This document shows, one piece after another, positions 1 through 64,000 of a stretch of DNA of 64,000 nucleotides; position 1 is the stretch's first letter, and every line of letters starts with the position of its first letter. The translations under genes were made by a program, and so were the position numbers. A model generated the notes under the pieces. That model searched no databases. It was given only the letters and a program-made list of their open reading frames with translations, and had not been told where the DNA came from. This DNA is from Chloranthus sessilifolius (lineage: Eukaryota > Streptophyta > Magnoliopsida > Chloranthales > Chloranthaceae): the NCBI GenBank assembly GCA_021018995.1, contig CM037597.1:9871299-9935298 (forward strand), read 5' to 3'.

Positions 1-248
1 GCTTGCTGAGTGATAGTAGCAGTTTGTTGAGCCATAGAAGCTGTTTGTTGAGCCATATTGGTGGCCAATGCCTCTAACACCTGCTCAACTCATCTATCAC
101 CACTTCTTCCTGTTCCTACAGGAACAACATTAGAACCGAAAAGGAATCCAGCTCCCCTAGAAGTACCTGTGCCCTCAGGAACATCTTCCAACGGAACCGT
201 CCTTGGTCTGTCTCTACCTCTGCCTCTGCCTCGGAACCTTGGGGCCAT
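1..248 (-). CDS. gag N-terminus of the Gypsy fossil (partial)
   Basis: The reading frame opens with Met-Ala-Pro-Arg-Phe followed by an Arg/Gly-rich stretch (RGRGRGRDRPRT). It then enters a region predicted to be helical, with repeated Ala-Gln-Gln-Thr. It sits about 100 bases downstream of the primer-binding site, where gag should start. The same N-terminus recurs at 11918-12226, so both elements belong to one lineage. The capsid core is outside the window. Confidence 0.75.
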
Positions 249-1689
249 TCTGATCTATCATTGTTAAATGACAATAATCATTGATAAGTATTGATTGTAA
301 AGACAATCATGTCCACAGTCCTATAAAATTTTGGATTTAGAGCCATGACTTTGATACCAACTGTGGCGACCCGACTTTCCCGATCTTAGAGTGTCAGAAA
401 GGTTAGCTCATCAAGGCATAGGTACATTCATAAAAACTAGAAAGCAAGCATATAAGTAAAATAATATCTTAAACATAGCAACTAAAGAGATCTCTCTCAT
501 AGAACGTATCTAAAAAAGGAACCAAGAAGAACCATTGGTGTTGGTCAATCCAACACCTAAACAATGGTTCCTGATGGTGGTTTCTCAAAATGATATAAAA
601 ATATAATAGAACACGGCCTTAGGCCCATAATTCAAAAGTAACAACAAAAAAATCCCACAAATCCGTACCCAGATCACAGGCCTAAACCAAAGGAAAGAAC
701 TCCTTAGGACGAATCTTCGATTCCTCCTCTGGGATGTAGTCCGAATCATTCTCGTAACCTTGGCTCTGAGTGTCTACACCTGTGACGCATAGTCGGGGTG
801 AACTAACATCTAAGCTCAACAAAAGAAACTCAATTTATTGTATTTTATCGTAAACAGATGTTTTCAAAGACTGAAATCAGTGCATATGTATTTTCTAAAA
901 TAGGTATTCTAAATAAATTCATTTGCTAAATTCCAATTCTAAAATCAGGTGATGTGTTATGAACGAAAATTAAACAAGTACAAAGTTCATATGATTTCGG
1001 ATTTCTGATTCATGTATGCTCCTTTATTAAATAACTTAAATCATAACTTAAAGTTTTCTCTCAATTTATTATATCAGGAGAGGAGGAATAATACCGATGG
1101 GAAACTCTACTAACCATCGTCGTTCAATGAACCTTTTTTCAGGAATTGCAACAAGTCCTTGCTTTATGAGGGAAACTTGCGCCAGGCAGATTTACCGTCA
1201 ACACGGTTCATGAAATTAGGGTTTCGTTCTACTGAACCTTAAATCAAGTGCAGATGCTAATCATATAGTTTTATGTATTTTAATATATTTTCAGATTCAG
1301 GATTCTAATACATAATTCAGATTGAGGATTTCAGAGTTTCAGATTTGGGATTTAAGAGTTTCAGGATTCATATGCAATTTCAAGAGTTATTCGAAATTCA
1401 TAATTCATAATTCAAAGTTCATGCTAATCAAAATCATGGCATATTCAAATCGATTTCGGAGTTCATGATCAAAACGATTTCATAGGATCTTAGAAAAATG
1501 CAATAATATTAAGGTTTCCCTACCTTAGATTCAGATCTGCTCAAACTATCCAAGGTTCCAAACCAAAGTTTTCCACACTTAACCTACATTTAATTAACAC
1601 CATATAATTGTGTTAAAAGGGTCTAAAATGAATAGATAAGAGTTCCCTAGAGTTTTCCCAAAGAAAACAGAGAAAGCCAGGGGGAAAAT

Positions 1690-1860
1690 AGAGAAAGCCA
1701 GAAAACAGGGGAATTCGAATGTTCGATTTCATTTTCGAATGTTCGATTTCAAATTCGAACGTTCGAATTCTTCGAAATTTGAGCTTGTCAGTCAGCCAAA
1801 TTTGATCGTTTGATTCCATTTTCGAATGCTCGATTTCAATTTCGAACGTTCAATTCTTAC
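1690..1860. repeat. short palindrome array (TTCGAA/CGTTCGAA type) inside the LTR
   Basis: Within the left LTR, variants of TTCGAATGTTCGATTTC and TTCGAACGTTCGAATTC recur at least five times in about 150 bases. Most are self-complementary or nearly so around a TTCGAA core. It is a local low-complexity block at the same relative place as the GATCGATC array in the second Gypsy LTR (13690-14310). Confidence 0.7.
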
Positions 1861-2720
1861 AAATTTTATACTGTTTTAGGATTTCTTTCTCATGACTTGT
1901 TTTTCTCAAACTCAAATTGATTTCTTTCCTAATTCCACAAGTTAACTATTCTATATTTTGGTAAAATAACTAACAAGATGGTGTTAAGAGCCTACCTCTC
2001 AAGTTTGACTCCCGTAGCTTACGATGGTTCCATTCCGAGGTGTCGGATTGAGCCTTGTGAAATCTCAAGTCGTCATAATTCCAGAATGAGTTCCATTCTA
2101 GCACAGATAACACCTCACCTTCTCCTCGTGCAGCTAATCCAATTCAAACAAAACAGTGGCAGTTTCCAAAACCTTTCTACGGTCAAGATCGCAAGAACAA
2201 TCACAAATTTAGGTGATCATTGCGAGGAATCTGAAACTAACAAAACTCCAAAGGTTTAGGTTCTCACGAGAGAAGAAGTGAAAGTTTTACTCTTCTCCCT
2301 TCTCTTCTTATAAGGTAAAAATCAAGTTGCAAATATCATGATATTTCTCTAAAATATCATGATATTTCTTTTGTAATTGCATCCACTTGGTTTTAAGTAA
2401 ATCTCGGTGTTGAGCACGCACACGCTAGTCGGTGTATAAGTCCTCGGTTAAAGGCCCTATCCAAGTCTAAATCAAAATTCCTTTCACCTATAACATTCAT
2501 TCAAGTTTATTTGCTCATAACTTCCCAAGTTATTGTGTGACATTTTCGGGCACACTTACCGAGGTGAACATGTTCGAGTTCAAAATTTTCGGGTTATTAC
2601 ACATAATATGAAGTATTTTAGCCGGGAGAAAACTCCAATTCAAGTGTATAGTCCTCTTCGTAAACCACTACTTCACCAATAGCGAAACCATTAATGTGGT
2701 CAATAGCACCAAAAAAGTTA

Positions 2721-4844
2721 GGGAAATTTACTTGATCGACCTTGTCAGATACACCTTTTTCGTCAAAGACCCTATATTTCATTTTTATCCAAACCGATCA
2801 GCTGGGAGCCTAGCCAACCCTAAGGATGGTAAAAAGTCCAAATTATCCCCTTTCTTTAACGCACAAAAATATCATCTTCTTCCTCATTTTAATTTGCTAC
2901 AGTCTCTAAAAAGTCAGAAGTGGCAAAGGTGACGGCATCTTTTCCTCAATCCAATCTACTCCGATCTGCTATTTGGATCGACCTAGATATACCTTTTCCG
3001 TCAAAGACTGTAACAAATTAAAATGAGAAAGAAGGGGATACATAATTTAAAATTTTAAATATTTGCAATTTTCTATATTTAAGCGATGTGAAACGAGATC
3101 TATGCTGTCTGATTTTAAGGCCACAATATAAAATCGATGGTGCCAAAGATAGATATAAAACAAAAGGCGATATCGCCTCTTAAATTAAAAAAAAAAAAAA
3201 AAAAAAAATTGATGCCTACTTGTAAAACAATCGATGGCGACTCTTAACACAGTTGGTACCGACCATTTTAAGAGTCGCCATCGACTGTTTACAGAGTCGC
3301 CGCGACTTTGTACATAGTCAATATCAATTGTGTACAGACCAAAAAAAAAAAAAAAAAAAAATTTTATACAGAGTCGCCCCGACTCTATACACAGTCGATA
3401 TCGACTGTATAAAAAAAAAATAAAAAAATTTGGTTCTTTCTTCCAATAAGACTCATCACCTTATAATAACGCATGGTATTAATCTATCGGACACTCTATA
3501 ATCAATATGGACCATGGTTTTTTTTACTCATGGAATCAATATGGTACACGTGGCACCAAATTGGCACGACGGCTGATAGTTAAAGCCCGTCCATAGAAAA
3601 TGCACAAATCTCATCTACAAGCTGGATTGCCACATGGACATCTCGGATGAACAACTATCTAAGCTGCGTGTAGCATAGATATTTTTGGAGCATTTAAAAT
3701 GGTAACTTGGCTGTAACACCTGATAACAGCAAATTTATTTATTATTTATTTATTTTTATTTAAATTTTTTTTTTTTTTTTCATACAATCGATGATGACTC
3801 CTAAAATGGTCGGTACCAACTGTGTTAAGAGTCGCCATCGATTGTTTTGCGAGTCGGCATCGACTATTTAATGGGTCAATATTGACTCGTTAAATAGGCA
3901 ATTTTTTTTTTTTTGAAGAGATAATATTGTCCTTTTTTTATGTCAATCTTTGACACCATCGATCTTTATATTATGACCTTCAAATCAGACGGCATAGATG
4001 CTGCTTCACATCGCATAAATATATATATATATTTTTTTCAAAAAAGCGCTCTTTGGCACCATTGATCTTTATATTATCGGCTTGAAATCAGACGGCATAG
4101 ATGTGGCTTCACATGGTGATATCGCCTCTTTTTTTAAAAAGGCGTCAAAGATTGACACAAAAAAAAAGTAATATCATTTCTTAAAAAAAAATAAAAAATC
4201 ATTTATTTAAAGAGTCGATGCCAATTCATTAAACAGTGGATATCGACTTTCTAATGAGTCGATATAGATTATTTAATAGAGATAATAGAGAATAGAAAAT
4301 AGACTTTCTAATGAGTCGATGGCGACTGTGTACACAGTCGCCATCGACTTTGTAGACAATCGATATTTTTTTTATATATTCGATGGCGAATGTTTTCATA
4401 GTCGATACCGACTGTCTAAACAGTCGATGACGACTCTTAAAACAATCGGTACCGACTATGTTAAGAGTTGCCATCAATTATTTTAAGAATCGCCATCGAC
4501 TGTTTTAAGAGTCGCCATCAATTGTTTTAATTTTAATTTTTTTTAATTTTTAAAGAGGTGATATCGCCTTTTTTCGTGTCTATCTTTGGTGTCATCGATT
4601 TTATATTGTGGCCTTCAAATCAGATGGCATAGATCTCGTTTCACACCGCATAAATATAGAAAAGTGCAAATATTTAAAATTTTAAACCATGTAGAACGAA
4701 AAAAAGTGTAAGATGGGGTATTTCGAACTTTTTGTGCTAGCTGAAAATGGTTTGACTAAATGCTGATCGGTTTGGATAAAAGTAGATATATAGGGCCTCT
4801 GACAGAAAAGGTGTATCTGACAGGGTCGATCCGATAAATTTCCC
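2721..4844. mobile_element. Foldback Mutator-like element, non-autonomous
   Basis: The left end GGGAAATTTACTTGATCGACC is mirrored by GGGAAATTTATCGGATCGACC read backward from 4844. The inverted similarity continues inward: the 'gtcagatacacctttt..gtcaaagaccctatat' region at 2748-2775 pairs with 4790-4825. A second inverted block (about 3020-3190 against 4540-4700, with 'gcgatatcgcct' and 'aaatcagatggcatagat') lies inside. Flanks AAAAAGTTA (2712-2720) and AAATAATTA (4845-4853) agree at 7 of 9 bases, as expected for an aged 9-bp Mutator target duplication. No transposase frame is present. Assignment to Mutator rests on end sequence and TSD length; a generic foldback element is the alternative. 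Confidence 0.65.
3200..4520. repeat. Palindromic AGTCGxxATCGACT array in the foldback element core
   Basis: The core holds many 14-base units of the form AGTCGCCATCGACT, AGTCGATATCGACT or AGTCGGTACCGACT, separated by TGT, TTTA or poly-A/T spacers. The bases between the AGTCG and CGACT halves vary (CCAT, ATAT, GTAC) while the halves are kept. Two internal copies of the 'ctttgacaccatcgatctttatatta..tcagacggcatagatg' segment (3940-4010 and 4055-4110) lie within it. No coding potential is seen. Confidence 0.75.
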
Positions 4845-6127
4845 AAATAATTAAGGTATAGATCACACAATAAAGGATACAAAAATAAGGGGGATTGAAA
4901 AGGGTGAGAGAGAAAGAACAAAGAATGAAAACCAAGATAATTATAGCGGTAAAAGCGAAAGGATCAGAGTTAGAGGACGATATGTAGAGAGCTATGACTT
5001 TCGAAATGGCAACAAATATCCCAAGTCAATCATAACTGTCATTTTGGATCCACTAAAACAATCGGTATGCAAAATTTCTTGCAAACTGTAAATAGAGATA
5101 TTGAACACTTCAGCACAGAAAATGACCTCAGTAATAAGAAGAATGATGATACAATCAGGAATTCCGTAGGAAGCAAAGGTTTGTGATGTTATATATATAG
5201 GAAGACACTAGATGAAAAGGTCATGATATTAAAAAAGGCCAACAAAGAGCTGGAAAGCAGAGTACAAGAAAAACAAGAAGAACAAAGAGCTAAAAAGTAA
5301 CAAAAAGTGCCGAAGGGGCTGGGCAGCCCCGAACCCCAGGGCCACACACAGCAGATCCTGGGGCCACACACAAGTTTGTGGGGTTGCTTTTGTAACTGGA
5401 TAACCAGCACTGAAAATCGCCTTTAGGTTGAATGGTTCGGTATTCGGTGATTGATGATCCCTACCTTTGCCCAAATCCTGATGGAACCCTCATTTCGATC
5501 AGTCTCGTAATCTAACCAGCATACTTGACCTCTCTTTCATTTATATTCGCTTTAAATTTGACCTGAGGACTACTTCCTACCGTACCATTTGAGTTAGATG
5601 GTGGGGAGACATTCAGATGGGACGGTTCAAACACTTTGGTGAGCATGGAGTCGTCTTTTTTTTGTTTTTTATTTCATTGTCAAGGAGGTGTGGATACGAT
5701 CCAAATGCCACAGAAATCCACCATGAAACCCTACAAAACAATTGCTAAACCGGTAGGGATATGCTTCAGATGCTCACATATTGCTCTCTCGCAATAGCAT
5801 ACTGATTCCCCCCTGCTGCTTCCTGGCAGGAAAGATAGCAAAGAACATCCCCTGTTGGTTCCTCCTGATAGAGGTAAAACATGAACTTGGCATGGGTGGA
5901 AATGAAGGGTAGGAGTCTTTTTTTTCCCCTAAAACCTTTGGGATGTGGTGTAACTTGGGATTACGCTACATGGCACGTGATCTAGCACTCGAATGCAAGG
6001 CGCACAGGGGCATGGGATCAAGTGTATGTTTTCATTTCCCTTTTCGAAAAACTAATTCATTAATTATTTTTAAACTTGGGATCAGACCTCAGACCTTAAG
6101 GGTTGCATCATCGTGCACCTTCCATTG
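4845..6127. other. Intergenic, no supported feature
   Basis: I see no recognisable gene here. Short open frames at 5189-5474 (minus) are Phe/Leu-rich and match no family I know. A GC-richer patch near 5310-5395 carries two copies of 'ggggccacacaca' or near variants. A 9-bp TSD-like flank of the foldback element marks the left edge. Confidence 0.5.
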
Positions 6128-7228
6128 ACCCACGTTGGATCAAGTTGAGTAACTTTTTAGGGTTGGGTTGAGTCGGGTTGGATTGGATCGGGCATATACA
6201 CAACTCATCGGTTCGGTGTTCATGTCGGGTCAAGCATATACTCCTGAACACCCAATCTGACTTGCCAACACCCCAAGCCCCCCTAAACCTGTTATATTAT
6301 ACGTATAAAATCTTAGGTCTACCCGATTGGAATTTCTGTCCCACCAGACCTGATATGAAGGTCGGGTCAAATGCTTCATGCTTGGCCCGACATAATGGGT
6401 CATGTTTACGTGCTGGCGTAGTATAAAGTTGGGTTGGGCAATGGGTCGACTCGATCGGTTGACGTACTAGTTTTACTTTATGTTACCTAATTTGCCCACT
6501 CACCTAGCGAATTGCGAATCGAATTCGGCATAATAAGTGCATTGTCAAATTAATCCCTGCGAATTGGATTCATTTAAAGTCTTAATAGCTTAAAGATATG
6601 ATTTGAACTTAAGATTTTATGTAATTAATTAAATAATTTAAAAATTGATCCTACCAGAGCGGATTGGATTCATTTACAAATTGCAAATTACTAACTGCGA
6701 ACTCAAATTCAAATCAAGCGAATCAGCGAATTAAGTAACATAGGTATTTTCACCTTTCTCTAAACAGGCTATTACCCATTGCTAACCCATGTATACAAGG
6801 TGCTATGAGGGGTGAACTCAGGAGTGGAGCCAAGACTTTTTTAAAGGAAAAGGGGGGCAAATAATTAATTTCTTTGTTATATATATATATATGTGTGTGT
6901 GTGTGTTAAACTTTATATTATTTGCTTAAAAACGACAATTTTCATTTCAATTCGATTGTCTACCATTAGAATATTCAAAATTTGGTCAAAGATGGGAAAT
7001 TTCAATGTGTACTAGGTTTAGGTGTAGATGGGAAACCTGGCATTCGAAAGGCAAAATGATCTTAAAAAAAAATTATAACCCTATATGAATGGCCATTAGA
7101 GGATGGGTATAACTCACGATCATGTGGCATGTGATCTAGAATTTTAATGAACTGTCATCGCCTTTTGTTCTAACTATATTACCAGATCTCTCTCTCATAA
7201 AGGGCCCATACACTAGTGATGCATTTTA
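6128..7228 (+). repeat. Left arm of a ~1.05 kb inverted repeat pair
   Basis: This arm matches the reverse complement of 16890-17932 along its whole length. The outer side shares 'gtaactttttaggg' and the GGGTTGGGT/GGGCATAT block. The middle shares the 'tttataCTACGCCAGCACGTAAACATGACCC'-like block. The inner side shares 'ctctcataaagggccca'. It differs by scattered substitutions and a (TA)n(TG)n expansion at 6881-6905. No coding function is recognised, and no target duplication is seen at the outer ends. The arms may be one long-TIR element or two copies of a ~1.1 kb repeat inserted in opposite directions. Confidence 0.75.
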
Positions 7229-7869
7229 GGATCTAGGTTCGAATCACATGATCAAATATATATCTTACAAGAACATGTGTATCTTGTATTTATTCACAGG
7301 TCGTCACGCTAGTGATCTTTGTAATGAAACCGATGTTCTTTGCCAGAGAATCCGAGTCCACGCTACTTCTCATATTCTCTAAGTTTAGCCTCTATATAAG
7401 AATGTGCTAGGGTTAGAGGAAGAGGGGACAGTGGTCTCCTTTTATAGTTACTTCTCTTTCCTAACCCATCAAGGAAAAAGAGTCGAGACATATCACTTAT
7501 ATTAGGAAACTACTTGTTTTCTATCACCTCAAGATACGTGTGGTCAAAGGTCGAACCTAATTTTTAATGGAAACCCAAAGATAGGTTAAGGTGTTGACCA
7601 CAAAAATCTAACATTCTCCTACTTGGTCTACACCTTAACTCATCTTAACGTAATTTTTGAAAATGACTCTCTGGGTTGACAAGCTCTGAAAAGCAGATGG
7701 TCATCCATTTTATATTTTGAAAAATCATTAACCTCTACTACCTTGATACTTTATAACAACCACCCAAATTCAATAGCAATATCAGTAAAGGATTATGACG
7801 CACAGAGTATTCCATCTTACGAATTGACACTAGGCAATCTATGATAAAAAAACTAGCATCATTAAAATG
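7229..7869. other. Intergenic, no supported feature
   Basis: No frame or repeat here is convincing. The sequence is AT-rich and sits between the left inverted arm and a cluster of foldback MITEs. Confidence 0.4.
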
Positions 7870-8220
7870 GATGATGATCTTAAGATTTATCGTGAGGAAG
7901 ATTGGAATAAAAAATAATATCCATTGTCTGCAAAATCGTTGACTAGTTTAAATCAGACGATGGATATTATTTTTTGTTCCAATCTTCCTCACGGTAAATC
8001 TTAAGATCATGGCGCGCATATCAGACGGTCTAATGTTGATTCCAATGGTGGATGTCCCTAAAAGTGAAGGTCAACTCATTTTCCCATGATCTAGGTCACT
8101 TTTGGAGATGTGTGCCATATAGAATCAACATCTGACCGTCTGATAGGGGCGTCATGATCTTAAGATCTATCATGAGGAAGATTAGAACAAAAAACAATCT
8201 CCATCGTTTCATTCAAATCA
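7870..8220. mobile_element. Foldback MITE cluster
   Basis: A MITE of about 265 bases (7955-8218) has long inverted ends. The left 'acgatggatattattttttg..caatcttcctcacgg..atcttaagatcatg' segment is mirrored by the right 'catgatcttaagat..catgaggaagatt..aacaatctccatcgt' segment, about 90 bases each. A further copy of one end (7876-7924) lies just left in opposite orientation, making a near-perfect 49-base hairpin with 7962-8009. Related ends occur at 10220-10460, 48395-48715 and 50440-50745. No coding capacity. Confidence 0.75.
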
Positions 8221-8612
8221 GTCAATTTTCATCTGGATATTGCTAATAAACGGGTGCAAAGAGCCATACCCTTAATTATCTTCTTCACTCATTCTCTTAT
8301 CTTTTTGAGGTCAGCAAATTGAAATGCCGAGAGGTACCCTCGAACTCTTCACTTGGAAGTGAGTGAAAAAATTGTATTTTGTATTCTAACTCTTAAGTTG
8401 CTTCCAAATAGTGGAAAACTACGAAAAATAGAATCCGAACCTGAGTATTCCTCTATTTTACCATATCCAAACAGGCCCTACATTTGTATTCTTTCAATAT
8501 GATGTCAAACATAAATGTTGAGTTATGTATTTTTGGTTTTTTCTTTGTTTTTGATGGTTGGAGATGGTTAAGCTTTTTGTGGAGGACTGTATGATTAGTG
8601 ATCGGCTTACTA
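8221..8612. other. Intergenic, no supported feature
   Basis: AT-rich sequence between a MITE and an LTR remnant. Nothing recognisable was found. Confidence 0.4.
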
Positions 8613-9995
8613 TGTGTATCTAATTAAGTCTTAACCTATTGCAAGCGCACAATAAAAATTGTAGAGCTAGTATAAAATCGTTCTCACGAAGAAGAGTTAT
8701 TTTAATATTTCGCCCTTATAAGAAAATTTATATTTATCTTTTAAGATTCTAACTACTTGAGAAATATGAATAAAAAAATAATTTCTTAAACTAATTTGCA
8801 GAAAATAAATCTTAATCTTCAAACTTCAGATTATGGTCGTTAATCACAATCTCTGCTATAAGATATTTATGAAATTAAAATAACATTACACCATATATCA
8901 ATTCTCTTAGCATTGTGCGTTACTCAATACTAGAATCCTATCAATATAGATTTAATCTAATCAACATTCAACTAGAAATTTGGGCGTCAATCAAATTCTA
9001 GAAAATTGAAGATGGAAAAGTAAAACAGTTACACTAATCTTTAAACTTCAATCTGAGTCGTCAATTTAAATCAAAATTTGGAGATATTTACAAAGCAGTA
9101 AATTATATAAAATAATTCTAAATTAGAAAGAAATAAAATATATCCTTCACCCCTCAGTCGCATGTGTTAATTGCTTCTGAGAAACTATGGATATCTACAC
9201 TAATCTACTATACTTTTGATCGGAAGAAAATCCAACCTCAGGCATCAATTGATGCTGAGAATTCTTTCGATAAAGAATTTCTATACCGAGCTCTCTTATT
9301 TATAGATCATAAGCAGTCGATTTACATTGATCTAATTCTAATAAAAGAAACTACTAAATTTAAAGTATCCTAATATAACTATAATTCCTAATTTTATTCC
9401 TCCTTGCTTTGGTAGTTGAAGCGCATTGGGTTGTTCTCATTTATTTCAGCAACAAAGTCCTTTAAGAGTCTTCCTTATTAATCTTCTCGGATCCGTGATT
9501 CACCAGACTTCTAATTCTAGAGATCTTCTAATTTGATCAATGGCAGTGGAAATCTTCACGTGATTAGCAACTGAGAAAGGCTTCTATTTATACAATCGTA
9601 TATTACAATTGTTCTCTTTTTCTTCTCTTTCTGAAAAATCGTAAATCACGATTTTCGTTTCTTTATAGCATTCACTCAAGATGATTCTTTAGTACAATTG
9701 ATCGCTTTTCTACTATTTATCGCTTCAGCTTCTTAAACGTCTCTGTGGAGAATCGTAAATTACGAATTTTCATTTTTTTGTCTTTTCTTCTATTACTACG
9801 CTCAATCTTCTTTTATGATTTTCTATCTTTAAAGCGTACAGCGGATCGTCCATTATGATTCTTCATCTTTTTGCTGCCTTTTGAGTCCATTTCGACTAAG
9901 ATTAACACTTTGGCTCTATTTTGTTGATTTTCTTTAATATCTGTACATCGTTTACTTGTTAGTAGCAAACTGGGGTTTAGCATCACTAAGTTATG
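8613..9995 (-). mobile_element. Old LTR remnant (possible Tat/Athila-like)
   Basis: The left part, 'ttgcaagcgcacaata' followed about 50 bases on by 'aaatcgttctcacgaagaag', mirrors a motif in the well-defined LTRs at 31533, 39391 and 52218 ('cgcaagtgcacgaatcg' then 'gatcgttcccacgaggac'). That pair is typical near one end of many plant Gypsy LTRs. The rest is diverged, the right border is a guess, and no second LTR or target duplication is visible. It is probably an old, degraded solo LTR. Confidence 0.4.
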
Positions 9996-10151
9996 TGACT
10001 GATCACTTACCTAGAACGAAAATGACCCTCTTGGCACATCTGGACGGTCAATCATCAATGCCCGATTCCCATAACAACCATAGACTGAACTTGGCCTGAG
10101 ATTATTTATCATTTGGAAAAAATAAAAAATAGTCTTTGTGTAGAGAAATGG

Positions 10152-10496
10152 GTTGATATATATACTAGTGAAATACACGTGCAACATGAGAAGAATAAGG
10201 AAAAGTCTACTTTAAATTAAACCATGGAGATCATTTTTTGTTTCAATCTCCCACTATATAGATCTTGAGGCCATGGATGTACCAACATACAATTTTTATT
10301 CAACCTAACACACATACTAAAAAGAGTTATATATATACTAGTGGAATGCACGTGCAACATGAGAAGAACAAGTAAAAGTCTACTTTAAATTAAACCATGG
10401 AGATCATTTTTTGTTTCAATCTCCCACAATATGGATCTTGAGGTCATGGGTGTACCAACATATAGTTTTTATTCAACCTAACACATACCAAAAAGT
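10152..10496. repeat. Tandem duplication of ~175 bp carrying a MITE end
   Basis: 10152-10326 and 10328-10496 are direct copies, about 90% alike by eye. Each holds 'atatatatactagtg', 'cacgtgcaacatgagaag', 'accatggagatcatttttt' and 'gatcttgaggccatgg' or close variants. The 'ccatggagatcattttttgtttcaatctcccac' part is related to the ends of the foldback MITEs at 7955 and 50440. Confidence 0.75.
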
Positions 10497-11726
10497 ACCC
10501 CTTAAATCACATGTCACACAATACCAAAAAGTGACTCTTAAATCAAATGGCACCCAATACGCAAACGTGATTTGAGAATCACTTTTTTAGATGTATGCCA
10601 TGTAGAATTAAAAACTTCCTGTAAACACGTTCAATGAAATCCAAAACAAAATTGAAACTCTAAGTATTGACAAATTGATTCAACATTTCAAAGCTCAAGA
10701 TTATTATGCAACTGATTCCATAGTTTATGGTACTTCTATTTACACCAATAGGTTTTCTGATAACTCCAACATCCGAAAGGCCACGTGGTGCTTATCATTT
10801 TATTATTTTTTATGAACTCTATATGAAACGTGAAAAGTATAAATCATAAAAGTAGCTTACTTTTTTTAAATATGAAATTGAATCTCGTCATATAAATTGC
10901 ATGCTCACAAACTAAAAATCGAAAATCCCACCTTGTTAACGCTTTAAACCTTCTTAAACATGATATTGGATAAAGTGCTCATTTGAAATCTCAGACTAAA
11001 TCTATAATCATGAATTAAAAAAGATAAGTGGAAAAAAGGTAAATTACTTTAAGTTGAGCCACAATGAGAGTTATGTTTGTATACTTCTAAAAAAGGACTA
11101 TACTTCCCTATATTGATAATGATTGATGAATCCCGCTCAATATTTTTTGGGCCAACGCTTATCCAAGAAGTGTCCCCTTCAATGCATCCAATGTGCTTAT
11201 CCAAGAAGTGCCCCCTTCAATGCATTGGCCCTAAAAATTTTGGTTGCCCTAATGTAGTTGATATTAAAAATTGCCACCTTTCATATCCCTTTGCTCAATT
11301 CAAATCCCCAACAGGAAGGGAAAATATATAACTTAAATACTCAAAATTAAGAATTAAAATAGAAGGTAGATACTTCGTTAATTGTAAAGACTAAATTTAT
11401 ATATCCACCACTATGTATTGAAGTCAGAGATACACTAGAAAGATTTCATTTAATTCCAACAGGGATATCCCATGAATGCATTTATTTCCTTTTTGCTTCT
11501 TCTTCACAATTGCATGTATAGAAATTGTGAAAGAAAGTAAGAAACCATAGGTGATTTAAGCCATCCAATGTGCATGCTAAGAGTTTTGGATTCTTGAAAC
11601 ATCTTTCTGTTTTGAAAGCAACGGTAGGGATGAACCGATCATAGGAGTTTACAACTTATAACAATCTTCATTATTTCTGTCTATATCTATATATATTTTA
11701 TTCTATAACAATAAATCTCTCAAGTG
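10497..11726. other. Intergenic, probably KNOX intron remnant on the right
   Basis: I find no coding exon. Its right edge continues into the intron side of the left KNOX copy. I looked on the minus strand for the ELK and homeodomain exons that should follow, such as a WFINQRKRHW motif, and did not find them. A plus-strand frame at 11077-11331 has no recognisable family. Confidence 0.4.
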
Positions 11727-11780
11727 ATACAAATCATACTTTTAAATTGAAAATATAATCGCCACAATTTCTATAATGCA

Positions 11781-11823
<43 letters not shown>

Positions 11824-11922
11824 CCTAAAGTGCAACTTCTAAAAGCTCCTTTGGAGAGCTTGCTGAGTTGCATTTCAATCTTGTTCAAGAAAGTCGTCGC
11901 TTCATTGAATGGGCCCGCTAAA
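11727..11922 (-). repeat. Left copy of a ~196-bp direct duplication (KNOX exon/intron piece)
   Basis: This segment is repeated at 15037-15245 on either side of the retroelement fragment. The first 60 bases ('caaatcatacttttaaattg..' up to the TA run) look identical. A (TA)n(GA)n run of different length follows, then exon sequence with about ten differences in 115 bases. Such a long flanking repeat is not a normal 5-bp LTR target duplication. Confidence 0.85.
11825..11922 (-). pseudogene. KNOX class I homeobox fragment, partial KNOX2 exon (left copy)
   Basis: Minus-strand translation gives DLAGPFNEATTFLNKIEMQL followed by SKLSKGAFRSCTL. This matches the KNOX2/MEINOX segment of class I KNOX proteins of the KNAT2/KNAT6 type, whose usual form is DLARPFDEATTFLNKIEMQL. 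The reading stops at a GT in the position of the known KNOX intron. Upstream it is cut off at 11922, where gag sequence of the retroelement begins. It keeps 'FLNKIEM', while the right copy has 'FLRKIEM', so the two copies have diverged separately. It cannot make a functional protein alone. Homology call is firm; subclass is inferred. Confidence 0.8.
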
Positions 11923-12226
11923 TCTGACCTGAGAGATTAGGAGGTCTCATTCTCCTAAACTCGACAAAACCTCCGGGTTGATAAGGAGGTCTCGCTGCTT
12001 GTTGATTCATCGTAGCGGTCTGTTGAGCTACGTTAGCAGTCAAAGCTTCCAACACTTGTTCCATTCTTCCATCACCACCTCCGCTTCCTGATCTTAAAGG
12101 AATAATATTAGAAGCAGAAGCAAACCCTGCTCCACGTAGAGGACCACTGCCCTTAGCTATTTCTTTGATACGAACTGTTCTCGGTCCGTCTCTACCTCTG
12201 TCACATGCTTTAAACCGTGGGGCCAT
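11918..12226 (-). CDS. gag N-terminus of the second Gypsy fossil (partial)
   Basis: The frame begins Met-Ala-Pro-Arg-Phe-Lys and continues through an Arg/Asp-rich stretch, a Gly/Ser-rich linker and a helical segment with ALTANVAQQTATMNQQ. It aligns along its length with the frame at 1-248. The capsid core, zinc knuckle and pol are missing from this copy. Confidence 0.75.
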   Translation of the reverse strand: MAPRFKACDRGRDGPRTVRIKEIAKGSGPLRGAGFASASNIIPLRSGSGGGDGRMEQVLEALTANVAQQTATMNQQAARPPYQPGGFVEFRRMRPPNLSGQI

Positions 12227-15036
12227 AATACTGGTCTGTCATTGTGAAAACAATAATATTGATCAGTACATAGATTATAAAAACAATCATATCTATAATC
12301 CTCGTGGTTCGACCTAAAGCCATAGCTCTGATACTAATTGTGACAACCTACATTTCTGTACCCGAAAACTCGTGCCATCAGGATTATATCCCTTGATGAT
12401 CCCCAGAATAAACCAAGGAGTGTCTGCTCATCTAGCGAAAATCAGAGTAGACACAATCTAAAGTAGCAGATCGAGTCATTATATAAGGCTCTAAATAAAA
12501 AAGAAAAGAACAAACAATATATACAGGTATAATAAAAAGAATATATATCCTCAAAAAGGAAACAAGAAGAACCACTGGTGATGGACATCTATCACCCAAA
12601 ATAATGGTTCCCAATAGTGATTCTTATAGAATGTATAAGACTATAAGTAGACATCTATAGTAAATAAATAAAGAATAGTGGCCACCAGGCACACAGATAA
12701 TCCAAAATACATGTACAGATCCCAAAATATAAACTAAAATACCCAAGCTACTGATAGAACTTGTTAGCAGGGGTGTCAGTATCTTCCTCCTTAGCCTCTG
12801 CCTCCGCCTCGGGCTGATAATCCGGGTCACTCTCAGTACTAGGAGCCCTAGCCTCAGAACCTATGATATAAAATCAGGGTGAGCTAACCATCTAAGCTCA
12901 ATAGAAAAAACTCAATCAAATTGCATCTAAAATGTAAAACATGATTTGCATAATATAACTCAGAACAGATGATCAAATCAGAGAATACAGACAGATTGAT
13001 CAGATATTAGATACGAAACTTTAAAGAATAGACAAGATGCAGAATAATAGAAACAGACTTTATTATCAGGATTTTTAGATGCTATGCATATAGTATTTAG
13101 TGACTTAAATTCTATACTTAAATAACTCCCGTGAATATAGCACGTGGTAGTCAGATGTTTGCTGATGGGCAACCCCAACCATCGTCGTTCAATGAATAAT
13201 TTCAGATATTTGTATCAAGCCTCTTCAAAGGAGAGCAACTTGTGCTAAAGAGTTTACAAATTAGATACACGGATATCCCGCCGTACCGGTCGTGGGTATC
13301 CTGCCACGTCAGGGGGATTTGTCACATGAACTTTAAATCAATACACATACAGAGTATCGGGAATCAGATATTAGAGAATAGATAACATGAATAAGATAGC
13401 AGAGAATAGAGATAACAAAGCTTTTATTATATGTAAGGCATGCTTTTAAAACAGAAGAAGTCAGATACAGATGTTAAGAAACCATGCAGTCATAATCAGA
13501 TACAAGTTAAGCTGAATTTCCCCTACCTCAAAGCAAGTCTTTCTAAGTAAACTCAAAACTTTTTAAAGTGTCTCAATCTTGACCTAGACCATACAAATAG
13601 TGTACTAAGTGTCAAAAGGGTCAGAATACTAATTAGTACACTACCCAGCAGTGCCTTTTCCAGAAAATTAAAACAGGCCAAAACAGGGAATTCGATCGAT
13701 CAACTTCCCTATTTGATAGATCGGATTCACCATCTGATCGATCAATCACTTCATTTGATCGATCAGATCCATTAATCATTTACAGACTGAATAGAGGAAA
13801 TCTGATTGATCAACTCCCTATTTGATTGATTGGATTTATAATTTGATTGATCAATACTCATGCTTGATCGATCAGAACCCAAAATTTACATATACAGAAA
13901 AGAGGAATTTTGATCGATCAATCTCCCTATTTGATCGATTAATCCTTATATTTGATCGATCAAATTTTTAAAGTCAAAATTTCATAAAATCAGACCTCCT
14001 GTTATATAAGGCATTTATAAAATTTGATCGATCATTTTTCTAAAATGATCGATCAATCTCATAGTTCGATTGATCAATTCTCAATTGATCTATCAGATTA
14101 CCACTTGATCGATCACTCTTTAGTTTGATCGATCAGTTCCAAATTTAATCGATCAAATCCCAATTTGATCGATCAGATTTATCGGGCATGAATTTTCTAA
14201 AAATCACCCTCTTTTAGAAAATTGGGATCTAATCGATCGATCAAATCTCGAATTCGATCGATTAGATTATAATTTGATGATCAAATACTCAATTTGATCG
14301 ATCGGAAATGACAGCTTCTGTCATTAATGAGGTTCGTTGATTTTTAACCTATTTCAACCATAAATCATTATGATTCTCAATGAATCATACGAGCATTTAT
14401 ATACACATCTTTATGACATCTAAATCTCTAAAAAACGTAGTAACTCACCTCTTTTAGAGTCGCTTCTTGGTTCACTAAGATTGCAGCTCGAGGTGGGTTT
14501 CGGATTCAAGATTCGAGAGTTTTCTGATTCGAGCTCCCCGATGAACCAGAGGTGTATCACCACGTCAATAAACAGATGTGTATTGCCTTCCCAAATAGAT
14601 TCAACATACACATGTCGATTCCTTCACATTCTAAATCGTAGGATCCGTAATCTAGGGTTTCTCGGGCCTTGGTTTCACAGGGGGTTCTCTAGCATGAGCT
14701 TGCAAGCAAGGTTTTCAGAGTATGGAAGAGAGAATTGGTATTCTCTAATCTTCCTTCCCTTATAAGCTAACTAATGGAAATATCTAGGATATTTCTCCAT
14801 TTTTAATTCATTCGCTTCGGTGTTGAGCACATACACATACATAGTGTATAACATTCCACCATGTATCTCCTTAGATCTCAGATTTGCATAATACGTGACT
14901 TATGACTTCATGTGCTTACAGATTAATAATATCAATACTAATATTATTATTATAAAATTTTAAGTTTATCTCATTTTCCGTGCCAGGCATGTATACCAAA
15001 GCAGTTAAGTGTGTTTCAGATTTTAGGGTCGTTACA
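11923..15036 (-). mobile_element. Ty3/Gypsy LTR retrotransposon fossil: one LTR plus gag start
   Basis: On the minus strand the LTR (about 12341-15036) starts TGTAACGACCC and ends GGTTGTCA, followed by a primer site TTAGTATCAGAGCTATGG (initiator Met tRNA type). Gag then opens at 12226 and is cut at 11918-11922, where it meets KNOX sequence. The remainder of the element and the second LTR are absent, so it is broken: a fragment left by recombination or truncation. Gag N-terminus and LTR ends place it in the same lineage as the fossil at 1-2603. Confidence 0.85.
13690..14310. repeat. GATCGATC palindrome array inside the LTR
   Basis: At least 13 exact GATCGATC words, nearly all in the setting TTGATCGATCA, plus several one-base variants (GATTGATC, GATAGATC, AATCGATC) lie in about 620 bases. 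Spacing is irregular (about 20-60 bases), so this is not a simple tandem satellite. Spacers look like 'aattctcaa', 'cctattt' and similar AT-rich words. Confidence 0.9.
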
Positions 15037-15087
15037 CAAATCATACTTTTAAATTGAAAATATAATCGCCACAATTTCTATAATGCA

Positions 15088-15142
<55 letters not shown>

Positions 15143-15245
15143 TGAAATGTAACTTCTAGAAGCTCCTTTGGAGAGATTACTGAGTTGCATTTCAATCTTT
15201 CTCAAGAAAGTCGTCGCTTCATTGAATGGCCCTGCTAAATCTAAC
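15037..15245 (-). repeat. Right copy of the ~200-bp KNOX exon/intron duplication
   Basis: Direct counterpart of 11727-11922. It abuts the LTR end at 15036 exactly where the shared 'caaatcatactttt' begins. Its (TA)n(GA)n run (15089-15138) is longer than in the left copy. Confidence 0.85.
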
Positions 15246-15490
15246 TTATACTTCATTAAAATATGACAATAAGTTTCCTGTTTAACATTAAACCAAAAAA
15301 AGAACACTTAATTAGAGACTATTTTGCATTTACAACAACAAAGAGAGACAGAAGAGAGAGAGAGAGAGACCATGAACTCATCAAGCTTGGGATCAGATCC
15401 TAAACGAGTCGACATGGCGTTTCTTTTATAATCATCATTTTCTCGCTGTATTTTATTTAACAGAGAAGCTATTTTCGGAGGAGCTCCAAC
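15142..15490 (-). pseudogene. KNOX class I homeobox gene fragment (KNOX1 end and KNOX2 exons)
   Basis: Two exons read in the right order and phase on the minus strand. The first (15490-15371, 40 codons) follows a CAG acceptor and gives VGAPPKIASLLNKIQREND up to LGSDPKLDEFM, then a GT donor. The second (15277-15142) follows an AAACAG acceptor and gives ETYCHILMKYKLDLAGPFNE, then ATTFLRKIEMQLSNLSKG, then a GT donor. Both exon borders match those of KNAT2/KNAT6-type class I KNOX genes, which encode TALE homeodomain regulators of shoot meristems. The upstream exon (SHPLYPRLL..DCQK) was not found, and the ELK and homeodomain exons are absent: the retroelement LTR follows 105 bases after the second exon. 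Changes such as DCQK loss, GPFNE for RPFDE and a missing 3' half make this a gene relic. A gene with very long introns is less likely. Confidence 0.8.
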
Positions 15491-16549
15491 CTGAAACCAC
15501 CAACGATAACAAAGAGGACTCATTACCATAAAATTCTAAAAAATAAGCCATAAATAATGTACAAAAATTAAGAAAATATTAATAAGCGATGACAACCGAC
15601 GGTTCTGAGATGGATGATAAACGAGAAACGAGAAACGACAGAAAAAAGTGATTTTGAGACAGAAATTTAATGGAAACTAACGAAAATTTCATAGGGAGAG
15701 TTGGCTAGGTCAATCTAGCTTAAATAGGATTATCATCTAAAGAAGAGATGTCACTTATCACCCTAACTTGCTCCAAAAAAAATCTATAATAATACATTTG
15801 TAAGAGCCTTTTTATATGGTCAGTAGTACAGGTAGCTGTTTCGGTACACTCTATGGGCCATAAACATTTCAACATCTATGAAGAGGAACAAATATTGTCA
15901 AATGAACATTAATAAGTACTCATAGGTTAGCTTTTGCATTAATTAAAGGAGTATTGTCCAAGATTGTCTAAGAAAATATCAACTCCAATAAATTTAATAA
16001 ATTATTAATAATAGATAGGGTTGTAGGTTAGCTCATTATCTACTGCGGAAGTTGTACAAAGATGGGATAGGAAATGGTATTTTACACTATTTAAAGTATG
16101 CTTATTTAATGTTTGGCTGAATGATATACTCAAACCCTCTAATTTAATTACATATTAAGCAAACTTGGTGGAGAAGGTAGAATTTTTTTTAATATAATTT
16201 CTAAAGGTTAGTTGTACAATGATAGGATAGGAAGTGGTACTTTACACTATTTGAAGTTGTACAAAGATGGAAAGTGATACTTTAAACTGTTTGAAGTTGT
16301 AAAAGGATGAAAAATTACTAATAATACCCTATAAAAATAACAAAAGACAAGTAAGAATCTTCAAAATATTAGCATCTATCACTGTTAGTATTGGAAACCT
16401 ATAAATTAAGTTGGCTTTTTCTAAAATTGCCCTCCCCATCTTTTCCTTTTCTTTCAAGTATTTGCATAAAAGCATTATACTATGTCTAAATAAATATAAT
16501 TATTTTTGTCATTATGAAAAAAAGAGACCAAATTGTTAAACTATCAATT

Positions 16550-16551
<2 letters not shown>
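15491..16551. other. KNOX upstream intron or intergenic; no exon found
   Basis: This should be the intron or 5' side of the KNOX fragment on the minus strand. I looked for the first KNOX1 exon and did not see it. Local direct repeats occur near 16065-16300 ('gttgtacaaagatgggataggaaatggta' and relatives). Confidence 0.4.
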
Positions 16552-16599
<48 letters not shown>

Positions 16600-16889
16600 C
16601 ACACGGGGAGACTCTATAGGTAAGCTCTACAGGGTTTAATCCTGCACAGTGTCATTTGAGTGTTAAGTGGCACGTAATATGAAATTCAAGTACCAAGACC
16701 ACTTGCATGAGATCGATTAAGTCCACCTCAGAATAAAAAAATTAAAACGATAGCTAGTCCAAACATAAAATTGTGGTCAAAGGTAGAAAAAAATCAATGC
16801 ATCAGGTGTTGGGTGTCACCTAAAAATACTTTTTTTAGATCATGCGTCACATAACATGTGATCTCGCCATTAGTGCACCGTTCAAACAT
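16552..16889. mobile_element. Micron-like MITE after a (TA)n run
   Basis: A (TA)n tract (16552-16596) is followed by about 290 bases that align with 49281-49640: 'actctata', 'gtgtcatttgagtgttaagtggc', 'gagatcgattaagtccacc', 'agatcatgcgtcac' and a terminal 'gttcaaac'. In the 49 kb copy the 'gttcaaac' runs straight into the next (TA)n, as in rice micron elements, which insert in TA microsatellites. Here the far TA run is missing and the body meets the inverted arm. Confidence 0.6.
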
Positions 16890-17932
16890 TGCATCACTAG
16901 TGCCTGGGCCCTTTATGAGAGAGAGAAATATGGTAATATAGTTAGAACAAAGGGCGATGATAGTTCACTAAAATTCTAGATCACATGCCGCATGATCGCG
17001 AGTTATACCCATCCTCTAATGGCTAGTCTTATAGGGTTTTAATTTATTTTTTTATGATCATTTTGCCTTTCAAATATCAGGTTTCCCATCCACCCCTAAA
17101 CCTGGTACATTGAAAATTTCCATCTGTGACCAAATTTTGAATATTCTGATGATACACAATCGAATTGAAATGAGAATTATCGTTTTTAATCAAATAATAT
17201 AAACTTTAACACACGCACAGATGAAAAAATTTGGTCTCCACTCCTGAGTCGACCCCTCATAGCACCCTGTACACATGGGTTAGGATTTAAGAATGGTTAA
17301 TAGCTTGTTTAGAGAAAGGTGAAAATACCTATGCTACTTAATTCGCTGATTCGCTTGATTTGAATTTAAGTTTGAAATTGATAATTCGCAATTTGTAAAT
17401 GAATCCAATCCGCTGGGATAGGATCAATTTTAAAATTATTTTATTAATTACATAAATTCTTAAGTTCATAACATCTCTTTACACTTTTAAAACTTTAAAT
17501 GGATCCAATTCGCAAGAATTAATTCGACAATACACTTGTTATGCCGAATTTGATTCGCAATTCGCTGAGTGAGCAAATTAGGTAACATAAGGTAAAGCTA
17601 GTACTTCAACGGATCAAGCCGACCCATTGCCCGACCCAACTTTATACTACGCCAGCACGTAAACATGACCCATTATGCCGGGTTGAGGAAGCTTTCAACC
17701 CAACCATAGTATCAGGTCGGGTCGGACAGAGATTCCAATCGAGTAGATATATGTAAAATATAACAGGTTTAGGGGGGGTCTAGGGATGTCGGCAAGTAAG
17801 ATTGGGTGCTCGGGAGTATACGCTTGACATGACATGAACGAATAGTGAACACTAAACTGATGAGTGGTTATATGCCCGATCCAATCCATCCCTAAAAAGT
17901 TACTCGACTTGACCCGACGTGGTACAAAATCC
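16890..17932 (-). repeat. Right arm of the ~1.05 kb inverted repeat pair
   Basis: Inverse counterpart of 6128-7228. The outer end is near 'gacccgacgtggtac' and the inner end near 'gcatcactagtgcc'. It is rich in GGGTCGGG/CCCGACCC words on the outer third and AT-rich inside. Confidence 0.75.
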
Positions 17933-18063
17933 ACTAAAGGCTCTAGTCCCTTTATATTTTACTTAAGAATATTGGGGCAACCCTACCCAAAGATTGAGTC
18001 AAATGCTCCTGCCGACCTGATCCCGACAGGTGAAGAAGGTTATGGGTTCAACCCAATTCAAAA
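17933..18063. other. Short gap with giant-MULE target duplication
   Basis: The gap ends with ACCCAATTCAAAA (18051-18063). The same 13 bases recur at 45794-45806, immediately outside the other end of the large element, in the same orientation. Confidence 0.7.
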
Positions 18064-18165
18064 AGAAAAATACCCAGCGGGTCCCAACTCTAGCGTTATT
18101 TACCTGACAGGGTCCCTACTTCATGAAATAACCCAGTAGGGTCTGAGACCCTCAAACTTTTCAGT
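18064..18165 (+). repeat. Left terminal inverted repeat of the giant MULE
   Basis: Contains TACCCAGCGGGTCCCAACTC and ACTTCATGAAATAACCCAG, both found inverted at the right end. The spacer between the two blocks (about 26 bases) differs from the right end (about 14), so the repeat is imperfect. A second 'acctgacagggtccc' lies in the spacer and resembles 'acctgcaagggtccc' deeper in the right end. Confidence 0.7.
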
Positions 18166-20080
18166 TTGTGGGTTTTAACTTCAAATGAAGATGAAACGTA
18201 CGTAATAAAAGGGTAAAAAAGATAATATACGAAAAATATGAAATGACAAAAATGTCATCGTTTTAAATAAGCTGAAAAGTCATCGTTTTAAATAACGAAA
18301 ATGCTATCGTTATAAATAAAACGAGCGGGCATTCCTTCTTTCCTCTCATCTTCGTTTGAAACCCTTCTTCCCTCCCAAGGCATTGCAGTCCCTGTCGGAT
18401 CTCATCACCGTTGATAAAAGTTTGTCGGTCGCCGTTGCAATTGAAAGAAGACTTGAGGTCGAAAGAAGACTTGTAGAGAAACCCATAAAGGTCATTTAAA
18501 ATTTTTTCCCATTTGTAAAACTATAATTTTTAGGGTTTAGGGTTATGATTTTGGTTTGTTTCCATTTGTAAAACTCTAATCTTTAGGGTTTATAGTTATG
18601 ATTTTGGTTTTTGTGGAAATAAAGTAGAACCAACCAAGAGAAAAGGGAAAAAAAAAAAAAAATCCTCTGGTTGAATCTCTGAGTCATAGACTGCTTAGGT
18701 GATTATTTAGGCTTCTGTTATGCGATTGTGTTCATCGTGTCTTAGTTTAAATTTTATTCATTTTTTTCTAATTAAATTTTTTTCCCTTTTTTCTGTTTTA
18801 CTTCATCTGAAATTGAATTTACTGAGTTATGGATCCATGAATCGATTAGGTAAAAAATGATTATCTCATGTCTAATCCATTTTTTAGGTCTCGACGACTT
18901 ATATATCATAGTATTTTTTTTTTAGAATTTCAAGCTTTCAATAATCTATAATTAATATGTAATTTGTTTGTGTTATTTTAATTGGTAGTATGAAATTTAT
19001 TTGCATCAGTTTTATTTTTCAATTTTCGTTTTAGGGCATAAATGGACTATCATAAGTAGCTTTAATGATCTTAACTATCCCCCTTTTCACTCCCTAACTT
19101 CTGATATTACAGAGAAACTCATAATTAGGGTTTAGGGTTATGATTTTAGTTTATTTTCATTTACAAAACTCTAATTTTTAGGGTTTAGAGTTATGATCTT
19201 GGATTGTTGGAAATGAAATAGAGTTTACCCTAACTCGATACAAATAGGGACATTAATTTTATCATATTTTTATATTTTTTTAAACACTGATCTTTAGAGT
19301 TTAAGCTTATTTTTTTCTTTGTTCGTAAGTAATTATAAAAATTCATAAATTTTAGGGTTTGTATACTGTTATATATGGCGAATTATCTTTCTGACCTATA
19401 TTGTATAGATTGAATTATTTGTTTGAATCGAAATGTGATTTTTAATTTTTATAGAATATAAAACTATGATCTAGAAAATAAATTTTTTATTATTTATCAA
19501 TTTTGCATGTGTAAAGACATGCTTCCATTATACATTGATAAAAAAATTAGAACAATCATAGCAGTGGTAAGTCATGATAAGTCTTTTAGATCGTATCGTC
19601 CATTTATTAGTCAGTTGCTTCTCGATGACATGATGAGTCTTTTATAAGACCGTATTGTCTATTTATAAGTTAGGATCTTGTAGAAGACATAATCAGATCA
19701 GCCTTTTATAAGTCAGTATCTTCGTTAGACAGTTTCTTCTTTTAGACACGATCAGTTGTTTCTATATAAGATGCATCGTAGTTTGTATATAAGACTGTGA
19801 TGTCCTTTTGTTAGGTAGTGTCTTCTTTAAAACATGATTAGTGTCTTCTTTAAGATATTAGTGTTTAAGATTTTTTTTTTTCTTATTTGGCTTTTATATA
19901 AGACGCATCGTAGAAGTATGAAACAAAATATTAGGATCACCAATTAATTGTTTGTGGTTGTATTCTCCGTACCAATCCGAGTTGGATAATCCTTATATTT
20001 GTAGGCTTTACATGTAGTTGCGTTATGGGTACTGACACAATTATACTAGTATGTGGCTATAATGGGCTATTTAATCTTTA
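18166..20080 (+). promoter_or_regulatory. 5' region of the MULE with telo-box repeats
   Basis: Four copies of a unit of the form 'aaaactctaatttttaggg' plus 'tttagggttatgattttggtt' lie at about 18515-18560, 18561-18615, 19120-19165 and 19166-19205. Further AGGGTTT words lie near 19350. AAACCCTA-type telo-boxes are known promoter elements of plant translation and cell-cycle genes, so a promoter role for the transposase downstream is plausible but inferred. A block of 'gtcttttataagac' palindromic words follows at 19570-19910. No coding exon is recognised. Confidence 0.45.
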
Positions 20081-20175
20081 TTGAGTTGGATAATATCTTA
20101 TATATTAATATATGTAGGCTTCACATGCAGGTGCATTATGAGTATTGATATAGTTATACTAGTATGTCACTATAA
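19979..20175 (+). repeat. Tandem duplication of the transposase start region
   Basis: The ~90-base unit 'gagttggataat..gtaggctttacatgtag..ATG..attatactagtatgtggctataatgggct' (19979-20064) is repeated with changes at 20083-20175. Each copy holds a splice-acceptor-like 'gtaggct(t/c)acatg(t/c)ag', an ATG and the codons for I-L-V-C-x-Y-N-G. The gene therefore has two candidate starts; only the second leads into the open frame. Confidence 0.7.
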
Positions 20176-23100
20176 TGGACTATTGAAAGTTCAAAGAAAT
20201 AATATAATATATAGTGGCAGAAAATATAAACAAAAATCGATTAGCCAAGATGCAACATATAATGAATTTATTGGAAAGTTGTATGACTTGTGTAAGTCAA
20301 TATCGAAGCAAATAGATCTAAGGTTTAGATATAGATACCCGACTACCGAAGGGAGTTTTATTTTTGATATAGACAATGAGACCGACTATAATGACATGAT
20401 GACCCTATGCCCTATTGACTGTCCTCACATTGTCCTATATATTTCTGAAAAAACCGTAGAGTCAAAAAAGGTTAACGAGCATAAAAGAAAGAAAAGTCTG
20501 GAGACAGGAATGCTAGGGAGGTATGTGCTAGTAGATTAGAAGTAAATATAATTAAATTTGTTTAGTAGTCAAACATTCCATGCCTTTTGTTGCTTATTTG
20601 GTGGTGAAAAATCCGACGGCTCGCAGAGTAAAGGTGTTGGATGTAATAAACAACATAACCGCTACAATGAGAGGAAATGGAGACATTTAGGTAAGTCGAT
20701 GAAGTTATATGTCTGTTATTTAATATTAATTGAGAAATTATTAATAAGTTTTCTGATATATATTGATATGCTTTCGATCGTAGAATTACTCATGACCGCA
20801 TGTTTCCTAATTCAAGAGCACATCAAACTCACCGATCGCGCTATCAATCTGACCCACGATAGTGAGTCTTGTATATTATTTTTTATTTAGTTTGCAATTG
20901 TTTTCTTATACACATACTACTCAACCTCTTGCAATGCTTATGATTTAGTTTTTCGCCCCCTATTGTCGAAGAAAAACGTGAACGGAGTACCAGTTTTAGG
21001 TGGGTTTATCTCCCATTTCCTTTTTAAAAGGACGAGTTTTATTAATAAGGAATCGCATACTTTGGTTGATACTTATGAGTAATTTTATAGTTTCGAGCAT
21101 TCACGTCTATTTTCACATCCCCTCCCCGACACTCGTGTAGAGGATAAAGTAATTGAAGAGGAAAAAGTATATGAAGACTCAAATTCGATAAAAAATTTTC
21201 CGCCAATTCAGAGGCGACTATGAATTGAGTATGTGCATAATCATATGTAATATTATAGTCATATCTCACATATGAATGACACCTTGTATATCTATTTTAA
21301 TTGAAGGAACGAGAGTACTCCGCCATCGAGGACATGAGTTTCCAGTTCAGTTAGTACCCAGAATTACAGTATCGAGGAACTATCAGGAGACGATGAGATT
21401 ACTGAATATACGGGCTTAGATAACGACTCGAGTTATTCAGTTAGAGTGAGATTTCAGGGACGAATTATTGGGAATAAATTAAAATATGCAGACTTCGAAA
21501 TTAAAGATGATAGCTTGGAAGGAGGGAGTTTCGCAAGGAAGACGAGATTGGATAGGATTGGAAATACATCTTTGACTGTCAGAAATTTTTTTTCTTATCG
21601 AAAAGAATTTCTCACTACCTTGAAGAATAATATTGTGCTGGAAAACTTTCAATTGAAATCAATAAAGATAACTAAGAGGATTGTTGCTGCTAGATGTGCG
21701 GACAATATTTATCTATGGCGTATTCGCGCGAGTAGGGGCAACGTCGATGGCTATTCTTTCGTAATTAAAATAATGAATCCCAAACACAACCACAGTCCAC
21801 TTAGTGTAGCTATGCAAAAAAAGGAAGGTCATTGATAAGCCTCAAGTGATTGGGTAGCTTCTAAAATAATAAATATAATGAAGGATGCTACTGATTATAC
21901 GCCTGCCAAAATTATCTTTGAAATCTAAACAAATTGGGGGGTTATAATAAGTTATCGTAAAGTGTGGAAGGTGAAAGAGATAGCGTTGGCTAACATTAGG
22001 GGTGGTTGAGAGTCGTCTTATGCTATTCTCTCTTTGTATATTGCAAAATTGCATAGATCTTATCCCGACGCCTTCACGAAACTATAATGTTTGTATAATG
22101 ACTCATTCCTTAGATTTTTTTTGGCATTCATTCCCTCTATCGATGGATATAGAAGAACGTTGATGCCCATAATTTTGATTGACGGAACACACTCAAAAGG
22201 TAAATTTTTTTGCCCGATGCTAATTGCGAAAGGTGTCGACGGCAACAACGATTTGTTCCCCATTGCTTTTTACTATAGTTGATAGTGAAACAGAAGATGC
22301 TTGGGAATGGTTTCTTCGATGTCTTCGAGAAGCGATCATGGGTGATGATAGATCAATTGTCATAATTTTTGACCGTGCGGATGCAATTAGATTGACGGTT
22401 TCAAAAGTATTTTTCAATGCCACTCATAGGAGAAGTTTAGGAATCCGGCTTTGTGGAGTCAACTCTGGCCTATTGGTCGGGCATATACCGTAAAAGAACA
22501 TGATGACCTACTGACAAAACTTTAGGGTGTGAGCCCTGCTAGTGTAAAATATCTTCAACAGGGTGAACGATGGCGGTGGTCTAGAGCGCTCTTCCTTAAT
22601 CGTATATATGATCTTTTGACTACAAATATGTCTGAGTGTTTGAACAAAATCCTAGTTCATGCTAGAGGTCTATCAATAATAGCCCTTATTGAAACAACGA
22701 GGAAGAAAGTTGCCCAACTTTTTTATGACAGAGCTATAAAATGTCAGAAGTTGTTGAAGGGTTTAACCACATATGCATCTGATATCTTGGAAGAGGCTGA
22801 TGAAGCAGTTAGATTTTGTCAAGTTCTACCGTCATAACCCAATATTTTTGAGGTATCAACATCGACATTTAAGTATAATGTACATTTAGATAAGAGGTTT
22901 TATTCATGTCGATGTTTTAACGTTTTGGGCCTCCCTCGTATCCATGCGATGACTACCATTCATTAGATTAATGCAGATCCATCGATATATTATGAGGAAT
23001 GGCATAATGTTGCACGGTATTGCGAGACATACAGTAAGGCAATTGAATTGATTCTAGACGAATCTCAATGGCACGTCAAGCATGTTAGTCCTGTCGTTCA

Positions 23101-23263
23101 CCCGCCTCACTACAGGAACCCCTCAGGTCACCCAAAAAAAAGGAGGTTGAAATCCGTACTTGAGAAAAATAGAGAATGCATTGTACAACTTGTAAGTAGG
23201 AGGGACACAATTGTTCAACTTGTCAAGGACCATAGTTGGAAAAATGTAAAACTAAATAATTAA
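20081..23263 (+). pseudogene. MURA-like transposase (MULE), broken
   Basis: DDE transposase of Mutator-like elements. In order: a PB1-like N-terminal exon (20081-20539; VILVCHYNGLL, FRYRYP, DFDIDNETDY), which fits best with the ATG at 20138. Next come poorly conserved exons (20560-21420), then the MuDR DNA-binding region (21446-21835; ARCADNIYLWRI, NHSP). The MULE catalytic domain follows at 22120-22490, with ILIDGTHSKGKFF, GVDGNNDLFPIAF and, in the next frame, IVDSETEDAWEWFLRCL. Then come MSECLNKILVHAR (22629-22667) and a SWIM-type end at 22890-22960 reading RFYSCRCFNVLGLPRIHAM. The usual PC of the SWIM finger is PR here, so one zinc ligand is lost. Stops after 21833, around 21925 and near 22010, plus a frameshift near 22270, show it is dead. 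Domain order is that of typical plant MURA proteins (700-900 residues). Confidence 0.85.
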
Positions 23264-24650
23264 ATATGGTATGTAAGATACTTGTAATAAGTAGATTATT
23301 CAATCGTAACAATAGTGAGGAATGTATAAAATATCGGTAGACATTTATTTAATTAGTCCATAATATTTGTAAGAGGTTCTTTTATGTCTCATGTAAATTG
23401 CTTAACATGTCTCTCATCGGTCATTTAATATCATATTTACTTCTTAAACTTTGCTCATGTAGAGGACAAATAAAGTTTAAAGTGTTATTTTAACTCTTAT
23501 ATAAGTCCTTTATTATCTGACATCAACACTTTATTATCTCATATCAATTCTTACAATGTCATCGACTATTTTTGCTCTTACTTACTCATATGTCTGAAGG
23601 TTGATCTTATTTCAGATATCCAGGTCTCCTTAAAAAGTAAATTGAGAATGAAGAAATGCCTGAGGAAAGGCAAATGGGAAGTTGACGATAGACACAATCA
23701 TTGCACTTGACAAGGATCACGATAAAAAAAATATAGAAAGAAAATATCTAATTTTGCTAAGCCCTAAACTTGTTGTAATAAGTAGGGTATTGAATGAGAA
23801 AAGTGGTGAGGCATGTATAGAATATTGTAATAAGTATATTGTCGGATAATGTACAACTTCTCATTATACAACCACTGTATTTTGTAATGTTATTAGATAA
23901 TCTAGTTATTTTTTCCTCTGATGTGTAATATATATTGATCTCTGATGTGTATAATATGTGAATCAGATAACTTTAGCCATGCAGCTCAGAATGTAGTATA
24001 ATGCAGAAAAGGAGTAATATCAGTCCTGCACTAAAAAGCATCAGTACATTATTGTCTGATATCAGTCATGCACAGTCTCACATCTGTACATTATTGTCTG
24101 ATATCAATGCATGAATGGTCTCACATCAGTGCTTTACAGTATCTGTTAACTCATGCAGGACTGAATGTAGTTTAATTTTGAGAATGAGTCTGATGTCAGC
24201 CTTGCATCGACTCACATTAGTCATTATTGTCTAATATCAGTCTTATAATATTCTCACATTAGTCCTTTATAACTTTCAGATTACTCATGCAGGTTAGAAT
24301 GTAGTTTAATGCTGAAAAGGAGTTTGATATCTGCATTGATGAGCATCAATACTTTATTGTCTGATATCAGTCCTGCACTGTCACGTCAATACATTATTGT
24401 TTCATATCAGTCCTTGAATGATATCACATCAATAATTTATAGTATTTTATAACTCATGCAGGTCAGAATATAATTTTATGCTTAAATTGAGTCGAATATC
24501 AATCCTACAGTGTCTCACATTGGTATATTACTGTCTGATATCAGTCTTTTAATGTATTATAATATTTTATCTCGATCTCCTATTAGTCATCTAACATCTT
24601 CCAATCTTCTTATTTCAGATATTGAATTCTGATTTTTAGTTAATAAGAAA
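23264..24650 (+). repeat. Spacer with CTGATATCAG repeats and a duplicated gene start
   Basis: Between transposase and protease gene. A segment ending in codons for LRKGKWEVDD (about 23650-23690) duplicates the start of the protease gene (LRKGRWKVDE, 24670-24695). The 'cttgtaataagtag..attgtaataagt' stretch is also doubled (23281 and 23775). From about 23990 to 24560 the words 'tgtctgatatcagtcctgca', 'cacatcagtacattatt' and 'ctcatgcaggtcagaatgtagt' recur in rotation, at least four times each with changes. Confidence 0.65.
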
Positions 24651-25504
24651 ATGGCAAAACAGTTAAGAAAAGGCAGATGGAAAGTCGATGAGGATGAGAG
24701 ACAAGTTATCAAAGGTGTGATAAATTGTCGAAAATTGGTATGATGGTACTATCAATTAAGTAGTGACAGGAAAGAGCTCCTCCTCTCCTCAAGTTGTTTC
24801 CAATACTTATGGTTAATTAGCCAATTCCTCACGCAATCCGGGCAGCTTGTGTATGCTATTGGTAGAGGATTCGATTCGGAATAGGAGACTTTCACGATTG
24901 GAGAGTATGCTGTTCCTTTCCTCCGGACCGATGTGAGTAAGATTTTAGGTTTGAAAGTTGGGTCCCCTTCCGCATCAGAAATACCTTTAGTGCCGGCAGA
25001 TCCTGAGGGTGCTCCTACTTTTAGAGAACACTTATTTGGTAAAGTGGTAGCGGGGCAGCTGCTCATGAGGGATCTTCTTGAGTCAACCCTCACATCACCA
25101 AGCCTATCCGATGTAGACTTCTTCCGGCTCGAGAACTTATACATATTAGAGAACTTCTTTTTCCCCGACATTCACCACACGATCGATTGAGACTACATTG
25201 ATCTCATGAATGATCTTGGCATGTTCAATGGCGACAATTGGGGGGATATGGTTTACGCTTACTTGATCGATTTCATACATGCAACCACACGTTCTATTGG
25301 TGGTAAGAGGTATTATGTGCTAGGCTGCACTATTGTATTACATGTATGGGCGTTCGAGCATGTTTCTCAAATTTTATCGAGTAATGTAAAGAATGCATGT
25401 GACGAGTGGCCACTGCTCTTAAAATTTATGCCTCTAAAGATTTCGCGATTCGATGCAAATTTCTACTATCGGAAATTTCAGAAGTTCGAGGTACTATTCT
25501 ATGA

Positions 25505-25975
25505 ACAAGATGAGTACTAATATCAGACCATTAGAGGACTGATATCAGACATTTAATGTGTGCTATATTAGACCATTAGAGGACTGATATTAGACATCAA
25601 AGTTCTGATATCAGACATTTATCAGATATTTAATAAACTACTGATATCAGAGCATTAGGAGACTGATATAAGACATTTAATAATGTACTGACATCAGACC
25701 ATTATAGGACTAAAATAAGACATTTAATAAAATACTAATATTAGACCATTACTGAACTAATATCAGACATTTAATATTTGTGATATCAAACCATTAAAGG
25801 ATTGATATCTGACAATGGAGTTCTGATATGACACATTTATCACACATTTAATGAAATACTGATATCAGACCATTAGAGGACTGATATCAGACAAGCCTTA
25901 ATGTATTGATATCAGACCATTAGAAGACTGACCCTTGACATTTAATATAGTACTGATATACACATGTCTATTACT
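25505..25975 (+). repeat. CTGATATCAGAC repeat block in the Ulp1 gene spacer
   Basis: About ten rounds of 'atatcagaccattagaggactgatatcagacatttaat' with changes. The core CTGATATCAG is a perfect 10-base palindrome. It sits just after the DUF1985 stop and before the next exon, so it is probably intronic. The same core fills 23990-24560 and 44540-44830. Confidence 0.8.
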
Positions 25976-26398
25976 GTAGGTTGTCGCTGGAGATCTTGAA
26001 CCACCAAAGGGACCTGGACTTCATAAATCGAGCAGTCGAAAAAAAGTACCAAGGAAAAGAGACATAAAAGAAGAAGGAGATGATGAGAGTATAGATGGAG
26101 AAGGTAATGAGGAAGAGAAAAAACATGATGACGTCGATGAGTATAGCGTGCAGTCGAGATCGACTGTGGTTGGCATTGATTTTCAAGATTCTGAGGTAGA
26201 AAGAAGACTTCTTGCTAGAATTGAAACATTAGAAGTAGAGGCGAGGTCGAATCGGCCCCTTCTCGCGGTTGTTGAGAAGCAAGCTAAGTCGATCAAAATC
26301 CTCAAAAAATAGAATTTGATGCTGTTGAAACGTGTTATGTTTGTTGAGTCGAAATTAGAAAAAGGCGAGCGAACCGAGAATGAAAAGGGCAGAGATGG

Positions 26399-26740
26399 AG
26401 ATGAGACTAGAGGATGCAGAGAGTTTGAGAGAGATGGAGATGAGACTAGAGGATGCAGAGAGTTTGAGAGAGATGGAGATGATGAAGAAGAGAGTGAGGG
26501 CAGAGAGGGAGACGAGACTAGAGGAAGTAGAGAGATTGAGAGAGATGGAGATGACGAAGAAGAGAGAGTGGGAGAGGGCAACGAGGGAGATAAAATTAGA
26601 GGAAATAAAGAGTTTGAGAGAGATGGAGATGACCAAGAAGAGAGGGTGGGGGAGAGCAGAGAGGGAGATGACATTGGAGGAAATAAAGAGTTTGAGAAAG
26701 ATGGAGATGACCAAGGAGAGAGAGTGGGAGAGGGAGTTGA
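26399..26740 (+). repeat. In-frame tandem repeats encoding the coiled coil (39-bp and 78-bp units)
   Basis: Two 39-base units encode MEMRLEDAESLRE twice. They are followed by one 24-residue and two 26-residue units of the MEMTKKREWERATREIKLEE type with IKSLRE at the end. Unit lengths are multiples of three, so frame is kept. As a side effect, two other frames on each strand also stay open, giving artefactual long ORFs (26316-26819 plus, 26183-26714 minus). Confidence 0.85.
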
Positions 26741-28388
26741 TAATGCGACAACCGAAGTTGAAGAGAGAGGAGAAGCTAGTGCGAGTATTGAAGGAGAGCC
26801 GATATTTATTTCGAATTAAATGTACTTGCCCATGTAGTCCTTTATCTACTTTTACGCGATATTGTCATGTATCCATAACGCTTACTGACCCTTCAGTAAC
26901 ATTGGGATTTATTTAACTATAGGTTTCAATGAAAAGGGCACGTTCAGCTGAGCTCAGCCTTGCTCAGCAGCATCCGATACGGGAGGAAAGGCGTAAGCGA
27001 CATGACCACCTTGTCCGTTGAAAGGCTGAGGACTAAGCTAAAAAAATAAAGGGAAGTAAAGCAGAAGTTGGGAAAAGCGTCTATAGTTATCGAGAAGCAG
27101 AAGGAAATATTTTCATCAGACTGCCCCTCATTAGATGAGGCACAACTAACTAGCTGCTAAAATTTGGCGGAAAATTGATGAAGCGAACAAGATGGAAGAT
27201 ATGATGGAAGAGGGTAGATATGAGTTTGTCTCTTTCTTTTAGGGCTTGTCGGACACAGCTGATAAGTAATATATCTTACTTAAGCAAGTCAATATTTAAT
27301 TTACCATTTATCTGTTGATAATCCTCTCATAAATATGATAATCAGTGTAATTTACAGATTCATGGTGTCTAAGGTTGAGGAGCTCCAGATAAGTCTTGCC
27401 CTTATTAAAAGTCTTAGGCCCAATCAGGAGGTGGAGGATGATGTGCTCAATGCATTGATAATGGATCTATACTGTAAACACAATTCACATACTGTGTACA
27501 TTCTACCGATTATATTTACGGTGAGCACTCATCTCGCACACTCATTTCCTTGAGTCCTACAAGTTGTGACTGGTAATCATTAAATGAGTGTATTTTAATA
27601 CAAAAATTATTCAAGGAGGAAGTCCTGAAATTTGAGGAGGCTCAAAAAAATGACTCGATATATCATATCATTAATGAAGAGCGATAAAAAATTACTGTTT
27701 AAGAGGGAGATGAAAGGTTTCATCATTCTTGCCTTCCCTTCCTCAGCAAGCCCTCCTTCAAACATGTGGTTGCCTGTTGTGCAACGGTAACTGTAATTTA
27801 TTCTTTGGAAGAAATTTATTATTCACTATTTATATAATTAGTATTCTATAATATGAGTGACCTATCGCTAATCACAGCTTAGATATTACATCTATAGGTT
27901 TTAATTCCGTTACACAACGAAAATGGCTCCCACTATGTGTTAGCGAGCGTCGACCTTAAAGAGAAAGCAATTTTACTACAAGACTTATCGGCGAAACTAG
28001 TTTTAAGCATGTAGAAAAATTACACACATGCCTTGGTAAGCAAATAAGTGGGTCATTTATTCTATTAATCTATTTCTCATATATAGGTTATGTACTTTAC
28101 GTTTATGTACTCGTTTTCATTCGGACCTCCTATCTCCTGCGGCTTCTATACTTGAATGGAAAGGAGGATGCGCTCGATAAAGCTCTACCATGGCTAGTAT
28201 CCTTCAGAAAAGATCGCACAAAATAATATCGAGGATCGGTGGACTGTGCACTATTCGTTCTTAAATACGCCGAAGACATAATGGTCGGGGGAGAAGGTAA
28301 GTTCCAGCTTGGAGCCAAAGAGACAGTTTCTTTCCGAACGCAATGTGTGTCAGATATTTTAATATACCAGGCTCAAACACGTCAATAG

Positions 28389-29920
28389 TGTTATATTGTT
28401 TACGATATTTCGATAGTGGATGGCAATGGTTTCTGAATCTATGAAACTGTATGCTGAAGTTGTCAATTTCAGGATGGCAGTGGTTTCTGAATTTCTGAAT
28501 TTGTATGATGAATATGTGAATTTGTGGGCGATTTAAAGTTTTATACTCCATTACGTCTGTTATGAGTAGTTTTCCTAGAAACAACTATGTTTATTTCATT
28601 AATGCTAATATTTATGAATAGAAACTGAATGTTTTCGATGTTTACTGAAAATTGGGTTTTTTGAATGCATGTGTTTGATACGAGTTATTTTCTGACTCTT
28701 ATAGGTCCAAGTCAGTCTCACGTGAGTCCTACATACTCCAAGACTAATTCTGGCGTCGCGATAGTAGTGTTGCACTCATTAGAGTCACTAAAAATTAGGG
28801 ATTTTACATGTCTGGGTCTGATATGAGTCCTCAATACTCTAAAACTATCCTACACTCACGTGAGAGTCATGTTTTACACATAAGACGCACTAAAAATATT
28901 TACGGATTTTGCATGACTTGGCCCCAAGTTAGACTCATGTGAAATATGTTGGATCCAAATCTGATAGTCAATGAGATCAGTCATGTTAAACACTGATAAC
29001 ATTGATGGACCCATAGGGATCTTGCATGAATTTGTGATAATCAATGCTGATGTTGTGAATTTATAGATGGTAAGCGTTTTTAGACTCCATTATGTCTTAG
29101 ATATTTCACTGCCTGCATGTTGCACGTACTTATGATATTTTAATGAAATTGATGCTGCAGATATTTTAAACATATTGAATGCAGTGAAGTACCAATAGAC
29201 ATTTTTTATACTGGGTCTGATATGAGTAGCTTATTGACTCTTACGAGTCCAAATGAGTCTCATATGAGACATGTATGCTCCAAATTTGATAGTCAATGAT
29301 ATCAGACATGCTAAATACTGCAGACATTGATGTATGAGCTTATGATATTGCATGAATTGGTCACATATGAGTTATTTATTAACTCGCATGAGAGCAAATA
29401 AGTCTTAATAGTCATGTTATAGTCTGATAACAGTAATGTACCAATCACCAATTTACGTGTACTGGGTCTCATATGAGTCATTAACAGACTCTTAAAAGTC
29501 TCACAGAGACTCATGTGAGTCCAGTAGGCCTTTGAGGAATGGATTGAATATCATTAAATTCAAAGAAGACTCCCTGGTTCACAGATAGACGTATATATTC
29601 ATGATAATATACCTCGGGTTCTATTAGAAGAACATAAATTTGCTTGACTTTTTCATTACTATTGAGACCCATCAATAATTTTAGTTAATTTTAATCATCT
29701 TATTTATCACATTCGTTGCATGTATATTCAAAACAGTCAAACAAAAACTGAAAAAAGTTTGTAGTAGTACGCACCTTTACAACATTATGGTAGTAGACTA
29801 CATTTACTTCTACGAATGACTTTCAAGAAATTAAAAAAGCTTTGTTGCCTCACTTGTAACAAAAAAAAATTATTGAACAATCATAAATAAAACTAACCAA
29901 AATATGTAGATAATCCTAAA
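28389..29920. repeat. GACTCATGTGAGTC-type repeats at the 3' side of the Ulp1 gene
   Basis: From about 28690 to 29525, words such as 'gactcttataggtccaa', 'agtctcacgtgagtcc', 'gggtctgatatgagt' and 'catgtgagtcc' recur. Many contain CTCAYRTGAG palindromes. 28420-28520 holds a doubled 'gatggca(a/g)tggtttctgaatct'. No coding frame is recognised in the rest, which separates the plus-strand protease gene from the minus-strand GRF ORF. Confidence 0.6.
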
Positions 29921-30445
29921 TCAAGGAAAGCTTCCTTTTCCTTTACTGCATATTGATGTAGTCACCTCAAATTTTTTGGCGAGCTCTTCAATCTCTACTG
30001 TCACTTTTACTTTTAAATCATCCCTTTCAATGTTCTCCAACTTCGACGCCGGCGCCGAGGTTCGAGAACTTTCGTCCAACCAACTAAAGTATCAACATTG
30101 ATAACATGTAAAATACTTACGCCCGAGATTCTTGAGAGAGTTTGAAACTCGCAGAGTTGATTGCTTCTGATAGTAGCAAAGAGGATGTGGATCGTCCAAG
30201 TGAACCGTTTCATCGTTCATGGCAGTCCAAATTACGAATCCCAAATATTCGTCCTCCCATCTAAAGAACCCACAATGGTAATACTTATAATATTTACGGT
30301 CGGGATTTTTGTCGGTATTTGAAACTCGAAGCTCTGCTGGTTTTTAACAGTAATGAAGGGGTGCACCCTCTTTATCAACGATCTTCTTTTGTGAATAATC
30401 TTTAATCTAATGTCCACGCATTCCAACACCAAAACACACATCCAT
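29921..30445 (-). pseudogene. Tandem GRF-type zinc-finger protein, broken
   Basis: Minus-strand frame from ATG 30445 to TGA 29921. It holds two copies of the GRF zinc-finger signature (C-K-P-A-x-L-R-x-S-x-T-D-K-N-P-G-R-x-Y-Y-x-C...CGFFxWxDE). Copy 1 reads AELRVSNTDKNPDRKYYKYY then HCGFFRWEDEY (about 30240-30340). Copy 2 reads STLRVSNSLKNLGRKYFTCY then QCWYFSWLDE (about 30070-30160). A KLENIERDDLKVKVTVEIEE helix follows. GRF fingers bind single-stranded nucleic acid in proteins such as APE2 and NEIL3, and are common in plant MULE-linked genes. Two in-frame stops (near 30408 and 30347) and changed cysteines show decay. A Cys-rich start (MDVCFGVGMRGH) may be a third degenerate motif. Confidence 0.7.
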
Positions 30446-30751
30446 TTTAGCTTCTCTGTATAAAAATTTGAGATACAATTGCAACTAAATTAAACATACA
30501 ATAGAATAAATGCGATAATGGTAAAAGACAGTATAAGTATAATTTAATTGAAGAACACTTCACAGAAAAGAATAAACTTAGAATTGTTACATGATAGCGC
30601 AAGTCAAATAAAGTTTTAAGAACTCATAATTCAGTTCTAAAAAATATATTTCATTATTGATGAATATATTGATAAACTACTATCTGTTTGATGTGGTAAG
30701 AGAAAAATAGCATATGATGCAAAAGATGGGATCATTTTCGTCCAAATTTTG
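30446..30751. other. Spacer between minus-strand Ulp1 and GRF ORFs
   Basis: AT-rich. It contains 'agttctaaaaaatatatttca' and similar words. No exon is recognised. The two minus-strand genes are separated by only about 300 bases, so they could be parts of one transcript. Confidence 0.4.
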
Positions 30752-31532
30752 TCAAAGTTTAGCTTCTCCTGTAAGTAATTCCAACATAATCCTATCTCTA
30801 AAGTAAGACATATGGCATTGGTCAAAATTGAAACTAAGTCCACGGGATGCGTAGTCAATGTACTTTATCATAAAGACTCCGCAATTAATGTAATTTATCT
30901 GATACGGGATAGCAATCGGTCTAGTAAACGGTCAATCTCTGACGTCGATATTGTCGTCGCCTTGTTCAGCTAGGATCTTAAACAGAACGTTTTTTTATAT
31001 TTAAGAACACTCAAATTTTATTAAGTTGACATACAACAATAAAGATCTAGAGTTGAATGATATACGTACTAATATGTTTACAATATCCGGACAATGGACA
31101 CCGTCACTTTGTCCACTAGACGAGTCTAAATACTCAACTTTCCTCTCCTTCATGTATAATATGAACAAAGATCAGTGATGGTCTCTATTGACAAGAAGGT
31201 AAACCTGTTAAGTAGAGCCATATTTTAGTTAAGACGAGTGACAAACTCTAACAATCTTACAAGTATGAAGGAAACACATAAAATTTATCCAATTACCTTC
31301 TCACATTCACTTATTTTATATCCTAGTATCTGGGGTGAAGTCCAAGTGATAAAGTTTTTATTCGTATCGGCTTCGTCTTTCGCCAATAATTCTTTTAGTT
31401 TCATCTAAATAAAATATGAAATGGGTTTAGGAGATAATTACAAATTATAAGAAGTGAAAATAAAAAATTAGACTCTTACGAGAAAATAAGTTGAGAAGAA
31501 ATGACTCTTTATAAATTTCTTTTTATGATCGT

Positions 31533-33342
31533 TGATGTGATATTTTAATGTAATGTTTTACTCGCAAGTGCACGAATCGGTTTGTATATAGTGGGTGCGG
31601 AGTACGAGATCGTTCCCACGAGGACTAATTTTGAACTATCTAAAAGAGACAAGTAATTCTAGAAATCTATTAAGATCTAACAGTAATCTACCAATTTTAT
31701 GATTTAAGCGGTTGATGAGATGGTAATTAATTACTACAAACTAAAATTCAATTGATAATTCACAAATAAAAGTAAAGATGATGATAAAGATGAAGATACT
31801 AAATCCTCCCATCTTTGGTCCGTTCTTCCTATAATATAAATCTAAGAATTAAATTATGAGATATTTCATTGATAACAAACATCTTTTATGGAAGATCAAT
31901 GGTCAACACCCTAATAGGTTCCATGTTGCATCCCTGCCATTAGGACTTAGATGATTTTCATATATAGATCTGGGATCAGGGGTACGGCTAGACACGCATG
32001 ATCTCAGGTTCAAATAAAAACCATCCCCAAAGTGGGTGAAAATTCTAACAAGAATACCACTTACAAATCTGAAATCAAGGGCATGGCTCGGCACACTTTA
32101 TTCAGATTAGGGATATTTAAGATAAAATTACCATTACAGAACCAAGATCCGTGGCATGGCTAAGGCACACCGATCCCGAACATAATCGTAATTAAATCCA
32201 CACAATGAAAATACAAAGACCATAACAATGATAGGGTAAAATTACACACAGATCGAGATCCCGCATGACTATTACACGCGATCCCGGTTAATGGCGGGGA
32301 TTTCATCCATTCATGATAGCACAACAACCATAAATTAAAAATCTCATATTTTAATCCATAATTTTATATTATTAAAAGTACATCCCTCGGATGGGAATCA
32401 TTAGATCCCCATCTCTATAAATTTAGCCACATATATTGTAAGGAATTGACATAAATAAATAAAGACGGGAAAATAACATTAATTAAAATTACCTCAAGCT
32501 TCAAAATAAATTACGTTGATCCACACGGATGATAATCTTCAGAAACGAAGTAAATGCAGGAAATAAACTTTGAACAAAATTTAGGAATGAATACTGAAAA
32601 ATTAAATAACAAAGCTCTCAAAAAGAAATAATAAAACTTCCTATTTCTATGAAAAATAATGGCTAAAAACTAAGAACACTAAAAACTAAAACTCTCCTAA
32701 ATTTAATTCCTACGTAATTCTAATGCTGAAAAGATCTCTAAAATTAATCTCCTCTTTTTCCCGAAGTGTTTGAGTCTTTAAATAGAACCCGTCGCGCAAA
32801 GGTATCCTAAACCGACTTTTCTGGGTCGATTAATCGACTAATAGCTGTCGATGCATCGAGCCGACAAAACTTCCACAAAATCACGTTTCCAGTGTCAGAA
32901 TCGTGTCAGACTGCAATTCCTGCTCGATTAATCGACCTGTAGGGTCGATGCATCGACCCCAGAAATCCGTGAAAATCAGCATTTCTTGTGGTTCAGACAC
33001 TGCTTTGGTATTTCGGCCATAACTTTCTGTCCCGAACTCGGATTGAGATGATTCTTGCGCCGTTGGAAAGCTGACGAAAAGATCTACAACTGTCATGTTT
33101 TGACAATTTTGTAATTCGGCCGTCTTGAAGGTCCAAATTTAGCCGCACGTCGCACCAAGTTCTTGATTACCCGAAATTGCAGTGTTTTGGCATTATATTC
33201 AGAATTCTTGTACTGTTTTCTATACTTGGCTCATATTTACCTGAAACACTTCAAATCTAATCAATCTTATCAGATAGCCTTCATCGGACAGCTAAATATA
33301 AGTATTTAGGGGTGAAATATCCTCATTTTTCAGTACTCATCA
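31533..33342 (-). repeat. Left (3') LTR of the nested retrotransposon
   Basis: 1810 bases, on the minus strand TGATGAGTACTG ... ATATCACATCA. It carries the end motif 'cgcaagtgcacgaatcg' and a 'gatcccgg..catggct..gcacac' repeat series. Several GTCGATTAATCGAC and GTCGATGCATCGAC palindromes lie near 32825-32960. Confidence 0.92.
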
Positions 33343-35849
33343 TACCCCCAAACCTACACTTTGCTAGTCCTCGAGCAAAGCAAACTAAAGAAAATAAATG
33401 CCACTTTCGTAGGGAACACGATTGCACTTAGCATGTGCAACAAGCCTTTAAACCCCTAGGTGATCCTAGTGGAGGAGTTGTGTCTCCTGAGGGTTTACAG
33501 TGAAGCTACCCACAAACTTCAATATATTTTTGAAATCATCGATAAAATTGAGTTTTCAAAACATGATTTTGATAACATATATACCATTCAAAAACAAAAA
33601 TCATTAATCAATTCAACATGCTAATTCTCAATTTTAAATAACAATGTTATACTAATCATACTAATATCCATTCAAATTAGTCTAATGCTCAAATCGTTAG
33701 ATAGCTCATCCATTCATGCCTAAACGAGAAGTGTGCATAACCAAACCAAAATTCATTCATCTAACTAATTCAAACGGAAAACCGTTGGATGTTGTTTTGA
33801 CTCAATCCTCACTTTAGGTATACTCTCAAAATATAAAGACAATAGTGGATAAGTTTTCACACATATGTGAGAGGTCAATACAAAGCAAATAAAAGGTCTC
33901 ACATGATAAATGAAACACGATGTAATCAATGAACAAAAATAAATCTCATAAGAAGATACTTGTATATCCTAAGCATGTCATATCAAGTGTCATAAGTATC
34001 ACATATTTACTCTCCACAAGGCAGTTACTAATGCAAGATCAGATCATGAAGGTCTTTTTAGGGTTGTAATGGGGCTCAGGAAAGGGTAAGAAAGAATTGG
34101 AAGTTGATTCAAAGTTTCTGAGAAATTGGAAAAGAAACAACCTTTTTTCTCTATTTCTCTTCTTTTGTTTTCTACTCTCTCACTATTTTTCTCAATTTTT
34201 TTCTATTTTTCTCAACTTTCTTTTTCTCTTCCTTTTTCTTGAAGCACCTCAGATTTTTCATTATTTTTCACAATTTTCTTTTTCTTTTTCTCTCCCCTTT
34301 TTCTTTTTATTTTTGCCATACACTCTCAGTAAACACCACAACTCAGTATCTCTCCACTTACTCTCTTTTCGTTCACTCTCATCCTTCGCTCAATTTCTCG
34401 TAAATAAGAAGGGTAAAGTGAATTTTCAGAAATGGTGAAGGGTTAAAGGTTAACGTGGCTTATCAAAGAATGTATAAAGGTAAATTTTTTCAATAGGCTC
34501 AAAGGGGTACTAGAAAGATAAATTTATTTGAGGTGGGGCATTTTAAGCACAAACGAGCCAAAGATGGCCTTCAATCATATCCTTAAAAGATAGTAACTTT
34601 GCCTATTTGTCTTGAGTAGATATACAGTACATTCTAACATAATGATATAAATTTGATTTCATGCAAAGTCACAAGTCAAAATGAAGTGTATGAGATTATG
34701 CAAAATAAGTCGTATTCAAAGAAAACTCGGTTTTATATATTCACTCATCAATGACGGAAATTAGCTCTAAAGCTCACCGGGTTTAGTCTCCACTAAGAAC
34801 CTAAGATTCACATTCAAAACAGTTCATCGATTTCTAAGTCTTAGCTTGGTATCAGTGTAAAAAGTCTAAGCATGAATATCAAAATTATCCACAACATATC
34901 ACATTAAGCTTCATCATCTTAGATACAAGTAATCAAAATATGACACTATTATTCTCAAAATTAAATTCACATGCATCATCAACTAAAGTTTGAAAACAAT
35001 CGTAAAATAATGTGCATGATGACTTCAAAAATCAAAATTTTTTTATTTTTTTTTTTTCAAATAAAACAAATAAATGTAAAATAATTAACCATACCCCCAA
35101 ACCTAAAGATGACAATGTCCTCATTGGTGAAAAGAAGTAGCGCACCCCAAACTGTTTGAAAAAGTACCTCAACACAAAGATCAAAAAGTAGAGAATATAT
35201 GCATCAAATCGGAACATGACAAAAAATATATTGAAGGGAATATGGTTACACTATTTAGGGAAAGAAAAACAACCTAAACTAAACAAAACAAAACAAAAAG
35301 GAAAGAAGAAAAAACTAAAAAAACTTAAAACCTAAATCCTAAACTAAACATGAATCCAACTCTGTTAATCATTGGCAGGCGGACCCATCCACCTCGGGTC
35401 ACTTAAATTGATATTCTTAGGCACAGGGAACAATTTCTCCCACAGATCAAGGGAAAATTGATGAGACACCGTCGAATGTATGGATGGAGGTGGAGAGGCG
35501 AAAGTAGGAGATGAAGATGGGGGAGACGGTGACGGCATCACATCAATTATCTCGATATCAGTATTGATGCACGGTGTAGGAGATTTGGAGCGATTTACCT
35601 TCTTTCGAGATGGTTCTCCCCAGTAAGGAATGATCATCGGATCGAGGTCGATGATTTCAACATTGATTGGCACAAAAGGGACCGTCCGATGAGAGCAGCG
35701 CTCCTGCTTTTTAGCAGGCTCCTCCATCTTCGATAATCGTGCTCTGGTAAGATATAATCGCCGGGTCATAAGAAAGATTGTGCAGAGTGAATGAAAAGTG
35801 AGCCTAAAGGTGAATATAAAGGGAAAAATATAGAGTTATCGACTCCAAA

Positions 35850-35880
<31 letters not shown>

Positions 35881-35973
35881 GTCGATTAATCGATCCCTAA
35901 AGGTCGAATCGACCCTTTGAAGTCGATTAATTCGATTGATCGACAGTGGAGGTCGATGCATCGACTCCAAAAA

Positions 35974-36004
<31 letters not shown>

Positions 36005-36399
36005 GGGGTCGATTAATCGATCCAAAAGGTCGATGCATCGCCCCTTTGGGGGTGGATTAATCGGGGTCGATTCATCGACCTCCTAAAAAAATGGTTTTTT
36101 TTTTTCGCAAAAAGTGGGTCGATTAATCGAGTATAACCCTCGATTAAGCGACACCATCTTGGCAGAGAGTTGAAAATTTGAAAAAAAAATGGCATTGTAA
36201 TGGTGCTATTCAACCTCTCTAAAGGCATGGTAATTTGCAAAATTGCTCCCACAGTTAGAAAACACACTTTTTCATTGATAAAGACGAAGATTACATGGAC
36301 ACTTCTGATTTGACTCCTAAAATAAACAGCCTAAACAAAAGAAAGAAAAAACACAAAACGAAAAGAAAATCCTAATCCTAGACTACGAATCAAACTAAT

Positions 36400-37500
36400 C
36401 ATCTCCATCCTCCTCGGCGGCGCCGCATCTCATCATAACTATCGCCATCGCCACATCGCCCCCGATGGAGGAAGGAACGATCATAGTGGCTACGCGCAGA
36501 GTGCACCATGATGTCCTTCGCTCCTCTTGTAAAGAGGTAATTTGGGCTTGGAGCCAAGCGACACACCCTCCTGGGTCCTTGATCGGTGCATGTTGGTCAT
36601 CCCGGGCCAGTGGGGCGTGGGGGAGCGATTGGATGCATCGGCAGGGGCATGGGACATTTCAAGAGACGACATCGCGGTTCCATTGCACCATAACGATAAA
36701 ATGCAAGGTCCCGATATCATCATCCGGTAGAACGGAAACGAAGAAAATTAAGCAACTTCATAACATAATGGGGGAAGTAGACCAACGGGGCTTCACCAGT
36801 GGTAGGTATAGTGAGTTCGTCATGGCATTGCCACATGCCATCATGAATAATCATGGGCACGTTGATCCATGAATTGCGGTGGGCCCCATAAAGTGCTTAA
36901 ACCCGATCAATGCGCTCGAAACGTACGGGGACAAAGATTACTCGACCACACTATCCCAAAACAAAAGCTGGCAACGCCGACGCCTAGTGGCGATCGAAAG
37001 AAAATATGCACATCTCGTTGATTATATCCTCGAGACTCGTCGAGTTCCTCACCCAAAATGTGATTGTGAGGGCGCCGCGAAACATTAAAGACCTCCGCAA
37101 TGGTGTGCGGAAAATCGCGCGACCACCCATCAATTGCAAGCGTGAAGTGGGCGCGACTTGATTCTCGATGAGGCGGCACCCATGCCATATTCGATAGAAT
37201 AACCGAACAATGCGTTGGACACTTTGATCACGGGTGGAGTGAGGAGAAATGGGCATTGAGCGCCATCCAGGCGTAGGGAAGCGGCGCAGATGGCGGTGCT
37301 TGAAAAGCCGAGATCAAAACATATTCGGAACACAGTCGCGTCGCTGGCGACCACTTGGTCGATCACGTGGATGACCACGAGGCGTTGTACAAGTCTTTCT
37401 TGGCGGCGGGTGAAGCCATGATTGCCTGTCGGAATGCCGAGGATCGGAAAAAAACAAACTCAATGAAAAACGTGGTGATGCTCCATTTAAATAGCGCCCT
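36400..37500. other. GC-richer interior block of the LTR element, not recognised
   Basis: This block is clearly more GC-rich than its surroundings and holds several overlapping short frames on both strands (for example 36465-36872 plus, 37314-37667 minus). None shows a motif I recognise. The many open frames may only reflect base composition. It could be the remnant of a captured gene or of a non-canonical ORF of the family. Confidence 0.35.
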
Positions 37501-38069
37501 CTCTGGAGACGGACATCGAAATAATCGATTAATCGACCAAAAGTGTCGATTAATTCGACTCTATTGAAAAGAGGCGCGTCAGAAGTCCCGACGCATGGAA
37601 AACACGCAACGTCTTTAAGTGAAAAGACGCAACGTACGGAAGTGGAAAAGTCGATTAATCGACGCACTTACTCGATTAATCGGCGTAAGGCAAATCAAAA
37701 CCAAAAGCGCGTCCGAATAAAGTCGATTAATCGACTCATAAAGATTAATCGATTAACACAAATAAAACAAAACGATGATTTTAAAAAACAATACGATTTT
37801 CAAAATAGGATGCATCGACTCAAAAGTCGATTAATCGACTAAAGAAAAAGTCAAATACCATAAATGCGGTGTCCTTGAAAAAGGACCTTTGCATTAAGAC
37901 TCTCGATTAATCGACCAAAAGTCGATTAATCGAACTATGGGTCGATGCATCAAATTTTTTTTTTTTTTTTTTCAAACATAGGGTCGATTAATCGAACCCT
38001 AAAGGTCGATGCATCGACCCTTTGGGGGTCGATTAATCGACAGAGGGGTCGATTCATCGACCTCCTAAA

Positions 38070-38122
<53 letters not shown>

Positions 38123-38424
38123 TAAAAAAAAAAAAAAAATGAAATTAATCTAGAAGGTGTAAATTCATTCCGAGTCCACCAGGATCCCAAATCTTAATGA
38201 AAAATTTTCTAAGGTGATCGTGATTTATTTAATCGTCTCAGATTTCACTTTTGAGGACTTAGTTACACCCTCATGGTGTGCCCAAGTGCCACCATTATGA
38301 TCCATTTCTACCTTGACATTCCCAAAATCACACTTGATTCAAACCCATGAATCTTTTTTCACATTCTGATTATCTATGTATTCGAATGACATGATTGAAA
38401 TTCCTCTTCTTCCCTAAACCGAAT

Positions 38425-39090
38425 TCACATCGAAAAAGTTATGTTTCCCTTATCAGGTGTTGTAAGGGTGACATTTTCCTTCTCTTTCATCTCAATTTGA
38501 TTCTCAACTCCCTCCTCGACATAAGTATCGTTCCATTCCATTTCCTCTTCTCCTTGCACTTGCACTACCTCAACGCTCGTTATGCCATTCTCAAGCGTAG
38601 GGACCAATTGGTCATCCTCATATTTTTGAATAAAATCAGATGAGTCCTCTTGAAGATATTCATGATTCTGATCGGTATCAATGAGACTCCTTTCAACTTT
38701 CCTTTGTAAGTACTCGATCATCTGACTAACTTGAGATTGTATCTTAGAAATTCTTTGAGTATTGGTGTGCACCAAACCTTTTAAATATTCTAAGGAGTAA
38801 GAAGAATTTTGGGCTGGTTCATATGAGTTTGTGTCTTGAAAGTATTGAGTTTGCTGTGAAAACTCATAAGGAAATTTGTTGGGATAAGAATTTTGATCAT
38901 TGTATCATATCACATTAGAGGTTGATTAAAACCCACATGTCATTAGATTGACTCGCGGTCATGAGTGTTCCAAACCGGATTTGGTTGGGCTTGTTCAGGG
39001 TAATAATTTGAATTATTCAAGGGACACATAGGTGAAATGTGCATCGAATTTCCACAAATAGCACATGATTTTAGATTGAATCCCTGCATT
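38425..39090 (-). pseudogene. gag-like remnant with CCHC zinc knuckle in the LTR element
   Basis: On the minus strand a short frame near 39080-38940 carries CAICGNSMHISPMC, a C-x2-C-x4-H-x4-C zinc knuckle typical of gag. Further on (38775-38425) is a helical and acidic segment (TQRISKIQSQVSQMIEYLQR, then an E/D-rich tail), as seen downstream of the knuckle in plant Tat/Athila gag proteins. It is a remnant with no pol following. Another short frame, Pro/Ser-rich, lies at 35769-35365. Confidence 0.6.
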
Positions 39091-39390
39091 GACAAGACTT
39101 CACCCAAAAACTTTTTTTTTTTTTTTTTTTAAATTGATTAATCGTCGATCAATCGAGGCTAACTCGATGCATCGACAGTGTGGGTCGATGCATCGATTTT
39201 CAAATTTTTTTTTTTTTTTTTTTTTAATTAAAATTTTTAAATTTGAAATTTCCGAAATTTTTTTTTTTTTTTTTTAAAAAAAATTAATTAAGCAGAAATA
39301 CTATTTTAATCCTCGAAAATTCCTAAAATTGATTGTCTACCAAAAATTCAGATTTTCTAAATTTAATCCCCGGCAACGGCGCCAAAAACT

Positions 39391-41171
39391 TGATGTGATA
39401 TTTTAATGTAATGTTTTACTCGCAAGTGCACGAATCAGTTTGTATATAGTGGGTGCGGAGTACGAGATCGTTCCCACGAGGACTAATTTTGAACTATCTA
39501 AAAGAGACAAGTAATTCTAGAAATCTATTAAGATCTAACAGTAATCTACCAATTTTATGATTTAAGCGGTTGATGAGATGGTAATTAATTACTACAAACT
39601 AAAATTCAATTGATAATTCACAAATAAAAGTAAAGATGATGATAAAGATGAAGATACTAAATCCTCCCATCTTTGGTCCGTTCTTCCTATAATATAAATC
39701 TAAGAATTAAATTATGAGATATTTCATTGATAACAAATATCTTTTATGGAAGATCAATGGTCAACACCCTAATAGGTTCCATGTTGCATCCCTGCCATTA
39801 GGACTTAGATGATTTTCATATATAGATCTGGGATCGAGTGCTAGACACGCATGATCTCAGGTTCAAATAAAAACCATCCCCAAAGTGGGTGAAAATTCTA
39901 ACAAGAATACCACTTACAAATCTGAAATCAAGGGCATGGCTCGGCACACTTTATTCAGATTAGGGATATTTAAGATAAAATTACCATTACAGAACCAAGA
40001 TCCAGGCATGGCTCGCACACTCGATCCAACATAATCGTAATTAAATCCACACTCTAAAATACAAAGACCATAACAATGATAGGGTAAAATTACCGCCACA
40101 GATCGAGATCCGGGCATGACTCCTACACACGCGATCCCGGTTAATGGCGGGGATTTCATCCATTCATGATAGCACAACAACCATAAATTAAAAATCTCAT
40201 ATTTTAATCCCTAATTTTATATTATTAAAAGTACATCCCTCGGATGGGAATCATTAGATCCCCATCTCTATAAATTTAGCCACACATATTGTAAGGAATT
40301 GACGTAAATAAATAAAGACGGGAAAATAACATTAATTAAAATTACCTCAAGCTTCAAAATAAATTACGTTGATCCACACGGATGATAATCTTCAGAAACG
40401 AAGTAAATGCAGGAAATAAACTTTGAACAAAATTTAGGAATGAATACTGAAAAATTAAATAACAAAGCTCTCAAAAAGAAATAATAAAACTTCCTATTTC
40501 TATGAAAAATAATGGCTAAAAACTAAGAACACTAAAAACTAAAACTCTCTCCTAAATTTAATTCCTACGTAATTCTAATGCTGAAAAGATCTCTAAAATT
40601 AATCTCCTCTTTTAAAGTGTTTGAGTCTTTAAATAGAACCGTCAGGGTATCCTAAGCCTTTTTAGGGTCGATTAATCGACTAATATGTCGATGCATCGAT
40701 GACAAAACTTCCACAAAATCACATTTCCAGTGTCGAATCGTGTCGACTGCAATTCGCTCGATTAATCGACTCAGAGGGTCGATCGACATCGAAATCCGTG
40801 AAAATCAGCATTTCTTGTGGTTCAGACACTACTTCGGTAGTTCGGCCATAACTTTCTATCCCGAACTCGGATTGCGATGATTTGTGCGCCGTTGGAAAGC
40901 TGACGAAAAGATCTACAACTTTCATGTTTTGACAATTTTGTAATTCTGCCGTCTTGAAGGTCCAAATTTAGCCGCAAGTCGCACCAAGTTCTTGATTACC
41001 CGAAATTGCAGTGTTTTGGCATTATATTCAGAATTCTTGTACTGTTTTCTATACTTGGCTCATATTTACCTGAAACACTTCAAATCTAATCAATCTTATC
41101 AGATAGCCTTCATCGGACAGCTAAATATAGGTATTTAGGGGTGAAATATCCTCATTTTTCAGTACTCATCA
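39391..41171 (-). repeat. Right (5') LTR of the nested retrotransposon
   Basis: 1781 bases, the partner of 31533-33342. The primer site lies immediately inside, at about 39368-39386. It shares the palindromic words near 40665-40790. Confidence 0.92.
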
Positions 41172-42569
41172 ATCGTTATCTCGTTTCTTCACCAAGATAA
41201 AGTATGCGTCAATGGCCTATAAAAATAAAGTCACATATCACCCTAATAGACACTAATAAAGATATGTACTTTCCAAAAAAATAGGATCATCAGACTGACT
41301 GACATCAGACGACCTATGGATATCAGACGAATGACTTTATGAATTTCTGCATGTGTGCCTTTGAAAATATTAGCCTTACCTCACTGCCAAGCCAATTAGT
41401 ATCGTAAACTGAGAACAAGTTCTCCATGATGGACAGTTTATCAGTCATGTGAATCTCACGTCTGCAAAGCCAGGTAGGTTGGTAAGAGAAGAATTGAATT
41501 AAGTTAACTATAACTCAATAATTTTCAAAGGGGCGAAACCCTAATCCACGGATCCATTATTAAGAGTTTTATTTATTTCATATTTATTATTCTGTATTAG
41601 TGGTTTCATAGAAACCGTCGTAGTCTTTCTGTGGATAGGGCAAACATATGAATTAACAAATGTTCAATTAAATTTAACATATATGTTTTAACCTTTACAT
41701 TAGCTAATTGAACATTCACCTTCAGCGCATTCTTTGGAGGTAGTCTCTTGGTTGTATTTCTCACACCGATCCTTCTTCTCTGCGACCTTTCCTGCATGTA
41801 TATTCTACGATTAAATATGTTGAAAACTTATACTCTTAAAAACATAAAAGTTATTAATTTCACAATTTGTAGAGATTATCTTTACTTTCTCTCCTGAGTT
41901 ACTTTTGAGGGTTCGTTTATTACCCACTGTGGAGGTACATGTGTTTGAGGGTGGACATTCGAAAGATTGACCTTGTCGAGTTGTTTAGCATGTTGAAGTC
42001 TTCGGTGGTAATGGGGTTTGCGAAGAACTCTCGAATTTATTTAATAATGTCATTTGCGGAGTAACTCGGCCTATTAAATTAGCCTACACTCGCTTATAAG
42101 TATCCATTACGCCCACCGGCCTTATTTCTCTTTCGCCAAATGGTTCATTTTTATTGTTATCAGATATTAATGTAACTTTAGTTTCCTCTATAGATTCTTC
42201 TCTTATCTCCCCGACAAATTCTCTATCATCGTCTTGTTTCATGGACGTTTGATCGGCTAGCATCTCTGAAACTCGCATAATTTCATCGGTAAGAACAACG
42301 AAAGACATGTGTTCTTCATTATCTATATTAGCGATTCTTCCTCATCTTCTTTCAAGGATGCATGTATCCGATGATCATCCTTTTTGACTTTGAATGATTC
42401 ACGAGGCAATTCACTCTCATCTTCTACAAATGTTTCTTTACGATTTCTCTTCCCATTATTGATTATCTTAGAAGCATGACTCGTTCCATCAGTATAGGGT
42501 CAATAGTGATCGACTCTACTTTCATGGGCATACATGCATTTGGACTAGCCTTATTTCGTTTACAAGTAT

Positions 42570-42745
42570 CACGTGGGACTTGCTCTTTTTTCTTGCCCTT
42601 CACGTTACTATCTAAAGGGTCTTGTAATTTTTCTTTGCCCTTCACATCACTATCCCGAGGGACTTGCACTTTTGCCTTGCCTTCACTTCCCTACCCTGAG
42701 AGACTTGCACTTTTTCCTTGCCTTTAACTTTCCTATCCCTCAGTG
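42570..42745 (-). repeat. ~42-bp tandem repeat in the minus-strand Ulp1 gene
   Basis: About four imperfect 42-43 base units ('ttgcccttcacatcactatc' then 'cgagggacttgcactttt'). On the minus strand they encode 14-residue Lys-rich units such as KVQVPRDSDVKGKE and KLQDPLDSNVKGKK. It parallels the coiled-coil repeats of the plus-strand copy, though the sequence is unrelated. Confidence 0.7.
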
Positions 42746-44099
42746 GGTTAGTTGGAGAGCTTATATTTTTCGAGTGATTCTTTTTAGTAAAACTACTCAT
42801 TCTTTTCGCATCTTTATTGCAATTGAGAGAGGATTTGAAATAATACTCTTTACGTTGGCCTTGTTTTGCAAAAGTAACCTAACAGTTATATTTTCAAGAC
42901 ATTCTAACAAATAACAAAAATTTCTATTAAATATCTTACCTTCAAAATTGTTATCTCTAACTCTAATAATTTTAGGCCCTCTCTTAGATCACTGTTTAAT
43001 TTCTTCTATCTTCGCACTTAATGAACAAGTTTATTGTTAGACTTCTCCAACGCTGTGATGCGATTACCTTGTTCTTTGGAAGACATTTCTAGGAGTTAAA
43101 GACGATTGAATTCACAACCAACATAATCACTAATCCTATTCTGGATCACATCTTCTAATAATTCATGATCACTGAATTCAAAATTTGAAATTATCTGTGG
43201 ATATATTACCAGAAGGGTGAGAGCAAGTTATCAAAAGAAGCGACTTCTTAATTTACTCATAGCTATAACATGAAATTGGTTGAGACTGAAGCCAATAATA
43301 CCTTCGGATTATTAAGTTCCGCAAGGTAATACTTCCGATGATAACTTTTTACAGAGGTATACTTTGTGTATCTTAAAAAATCATTGATAATTGAAGTCGG
43401 CGCTATAGTCAGGAAGTGCTCGCATGCCTAAATCTAAAATAAATCACAAACTAAAAATTTGTTAGGAAATATGTATATTATGCGACAAACGGTGTACAAA
43501 TTGATAACGTTTGCAAAGACAATAGCTAGCCTGTAATGTAAAGGTACATCCATCAAGATTGATATACACACCGCTCCTCTTAAAATTTAAAGCGACAGAT
43601 CGAAGAGAGTTTAACAAACATGTATGAGTAACTCGTCCCCATGTAATTCTGTTAAAGTACTTAATATTATAGACTAATCTCACGTACATCTATTCAATTG
43701 TCTTAGAGTTATTCGGTATCATGAAAGTTGCAAGAATATGCAATAATGTGAGACGGGTAAAATCAATTCACCGACACTAATACTCTTTACCCGACCAAAA
43801 TATTTCATACAAAATAAATTAATATTTTCATTTTAAACATTCAAACCTTCCCCTAGAGTTTCAAAGATAATTCTAACATGCTTAAGACCAAGTAAAACAG
43901 ACATTTCTAGTAAGGGAAAACCAACAGTACGCCCACCAATGGAAAACCTCTCAGACTCATAATTAAAATTTTCAATTAATATGTATATCAGCTCGTTGAT
44001 TGTAGGAATATCTATTAGATGAAGAAGAGACTTCACTGCAGTTGAACTAAGAGCTTCAAGCTCCACAGGCGATAATGCAACTATAAGGGTAGAACATAT

Positions 44100-45704
44100 A
44101 ATTTTATCCTCGTGTGTACAATTTATGAGATTACATCATAATTAAATTTATGAATATGGGCCAGAAAGTTTTCAAAAAAATACATGTATTTATAATATAT
44201 CATGAGTGAATTCAGCCACAAGACCGATCTTACACAAATATGACATCTTTAAAGACTACGAGAGTCTTATAACTGACCTAACACAATTTTTACAAAAAAT
44301 TAATAAATATACTTGCAACAATAAACATATTTTTCTAATATAAACTGCCATTTTTTAAAAAATTAATGACATTAAAAGTTTGCCGAGTGACAAAGTATAA
44401 GAAGGAAATGATCTTATATGAGATTAGATGATCTTATATAAGACGAAAATAGTCTTATATGTGCCCCCTATAAATAAGATAAATAGGGGGTAGTTGGGAC
44501 CACGGTAGGTTATTATTTCTAAAAATAAATCATTCATTATTACAAAGGTTAATATGAATCGATAAAGTACTGATGTGACAGCATCAAAGAACTGATATGA
44601 ATAAATAATAACCGATCGTATTCAACATTAAACTATATTCTGATATGTATGAGTAATCTGATGTGAGATAGTGCAGGACTGATATCAGACTCATATTCAA
44701 CATTAAACTACATTATGATATGCATGATTAATCTGAATCTATAAATTACTGATGTGAGAACATTAAATGACTGGTATCAGATAATAAAGTACTGATGTAA
44801 GACAGTACACGACTGATATCAGACTTATTATGACTCATTAAACTACATTCTAACCTATATGAGTAATCTAAAAAGTTTAGGGCGAGATTACTACATTTCT
44901 ATCTACCACAAAAGTTAAGCATTTATGACAATATTACTATATTAATACAAAGGTTAAGCATTTAGAGCAGGATTACTATATTTCTATCTACCATAAACAA
45001 GTCATTCATTAAAACAAAGAATCAGTATTTAAGACAGCATTACTATATCTGTATATAACTCAAACAAGTTATTCATTAAAATAAAGGTTGAGCATTTTTG
45101 ACACCATTACTACATTAATACAATTGTTAAGCATTTAGGGCAGGATTACTACATTTTTATCTACCACAAATAACTCATTCATTAAAACAAAGAATCAATA
45201 TTTAAGACAACATTACTACATTTGTATATAACTCAAACAAACCATTCATTAAAATAAATGTTGAGCATTTAGGGCAGCATTACTACAATACTGCTTTATG
45301 AGTTGTTCTTATGAGTTTACCGGATGGCTGGAGATATACACGCAGAAAAGTTTAGATGTATGTGATGTGGAGAAGATGAAACGTTGGCAGAACCGAAGGT
45401 TTGTAGAGACGATAGCAGCAGACTTCTCCCTATTTATTCGTCAGCAGAAAAGAAGATGAAACGAAGAGAGGGGGGCTATATGGGATCCTAATGCTATCTT
45501 TACAGGAAGAAGATGAAGATAAGAGAAAACCCAGTCATTGGTAAGAAGAAGATGATAAGCTAACCGCAAAATACCAATATTTTTGGCTCGTATGGAAAGA
45601 TGAGTATTTTAGTAAATTTTTGTTAGGGTATTTTAGTTCTCTAAATATTAACTTAAATTAACAAAATAGACATGTGCAAAAATTTGGGACCCTTGCAGGT
45701 AAAT
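44100..45704. repeat. Right subterminal MULE region with several repeat families
   Basis: 44540-44830 repeats 'actgatatcagac', 'aactacattctgatatgcatgag' and 'aagtactgatgtgagacag', related to the CTGATATCAG blocks on the left side of the MULE. 44880-45290 is a tandem array of about 60-120 base units built from 'gttaagcatttagggcaggattactac' and 'cattcattaaaacaaagaatcaatatttaagaca'. 45300-45700 has no recognised gene. Confidence 0.65.
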
Positions 45705-45793
45705 AATAAAATAAAGTTTAGGGTCAAGACTTTGCTGGGTCATTTCATGAAGTTGGGTAGATTAGAAAGAGTTGGGACCCGACTGGGTAATCC
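45705..45793 (-). repeat. Right terminal inverted repeat of the giant MULE
   Basis: Read on the minus strand from 45789: TACCCAGTCGGGTCCCAACTC, then ACTTCATGAAATGACCCAG, then TCTTGACCCTAAACTT. This mirrors 18071-18165 in order and orientation. Outside it lies ACCCAATTCAAAA at 45794-45806. Confidence 0.7.
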
Positions 45794-45806
45794 ACCCAAT
45801 TCAAAA

Positions 45807-46195
45807 TCAGGTCGTGTGGGTTGAGAAATGGGTCGACCTGACCCATTTATTTCCCTTCTAGGGGATTTATGTGGGCCGGGTCGGATCCCATCGACTTTGG
45901 ATGGGTCAGGTTTGGTGTATACTCTTGAGCCGTTGAGTTTGTCACGGGATGCACCATTGGGTCGTATAGACACGTACCCTAAGCCCGTTAGTAACAAATA
46001 TTTGGCCTGACCCGATCCAACCCGACCCAATGAGTTAGCATCAATGCATCTCTAACTAAGTGTTACGCATGGCCCACAATAAAATTTATATAAAAGGAAA
46101 CAAAAGGTAAAATTCCCTTTCATAACACACATATACAGTTAATATATATAAGAAGAACCTGGCAGGAAAATCCCAATAGATCAATCAGGAATGTT
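45807..46195. other. GGGTC-rich intergenic and DUF247 3' side
   Basis: 45810-46030 is rich in GGGTCGACC, GGGCCGGGTCGG and CCGACCC words, like the outer thirds of the arms at 6128 and 17932 and the small hAT at 59945, but no element ends are clear. 46040-46195 is the 3' flank of the DUF247 gene; 'aataaaatttatat' near 46079 is not in position for its minus-strand transcript. Confidence 0.4.
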
Positions 46196-47869
46196 TTAGT
46201 AATTTCCCCCTTCCTTACTGCCGCCGAAATAACGAGCACAACCATAGACGGTGCACGCTGACTGTAAGATAGTAAACAATAAAAGCACAATCGCAGCTAA
46301 CAACGCTAGGAACGGCCAACACCCAATCACCGACCTTCTCATATACTTTCCCAATTTTACCCTCCACCTTCCATTAAAATACCCATTCACGTCATATATA
46401 ACCTTATCCAGGAAGGGCACTTTCGTCAATCTGACTGACTTACTCATGCTGTTCCAGAGTGCAGCGACCTCAGCGTCGCTCTTCATACGGTTAAGCACAA
46501 TGCCCCTTTCTCTTAGTAATCTGACGTCATCTTCAGTATCTATGATCCCGTTCATTAATTCGGTGTAACGCGTGAGCACTAGAGCCCCCGATGCTGATGA
46601 CACCTCGTAAGCCACCAAATTCCTAAACACCACCTCCGTATTAACGTCCAAACTAACAATCGGGAGGTAAAATGTAACGGTCTTTAAATCAAACTTAACG
46701 GTCGATAAGTCGCCGTTGGTTGCACAAAACCGAACTCCTGCGTTACAGAGATCCGTGACTGAGGGAATTGTTATCTCTTCCACCAGAGGTGGTTTGTTGA
46801 TACTGTGGTTCGCGTTCCCATCTTCTTCTGTGGGGGTCTCCTTCTCTCGAGAGAAGAGGTGCTCTACAGGCCCTTTTAAGATAGAAAACATGGGTAATTT
46901 AGTGATGATCTTCCATGGGATCTTGATAGCGAGCTTTATGGGTTTCGATTGAATCACCCGCTTAATCCAACGAGTTAATAAGCCCCAATTCTTGTTGATG
47001 AACCTTTTGACGTAAACTGATCGACATTGCGATTGTTCTCCGATGGTGTTTTGATCCTCGGTATCATGTGCAACATTGATTGATACTAGAGAATTCGATG
47101 TGATCACGTAGTATAGAAGATCGAGCAAGTGCGATCGATCTTTTATATCGAACTGCGAGGATATATTGATCAATTTCAACGGCGAGAGCTCCTTGCAGAA
47201 GCCCCTTAGAATGAGGGCTAATGTTTCTTCCGCAATTTGAGTTGAAGGATACTGAAATCCCAACATCTTTCTTAATAGAAAGAGTGGAATTTGGTTTTCG
47301 AGCATCACGATATCTCGGAGAATCGCGTTGTGGGTGAATTTTAGTCCCGAGTAATCGATCAAACGCAACATTTTAGCTGAAACTCTAGTGAGTACATCAC
47401 CATCTTTGACGGCATAAACATGTAAGAATTCGAGTAAGAATGACGTGTCAACGGCCATGATCCATGCAATTGTTTCGCTGTTGAAATAGATATAGCGGTG
47501 GTAACATGCCCGAATTTCGGGTTCGAGGTTAAGGAATCGGTCTACGATGTCTTTGAATTTTAGGGTTTGGAGTTGTTTTTGGGTTCTTTTTGCTGAAGAA
47601 AGCTTGTATCTCTCCATGTCATAGAGCTCTGGGCGCCAGTTGTGATAGAGGCCCAAAGACACTTGTTGAGGAGTAAAGGCTTCTGGGTTGATTGAAATTA
47701 GGGTTTTGGGAACGCTAAAGATGGAGACAGGGATCTCCTTCTCTTCTTCATCTTCTTCTTCGTCTATGAGTTCTTCATCGAAGGTTCGACGAATTTGGGC
47801 CACCCATCGGAGCTCGTCGAAGATTGGAATTGAATTGGAAGGGTTGGAGGTGGTTTGGGGAGAGGACAT
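46196..47869 (-). CDS. DUF247 / UPF0481 membrane-anchored protein (At3g02645-like)
   Basis: The one intact host gene: a single uninterrupted frame of 557 codons, no intron. It closely resembles the Arabidopsis UPF0481 protein At3g02645 along its length. The N-terminus (FDELRWVAQIRRTFDEEL) precedes an acidic run (36-45). The DUF247 domain runs from about residue 47 to 540: SIFSVPKTL (49-57), VSLGLYHNWRPELYDMERYK (70-89), DIVMLENQIPLFLLRKML (186-203), PPLVEEITIPSVTDLCNAGV (360-379) and MSKSVRLTKVPFLDKVI (475-491). One hydrophobic segment (about 513-537) fits the single C-terminal transmembrane anchor of the family. Start chosen as the first Met, matching the family start MSS. The biochemical role of most DUF247 proteins is unknown; grass DUF247 genes at the S and Z loci act in self-incompatibility, but nothing here ties this copy to that. 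Confidence 0.95.
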   Translation of the reverse strand: MSSPQTTSNPSNSIPIFDELRWVAQIRRTFDEELIDEEEDEEEKEIPVSIFSVPKTLISINPEAFTPQQVSLGLYHNWRPELYDMERYKLSSAKRTQKQLQTLKFKDIVDRFLNLEPEIRACYHRYIYFNSETIAWIMAVDTSFLLEFLHVYAVKDGDVLTRVSAKMLRLIDYSGLKFTHNAILRDIVMLENQIPLFLLRKMLGFQYPSTQIAEETLALILRGFCKELSPLKLINISSQFDIKDRSHLLDLLYYVITSNSLVSINVAHDTEDQNTIGEQSQCRSVYVKRFINKNWGLLTRWIKRVIQSKPIKLAIKIPWKIITKLPMFSILKGPVEHLFSREKETPTEEDGNANHSINKPPLVEEITIPSVTDLCNAGVRFCATNGDLSTVKFDLKTVTFYLPIVSLDVNTEVVFRNLVAYEVSSASGALVLTRYTELMNGIIDTEDDVRLLRERGIVLNRMKSDAEVAALWNSMSKSVRLTKVPFLDKVIYDVNGYFNGRWRVKLGKYMRRSVIGCWPFLALLAAIVLLLFTILQSACTVYGCARYFGGSKEGGNY

Positions 47870-48394
47870 GGTTGTTTAGGAGAGTTTTTTCTGCGAAAAA
47901 TGGCTTCTTTTTGTTTAAGTTAGGGGAGTGCATGAGGGGAGGTTAGTTATGATGCTTAAAGAGGGGATGTTTCTTTTAAGAGAACACGTTTTGCATGCTT
48001 TTCTTAAATAAAATCCACATATTTAGTAAGAGTAAGGGAGCCATTACTAGCACGCACAAAAGTGACCCTTGCACACAATTCAAAAAGAAAGAATTGATAT
48101 TTTGGCTAGAAAGGCGTGAACATTATGTAAGTAATCTGATTTGAAGACAAGGATCTAAAGATCTTTGATGTAAAAGATTGAAATGAAACACATTATTTAT
48201 CATTCGATTCAACATAGTGAGAAGCTATAATCGCATTCAACAGTTGACTCCATTGAATCATTCTGATAATTAATAAAAGATGGTATTATCTTTAGATCAT
48301 ACCATTAAAACTAAAGGTTATTTGGTGTTTCTACATGGAATACAAAGTCTCTCTTAACAAAGTATAACTTTAGACGCACCCATCGAATCTTGTG
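47870..48394. promoter_or_regulatory. Presumed promoter and 5' flank of the DUF247 gene
   Basis: The 5' flank of the minus-strand gene. I see no decisive TATA box; 'tcttttaagaga' and 'cttaaataaaatcc' (47965-48016) are the most AT-rich words in range. No repeat or exon is recognised. Confidence 0.35.
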
Positions 48395-48715
48395 GGCAGC
48401 TATGATAAAATTTATTGGTTGCTTTAAATTAGATAATGGAGATTGTTTTTGTTCTAATCTTTCACACAAGGGATCTTGAGATTATGGTGTACTTTTCATA
48501 TGGTCAATTTTTGATTTCACATGACACAGATCTCAAAAAGTCGCCCGAAAATTAGACCATCAATTTAGTGCTATGTTTTTGGGATCTTTGCCATGTGGAA
48601 TAAAAACCTGACCGTCTGATAGGTGTGCTATGTTCTAAAGTTCTGAAGATTAGAGTGAACAACGATCTCCATCGTGTGATTTAAAGCAATCAATGATTTT
48701 TAACTTAGGTGCCCA
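48395..48715. mobile_element. Foldback MITE
   Basis: Left arm 'ataatggagattgtttttgttctaatctttcaca' then 'gggatcttgagattatgg' and 'tggtcaatttttgatttcacatg' is mirrored by the right arm 'catgtggaataaaaacctgacc', 'ctaaagttctgaagattagagtgaacaacgatctccatcgt'. The arms meet near 48555. Same broad family as 7955-8218 and 50440-50745. Confidence 0.7.
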
Positions 48716-48734
48716 ACAAAATTTGATGAATATT

Positions 48735-48888
48735 TTCTACAAAATATAAGATTATTAGTGTTAGTAAAAAATTATCACTTTTAATAAAAATAACTGCCGC
48801 TTATAGTCTTAGCACCTTTTATATAATAGATTTTTTTTTTGTTAATAGCCGCCGTTTTCAGTTGATATAGTCTTATGTTTTGTAGTAG
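48735..48888. mobile_element. CACTA-type MITE (diverged)
   Basis: Ends 'CTACAAAATATAAGATTATTAG' and, inverted, CTACAAAACATAAGACTATAT. The body includes 'gttaatagccgcc'. It is a relative of the MITE at 58343-58492, whose ends read CACTACAAAAAATAAGAC. Non-coding. Confidence 0.6.
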
Positions 48889-49208
48889 TAAAGCTACCCA
48901 CTAATAAAACAATTATTTATTTTCTATTGATTGAAGTGCTATTTGGCAAGGATTGAAAAGCGATACATATCACCAAACGGGGTATATATATTGGCCAAAT
49001 GACCTATTATAAAAAAATTGTTCAGAGGACATCTTTTGCGTCTGATTCATATCAAATACGCATCATAGGTCAATATGACCCATATGCGCCGACATGATTG
49101 AATATGGGCTATAGTGATCAATATGTGACCAATTTGAGCCACTATTTGACCTATACTAAATCAGGGGTGTTTATTGTGTCAAAGGGCACCTAACCCACTA
49201 CATAACAG

Positions 49209-49210
<2 letters not shown>
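48889..49210. other. Intergenic, no supported feature
   Basis: Carries several 'caatatg(g/t)gac' and 'gacccatatg' words (49065-49165) but no gene and no clear element. Confidence 0.35.
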
Positions 49211-49279
<69 letters not shown>

Positions 49280-49635
49280 CGGAAGAACGCTGCCTTAGCC
49301 ACATAGCATTGAACTCTATACAGGTGCCGTTTGGATGCTAAGTGGTGCCTAATTCGAAGATCGGGCGCCGAGGCAATATGCACAAGATCAATCACATCCA
49401 TCACAAAAAAAAAAGAAAAAAGAAAAAAACATCTTATCCATCATTTACAACATGGTTATAGTAATTTGATGCACCAAGTATGTTGGGCGGAACTCAATAT
49501 TTGATCACGTTTTTGAAAGTAACTTTTTTTTTGAATTTTGAATTTTGAATTTTTTAGATCACATGCCATGTGGCGCATGAACCCAAAACAGATTTTTTTT
49601 GAATCATATGCAGAGTGGCACATGCACAATGTTCA

Positions 49636-49640
<5 letters not shown>
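49211..49640. mobile_element. Micron-like MITE between (TA)n tracts, copy 1
   Basis: (TA)n (49211-49252) then (GA)n (49253-49279), then a ~360-base body that aligns with 16597-16889 and ends 'atgttcaaac' directly at the next (TA)n. The body in between holds a poly-A/T region and 'agatcacatgccatgtggc'. Elements bounded by TA microsatellites on both sides are the hallmark of the rice micron family; this is a micron-like element by structure, not proven family. Confidence 0.6.
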
Positions 49641-49725
<85 letters not shown>

Positions 49726-50017
49726 GGTTAGGTCCTCCACTGGAGGACGGTGACCGTCCTCCAAGATCCATGTAGCACTCCAAATACTTTTTGGGTGTCA
49801 CATGAAGTACAGGTGGACACTTTAGATTAATATTAAAAAAAAAAAATTCGAATTTTTTTTTTTAAATCACAAGTCAAAGTTTGACGATGATCATTGGTCC
49901 ACATTTCACGATTCAAAATATACACGGTGGAGATGAGTTTTTAATTTTTTTTTTCTCAAAGATAATCTAAGTAATGCACCAAGGTCCATGTGAAAGGTTG
50001 GAAGACGAAGGCTTTTT

Positions 50018-50055
<38 letters not shown>
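49641..50055. mobile_element. Micron-like MITE between (TA)n tracts, copy 2 (different body)
   Basis: (TA)n(GA)n (49641-49722), a ~300-base body starting 'gccggttaggtcctcc' with the hairpin 'ggaggacggtgaccgtcctcc' (49742-49762), and a closing (TA)n (50022-50055). The body shares 'ttgggtgtcacatg' and a poly-A/T middle with the other copies, but is otherwise different. Confidence 0.55.
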
Positions 50056-50059
<4 letters not shown>

Positions 50060-50439
50060 TGTCCTACGTTGACTGGCCTCAGCACTAAGCTTAAGGGACT
50101 AGCTTGAATAAAACAGTTTTTTTTATCAATTTTCACTCAAACTATGCTAGAGATAGGAAATAAATCAGTACCTTTCTGGCTATGATGAATTTTGAGTTTT
50201 TGACTATAATGGAATGGAAATAGATCTCCCTACTTTGGAACAGGCCAATTTTTTTTTTAAAATTTTGTCAAAAAAATAACTATATATCAAAGCTGTCAAT
50301 GAGTGTAAATTAGCAGAGTTCACTTAGTCGACTCCATTTAATGTATGGATATATGAAAATTTTCACCATAATTTTTGTTGAGTACATCAATTCGAGCTTA
50401 CCAAATTAATTACTGGTAAGCGCCAACTCTGAAAACCCC

Positions 50440-50745
50440 TGATTGTTTTGAATTAAACGATTGTGATTTTATTTCATTTTAATATTTCACACAACAGATT
50501 TTGAGACTATAGGCCTATAGTTTATAATCAAGTATTTTATTTCACATGTCACATATTCTTAAAAGTGGCCCTATATTGCACATATCAAGCTCAAAATGTA
50601 ATTTTAAGGCCACGTTTTGAGATCTGTGTCATATGAAATAAAACACTTACTTAACCGTTTTATTGCACACCCAGAGTCTCAAGATTTATTGTATGGAAGA
50701 TTGAAATAAAAATGATCTCAATAATTTGATTCAATGCATTCAGTG
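50440..50745. mobile_element. Foldback MITE
   Basis: Inverted arms: left 'gaattaaacgattgtgattttatttcattttaatatttcacacaa' then 'ttttatttcacatgtcac'. Right 'catatgaaataaaacactta' then 'gtatggaagattgaaataaaaatgatctcaataatttgattc'. The centre carries 'aaaagtggcc' against 'ggccacgtttt'. No coding capacity. Confidence 0.65.
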
Positions 50746-50909
50746 TACGCGGCCACAGATGTGGTAAGTAAGCGCGAACAAATGTACCTATTTTTCTTTT
50801 AATGATCGTGATGATCGGCTTGCTCATTCAGTAGCATTGCTCTTCTTCTTCTTCTTCTTCTTATTATTATTATTATATGTAAGTAAATAGTTTAATGGAC
50901 TTGCTGACA
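50746..50909. other. hAT left flank with (CTT)n/(ATT)n run and target duplication
   Basis: A short (CTT)n(ATT)n microsatellite (50840-50876) lies before TGCTGACA (50902-50909). That octamer matches TGCTTACT (58231-58238) at 6 of 8 bases and is the likely hAT target duplication. Confidence 0.6.
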
Positions 50910-51600
50910 TAGGTCAAAATATCGGATTTCCGAAATGTATCATCTTGACCCTCAGGACGATACGTATCGGGTATCGTCCGATACATTCAAAAAAAATAAA
51001 AAATCCCAAAAAAATATTTAAATTTTTTAATAAAATCTGAAAAATTATATTTATTTATTTTGTATTTATTTCAACTATTTTTGCTTATATTTTTGACTTA
51101 TTTAATGCATTATTTAAATGAATATATAAGTAACATGCCTATTTTGTGACTTAACCAAAGTTACATGTCTATTTTGTGACTTATTTTTGACTTAAGATCA
51201 CATTTTTGATTTAATGTAATAGATCTTCTAATATTATTTTTGACCAGCTGATCACAAGCCTATTTTGTTTCTCCTTTCCCTTTTTGAATTCTCTGAAATG
51301 AAGAAATTAGGATTGATGCAAAATTGCTTTACTTTCATATATATTCTTAGAGCTTATACAAATTTAGAAGGAATATGCTCTAACTGCCATTAAATACTCT
51401 TAACTAAATGTTTTACCCTGGCATATGGGTTTGTTTATATATATAGATTATTTATTAACAATATTTCATAATTTGATCGACGCAGTCACGCATAAACTAA
51501 ATTACAATATATATTGATAAAAATAAATTATATATTGTCAAAATTAATAGCTATGTTGATAAAAATAAATTTAATCGTACATGAAAAACTTACTTTAGAG

Positions 51601-54600
51601 TCACATTGAATTTCGTGGTGGTTCTTGGCCCTCATAATCATCATCATCATCGGTGCGCGAGCTTTCCGGCCTTTGCCTATAATGTTGGCCATATTGATAC
51701 CCATGATCATATGTGCCCCCTTGAAACTGGGGCTGTAGCAACGAATATGGCTCAGTGTAGTACGTAAAGACCGGTCCTCCAAAAATCTGACCAACGAAGT
51801 CATATGGCACCGGGTAGGTTTGTTGTGGCTGGTAGTATGGGTTACTAGTTGCTGAATCTTTGGTATTTTACAAACTGAATCCCTCGAAATTAGAAGTCAT
51901 ATAACCCATATCCGTATCATCATGTGGACCTTGTGGTGGTGGTGTTTGATATGATTCCGATGCTCCTCTTCCTTCAACCCCTCCCATTCTAAATGTAGGA
52001 GTGTCGAACAATATTAACGGTGTCGAGTCATCGTCCCATGCCGCCATATCTCTATAAGGATCAGAGGTACCAGCATCCTCCCCTCCATCACTAGTGCCAA
52101 CGTCCCCTCCACCATCATCCTCACCACTCCCATCATCACTATCGGGTTGCGTTTCGTCATCAGATCCAATAACTGAATAACGATTCAATCTTCTTTTCCG
52201 CCTCGGTGGTTGGGAAGTGATGTGATATTTTAATTGTAATGTTTTACTCGCAAGTGCACGAATCGGATTGTATATAGTGGGTGCGGAGTACGAGATCGTT
52301 CCCACGAGGATTAATTTTGAAAGATCTAAAAAGACAAGCAATTCTAGAAATCTACTAAGATCTAACAGTATTCTATCAGTCTTATGATTTAGGTGGTTTG
52401 ATGAGATGATAATTACTGACTACAAACTAAAACTTAACTGATAATTTAAAAATAAAGATAAAGATGAAGATACTAAATCCTCCCATCTTTGGTCTGTTCT
52501 TCCTATAATATAAATCTACGGATGAAACTATGAGATATACCATTGAAGAAAAATATCTTTTATGGAAGATAAATGGTCAACACCCCAATAGGTTCCACGT
52601 TGCATCCCTGCAATCAGGACTTAGATGATTTTCATATATAGATCTGGGATCAAGGGCATGGCTCGGCACACTTGATCTCAGGTTCAAATAAAAATCATCC
52701 CCAAAGTGGGTGAAAATTCCAACAAGAATACCACTATAGATCTGAAATCAAGGGCATGACTCGGCACACTTGATTTCAAATTAGGGAGTAATTAAGATAA
52801 AATTACCATTACAAATCCAAGATTCAGGGCATGGCTCGGCACACTCGATCCCGGATCATAATCGTAATTATATCCACACGATGAAAGCAAAAAGACCATA
52901 TAACAATGATTGGGTAAAATTACCGTCACAGATCTGAGATCCCGGGCATGGCTCGGCACATGCGATCCTAATTAGTTACGGAGATTTCATCCGTTCATGA
53001 TAGCACAACAACCATAAAATAAGATCTCATATTTTAATCTTAAATTTATATTATTAAAAGTACATCCCTCGGATGGGAATCATTAGATCCTCATTCCTAT
53101 GAATTTAGCTATACATATTGCAATTAAATGACATAAATAAATAAGGAAGGAAAAATAACATTAATTTAATGAATTAAAAATACATCAAACTTCAACAGAA
53201 ATTACTTTGATCCAAAAGTACGATGATCTTCAGAAACGAAATTAATGCAGGAATCAACTTGAATAATAATAATAAACTGAAGGAATGAGTACTAAAAATT
53301 AAAGGAATAAAGCTCTAAAAAAGAATGATAAAAACTTCCTATTTCTATGTCTAACTATGAAAAATAAAGACTAAAAACAAAAACTCTAATCTGCTATCTC
53401 TCTAATTCTAATTCTTTTCTCGAAGTGTTTGAGTCGCTTTAAATGTCGCAGAAGTCTCCCCAGCCGCAAAGTCAGGGTCGATTAATCGACCCAATATGGT
53501 CGATGCATCGAGCCTCCAAAAAGTCTAAAAAAATAGCTTTAAAGTGTCAGTTCCGTGTCAGACACTGTTTTGTCCTCGATTAATCGACCAAAAGGGTCGA
53601 TGCATCGACTCCCAGAAATTCGTGAATTCCAGCACACTTTTTGTATCCGACACTGCTTTGGTATTTTGGCCATAACTTTCTGTCCCGAACTCGGATAGAG
53701 GTGATTCATATGCCGTTAGAAAGCTGACGGAAAGATCTACAACTTTTGTGTTTTGACAATTTCATAATTCAGCCGTCTTGAAGGTTCAAATTTAGCCGCA
53801 AGTCGCACCAAGTTCTCGATGACCCAAAGTTGCAGTGTTTTGACATTATTTTCAGAATTCTTGGGCTGTTTTCCACACTTGGCTTGCATTTACCTGAAAC
53901 ACTTCAAATCTAATAATTCTTATCAGATAGCCTTTATCGAACAGCTAAATATAGGTATCTAGGGGTGAAATATCATCATATTTCACTACTCATCAGGAAG
54001 CCTGTTGCTTCGCTACTCTTTCAGTATTGTCCAGCCATTTAGTGCTCTCAGTATCCAAGACTGGCTCTTCTCTCTCTTCGATCCATTGATTCAAAGGGTC
54101 ATCCTCCTCGAATATATAATCCAACTGGATGGGATCAAAATATTCACTGTCTGCAAGATAGAATATGATAGATGAATTAGTATAATATGTAAGTAAGACT
54201 TCATATAATTGATGAACTAAGACTTCATATAATTGCTTACCACGGTTGGTCCTCTTTATATTCCTGACCCTTAATCGCATATTGTAGTGGCAGTAGACTA
54301 ACTTTTCCAATCGTTCCATAGTTAGTCTGTTCCTTCTCTTAGTATGAATGAGAGAGAAAGGAACATGTTTGTGTGACAATACTCTCATTGCTACCCGCCT
54401 CAATATCGGACCATCACCTCTATAATACATCCAACAATCAGCGGGTTTGTCGTGTTTAATTTGGGATTGCGCCAATGGGGTCCCAAATGACTCATGTCTC
54501 TTGCGAAACACGTCAATCTATAAAGATGAAATACAGTAAGCCACATATCAATAAACATATCATAATATCACATGACATTTGACTTATTAGTTATAAGGTA

Positions 54601-56546
54601 TGATACTATGATTACTCACATCTCTGATGGCTTGACCTTGGTCCGCTAACTCAGGGAGCATCCGTTAGATTACATTGAGCAAACCGATATACACTTCATC
54701 AGTGTCACTCAACTCGAAGTGTTGCGTATACTGGAAGGCCAGATTCAAGTAGTGTGCTACACATCAAATATGAGCAATTTCATTAGTATATAAAAATAAT
54801 AAATAAATAAATAAAAGTCACTACATAAGCAGTTTAACATGTTATACCTGCTGCATGCAAGTACTGGTGAAATTGTGCATCCCACCTCTTATTGATAATC
54901 GCCCAGTATCGTTTATATTTTGTAAGACATTTGGTTTTGATAGCCAATTTTGCCTTATCCATTGACTCATAAACGTACCCCATCGTTGGTTTCTCATCAC
55001 CATCAACCAATCTCAACACTTGCACCAACGGGGTAGTGACGGCGATCAGGTGGTCAACATCTGCCCAAAACTGCGTGTTGTAGAGTAGGTTAGCAACTTC
55101 AGTGCAAGCTAGTCTCTTTGCTCGTGGGAGTTCTATTTCATATTTATTCCATTCTTCCGATGACACCTTGCTTTTTAGCTCACGCCTATATCTAGCCAAA
55201 CTCTGTAGGGCTAAAAACTGTATTGCAAAATGTGTAATCACAAGTCGGAGCAACTCATTGTTCGTGAAGGCTCTTATTAAATTGACCAGCTTGTCACTGT
55301 TGTACAGGTAGGAAGTAATCGTTCTTCCCTTCTGAATAGTTGCCTGTGTCTTGCTTCTCTTTCCTAAATCCTCAAGAATGAGGTCCAAGCAATGAGCAGC
55401 ACACAGGGTCCAGTACAGGTGACGTCTCTTCATCATTAGTTTTAATCCAGCGGCTTTGTAATTTGCCGCATTGTTTGTTATCACCTGCACAACTCGCTGC
55501 CTTCCAACCTCTTGAACTACCTTATTCATTAGTTGAAAGAGGTAATCAACAGTCTTTGCGTGTCTAGAAGCATCAACTGATTTCAAAAATACTGTCCCGG
55601 CATCGCTGTAAACTAAAAAGTTGATCAAACTCTTCTTTGTGGGACCAGTCCATCCATCGCACATAATTGTGCAACCTCTCTCATCCCATACATCCTCAAA
55701 GCTTTGTACATAGGCAGTTATCTCATCGTACTCATCTTTTAGTAAGGGCCCAGATATCTCGTATGTAGAAGGTTTTTTAACTCCTGGACTAATTTCTGCA
55801 CTTCTATCAATCATGCTTTTGAGTACGGCGACTCTGCTACTTGTGTCGGAATGTGGTTGCATATAAAAAACTTGGCAATATATTTTCCAAGCTTCTTTCC
55901 CATTTTTTAAAGTGAGATTGCACTCAATTTGGTTTGTTTGGAGCTTTCAGTGCGATACATGAATGGATCCATGGGGCCTATAGTACGGCTTCTAATAGAC
56001 GGCCTATAATCCCTCCCGGATGCTGACCTACGCAACCCGGCAGTCTGCTTAATATCCTCATCAACATCAACAACATTTGGCCTATGAGTAGATCCATCAC
56101 CAGCAACAGGCATGGATGGGCCCCTCAACCTAGACCGAAACCGATAATCGGCTTCTTCCTGATCTCGCCGTTGTTGTGCTTCTCTGACACTCTTTCTTAT
56201 AGCTCTCACTATCTGCTCATCCTCAGCCTCATCCTCATCATCCTCAGGTCCAGGTGATGTAAACTCTGAATATGCGCTCCTGATTCTCTCATACATTTCC
56301 CTATCACGATCGACTTCAGCTTTTTTCTTTCCCTTTGCCGCTTGTAAACTAGCTCTAACATTTTCTTTTACTTCTCTGGGTACATTGGGACACCCTTTTG
56401 TCTCTCCCTTTACGTGAGCCAGATGCTTCTTTAACCATGTGATACCTCCTCCCAACAATTTTTTTACAAAGCTTACACTCTATCCGGAGTCTATCACCAT
56501 CTATTATTGTACCGTATTGCCATGATGGATCTAACGATCGTATCAT
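51601..56546 (-). pseudogene. hAT transposase (BED, DUF659, hAT dimerisation), broken
   Basis: In gene order: BED zinc finger (56546-56380; ECKLCKK, then in the next frame GGGITWLKKHLAHVKGETKG), shifted by one base at an A7 run near 56465. Acidic linker to 55907. DUF659 (55820-54840; KPSTYEISGPLLKDEYDE, IMCDGWTGPTKKSLINFLVY, NNAANYKAAGLKLM, WTLCAAHCLDLILEDLGK), preceded by a stop near 55910 and a frame change near 55815. A GTATAA donor ends this exon near 54848. Exon 54763-54620 (HYLNLAFQYTQHFE) has one stop. The dimerisation exon (54520-54243; ADCWMYYRGDGPILRRVAMR, FSLIHTKRRNRLTMERLEKL) lacks the SSSACERNWS stretch seen in the family, so about ten residues are deleted. The last exon (DSEYFDPIQLDYIFEEDD) is split by the solo LTR and continues 52217-51868 with an acidic tail, a stop, then 51810-51601. 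Dead, but recently enough that all domains are readable. Confidence 0.85.
52218..53995 (-). mobile_element. Solo LTR (same family as 31533-41171)
   Basis: A complete LTR, ends TGATGAGTACTG-like and ATATCACATCA on the minus strand, flanked by a perfect 5-bp target duplication GGAAG (52213-52217 and 53996-54000). It is visibly more diverged from the two LTRs at 31533 and 39391 than they are from each other. It came from loss of a full element by LTR-LTR recombination. It sits inside the last coding exon of the hAT transposase. Confidence 0.93.
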
Positions 56547-57974
56547 ATTTATTTATTTCACCTGCATGAATGAGTAAATGATTGGATTAAATTAAACATC
56601 TAATTTACACTTGAAAATAAAATTTATTTTTTAATTATTGTTATTTTAAAAATATTAGATTATATTTTATTAAATTTATTTGATATTATTCTAATTTTTA
56701 TTAAATTTAGATTACATTTGAAATTTTATTTGATATTATTCTAATTTTTAAAATATTAGATTATATTTTATCAAATTGATTTGATATTATTCTAATTTTT
56801 AAATATTTATTTGATAGTATTATTATTTATGAATATTTATTTGATATTATTCTAATTTTTAAATATTTATTTGATATTATTATAATTTATGAATATTTAT
56901 TTGATATTATTCTAATTTTTGAATATTTATTTGATATTATTCTAATTTTTAAAAATTTATTTACTATTATTCTAATTTTTAAGAATTTATTTAAAATTTA
57001 TTTCATATTATTCTAATATTTTATTGGACATATCCTATAATTATGGGACATACCCCATTATTTTAATTATTTTAATTACATGTGACCCATAATATTAATT
57101 ATTTTAATTACATGTGACCAATAATATTAATTATTTTAATTATATGTGACCCATAATTTTAAGGGTACATGTGATTGATATTGACTCATATTGACCCATA
57201 ATTTTAATTATTTAAATTATTTTATAATTTTTAGGATACATGTGACCCATATTATTAATTATATTAATTATTTTATAACCCATAATTTTAAGGGTACATG
57301 TGAAATTATTTTGTGACGCATAATTTTAAGGGTATATGTGACCCATATTGACTCATATTATTAATTATATTAATTATTTTATAACCCATAATTTTGTGAC
57401 CCATATTTTAAGGGTATATGTGATCCATATTGACCCATATTATTAATTATATTAATTATTTTGTGGCCCATCATTTTAATTATATGTGACCATAATTTTA
57501 ATTATTTAAATTATTTTATGACGTATAATTTTAATTACATGTGACCCATAATTTTAATTATTAAAATTATTTTTTACCTATAATTTTAATTATTTTAATT
57601 ATTTTAATATCTATCATTAAATATGGTAGATATATCATATTTATAGGTAGATCTACCATTAAATATAGTAGATCTATCAAATTTATGGTTAGATCTACTA
57701 TATTTAAGGGTACATCTACCCTTATATAAGGTAGATTTACCTTATTTTAACATTTAAAACGAAATAAAATGATGAAAAAATGATAAAACACGTACCTTCG
57801 GCGTTGATCCCGAGCTTCTTTGTGCGATTCGGCGGCGATTTAGGGTGCAAATAAGCAAAAAAGAAGAGTGCAAATGAGGAAGAAGAAGGAAGAAGAAGAG
57901 AGGAGCAAAAAATGGCTCAAAAAAGTGAAAAAATACACTCAAAACCGATCCTATATTCGGCTGAGTCAAAGCTT
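56547..57974. repeat. AT-rich tandem repeats in the hAT 5' region
   Basis: 56650-57020 is a run of about ten copies of 'atttatttgatattattc' plus 'taatttttaa', unit about 31-34 bases. 57040-57600 is a run of 'acatgtgacccataatttta' with 'attattttaatta' spacers. 57600-57740 repeats 'agatctaccattaaatatagt' with the palindromic core AGATCTA. This is upstream of the transposase start and probably holds its 5' exon/intron and promoter; no exon is recognised. Confidence 0.75.
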
Positions 57975-58230
57975 GGGGCCCACGGACGATATTTTCAAAT
58001 TATCGTTCGTATCGGATGATAATTTCAGTTATTTTTTAATTTTTAAATTTTTTTTTATATTATCGAACGATAATATCAAATTATCATTCGATACGAATGA
58101 TATGGGCGATACTTTGTCCGTATCGGACGATAATTTGGGTATTTTCGATAGGGTACGATGCATACCCTATGTATCGTACCGCTGAGGTCCCAAACCGATA
58201 CGTATCGGTATCGGACGATATTTTGACCCA
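57975..58230. repeat. hAT right subterminal repeats
   Basis: Words such as 'atcggacgata', 'tatcgttcgtatcgg', 'ttatcgaacgataa' and 'gatacgtatcggtatcg' recur in both orientations. The left end of the element has 'acgatacgtatcgggtatcg' plus 'tccgatac' at 50951-50985. Repeated short motifs near the ends are the usual hAT transposase binding sites. Confidence 0.65.
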
Positions 58231-58269
58231 TGCTTACTGAACATGAGGACACTACTCATCATTTTAAAA

Positions 58270-58565
58270 GGAGACTCAAACTGATAGGTATCGGCCGATA
58301 CCAGATACATTTCGGGTATCCAAGTTGAGATACTGATACTGACACTACAAAAAATAAGACTATTAGTGACAACCAAAAGTGCCGCCATTAATAAAAACTT
58401 TGTTGTTTCAATAGCAAAGGGACTGATAGCAGCAATTTTTTTGTTAATAGCGACAATTTTGACTGCCACTAATAGTCTTATTTTTTGTAGTAGTATCGGA
58501 GCCGATACGTATCGGTTTGCCAAAATACTGATGCGTATCAGTATCGGCAAATTTTGGATACCTTG
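58270..58565. mobile_element. hAT-related remnant interrupted by a CACTA MITE
   Basis: Outside the hAT end, 'gataggtatcggccgatacc' (58281-58300) and 'gccgatacgtatcgg' plus 'gatgcgtatcagtatcgg' (58500-58545) repeat the subterminal vocabulary of the hAT. A CACTA MITE splits the block at 58343-58492. It ends 'aaattttggatacc'. Likely a small non-autonomous relative; its own ends are unclear. Confidence 0.5.
58343..58492. mobile_element. CACTA-type MITE
   Basis: 150 bases. Left end CACTACAAAAAATAAGACTA, right end inverted TACTACAAAAAATAAGACTA, one mismatch at the terminal base. The body reads 'ttagtgacaaccaaaagtgc', 'gttaatagcgacaatttt' and so on. No clear 3-bp target duplication. Confidence 0.75.
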
Positions 58566-58585
58566 GTCGCAGCCACGGACATGAG

Positions 58586-59510
58586 ATGGAGCAATGTAGG
58601 AAGGACCATGATGCTACAAAGGATGATGCACCAGTTCAAATATATAGAACAGAGTGGAAGGAGAAAACCAACCAATCGGATCAAAATGGTCACGAAAGGA
58701 GGTTTGAAACAGAGATCACCATGACTGATGACACAAGACAGAAGATGAATGAAGCTGGGCCATTGGATGGTCAACGATGTGACGAACATGAAAATCCAAA
58801 GCGGGAACCTAGGCTTGCAGATGGTCAAAGAGCGGACAAACTCAATAATTCTAATGATGTACAAACTGGCTTCAGTGGTGAGAAAGATGGTCAAATGACT
58901 AATTTGGAAATTCAAAATCCTATTCCCAATCAACTATTGAAGGTCAGGAGGCCATGGATGTGTTGCATTCTAAGGTGCAAAGCATTCTCAACAACAGCTC
59001 GATCAATCAGGTAATTTCATCCCTGTTGAAAATTTGAATATGCATCTAGCTAAATGCCAATCCCAATTCAAATCTATCTCCTAATATAGCTGCCACCCAC
59101 CCTAATTCCTCTCCCACTCTAACATTCCCATATCGGATTGGAAAAAGTTTTGACCCTGGACTATATGTGATTGTGGAAGCTATATGTCATGACGCAGTTT
59201 CGGTGAGGACTTAAGCCTATGCCAGAAACAAAATCGAGGAGGCCGGGGACCTAAGTCTAAAACCGAACAATATTGTAGCATATGGGTCAGGGTCTTCGCA
59301 CCCACTAAATCTGCTACTCCACCTTATTCTTGGATTTCCTAATCTGGGTATTATCCCAAATCAATTGAATGTGCCTACAGCTGATCCGATTGAGCAACTT
59401 CTTAAAGATGGGACTGTTGGAAGTCACTTCACCCTTGTTAAAACTAAGAAAAGAAGAAATTGGAGAAATTGGGATTTCCTTGGTGAATTAGTTAGCACTA
59501 GAAATTGATA
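58586..59510 (+). pseudogene. LINE ORF1 (L1-type), degraded
   Basis: An open frame at 58586-59014 (KEKTNQSDQNGHERRFETEI, QKMNEAGPLDGQRCDEHENP) is hydrophilic, without a domain I recognise. Further along, pieces such as ADPIEQLLKDGTVGSHFTLV and KTKKRRNWRNWDFLGELVST (about 59385-59500) look like the C-terminal linker before ORF2 in plant L1 elements. It lies directly upstream of ORF2 in the same direction, which is the main support. Several stops between 59015 and 59380 break it. Confidence 0.5.
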
Positions 59511-59944
59511 TCTTAAGGACAAAACTGAAGTGAATAATCCATGCAGATGAATATGAATCGTGCAATTGTGTGGAATATTAAGGGTGTTGTTCTAAATAAA
59601 TCATTCCAACGCTGTCTCAAAGATTTGATCAATAAATACAAACCTTTGTTCGAACCCATATGTCTCGATCTTTTAAAGGTTTCTTTTAAATTGTTAGGCG
59701 TTTCAAACCGACTGCTTCCTTCAATAACTCTTCCCATAATTCTTTTGGGTCTATTTTGGTTACTCTGGTTTGGGAACCTCACCAAAATTAAACTTTTGCA
59801 TGGTGACAGCAATTTTCTTTTATTTGACGTCTCTTACCAAAATTCTCATGTTAAAATGGTTATTGTTAGGGGCGATTGTAACACTAGTGGCCGTGCTAAC
59901 CTTTATATTTCCCAACTGATCAATTCTTCGGATCTAGTCATGGT

Positions 59945-60592
59945 TAGGGTTCTCAATGGGCTGGCCCAAATTTTGGCTCGCACTCAGCTCGAAAAAAGTG
60001 GGACTTTCTATCAAGCAAACCTGGCGTGGTATCCGGACCGGGCTAAACATGTTGCAGCCCGGATCAATCTGAATTGGGCTTGGGTTGAGTGTTCCAACAC
60101 CCGGCCTGCACTTGGCCAGTATATATATATATATATATATCCTTTTAAAGTTATAATTTTTTTTTTAATTAAATATAATTTACTAAAATGTCCTGATATT
60201 AACCACTGTCCGTTATAATCATTGTGCAAACGTTGTCCGTTATAATTATTGTGTAACAAATTAAAATGAGATATTTGAATAAAAGCATGTACCTGAGCCT
60301 CTATAATGTTAATATAATTATTTAATATTCTTCAAACTTTTATTAGCAAAAATAGCTTCAAAAAATAACCCCCAAAAAATAGCCCAACAAAAATTTATTA
60401 AAAAAAAAACAGTCGAAAAAAAAAAGCCCGAAAAAACGCCCAATCCCGACCAGCCCAGTAGGAGCCGGGCTTGGGTTGAGTACATTGTAGCCCTGGTTAG
60501 GGCCGAGCTGAAAATTTTGGGAATCGGGCCCGAGTAGGTTAGGGTCGAGTTGAACCCCAGCTCAACCCTAATTCGGTCCATTGAGAGCCCTA
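59945..60592. mobile_element. Non-autonomous hAT inside the LINE
   Basis: 648 bases with inverted ends TAGGGTTCTCAATGG and TAGGGCTCTCAATGG and a perfect 8-bp target duplication GTCATGGT (59937-59944 and 60593-60600). GGGC/CCCGG-rich words near both ends (for example 'cggaccgggct', 'cagcccggatc', 'gaatcgggcccgag') resemble the GGGTCGG blocks elsewhere in the window. It also holds a (TA)n run at 60119-60140 and a poly-A region. No transposase. Confidence 0.92.
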
Positions 60593-61290
60593 GTCATGGT
60601 TATAGGGGATTTCAATGCCATTATTGCATCTGATGAAAAAATTGGAGGTGATCCTCCCAATAACACATATATCTATGGGGGATTTTAACTGTTTTATCAA
60701 TTCCAATTATCTCATTGATGTCGGTTTCTCAGGAAACAAATTCACATGGTGTAATAATCGCCAAGGGAATAGACGCATTTGGGCCGAACTTGATAGATGT
60801 CTCTTTTCTTAGAAGTGGTTTTCCTTGCGTCCTACTCCGTCGGTCATTCATGAAGCTAGATTATCATCTGATCATTGTCCTTTAATCATTTCCATGGACT
60901 CGCTCCCTAGTACTCCCAAACCTTTCGCTTTCAAAAATTCTTGTTAGATAGAGCTGGTTCTTTAGATATTGTCAAAGGTAATTGGGATGAATGGGCGGAT
61001 GACTCCTCAATATTCAGGGTTTTTGTTAAGTTGAAAAGACTTAAAGATGCTTTAAAAACTTGTAATCGAAATGTCATTGGGAATCTTCAAGACAACAAAA
61101 GGAAAGTTGAGGTTTGTGTTTTGAATATTGAAAAAGAAAGGATCGATAGAGGCTAGTCTACTCAATTTCAGGAGGAACTTAAAAACGCGAATGTGCATTA
61201 TTATAACTTGTTAAAAGATGAAGAATCTATGTGGAGACAAAAAGATAGAGTGAAATGGCTAAAAGAAGGTGACAATAACACAAATTTTTT

Positions 61291-61859
61291 CGAGGGAAAT
61301 GTTTTAAAGCTTTCAGAATATCTGACAACATCTAAAAAGGAATACCTGAGTTGATTTATAGTTGGAACAAAGAAATCTTTATGGGGTTGAAAAAGTGGCT
61401 ATGGGCACACATTCATGTTTCTATTTTGTGGAATGTGTGGCTTATGAGAAATAACATCCGATGGAATCATGGTGTTTTCAATGAAGACAAGCTCATTCGG
61501 AACTGCATATATACTATCTGCACCTGAGCAGTGGTTGCCAGCGTCGATCAGCCTTCCATTTTCAATATCAGAAAATTTGAAGCTGCACAACTTCTTTCCC
61601 TCATTAATGTATTGTAATGGGGTTTTCAACTTTTTGAAATGGACTCAGTTCTTTCTTTGGAGGTTTTTTCCCGACGTAGTTTTTTTCCTTCTCCTTTGGG
61701 TTTCCTTCGTCTACCCAGGTACCTATTCCAATTTTCTCCGGGAGATCCGATTTTCTAGATAGCAATGCCTGTGGTGCTAGCATGAGTTTTTATCGGTCTC
61801 TCCAAAGCTCATGTTTAGCTTTGTTATATTAATACAAACACAATTTTCAAAAAAAAAAA
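61291..61859 (+). mobile_element. 5'-truncated LINE inserted in the LINE
   Basis: It ends in poly(A) (61849-61861). It is flanked by a target duplication: AACACAAATTTTTT (61277-61290) and AACACAAACTTTTT (61860-61873), 13 of 14 alike. The host LINE frame resumes after it (TTAKVRAARKF). The insert carries an L1-like ORF2 tail (VWLMRNNIRWNHGVFNEDKL, about 61437-61495) and a 3' UTR with 'ttttatcggtctctccaaagctcatg'. Same orientation as its host. Confidence 0.85.
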
Positions 61860-64000
61860 AACACAAACTTTTTAACACTACTGCAAAAGTGAGAGCTGCT
61901 AGGAAATTTTTTTAGTCTATCACTGCTAACGATGGTAGATTGATTGAAGGGAGTGATCAGATTGGTGAAGTTGCTGGTAAAGAATTTGAGGAGCTTCTCT
62001 CTTTGTCGAGCTCTTATACTGGTTCTATCCTTCTTAATATCATTCCAAAGAAAATTTCTGATGATCAAAATAGAGAGTTAATAAGGAAACCCAATGAATT
62101 GGAAATCCACAAGACTATATATCAAGCATGGATGGTGATAGTGCCCCTAGTCCAAATGGGTTTCTGGGATAGTTTTTTATGCATGTTGGGACATTATTAA
62201 GTCTGATATCGTTGTAGCTGTTGGCAATTTCTTTGAGGAGGAGATTATACCCAAAGCCGCAAATTCTACCTTCATTTCTCTCATCCCTAAACCAATCTTC
62301 GTTTTATCAATTTAAACCAATTAGTCTGTGCAAATTTTTGTATAAGATCTTCTCAAAAATACTTTCTTATCGGCTTTCCTTAATCCTTCCATCCTTAATT
62401 TCTCATGAACAAGTGGATTTGTCAAAGGCCGCAATATATATGATGACATCATTCTTGCTCACGAACTCATTAAGGATCTTGATCAAAAAATTGTTGGGGG
62501 TGATATTGCCCTAAAAATCAACATGCCGAAAGCCTATGACCATATTGAATGACCGTTCTTATTTGAAGTCTTAAAAAGGTTTGGCTTTTCTGAAGAGTGC
62601 ATCAAACTAGGCTTTGGGTGTATCTCCGCTTGTTGGTTTTCTGTGCTTGTTGATGGGACACCTCAAGGATATTTTCAGGATCTCGTGAGTTAAGACAAGG
62701 TGATCCCTTATCCCCATCCCTTTTTATTTTGGCAGAGGAAGTGCCTAATAGGGGGCTCCATTACATGCAAGAGAGTGGTTTCATGAAAAACTTTCATACT
62801 TGTCCTTATTCACTTTCCATTAGTCATCTTTTGTTTGCGGATGACATTCTAATTTTCACTAAAAGCATTAAGAAATCCTTGAAAAATCTGAAGGATTTCT
62901 TAACTCTATGAGGAAGCATTGGGCCAAAAAATAAACTTTGAGAAAAGCTCCTTCTTTATTTCAAAAAAGGAACCTAATAGTAGAATCAACTTCATTAATT
63001 CTACTATAGGATTTAATCAAAGTGCTCTGCCCACTAATTACCTTGGAATTCCTCTTTTTAAAGGTAGACTTACTAAGGAGTCTTATTGGAAGTTGGTTGA
63101 TAGTATAGCCCGAAAGGTGGAGGGTTGGAAGTCAAAGTTATTCTCTAATGGTGGAAGATTGACCCTATTGAATCATGTTCTCGCTGGTATACCCATATAT
63201 ATTTTATCTATTTTATCGGTCCCTAAGAATGTTATGGAAGCCATTGAGAACATTTTTGCAAATTTTTTTTGGGGCCAAAGGGATGGCATGAATAAAACCC
63301 GTTGGATTTCTTGGGATAAATTTGCTAAACCCATTCATGAGAGTGGGTTAGTGATGAGAAAGCTTACTCACATATACCAAATTGGCATGACTAAGCTCTG
63401 TTGAAAAATGATCAACAAAGACGGGGCGTGGACTAAATTTCTTTCCAACAAATATTGTGCCAAAATTGGTCTCTAGAATTGTCATAAGAAGATTGAGAAA
63501 TCAAAAATCAAGGCTTCTATGCGATCTAAATTAATTAAAGTTTACTACGGAAAATTGTCAATGGGTGATTGGTAATGGAGCAAATACCGTGCTTTTATAA
63601 CATCCTTGGTTTTCGGAAACTCCTCTTATTGGGAGTATGCCTGATAGGATTAGTTTTGACTGATTGATTCTACATTGCTCTTATAATTATACTTGGAGTG
63701 CCGAAAATCTTATTGATGTGATGGGTTCCGGTGCTTCTACTAGTATTATGTGCACTAAGTAATGGACTGAAGGGAATGATAAAATATTTTGGAAGCCTAG
63801 CACAAATGGTCCTTCAAATATAATTCAGCTTGAAACATTGTAAGATTTAATTATCCTCCTAATGTTGTCTCGAAATGGCTTTGGATCACCAACTTACTCA
63901 AGAAAGTTAAAAATTTTGGGTGGAAGATTATGAATAATGTGAACTCCTTAGTGAAATCGCGTAGAATTCCTTCAGTGTCTCGATGTCCTCTATGTTGTTG

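Follow-up and report, generated by a model that had tools for sequence, protein, structure and literature searches.

We describe here a single MULE of ~18.1 kb that occupies positions 18064-45797 of the window (the whole 64,000-nucleotide stretch of Chloranthus sessilifolius DNA that was analysed) together with a nested LTR retrotransposon. Its four genes are one inherited unit of a TIR-bearing, MuDR-type MULE of ~18 kb. With its DUF1985 protein, its peptide repeats and its arrays of a motif in noncoding DNA the element has the anatomy of the Arabidopsis VANDAL/VANC (Kaonashi) systems, and for this reason we think that it is probably a VANC-like MULE with two DUF1985-Ulp1 genes, from which an anti-silencing activity would follow.

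Features of the element (strand in parentheses where assigned)
18055..18063: left copy of the 9-bp target site duplication, AATTCAAAA (exact repeat and copy comparison)
18064..18160 (+): left terminal inverted repeat (TIR)
20108..23260 (+): MuDR-type transposase (Pfam on exons)
23978..24555: array 1, imperfect repeats with periods of 21, 42 and 134, rich in the palindrome CTGATATCAG
24651..28385 (+): UlpA gene (gene A; Pfam on majority exons, start and exon edges set by hand)
25512..25965: array 2, CTGATATCAG repeats in 21-22, 47 and 218-bp units, in the UlpA intron
29921..30445 (-): GRF ORF, CCHC zinc knuckle and two GRF zinc fingers (Pfam, majority exons)
30752..31420 (-): UlpB gene (gene B), C-terminal exons with SENP-like peptidase (Pfam C48, SENP2 match)
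31533..41171: nested LTR retrotransposon, separate from the MULE (LTRs 95.4%; TSD ATCGT)
41609..44135 (-): UlpB gene, N-terminal part (similarity to UlpA)
44557..44873: array 3, the repeats of array 1 inverted, 5' of UlpB
44908..45287: array 4, 39/67/173-bp repeats without the palindrome
45700..45797 (-): right TIR, ending ...GGGTAATCCACCC (end match and copy comparison)
45798..45806: right copy of the 9-bp target site duplication (exact repeat and copy comparison)

Ends and target site duplications

Subtraction of the nested retrotransposon (31533-41171) leaves a MULE of 18,090 bases, in keeping with the ~18 kb of a preliminary description of this DNA, and the degenerate inverted ends noted there are real: the termini, including the left TIR at 18064-18160, match in inverted orientation at 73% over 91 aligned columns (E=1e-9). 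A search of seven other copies matched the left end to the right end of the same copy in five (78-82%, 90-91 columns) and gave no such match at that threshold in C7a and C10a; TIRs of ~90 bp and 73-82% identity, as in TIR-bearing MULEs, are present in the window copy and those five. The family form of the left TIR starts GAGAAAAATACCC, and the window copy is without the first G.

The sequence ACCCAATTCAAAA is found exactly at 18051-18063 and 45794-45806, and with one mismatch at one further place (0.46 chance matches expected). Because the family right terminus is mostly ...CCACCC when copies are compared, the ACCC at 45794-45797 is element sequence; the left end initially assigned stands, and the right end moves 4 bp outward. 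The 13-bp direct repeat initially placed outside both ends is thus an exact repeat, but only 9 bp of it are target duplication; the other four bases match the element's right end. Duplications of 9 bp were read by eye at 19 end pairs, and are exact in eleven, match at 8/9 bases in four, and are degenerate in two and absent from two; the 15 pairs with at least 8/9 bases agree with the 8-11 bp of MULE target duplications (PMC6446971, in part). The duplicated sequence differs from site to site, one per insertion, and is not a dispersed repeat. The family has been mobile in the past.

The nested LTR retrotransposon is flanked by the 5-bp duplication ATCGT and divides UlpB in the window copy; its site is empty in all seven copies compared.

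Four genes in a fixed order

There are 40 scored left-end places in the genome, including the window copy, and 21 of them have a right end facing them at up to 150 kb; one pair is wrongly oriented. All nine other copies that were fetched whole agree in the content, order and orientation of four modules, with a MuDR-type transposase followed by the DUF1985-Ulp1 gene A, the CCHC/double-GRF ORF and the DUF1985-Ulp1 gene B. Among the 150 scored matches listed for each module there are at least 40 four-module clusters, the window's included, and 134 of the 150 listed UlpA matches have a partner in the expected place. The clusters and the nine whole copies together make the cargo a fixed part of the family. 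The preliminary account of one MULE with four coding modules, kept by related copies, is thereby upheld, with MULE DDE, C48 and GRF exons all within the bounds and the two Ulp1-like genes convergent.

All eight aligned copies are decayed, and each is broken. The majority frames are nearly free of stops (0-4, versus 5-73 in other frames), the peptidase domains span introns, and the tree of copies is nearly star-like. A search for relatives in viral contigs returned 44 pattern matches, none of them confirmed.

The transposase, with exons at about 20129-20440, 21338-22490, 22526-22834 and 22967-23260, has PB1-like, MuDR DNA-binding and MULE DDE domains. The majority exons match Pfam MULE (1.2e-13) and DBD_Tnp_Mut (3.8e-10), as expected of a MULE transposase, and PB1 below its cut-off (6e-4). 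Stops interrupt the reading frame in the window copy, and the D, D and E positions, which we take to be the catalytic triad, are legible in the transposase copies. The enzyme would cut the element out and reinsert it with a 9-bp duplication.

UlpA has a DUF1985/plant-mobile-like N-terminus (24714-25502), acidic peptide repeats (26391-26734), and a divergent Ulp1/C48 peptidase (27284-28385). Single window exons match weakly (PMD 0.07, C48 0.19) and the matches become clear on the majority exons, where DUF1985 (PF09331) scores 1.7e-6 and 28.5 bits versus a curated cut-off of 35.1, PMD 1.4e-5, also below its curated cut-off, and C48 7.5e-10. The ATG is kept in six of eight copies. The position assigned by alignment to the oxyanion Gln is Arg, Tyr or His in all eight, and six of them have a stop one codon ahead of it. 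The UlpA peptidase looks impaired, and since its site appears degenerate, catalysis is probably not the role of UlpA.

UlpB matches C48 at 4.4e-18 on majority exons (1.4e-6 on the window exon alone) and the SENP2 chain 1tgz at 9.3e-16, with the His, Asp, Gln and Cys positions all aligned. His is retained in 7/8 copies, Asp in 6/8, Gln in all seven readable copies, and Cys in 6/8, and UlpB is the only one of the two with the His-Asp-Gln-Cys site of a SUMO protease. Its DUF1985-like exon lies at 43836-44135 and its peptide repeats at about 42567-42740; a Pfam scan gave the N-terminus no match of its own, and BLASTP aligns it with the DUF1985 region of UlpA (32% over 85 aa, E 3e-8). UlpA and UlpB are diverged paralogs with a DUF1985-(peptide repeat)-Ulp1 layout.

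The GRF ORF encodes 174 aa in the majority frame, has three stops in the window copy, and matches Zn_ribbon_GRF in two stretches (2.9e-16) and zf-CCHC just under the cut-off (7e-4). The UlpB stop, which lies between it and UlpB, is kept in all eight copies. GRF-type fingers are known to bind nucleic acid, and the probable ligand of the CCHC/double-GRF protein is single-stranded DNA or RNA, bound while the element transposes or evades small RNAs.

Palindrome arrays in noncoding DNA

Array 1 stops ~95 bp ahead of the UlpA start codon, array 2 occupies an intron with the acceptor TTACTGTAG in eight of eight copies and a GT donor in seven, and array 3 is 77% complementary to array 1; no palindrome array is present 5' of the transposase. 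CTGATATCA/TGATATCAG occurs 16-30 times per element versus 0.28-0.62 expected, and all 23 occurrences in the window fall within the element. The palindrome motif is present in all three array regions in 10/10 copies, with strongly varying array lengths, and in ten of eleven further elements. The paired palindrome occurs 216 times in 2.17 Gb and its reversed control not at all; among 21 such loci listed, 18 are within 10 kb of a scored module and two are near none.

Motif spacings cluster at 21-23 and 42 bp, and since the all-pairs periodogram peaks near 11.5 and not 10.5, helical phasing of the motifs is not established. Both subfamilies have the same motif despite a 13% difference in UlpA, and there is thus no sign of motif switching. 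One element, at C10:42.72 Mb, lacks CTGATATCA near UlpA and has a 20-bp array of a different palindrome there. We rejected it as an instance of switching; the abrupt end of homology at the UlpA exon indicates that the array was pushed aside by an insertion. The arrays might also be promoter repeats of the usual kind.

Selection and subfamilies

A second subfamily (g2) was picked by low UlpA identity; of the eight elements fetched on this basis, that at C15:20.82 Mb (61%) was removed before counting because its exon is closer to the first subfamily (g1) and because it has array 2, unlike the others. Between subfamilies raw dN/dS is 0.36 for UlpA, 0.24 for GRF, 0.22 for UlpB and 0.55 for the transposase (Fisher p of 1.8e-6, 5.4e-4, 1.4e-3 and 0.084, respectively). 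UlpA, UlpB and GRF were under purifying selection in the past. For the transposase the between-subfamily signal is not significant, and one of the shifted frames gives a value (0.59) as low as that of the coding frame (0.54). The near absence of stops from the majority frames and the significant dN/dS of these three genes, though not of the transposase, agree with the initial view that the cargo is not a hitchhiked fragment.

Within the family, sliding-window dN/dS gave scattered signals on both strands. A singleton/shared test was significant in the coding frame only for GRF (p=0.034), which we count as no signal because shifted-frame controls reach 0.0045 and 0.021; pairs of copies give a hint for the UlpA exon (mean dN/dS 0.50 versus 0.72 and 0.85 in shifted frames). 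With no clear selection within the family, the copies are mostly neutral relics. UlpA is far more diverged between subfamilies than the other modules, as if gene A had been swapped in like a cassette, and the array presumably travelled together with it.

Proposed anti-silencing and alternative functions

Three features point to a VANC-like system: a DUF1985 domain in UlpA (below the Pfam cut-off), recognisable in UlpB only through its similarity to UlpA; tandem peptide repeats in both proteins; and a short motif in noncoding tandem arrays of the same elements. In the mechanism that we consider most likely, UlpA, UlpB or both would bind the CTGATATCAG palindrome arrays within noncoding parts of the element itself and strip silent chromatin from it, with the SENP-like peptidase of UlpB taking SUMO off a silencing factor. 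The preliminary description read the cargo as a SUMO-pathway and single-strand-binding toolkit. Its view that this is no hitchhiked gene fragment is supported, but a VANC/Kaonashi-type anti-silencing function is probably the better label, because the Ulp1 genes are DUF1985-C48 genes with peptide repeats beside motif arrays. A more elaborate version, which we put forward tentatively, is a duplicated and partly divided anti-silencing system in which UlpA reads the motif, UlpB removes SUMO, and the CCHC/double-GRF protein is a third fixed component, with recombination swapping an UlpA-plus-array cassette between subfamilies while transposase and protease stay near constant.

The Ulp1 and GRF genes might instead serve transposition, with the proteases freeing the transposase or some host repair factor of SUMO, the GRF/CCHC protein guarding single strands, and the arrays acting as promoters. 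The canonical SENP-like active site kept by UlpB, the nucleic-acid-binding kind of fingers in the GRF protein, and the promoter-like position of array 1, ending ~95 bp before the UlpA start codon, are all consistent with this. However, array 2 is intronic and array lengths are strongly variable, the degenerate-looking site of UlpA makes catalysis an improbable role for it, and DUF1985 together with motif arrays is common to VANC systems, the effect of which is anti-silencing (PMC5735166 and PMC10398659, in part). We regard a role in transposition as doubtful.

It is improbable that the element is a composite, in which an inner transposon (23.5-44.9 kb) brought both Ulp1 genes into a plain MULE. 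The cargo is enclosed by inverted repeats (24054-24220 and 44658-44824, 77%) and the subfamilies differ far more in UlpA than in the rest of the element, but these repeats are the arrays that lie 5' of each Ulp1 gene and also in the intron, in variable number, and the arrangement is the same in the nine other whole copies, none of which has an empty site. Capture of functionless host ULP and GRF fragments, as in Pack-MULEs, which carry pieces of genes and no transposase, is very improbable and already contradicted: host-gene capture is frequent among MULEs, and ULP regions occur in several distantly related MULE families and five grapevine CACTA families (PMC2528002, in part), but here the transposase and the other three modules are present in 9/9 whole copies and in at least 40 clusters among the matches listed, the majority frames are nearly stop-free, and UlpA, UlpB and GRF show purifying selection between subfamilies.

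Relationship to known elements

VANC-type anti-silencing has so far been worked out in Arabidopsis. The element described here, with two DUF1985-Ulp1 genes, one SENP-like and one apparently impaired, beside a 10-bp palindrome, makes the question of the Ulp1 domain directly testable: the Ulp1 gene whose product binds, and the one that depends on its peptidase, can each be sought. Judging by the cassette-like divergence of UlpA, such systems seem to evolve through the exchange of modules in addition to gradual coevolution.

Maize MuDR is a TIR MULE with MuDR transposase domains and 9-bp duplications, and the Chloranthus element resembles it in all three; unlike MuDR it has Ulp1, DUF1985 and GRF genes, and Pfam recognised no mudrB-like gene in it. 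The VANC systems of eudicots reportedly gain and lose DUF1985, DUF287 and Ulp1, and Sasaki et al. 2022 (EMBO J), to whom this is ascribed, may describe elements like this one.

Compared by description, it is like Arabidopsis VANDAL21/Hiun and VANDAL6 in being a MULE with a transposase and accessory genes, and like VANDAL/VANC in its DUF1985 protein with tandem peptide motifs and its noncoding motif arrays, including one in an intron, as VANC targets are described (PMC5735166, in part). It differs in having two DUF1985-type genes with Ulp1 domains, a CCHC/double-GRF gene, clear TIRs, a length of 18 kb, no Pfam match to DUF287 in the segments scanned, and the motif CTGATATCAG where VANDAL elements have YAGTATTAY or AGTTGTCC/AGTTGTAC.

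One of the three genes of Kaonashi carries an Ulp1 domain and lies opposite to the transposase (PMC2528002, in part), as UlpB does here on the minus strand; Kaonashi, however, is described as a non-TIR element with one Ulp1 gene, whereas this element has TIRs and two. Ulp1-bearing VANC genes are named KIU, and the function of the Ulp1 domain in VANC-type proteins is stated to be unknown (PMC13317346, in part). Grapevine MULEs have ULP regions in both orientations, and grapevine Mutavine-1 (MUDRAVI1; 17.7 kb, TIR of 70 bp, 43 copies with a good transposase match) is similar in size, TIR and transposase (PMC2528002, compared by its published table alone, in which the duplication column is blank); Mutavine-1 could be an element of this kind or of another.

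Limits of the element

The two termini of the MULE form an inverted match of 73% (91 columns, E=1e-9), in agreement with the matching degenerate ends reported in the preliminary description, which placed the element at 18064 to 45793 with a 13-bp direct repeat immediately outside it. This 13-mer, ACCCAATTCAAAA, is present exactly at both ends and has no other exact occurrence in the whole window, but in the right-hand copy its initial four bases are part of the element, because comparison of copies shows that the right terminus of the family is usually ...CCACCC. The target duplication is therefore the 9-bp sequence AATTCAAAA, and the element is one unit that retains its left limit but extends to 45797. 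The features of the region are as follows:

18064-45797, MULE; 18,090 bp in length when the LTR retrotransposon is subtracted
31533-41171, LTR retrotransposon inserted within UlpB; its LTRs are 95.4% identical
6130-7223 and 16890-17922, inverted repeat of about 1.1 kb with arms that are 80% identical; it stops about 140 bp short of the element on the left side
46196-47869 (-), open 557-aa DUF247 ORF (Pfam 1e-94), its stop codon about 400 bp from the right end of the MULE
52218-53995, LTR-like stretch related to the nested retrotransposon and 81-82% identical to its LTRs

First-look searches of the 2.17-Gb genome, in which the window lies on contig C14, gave 324 candidates for the left end and 272 for the right, from which at least 40 places were scored for each, besides minor pieces. 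A right end faces 21 of the 40 scored left ends within 150 kb, with spacings between 17.2 and 86.5 kb; a single pair drawn from the same lists is in the wrong orientation. The flanks of 19 of the 21 pairs were inspected by eye (C2:117.4 and C14:32.7, named by contig and position, were left out): the 9-bp duplication is exact in 11, agrees at eight of nine bases in four, is degenerate in two (C15a and C13:102.2) and is absent from two (C4a and C1:60.9). Copy C10a has an exact duplication, but a few additional bases separate it from the terminus. A chimeric copy at C4:76179531-76203941 (L013-L015) has an additional right-end fragment directly beyond its right end and, 38 kb away, a second left end that faces it; a target duplication was not seen.

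Four genes in every whole copy fetched

Nine whole copies besides that in the window were fetched (seven, then two more), and all nine contain the four exon sets in the same order and orientation, which bears out the earlier proposal that a transposase, two convergent Ulp1-like genes (UlpA and UlpB) and a tandem GRF ORF reside in a single MULE. Of the 22 exon queries, all but two matched in every copy: a 15-residue exon was missed in C8a, C13a and C13b, and an exon of UlpB in C15a. The site of the nested retrotransposon is empty in all seven copies compared by DNA. The window copy and these seven share 87.6-91.7% mutual identity, each lies 5.6-7.1% from the majority sequence, and their almost star-like tree indicates that they derive from one old burst. 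With hand-set exon limits, every one of these eight copies has stops in all four genes, 1 to 13 per gene, and thus none of them is intact.

Pfam was run on majority-rule exons. The transposase matches DBD_Tnp_Mut (3.8e-10), MULE (1.2e-13) and, below cut-off, PB1 (6e-4), and the GRF ORF contains two GRF fingers (2.9e-16) and a CCHC knuckle just below cut-off (7e-4). UlpB matches C48 (4.4e-18) and human SENP2 (1tgz; 9.3e-16), and its His, Asp, Gln and Cys line up with those of SENP2. UlpA matches C48 (7.5e-10), with DUF1985 (1.7e-6; 28.5 bits against a cut-off of 35.1) and PMD (1.4e-5) below cut-off, and has only marginal similarity to SENP1 (0.038); all eight copies have Arg, Tyr or His at the position aligned with the oxyanion Gln, and six of the eight have a stop one codon ahead of it. 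The relationship between the two Ulp1-like proteins extends over both halves (3e-8 and 6e-4). The UlpB and GRF stops are both conserved in all eight copies, and GRF is therefore a separate ORF. An ORF piece at 23474-23707 (+), MKKCLRKGKWEVDD..., resembles the start of UlpA, MAKRLRKGKWKVDE..., as if array 1, the palindrome array 5' of UlpA, had been duplicated upstream together with the first UlpA exon.

Association of the genes across the genome

Searches with single exons yielded 3346 transposase, 2474 UlpA, 438 GRF and 1581 UlpB candidates; the best 150 were scored for each, and the association counts are therefore lower bounds. Among the best 150 of the 438 GRF candidates, the UlpB DUF1985 exon lies in the expected position within 10 kb of 81 matches and the transposase within 10 kb of 47, whereas three wrong geometries give 0, 0 and 0 in both cases. 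Within 60 kb the corresponding counts are 94 against 7, 0 and 0 for UlpB, and 79 against 4, 1 and 3 for the transposase. For the best 150 of the 2474 UlpA candidates, with partners sought in the expected place up to 40 kb (transposase), 60 kb (GRF) or 100 kb (UlpB) away, 134 have at least one partner and at least 40, including that in the window, have all three, as against 6, 10 and 7 with partners in wrong geometries. The element with its four genes is almost certainly one unit.

Probable replacement of UlpA in a subfamily

Seven elements, designated g2, encode a UlpA only 63-69% identical to that of the window at the protein level; their transposase exons (77-83%), UlpB (74-82%) and GRF (70-77%) are as similar as those of other copies. 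Majority sequences were compared between these seven (an eighth, at C15:20.82 Mb, was left out; its exon is nearer g1 and it has array 2, in the UlpA intron) and the eight aligned copies (g1). The DNA difference is 13.1% in UlpA and 2.9% in the transposase, 1.0% in UlpB C48, 5.0% in UlpB DUF1985 and 4.4% in GRF. In each of three trees g2 forms a single clade with support of 100, and the branch leading to it is 0.134 for UlpA versus 0.015 for the transposase and 0.033 for GRF-UlpB.

Faster protein change alone would leave synonymous differences unraised, and yet these are highest in UlpA (37/144 versus 36/556 pooled elsewhere, p=1e-9); we therefore infer that UlpA was swapped by recombination in the g2 ancestor. 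Raw dN/dS between g1 and g2 is 0.36 for UlpA (1.0 and 1.3 in shifted-frame controls), 0.24 for GRF (1.0 and 2.3), 0.55 for the transposase (1.3 and 0.59; not significant, p=0.084) and 0.22, without such a control, for UlpB. The upstream array of three g2 loci is 64-76% identical to g1 array 1 and 73-82% to array 3, 5' of UlpB (in insert-free coordinates), a weak suggestion that the array may have arrived together with the incoming UlpA.

Palindrome arrays

The motifs CTGATATCA and TGATATCAG are halves of one palindrome; each element contains them 16-30 times, compared with an expectation of 0.28-0.62, and none of the 23 occurrences in the window falls outside the element. Most lie in three arrays in all ten copies: 5' of UlpA (array 1, 277-735 bp), within an intron of UlpA (array 2, 352-582 bp) and, inverted, 5' of UlpB, with arrays 1 and 3 forming the longest inverted repeat of the element. 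Ten of eleven further elements sampled at UlpA contain the motifs 9-41 times, and in the eleventh, L060 (C10:42722500-42725700), an insertion occupies the place of array 1. This insertion, upstream of UlpA, contains AATCGATCGAACGATT-like units in a 20-bp array; TCGAT-type repeats are also found in the LTR retrotransposon of the window.

The paired palindrome CTGATATCAG-N9..20-CTGATATCAG occurs 216 times genome-wide, and its reversed control 0 times. Among the matches listed, grouped by hand into 21 loci, 18 loci have a scored module at a distance of up to 10 kb, another is flanked by a transposase match and a GRF match, and two are near no scored module. A second kind of array, at 44908-45287 between array 3 and the right end, is built of 39-, 67- and 173-bp units with GATTACTACA; it lacks the palindrome and is kept in the seven copies compared.

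Comparison with known systems

Grapevine has MULEs with ULP regions and also a 17.7-kb MULE family with 70-bp TIRs (PMC2528002), and VANC genes with Ulp1 are known as Kaonashi/KIU (PMC13317346), so that neither large size nor Ulp1 cargo is new by itself. The literature searched, whose coverage of eudicot VANC systems is incomplete, showed no MULE that combines a GRF gene with two genes of the DUF1985-Ulp1 type. The VANC proteins of Arabidopsis VANDAL elements are described as having DUF1985, tandem peptide repeats and noncoding tandem arrays of short motifs, including one in their own intron (PMC5735166), and as binding such motifs and causing loss of methylation (PMC5735166; PMC10398659). We lean towards the view that the element would employ a VANC-like anti-silencing mechanism. 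As described there, VANC systems and the element have in common DUF1985, tandem peptide repeats and noncoding motif arrays, that in the intron included.
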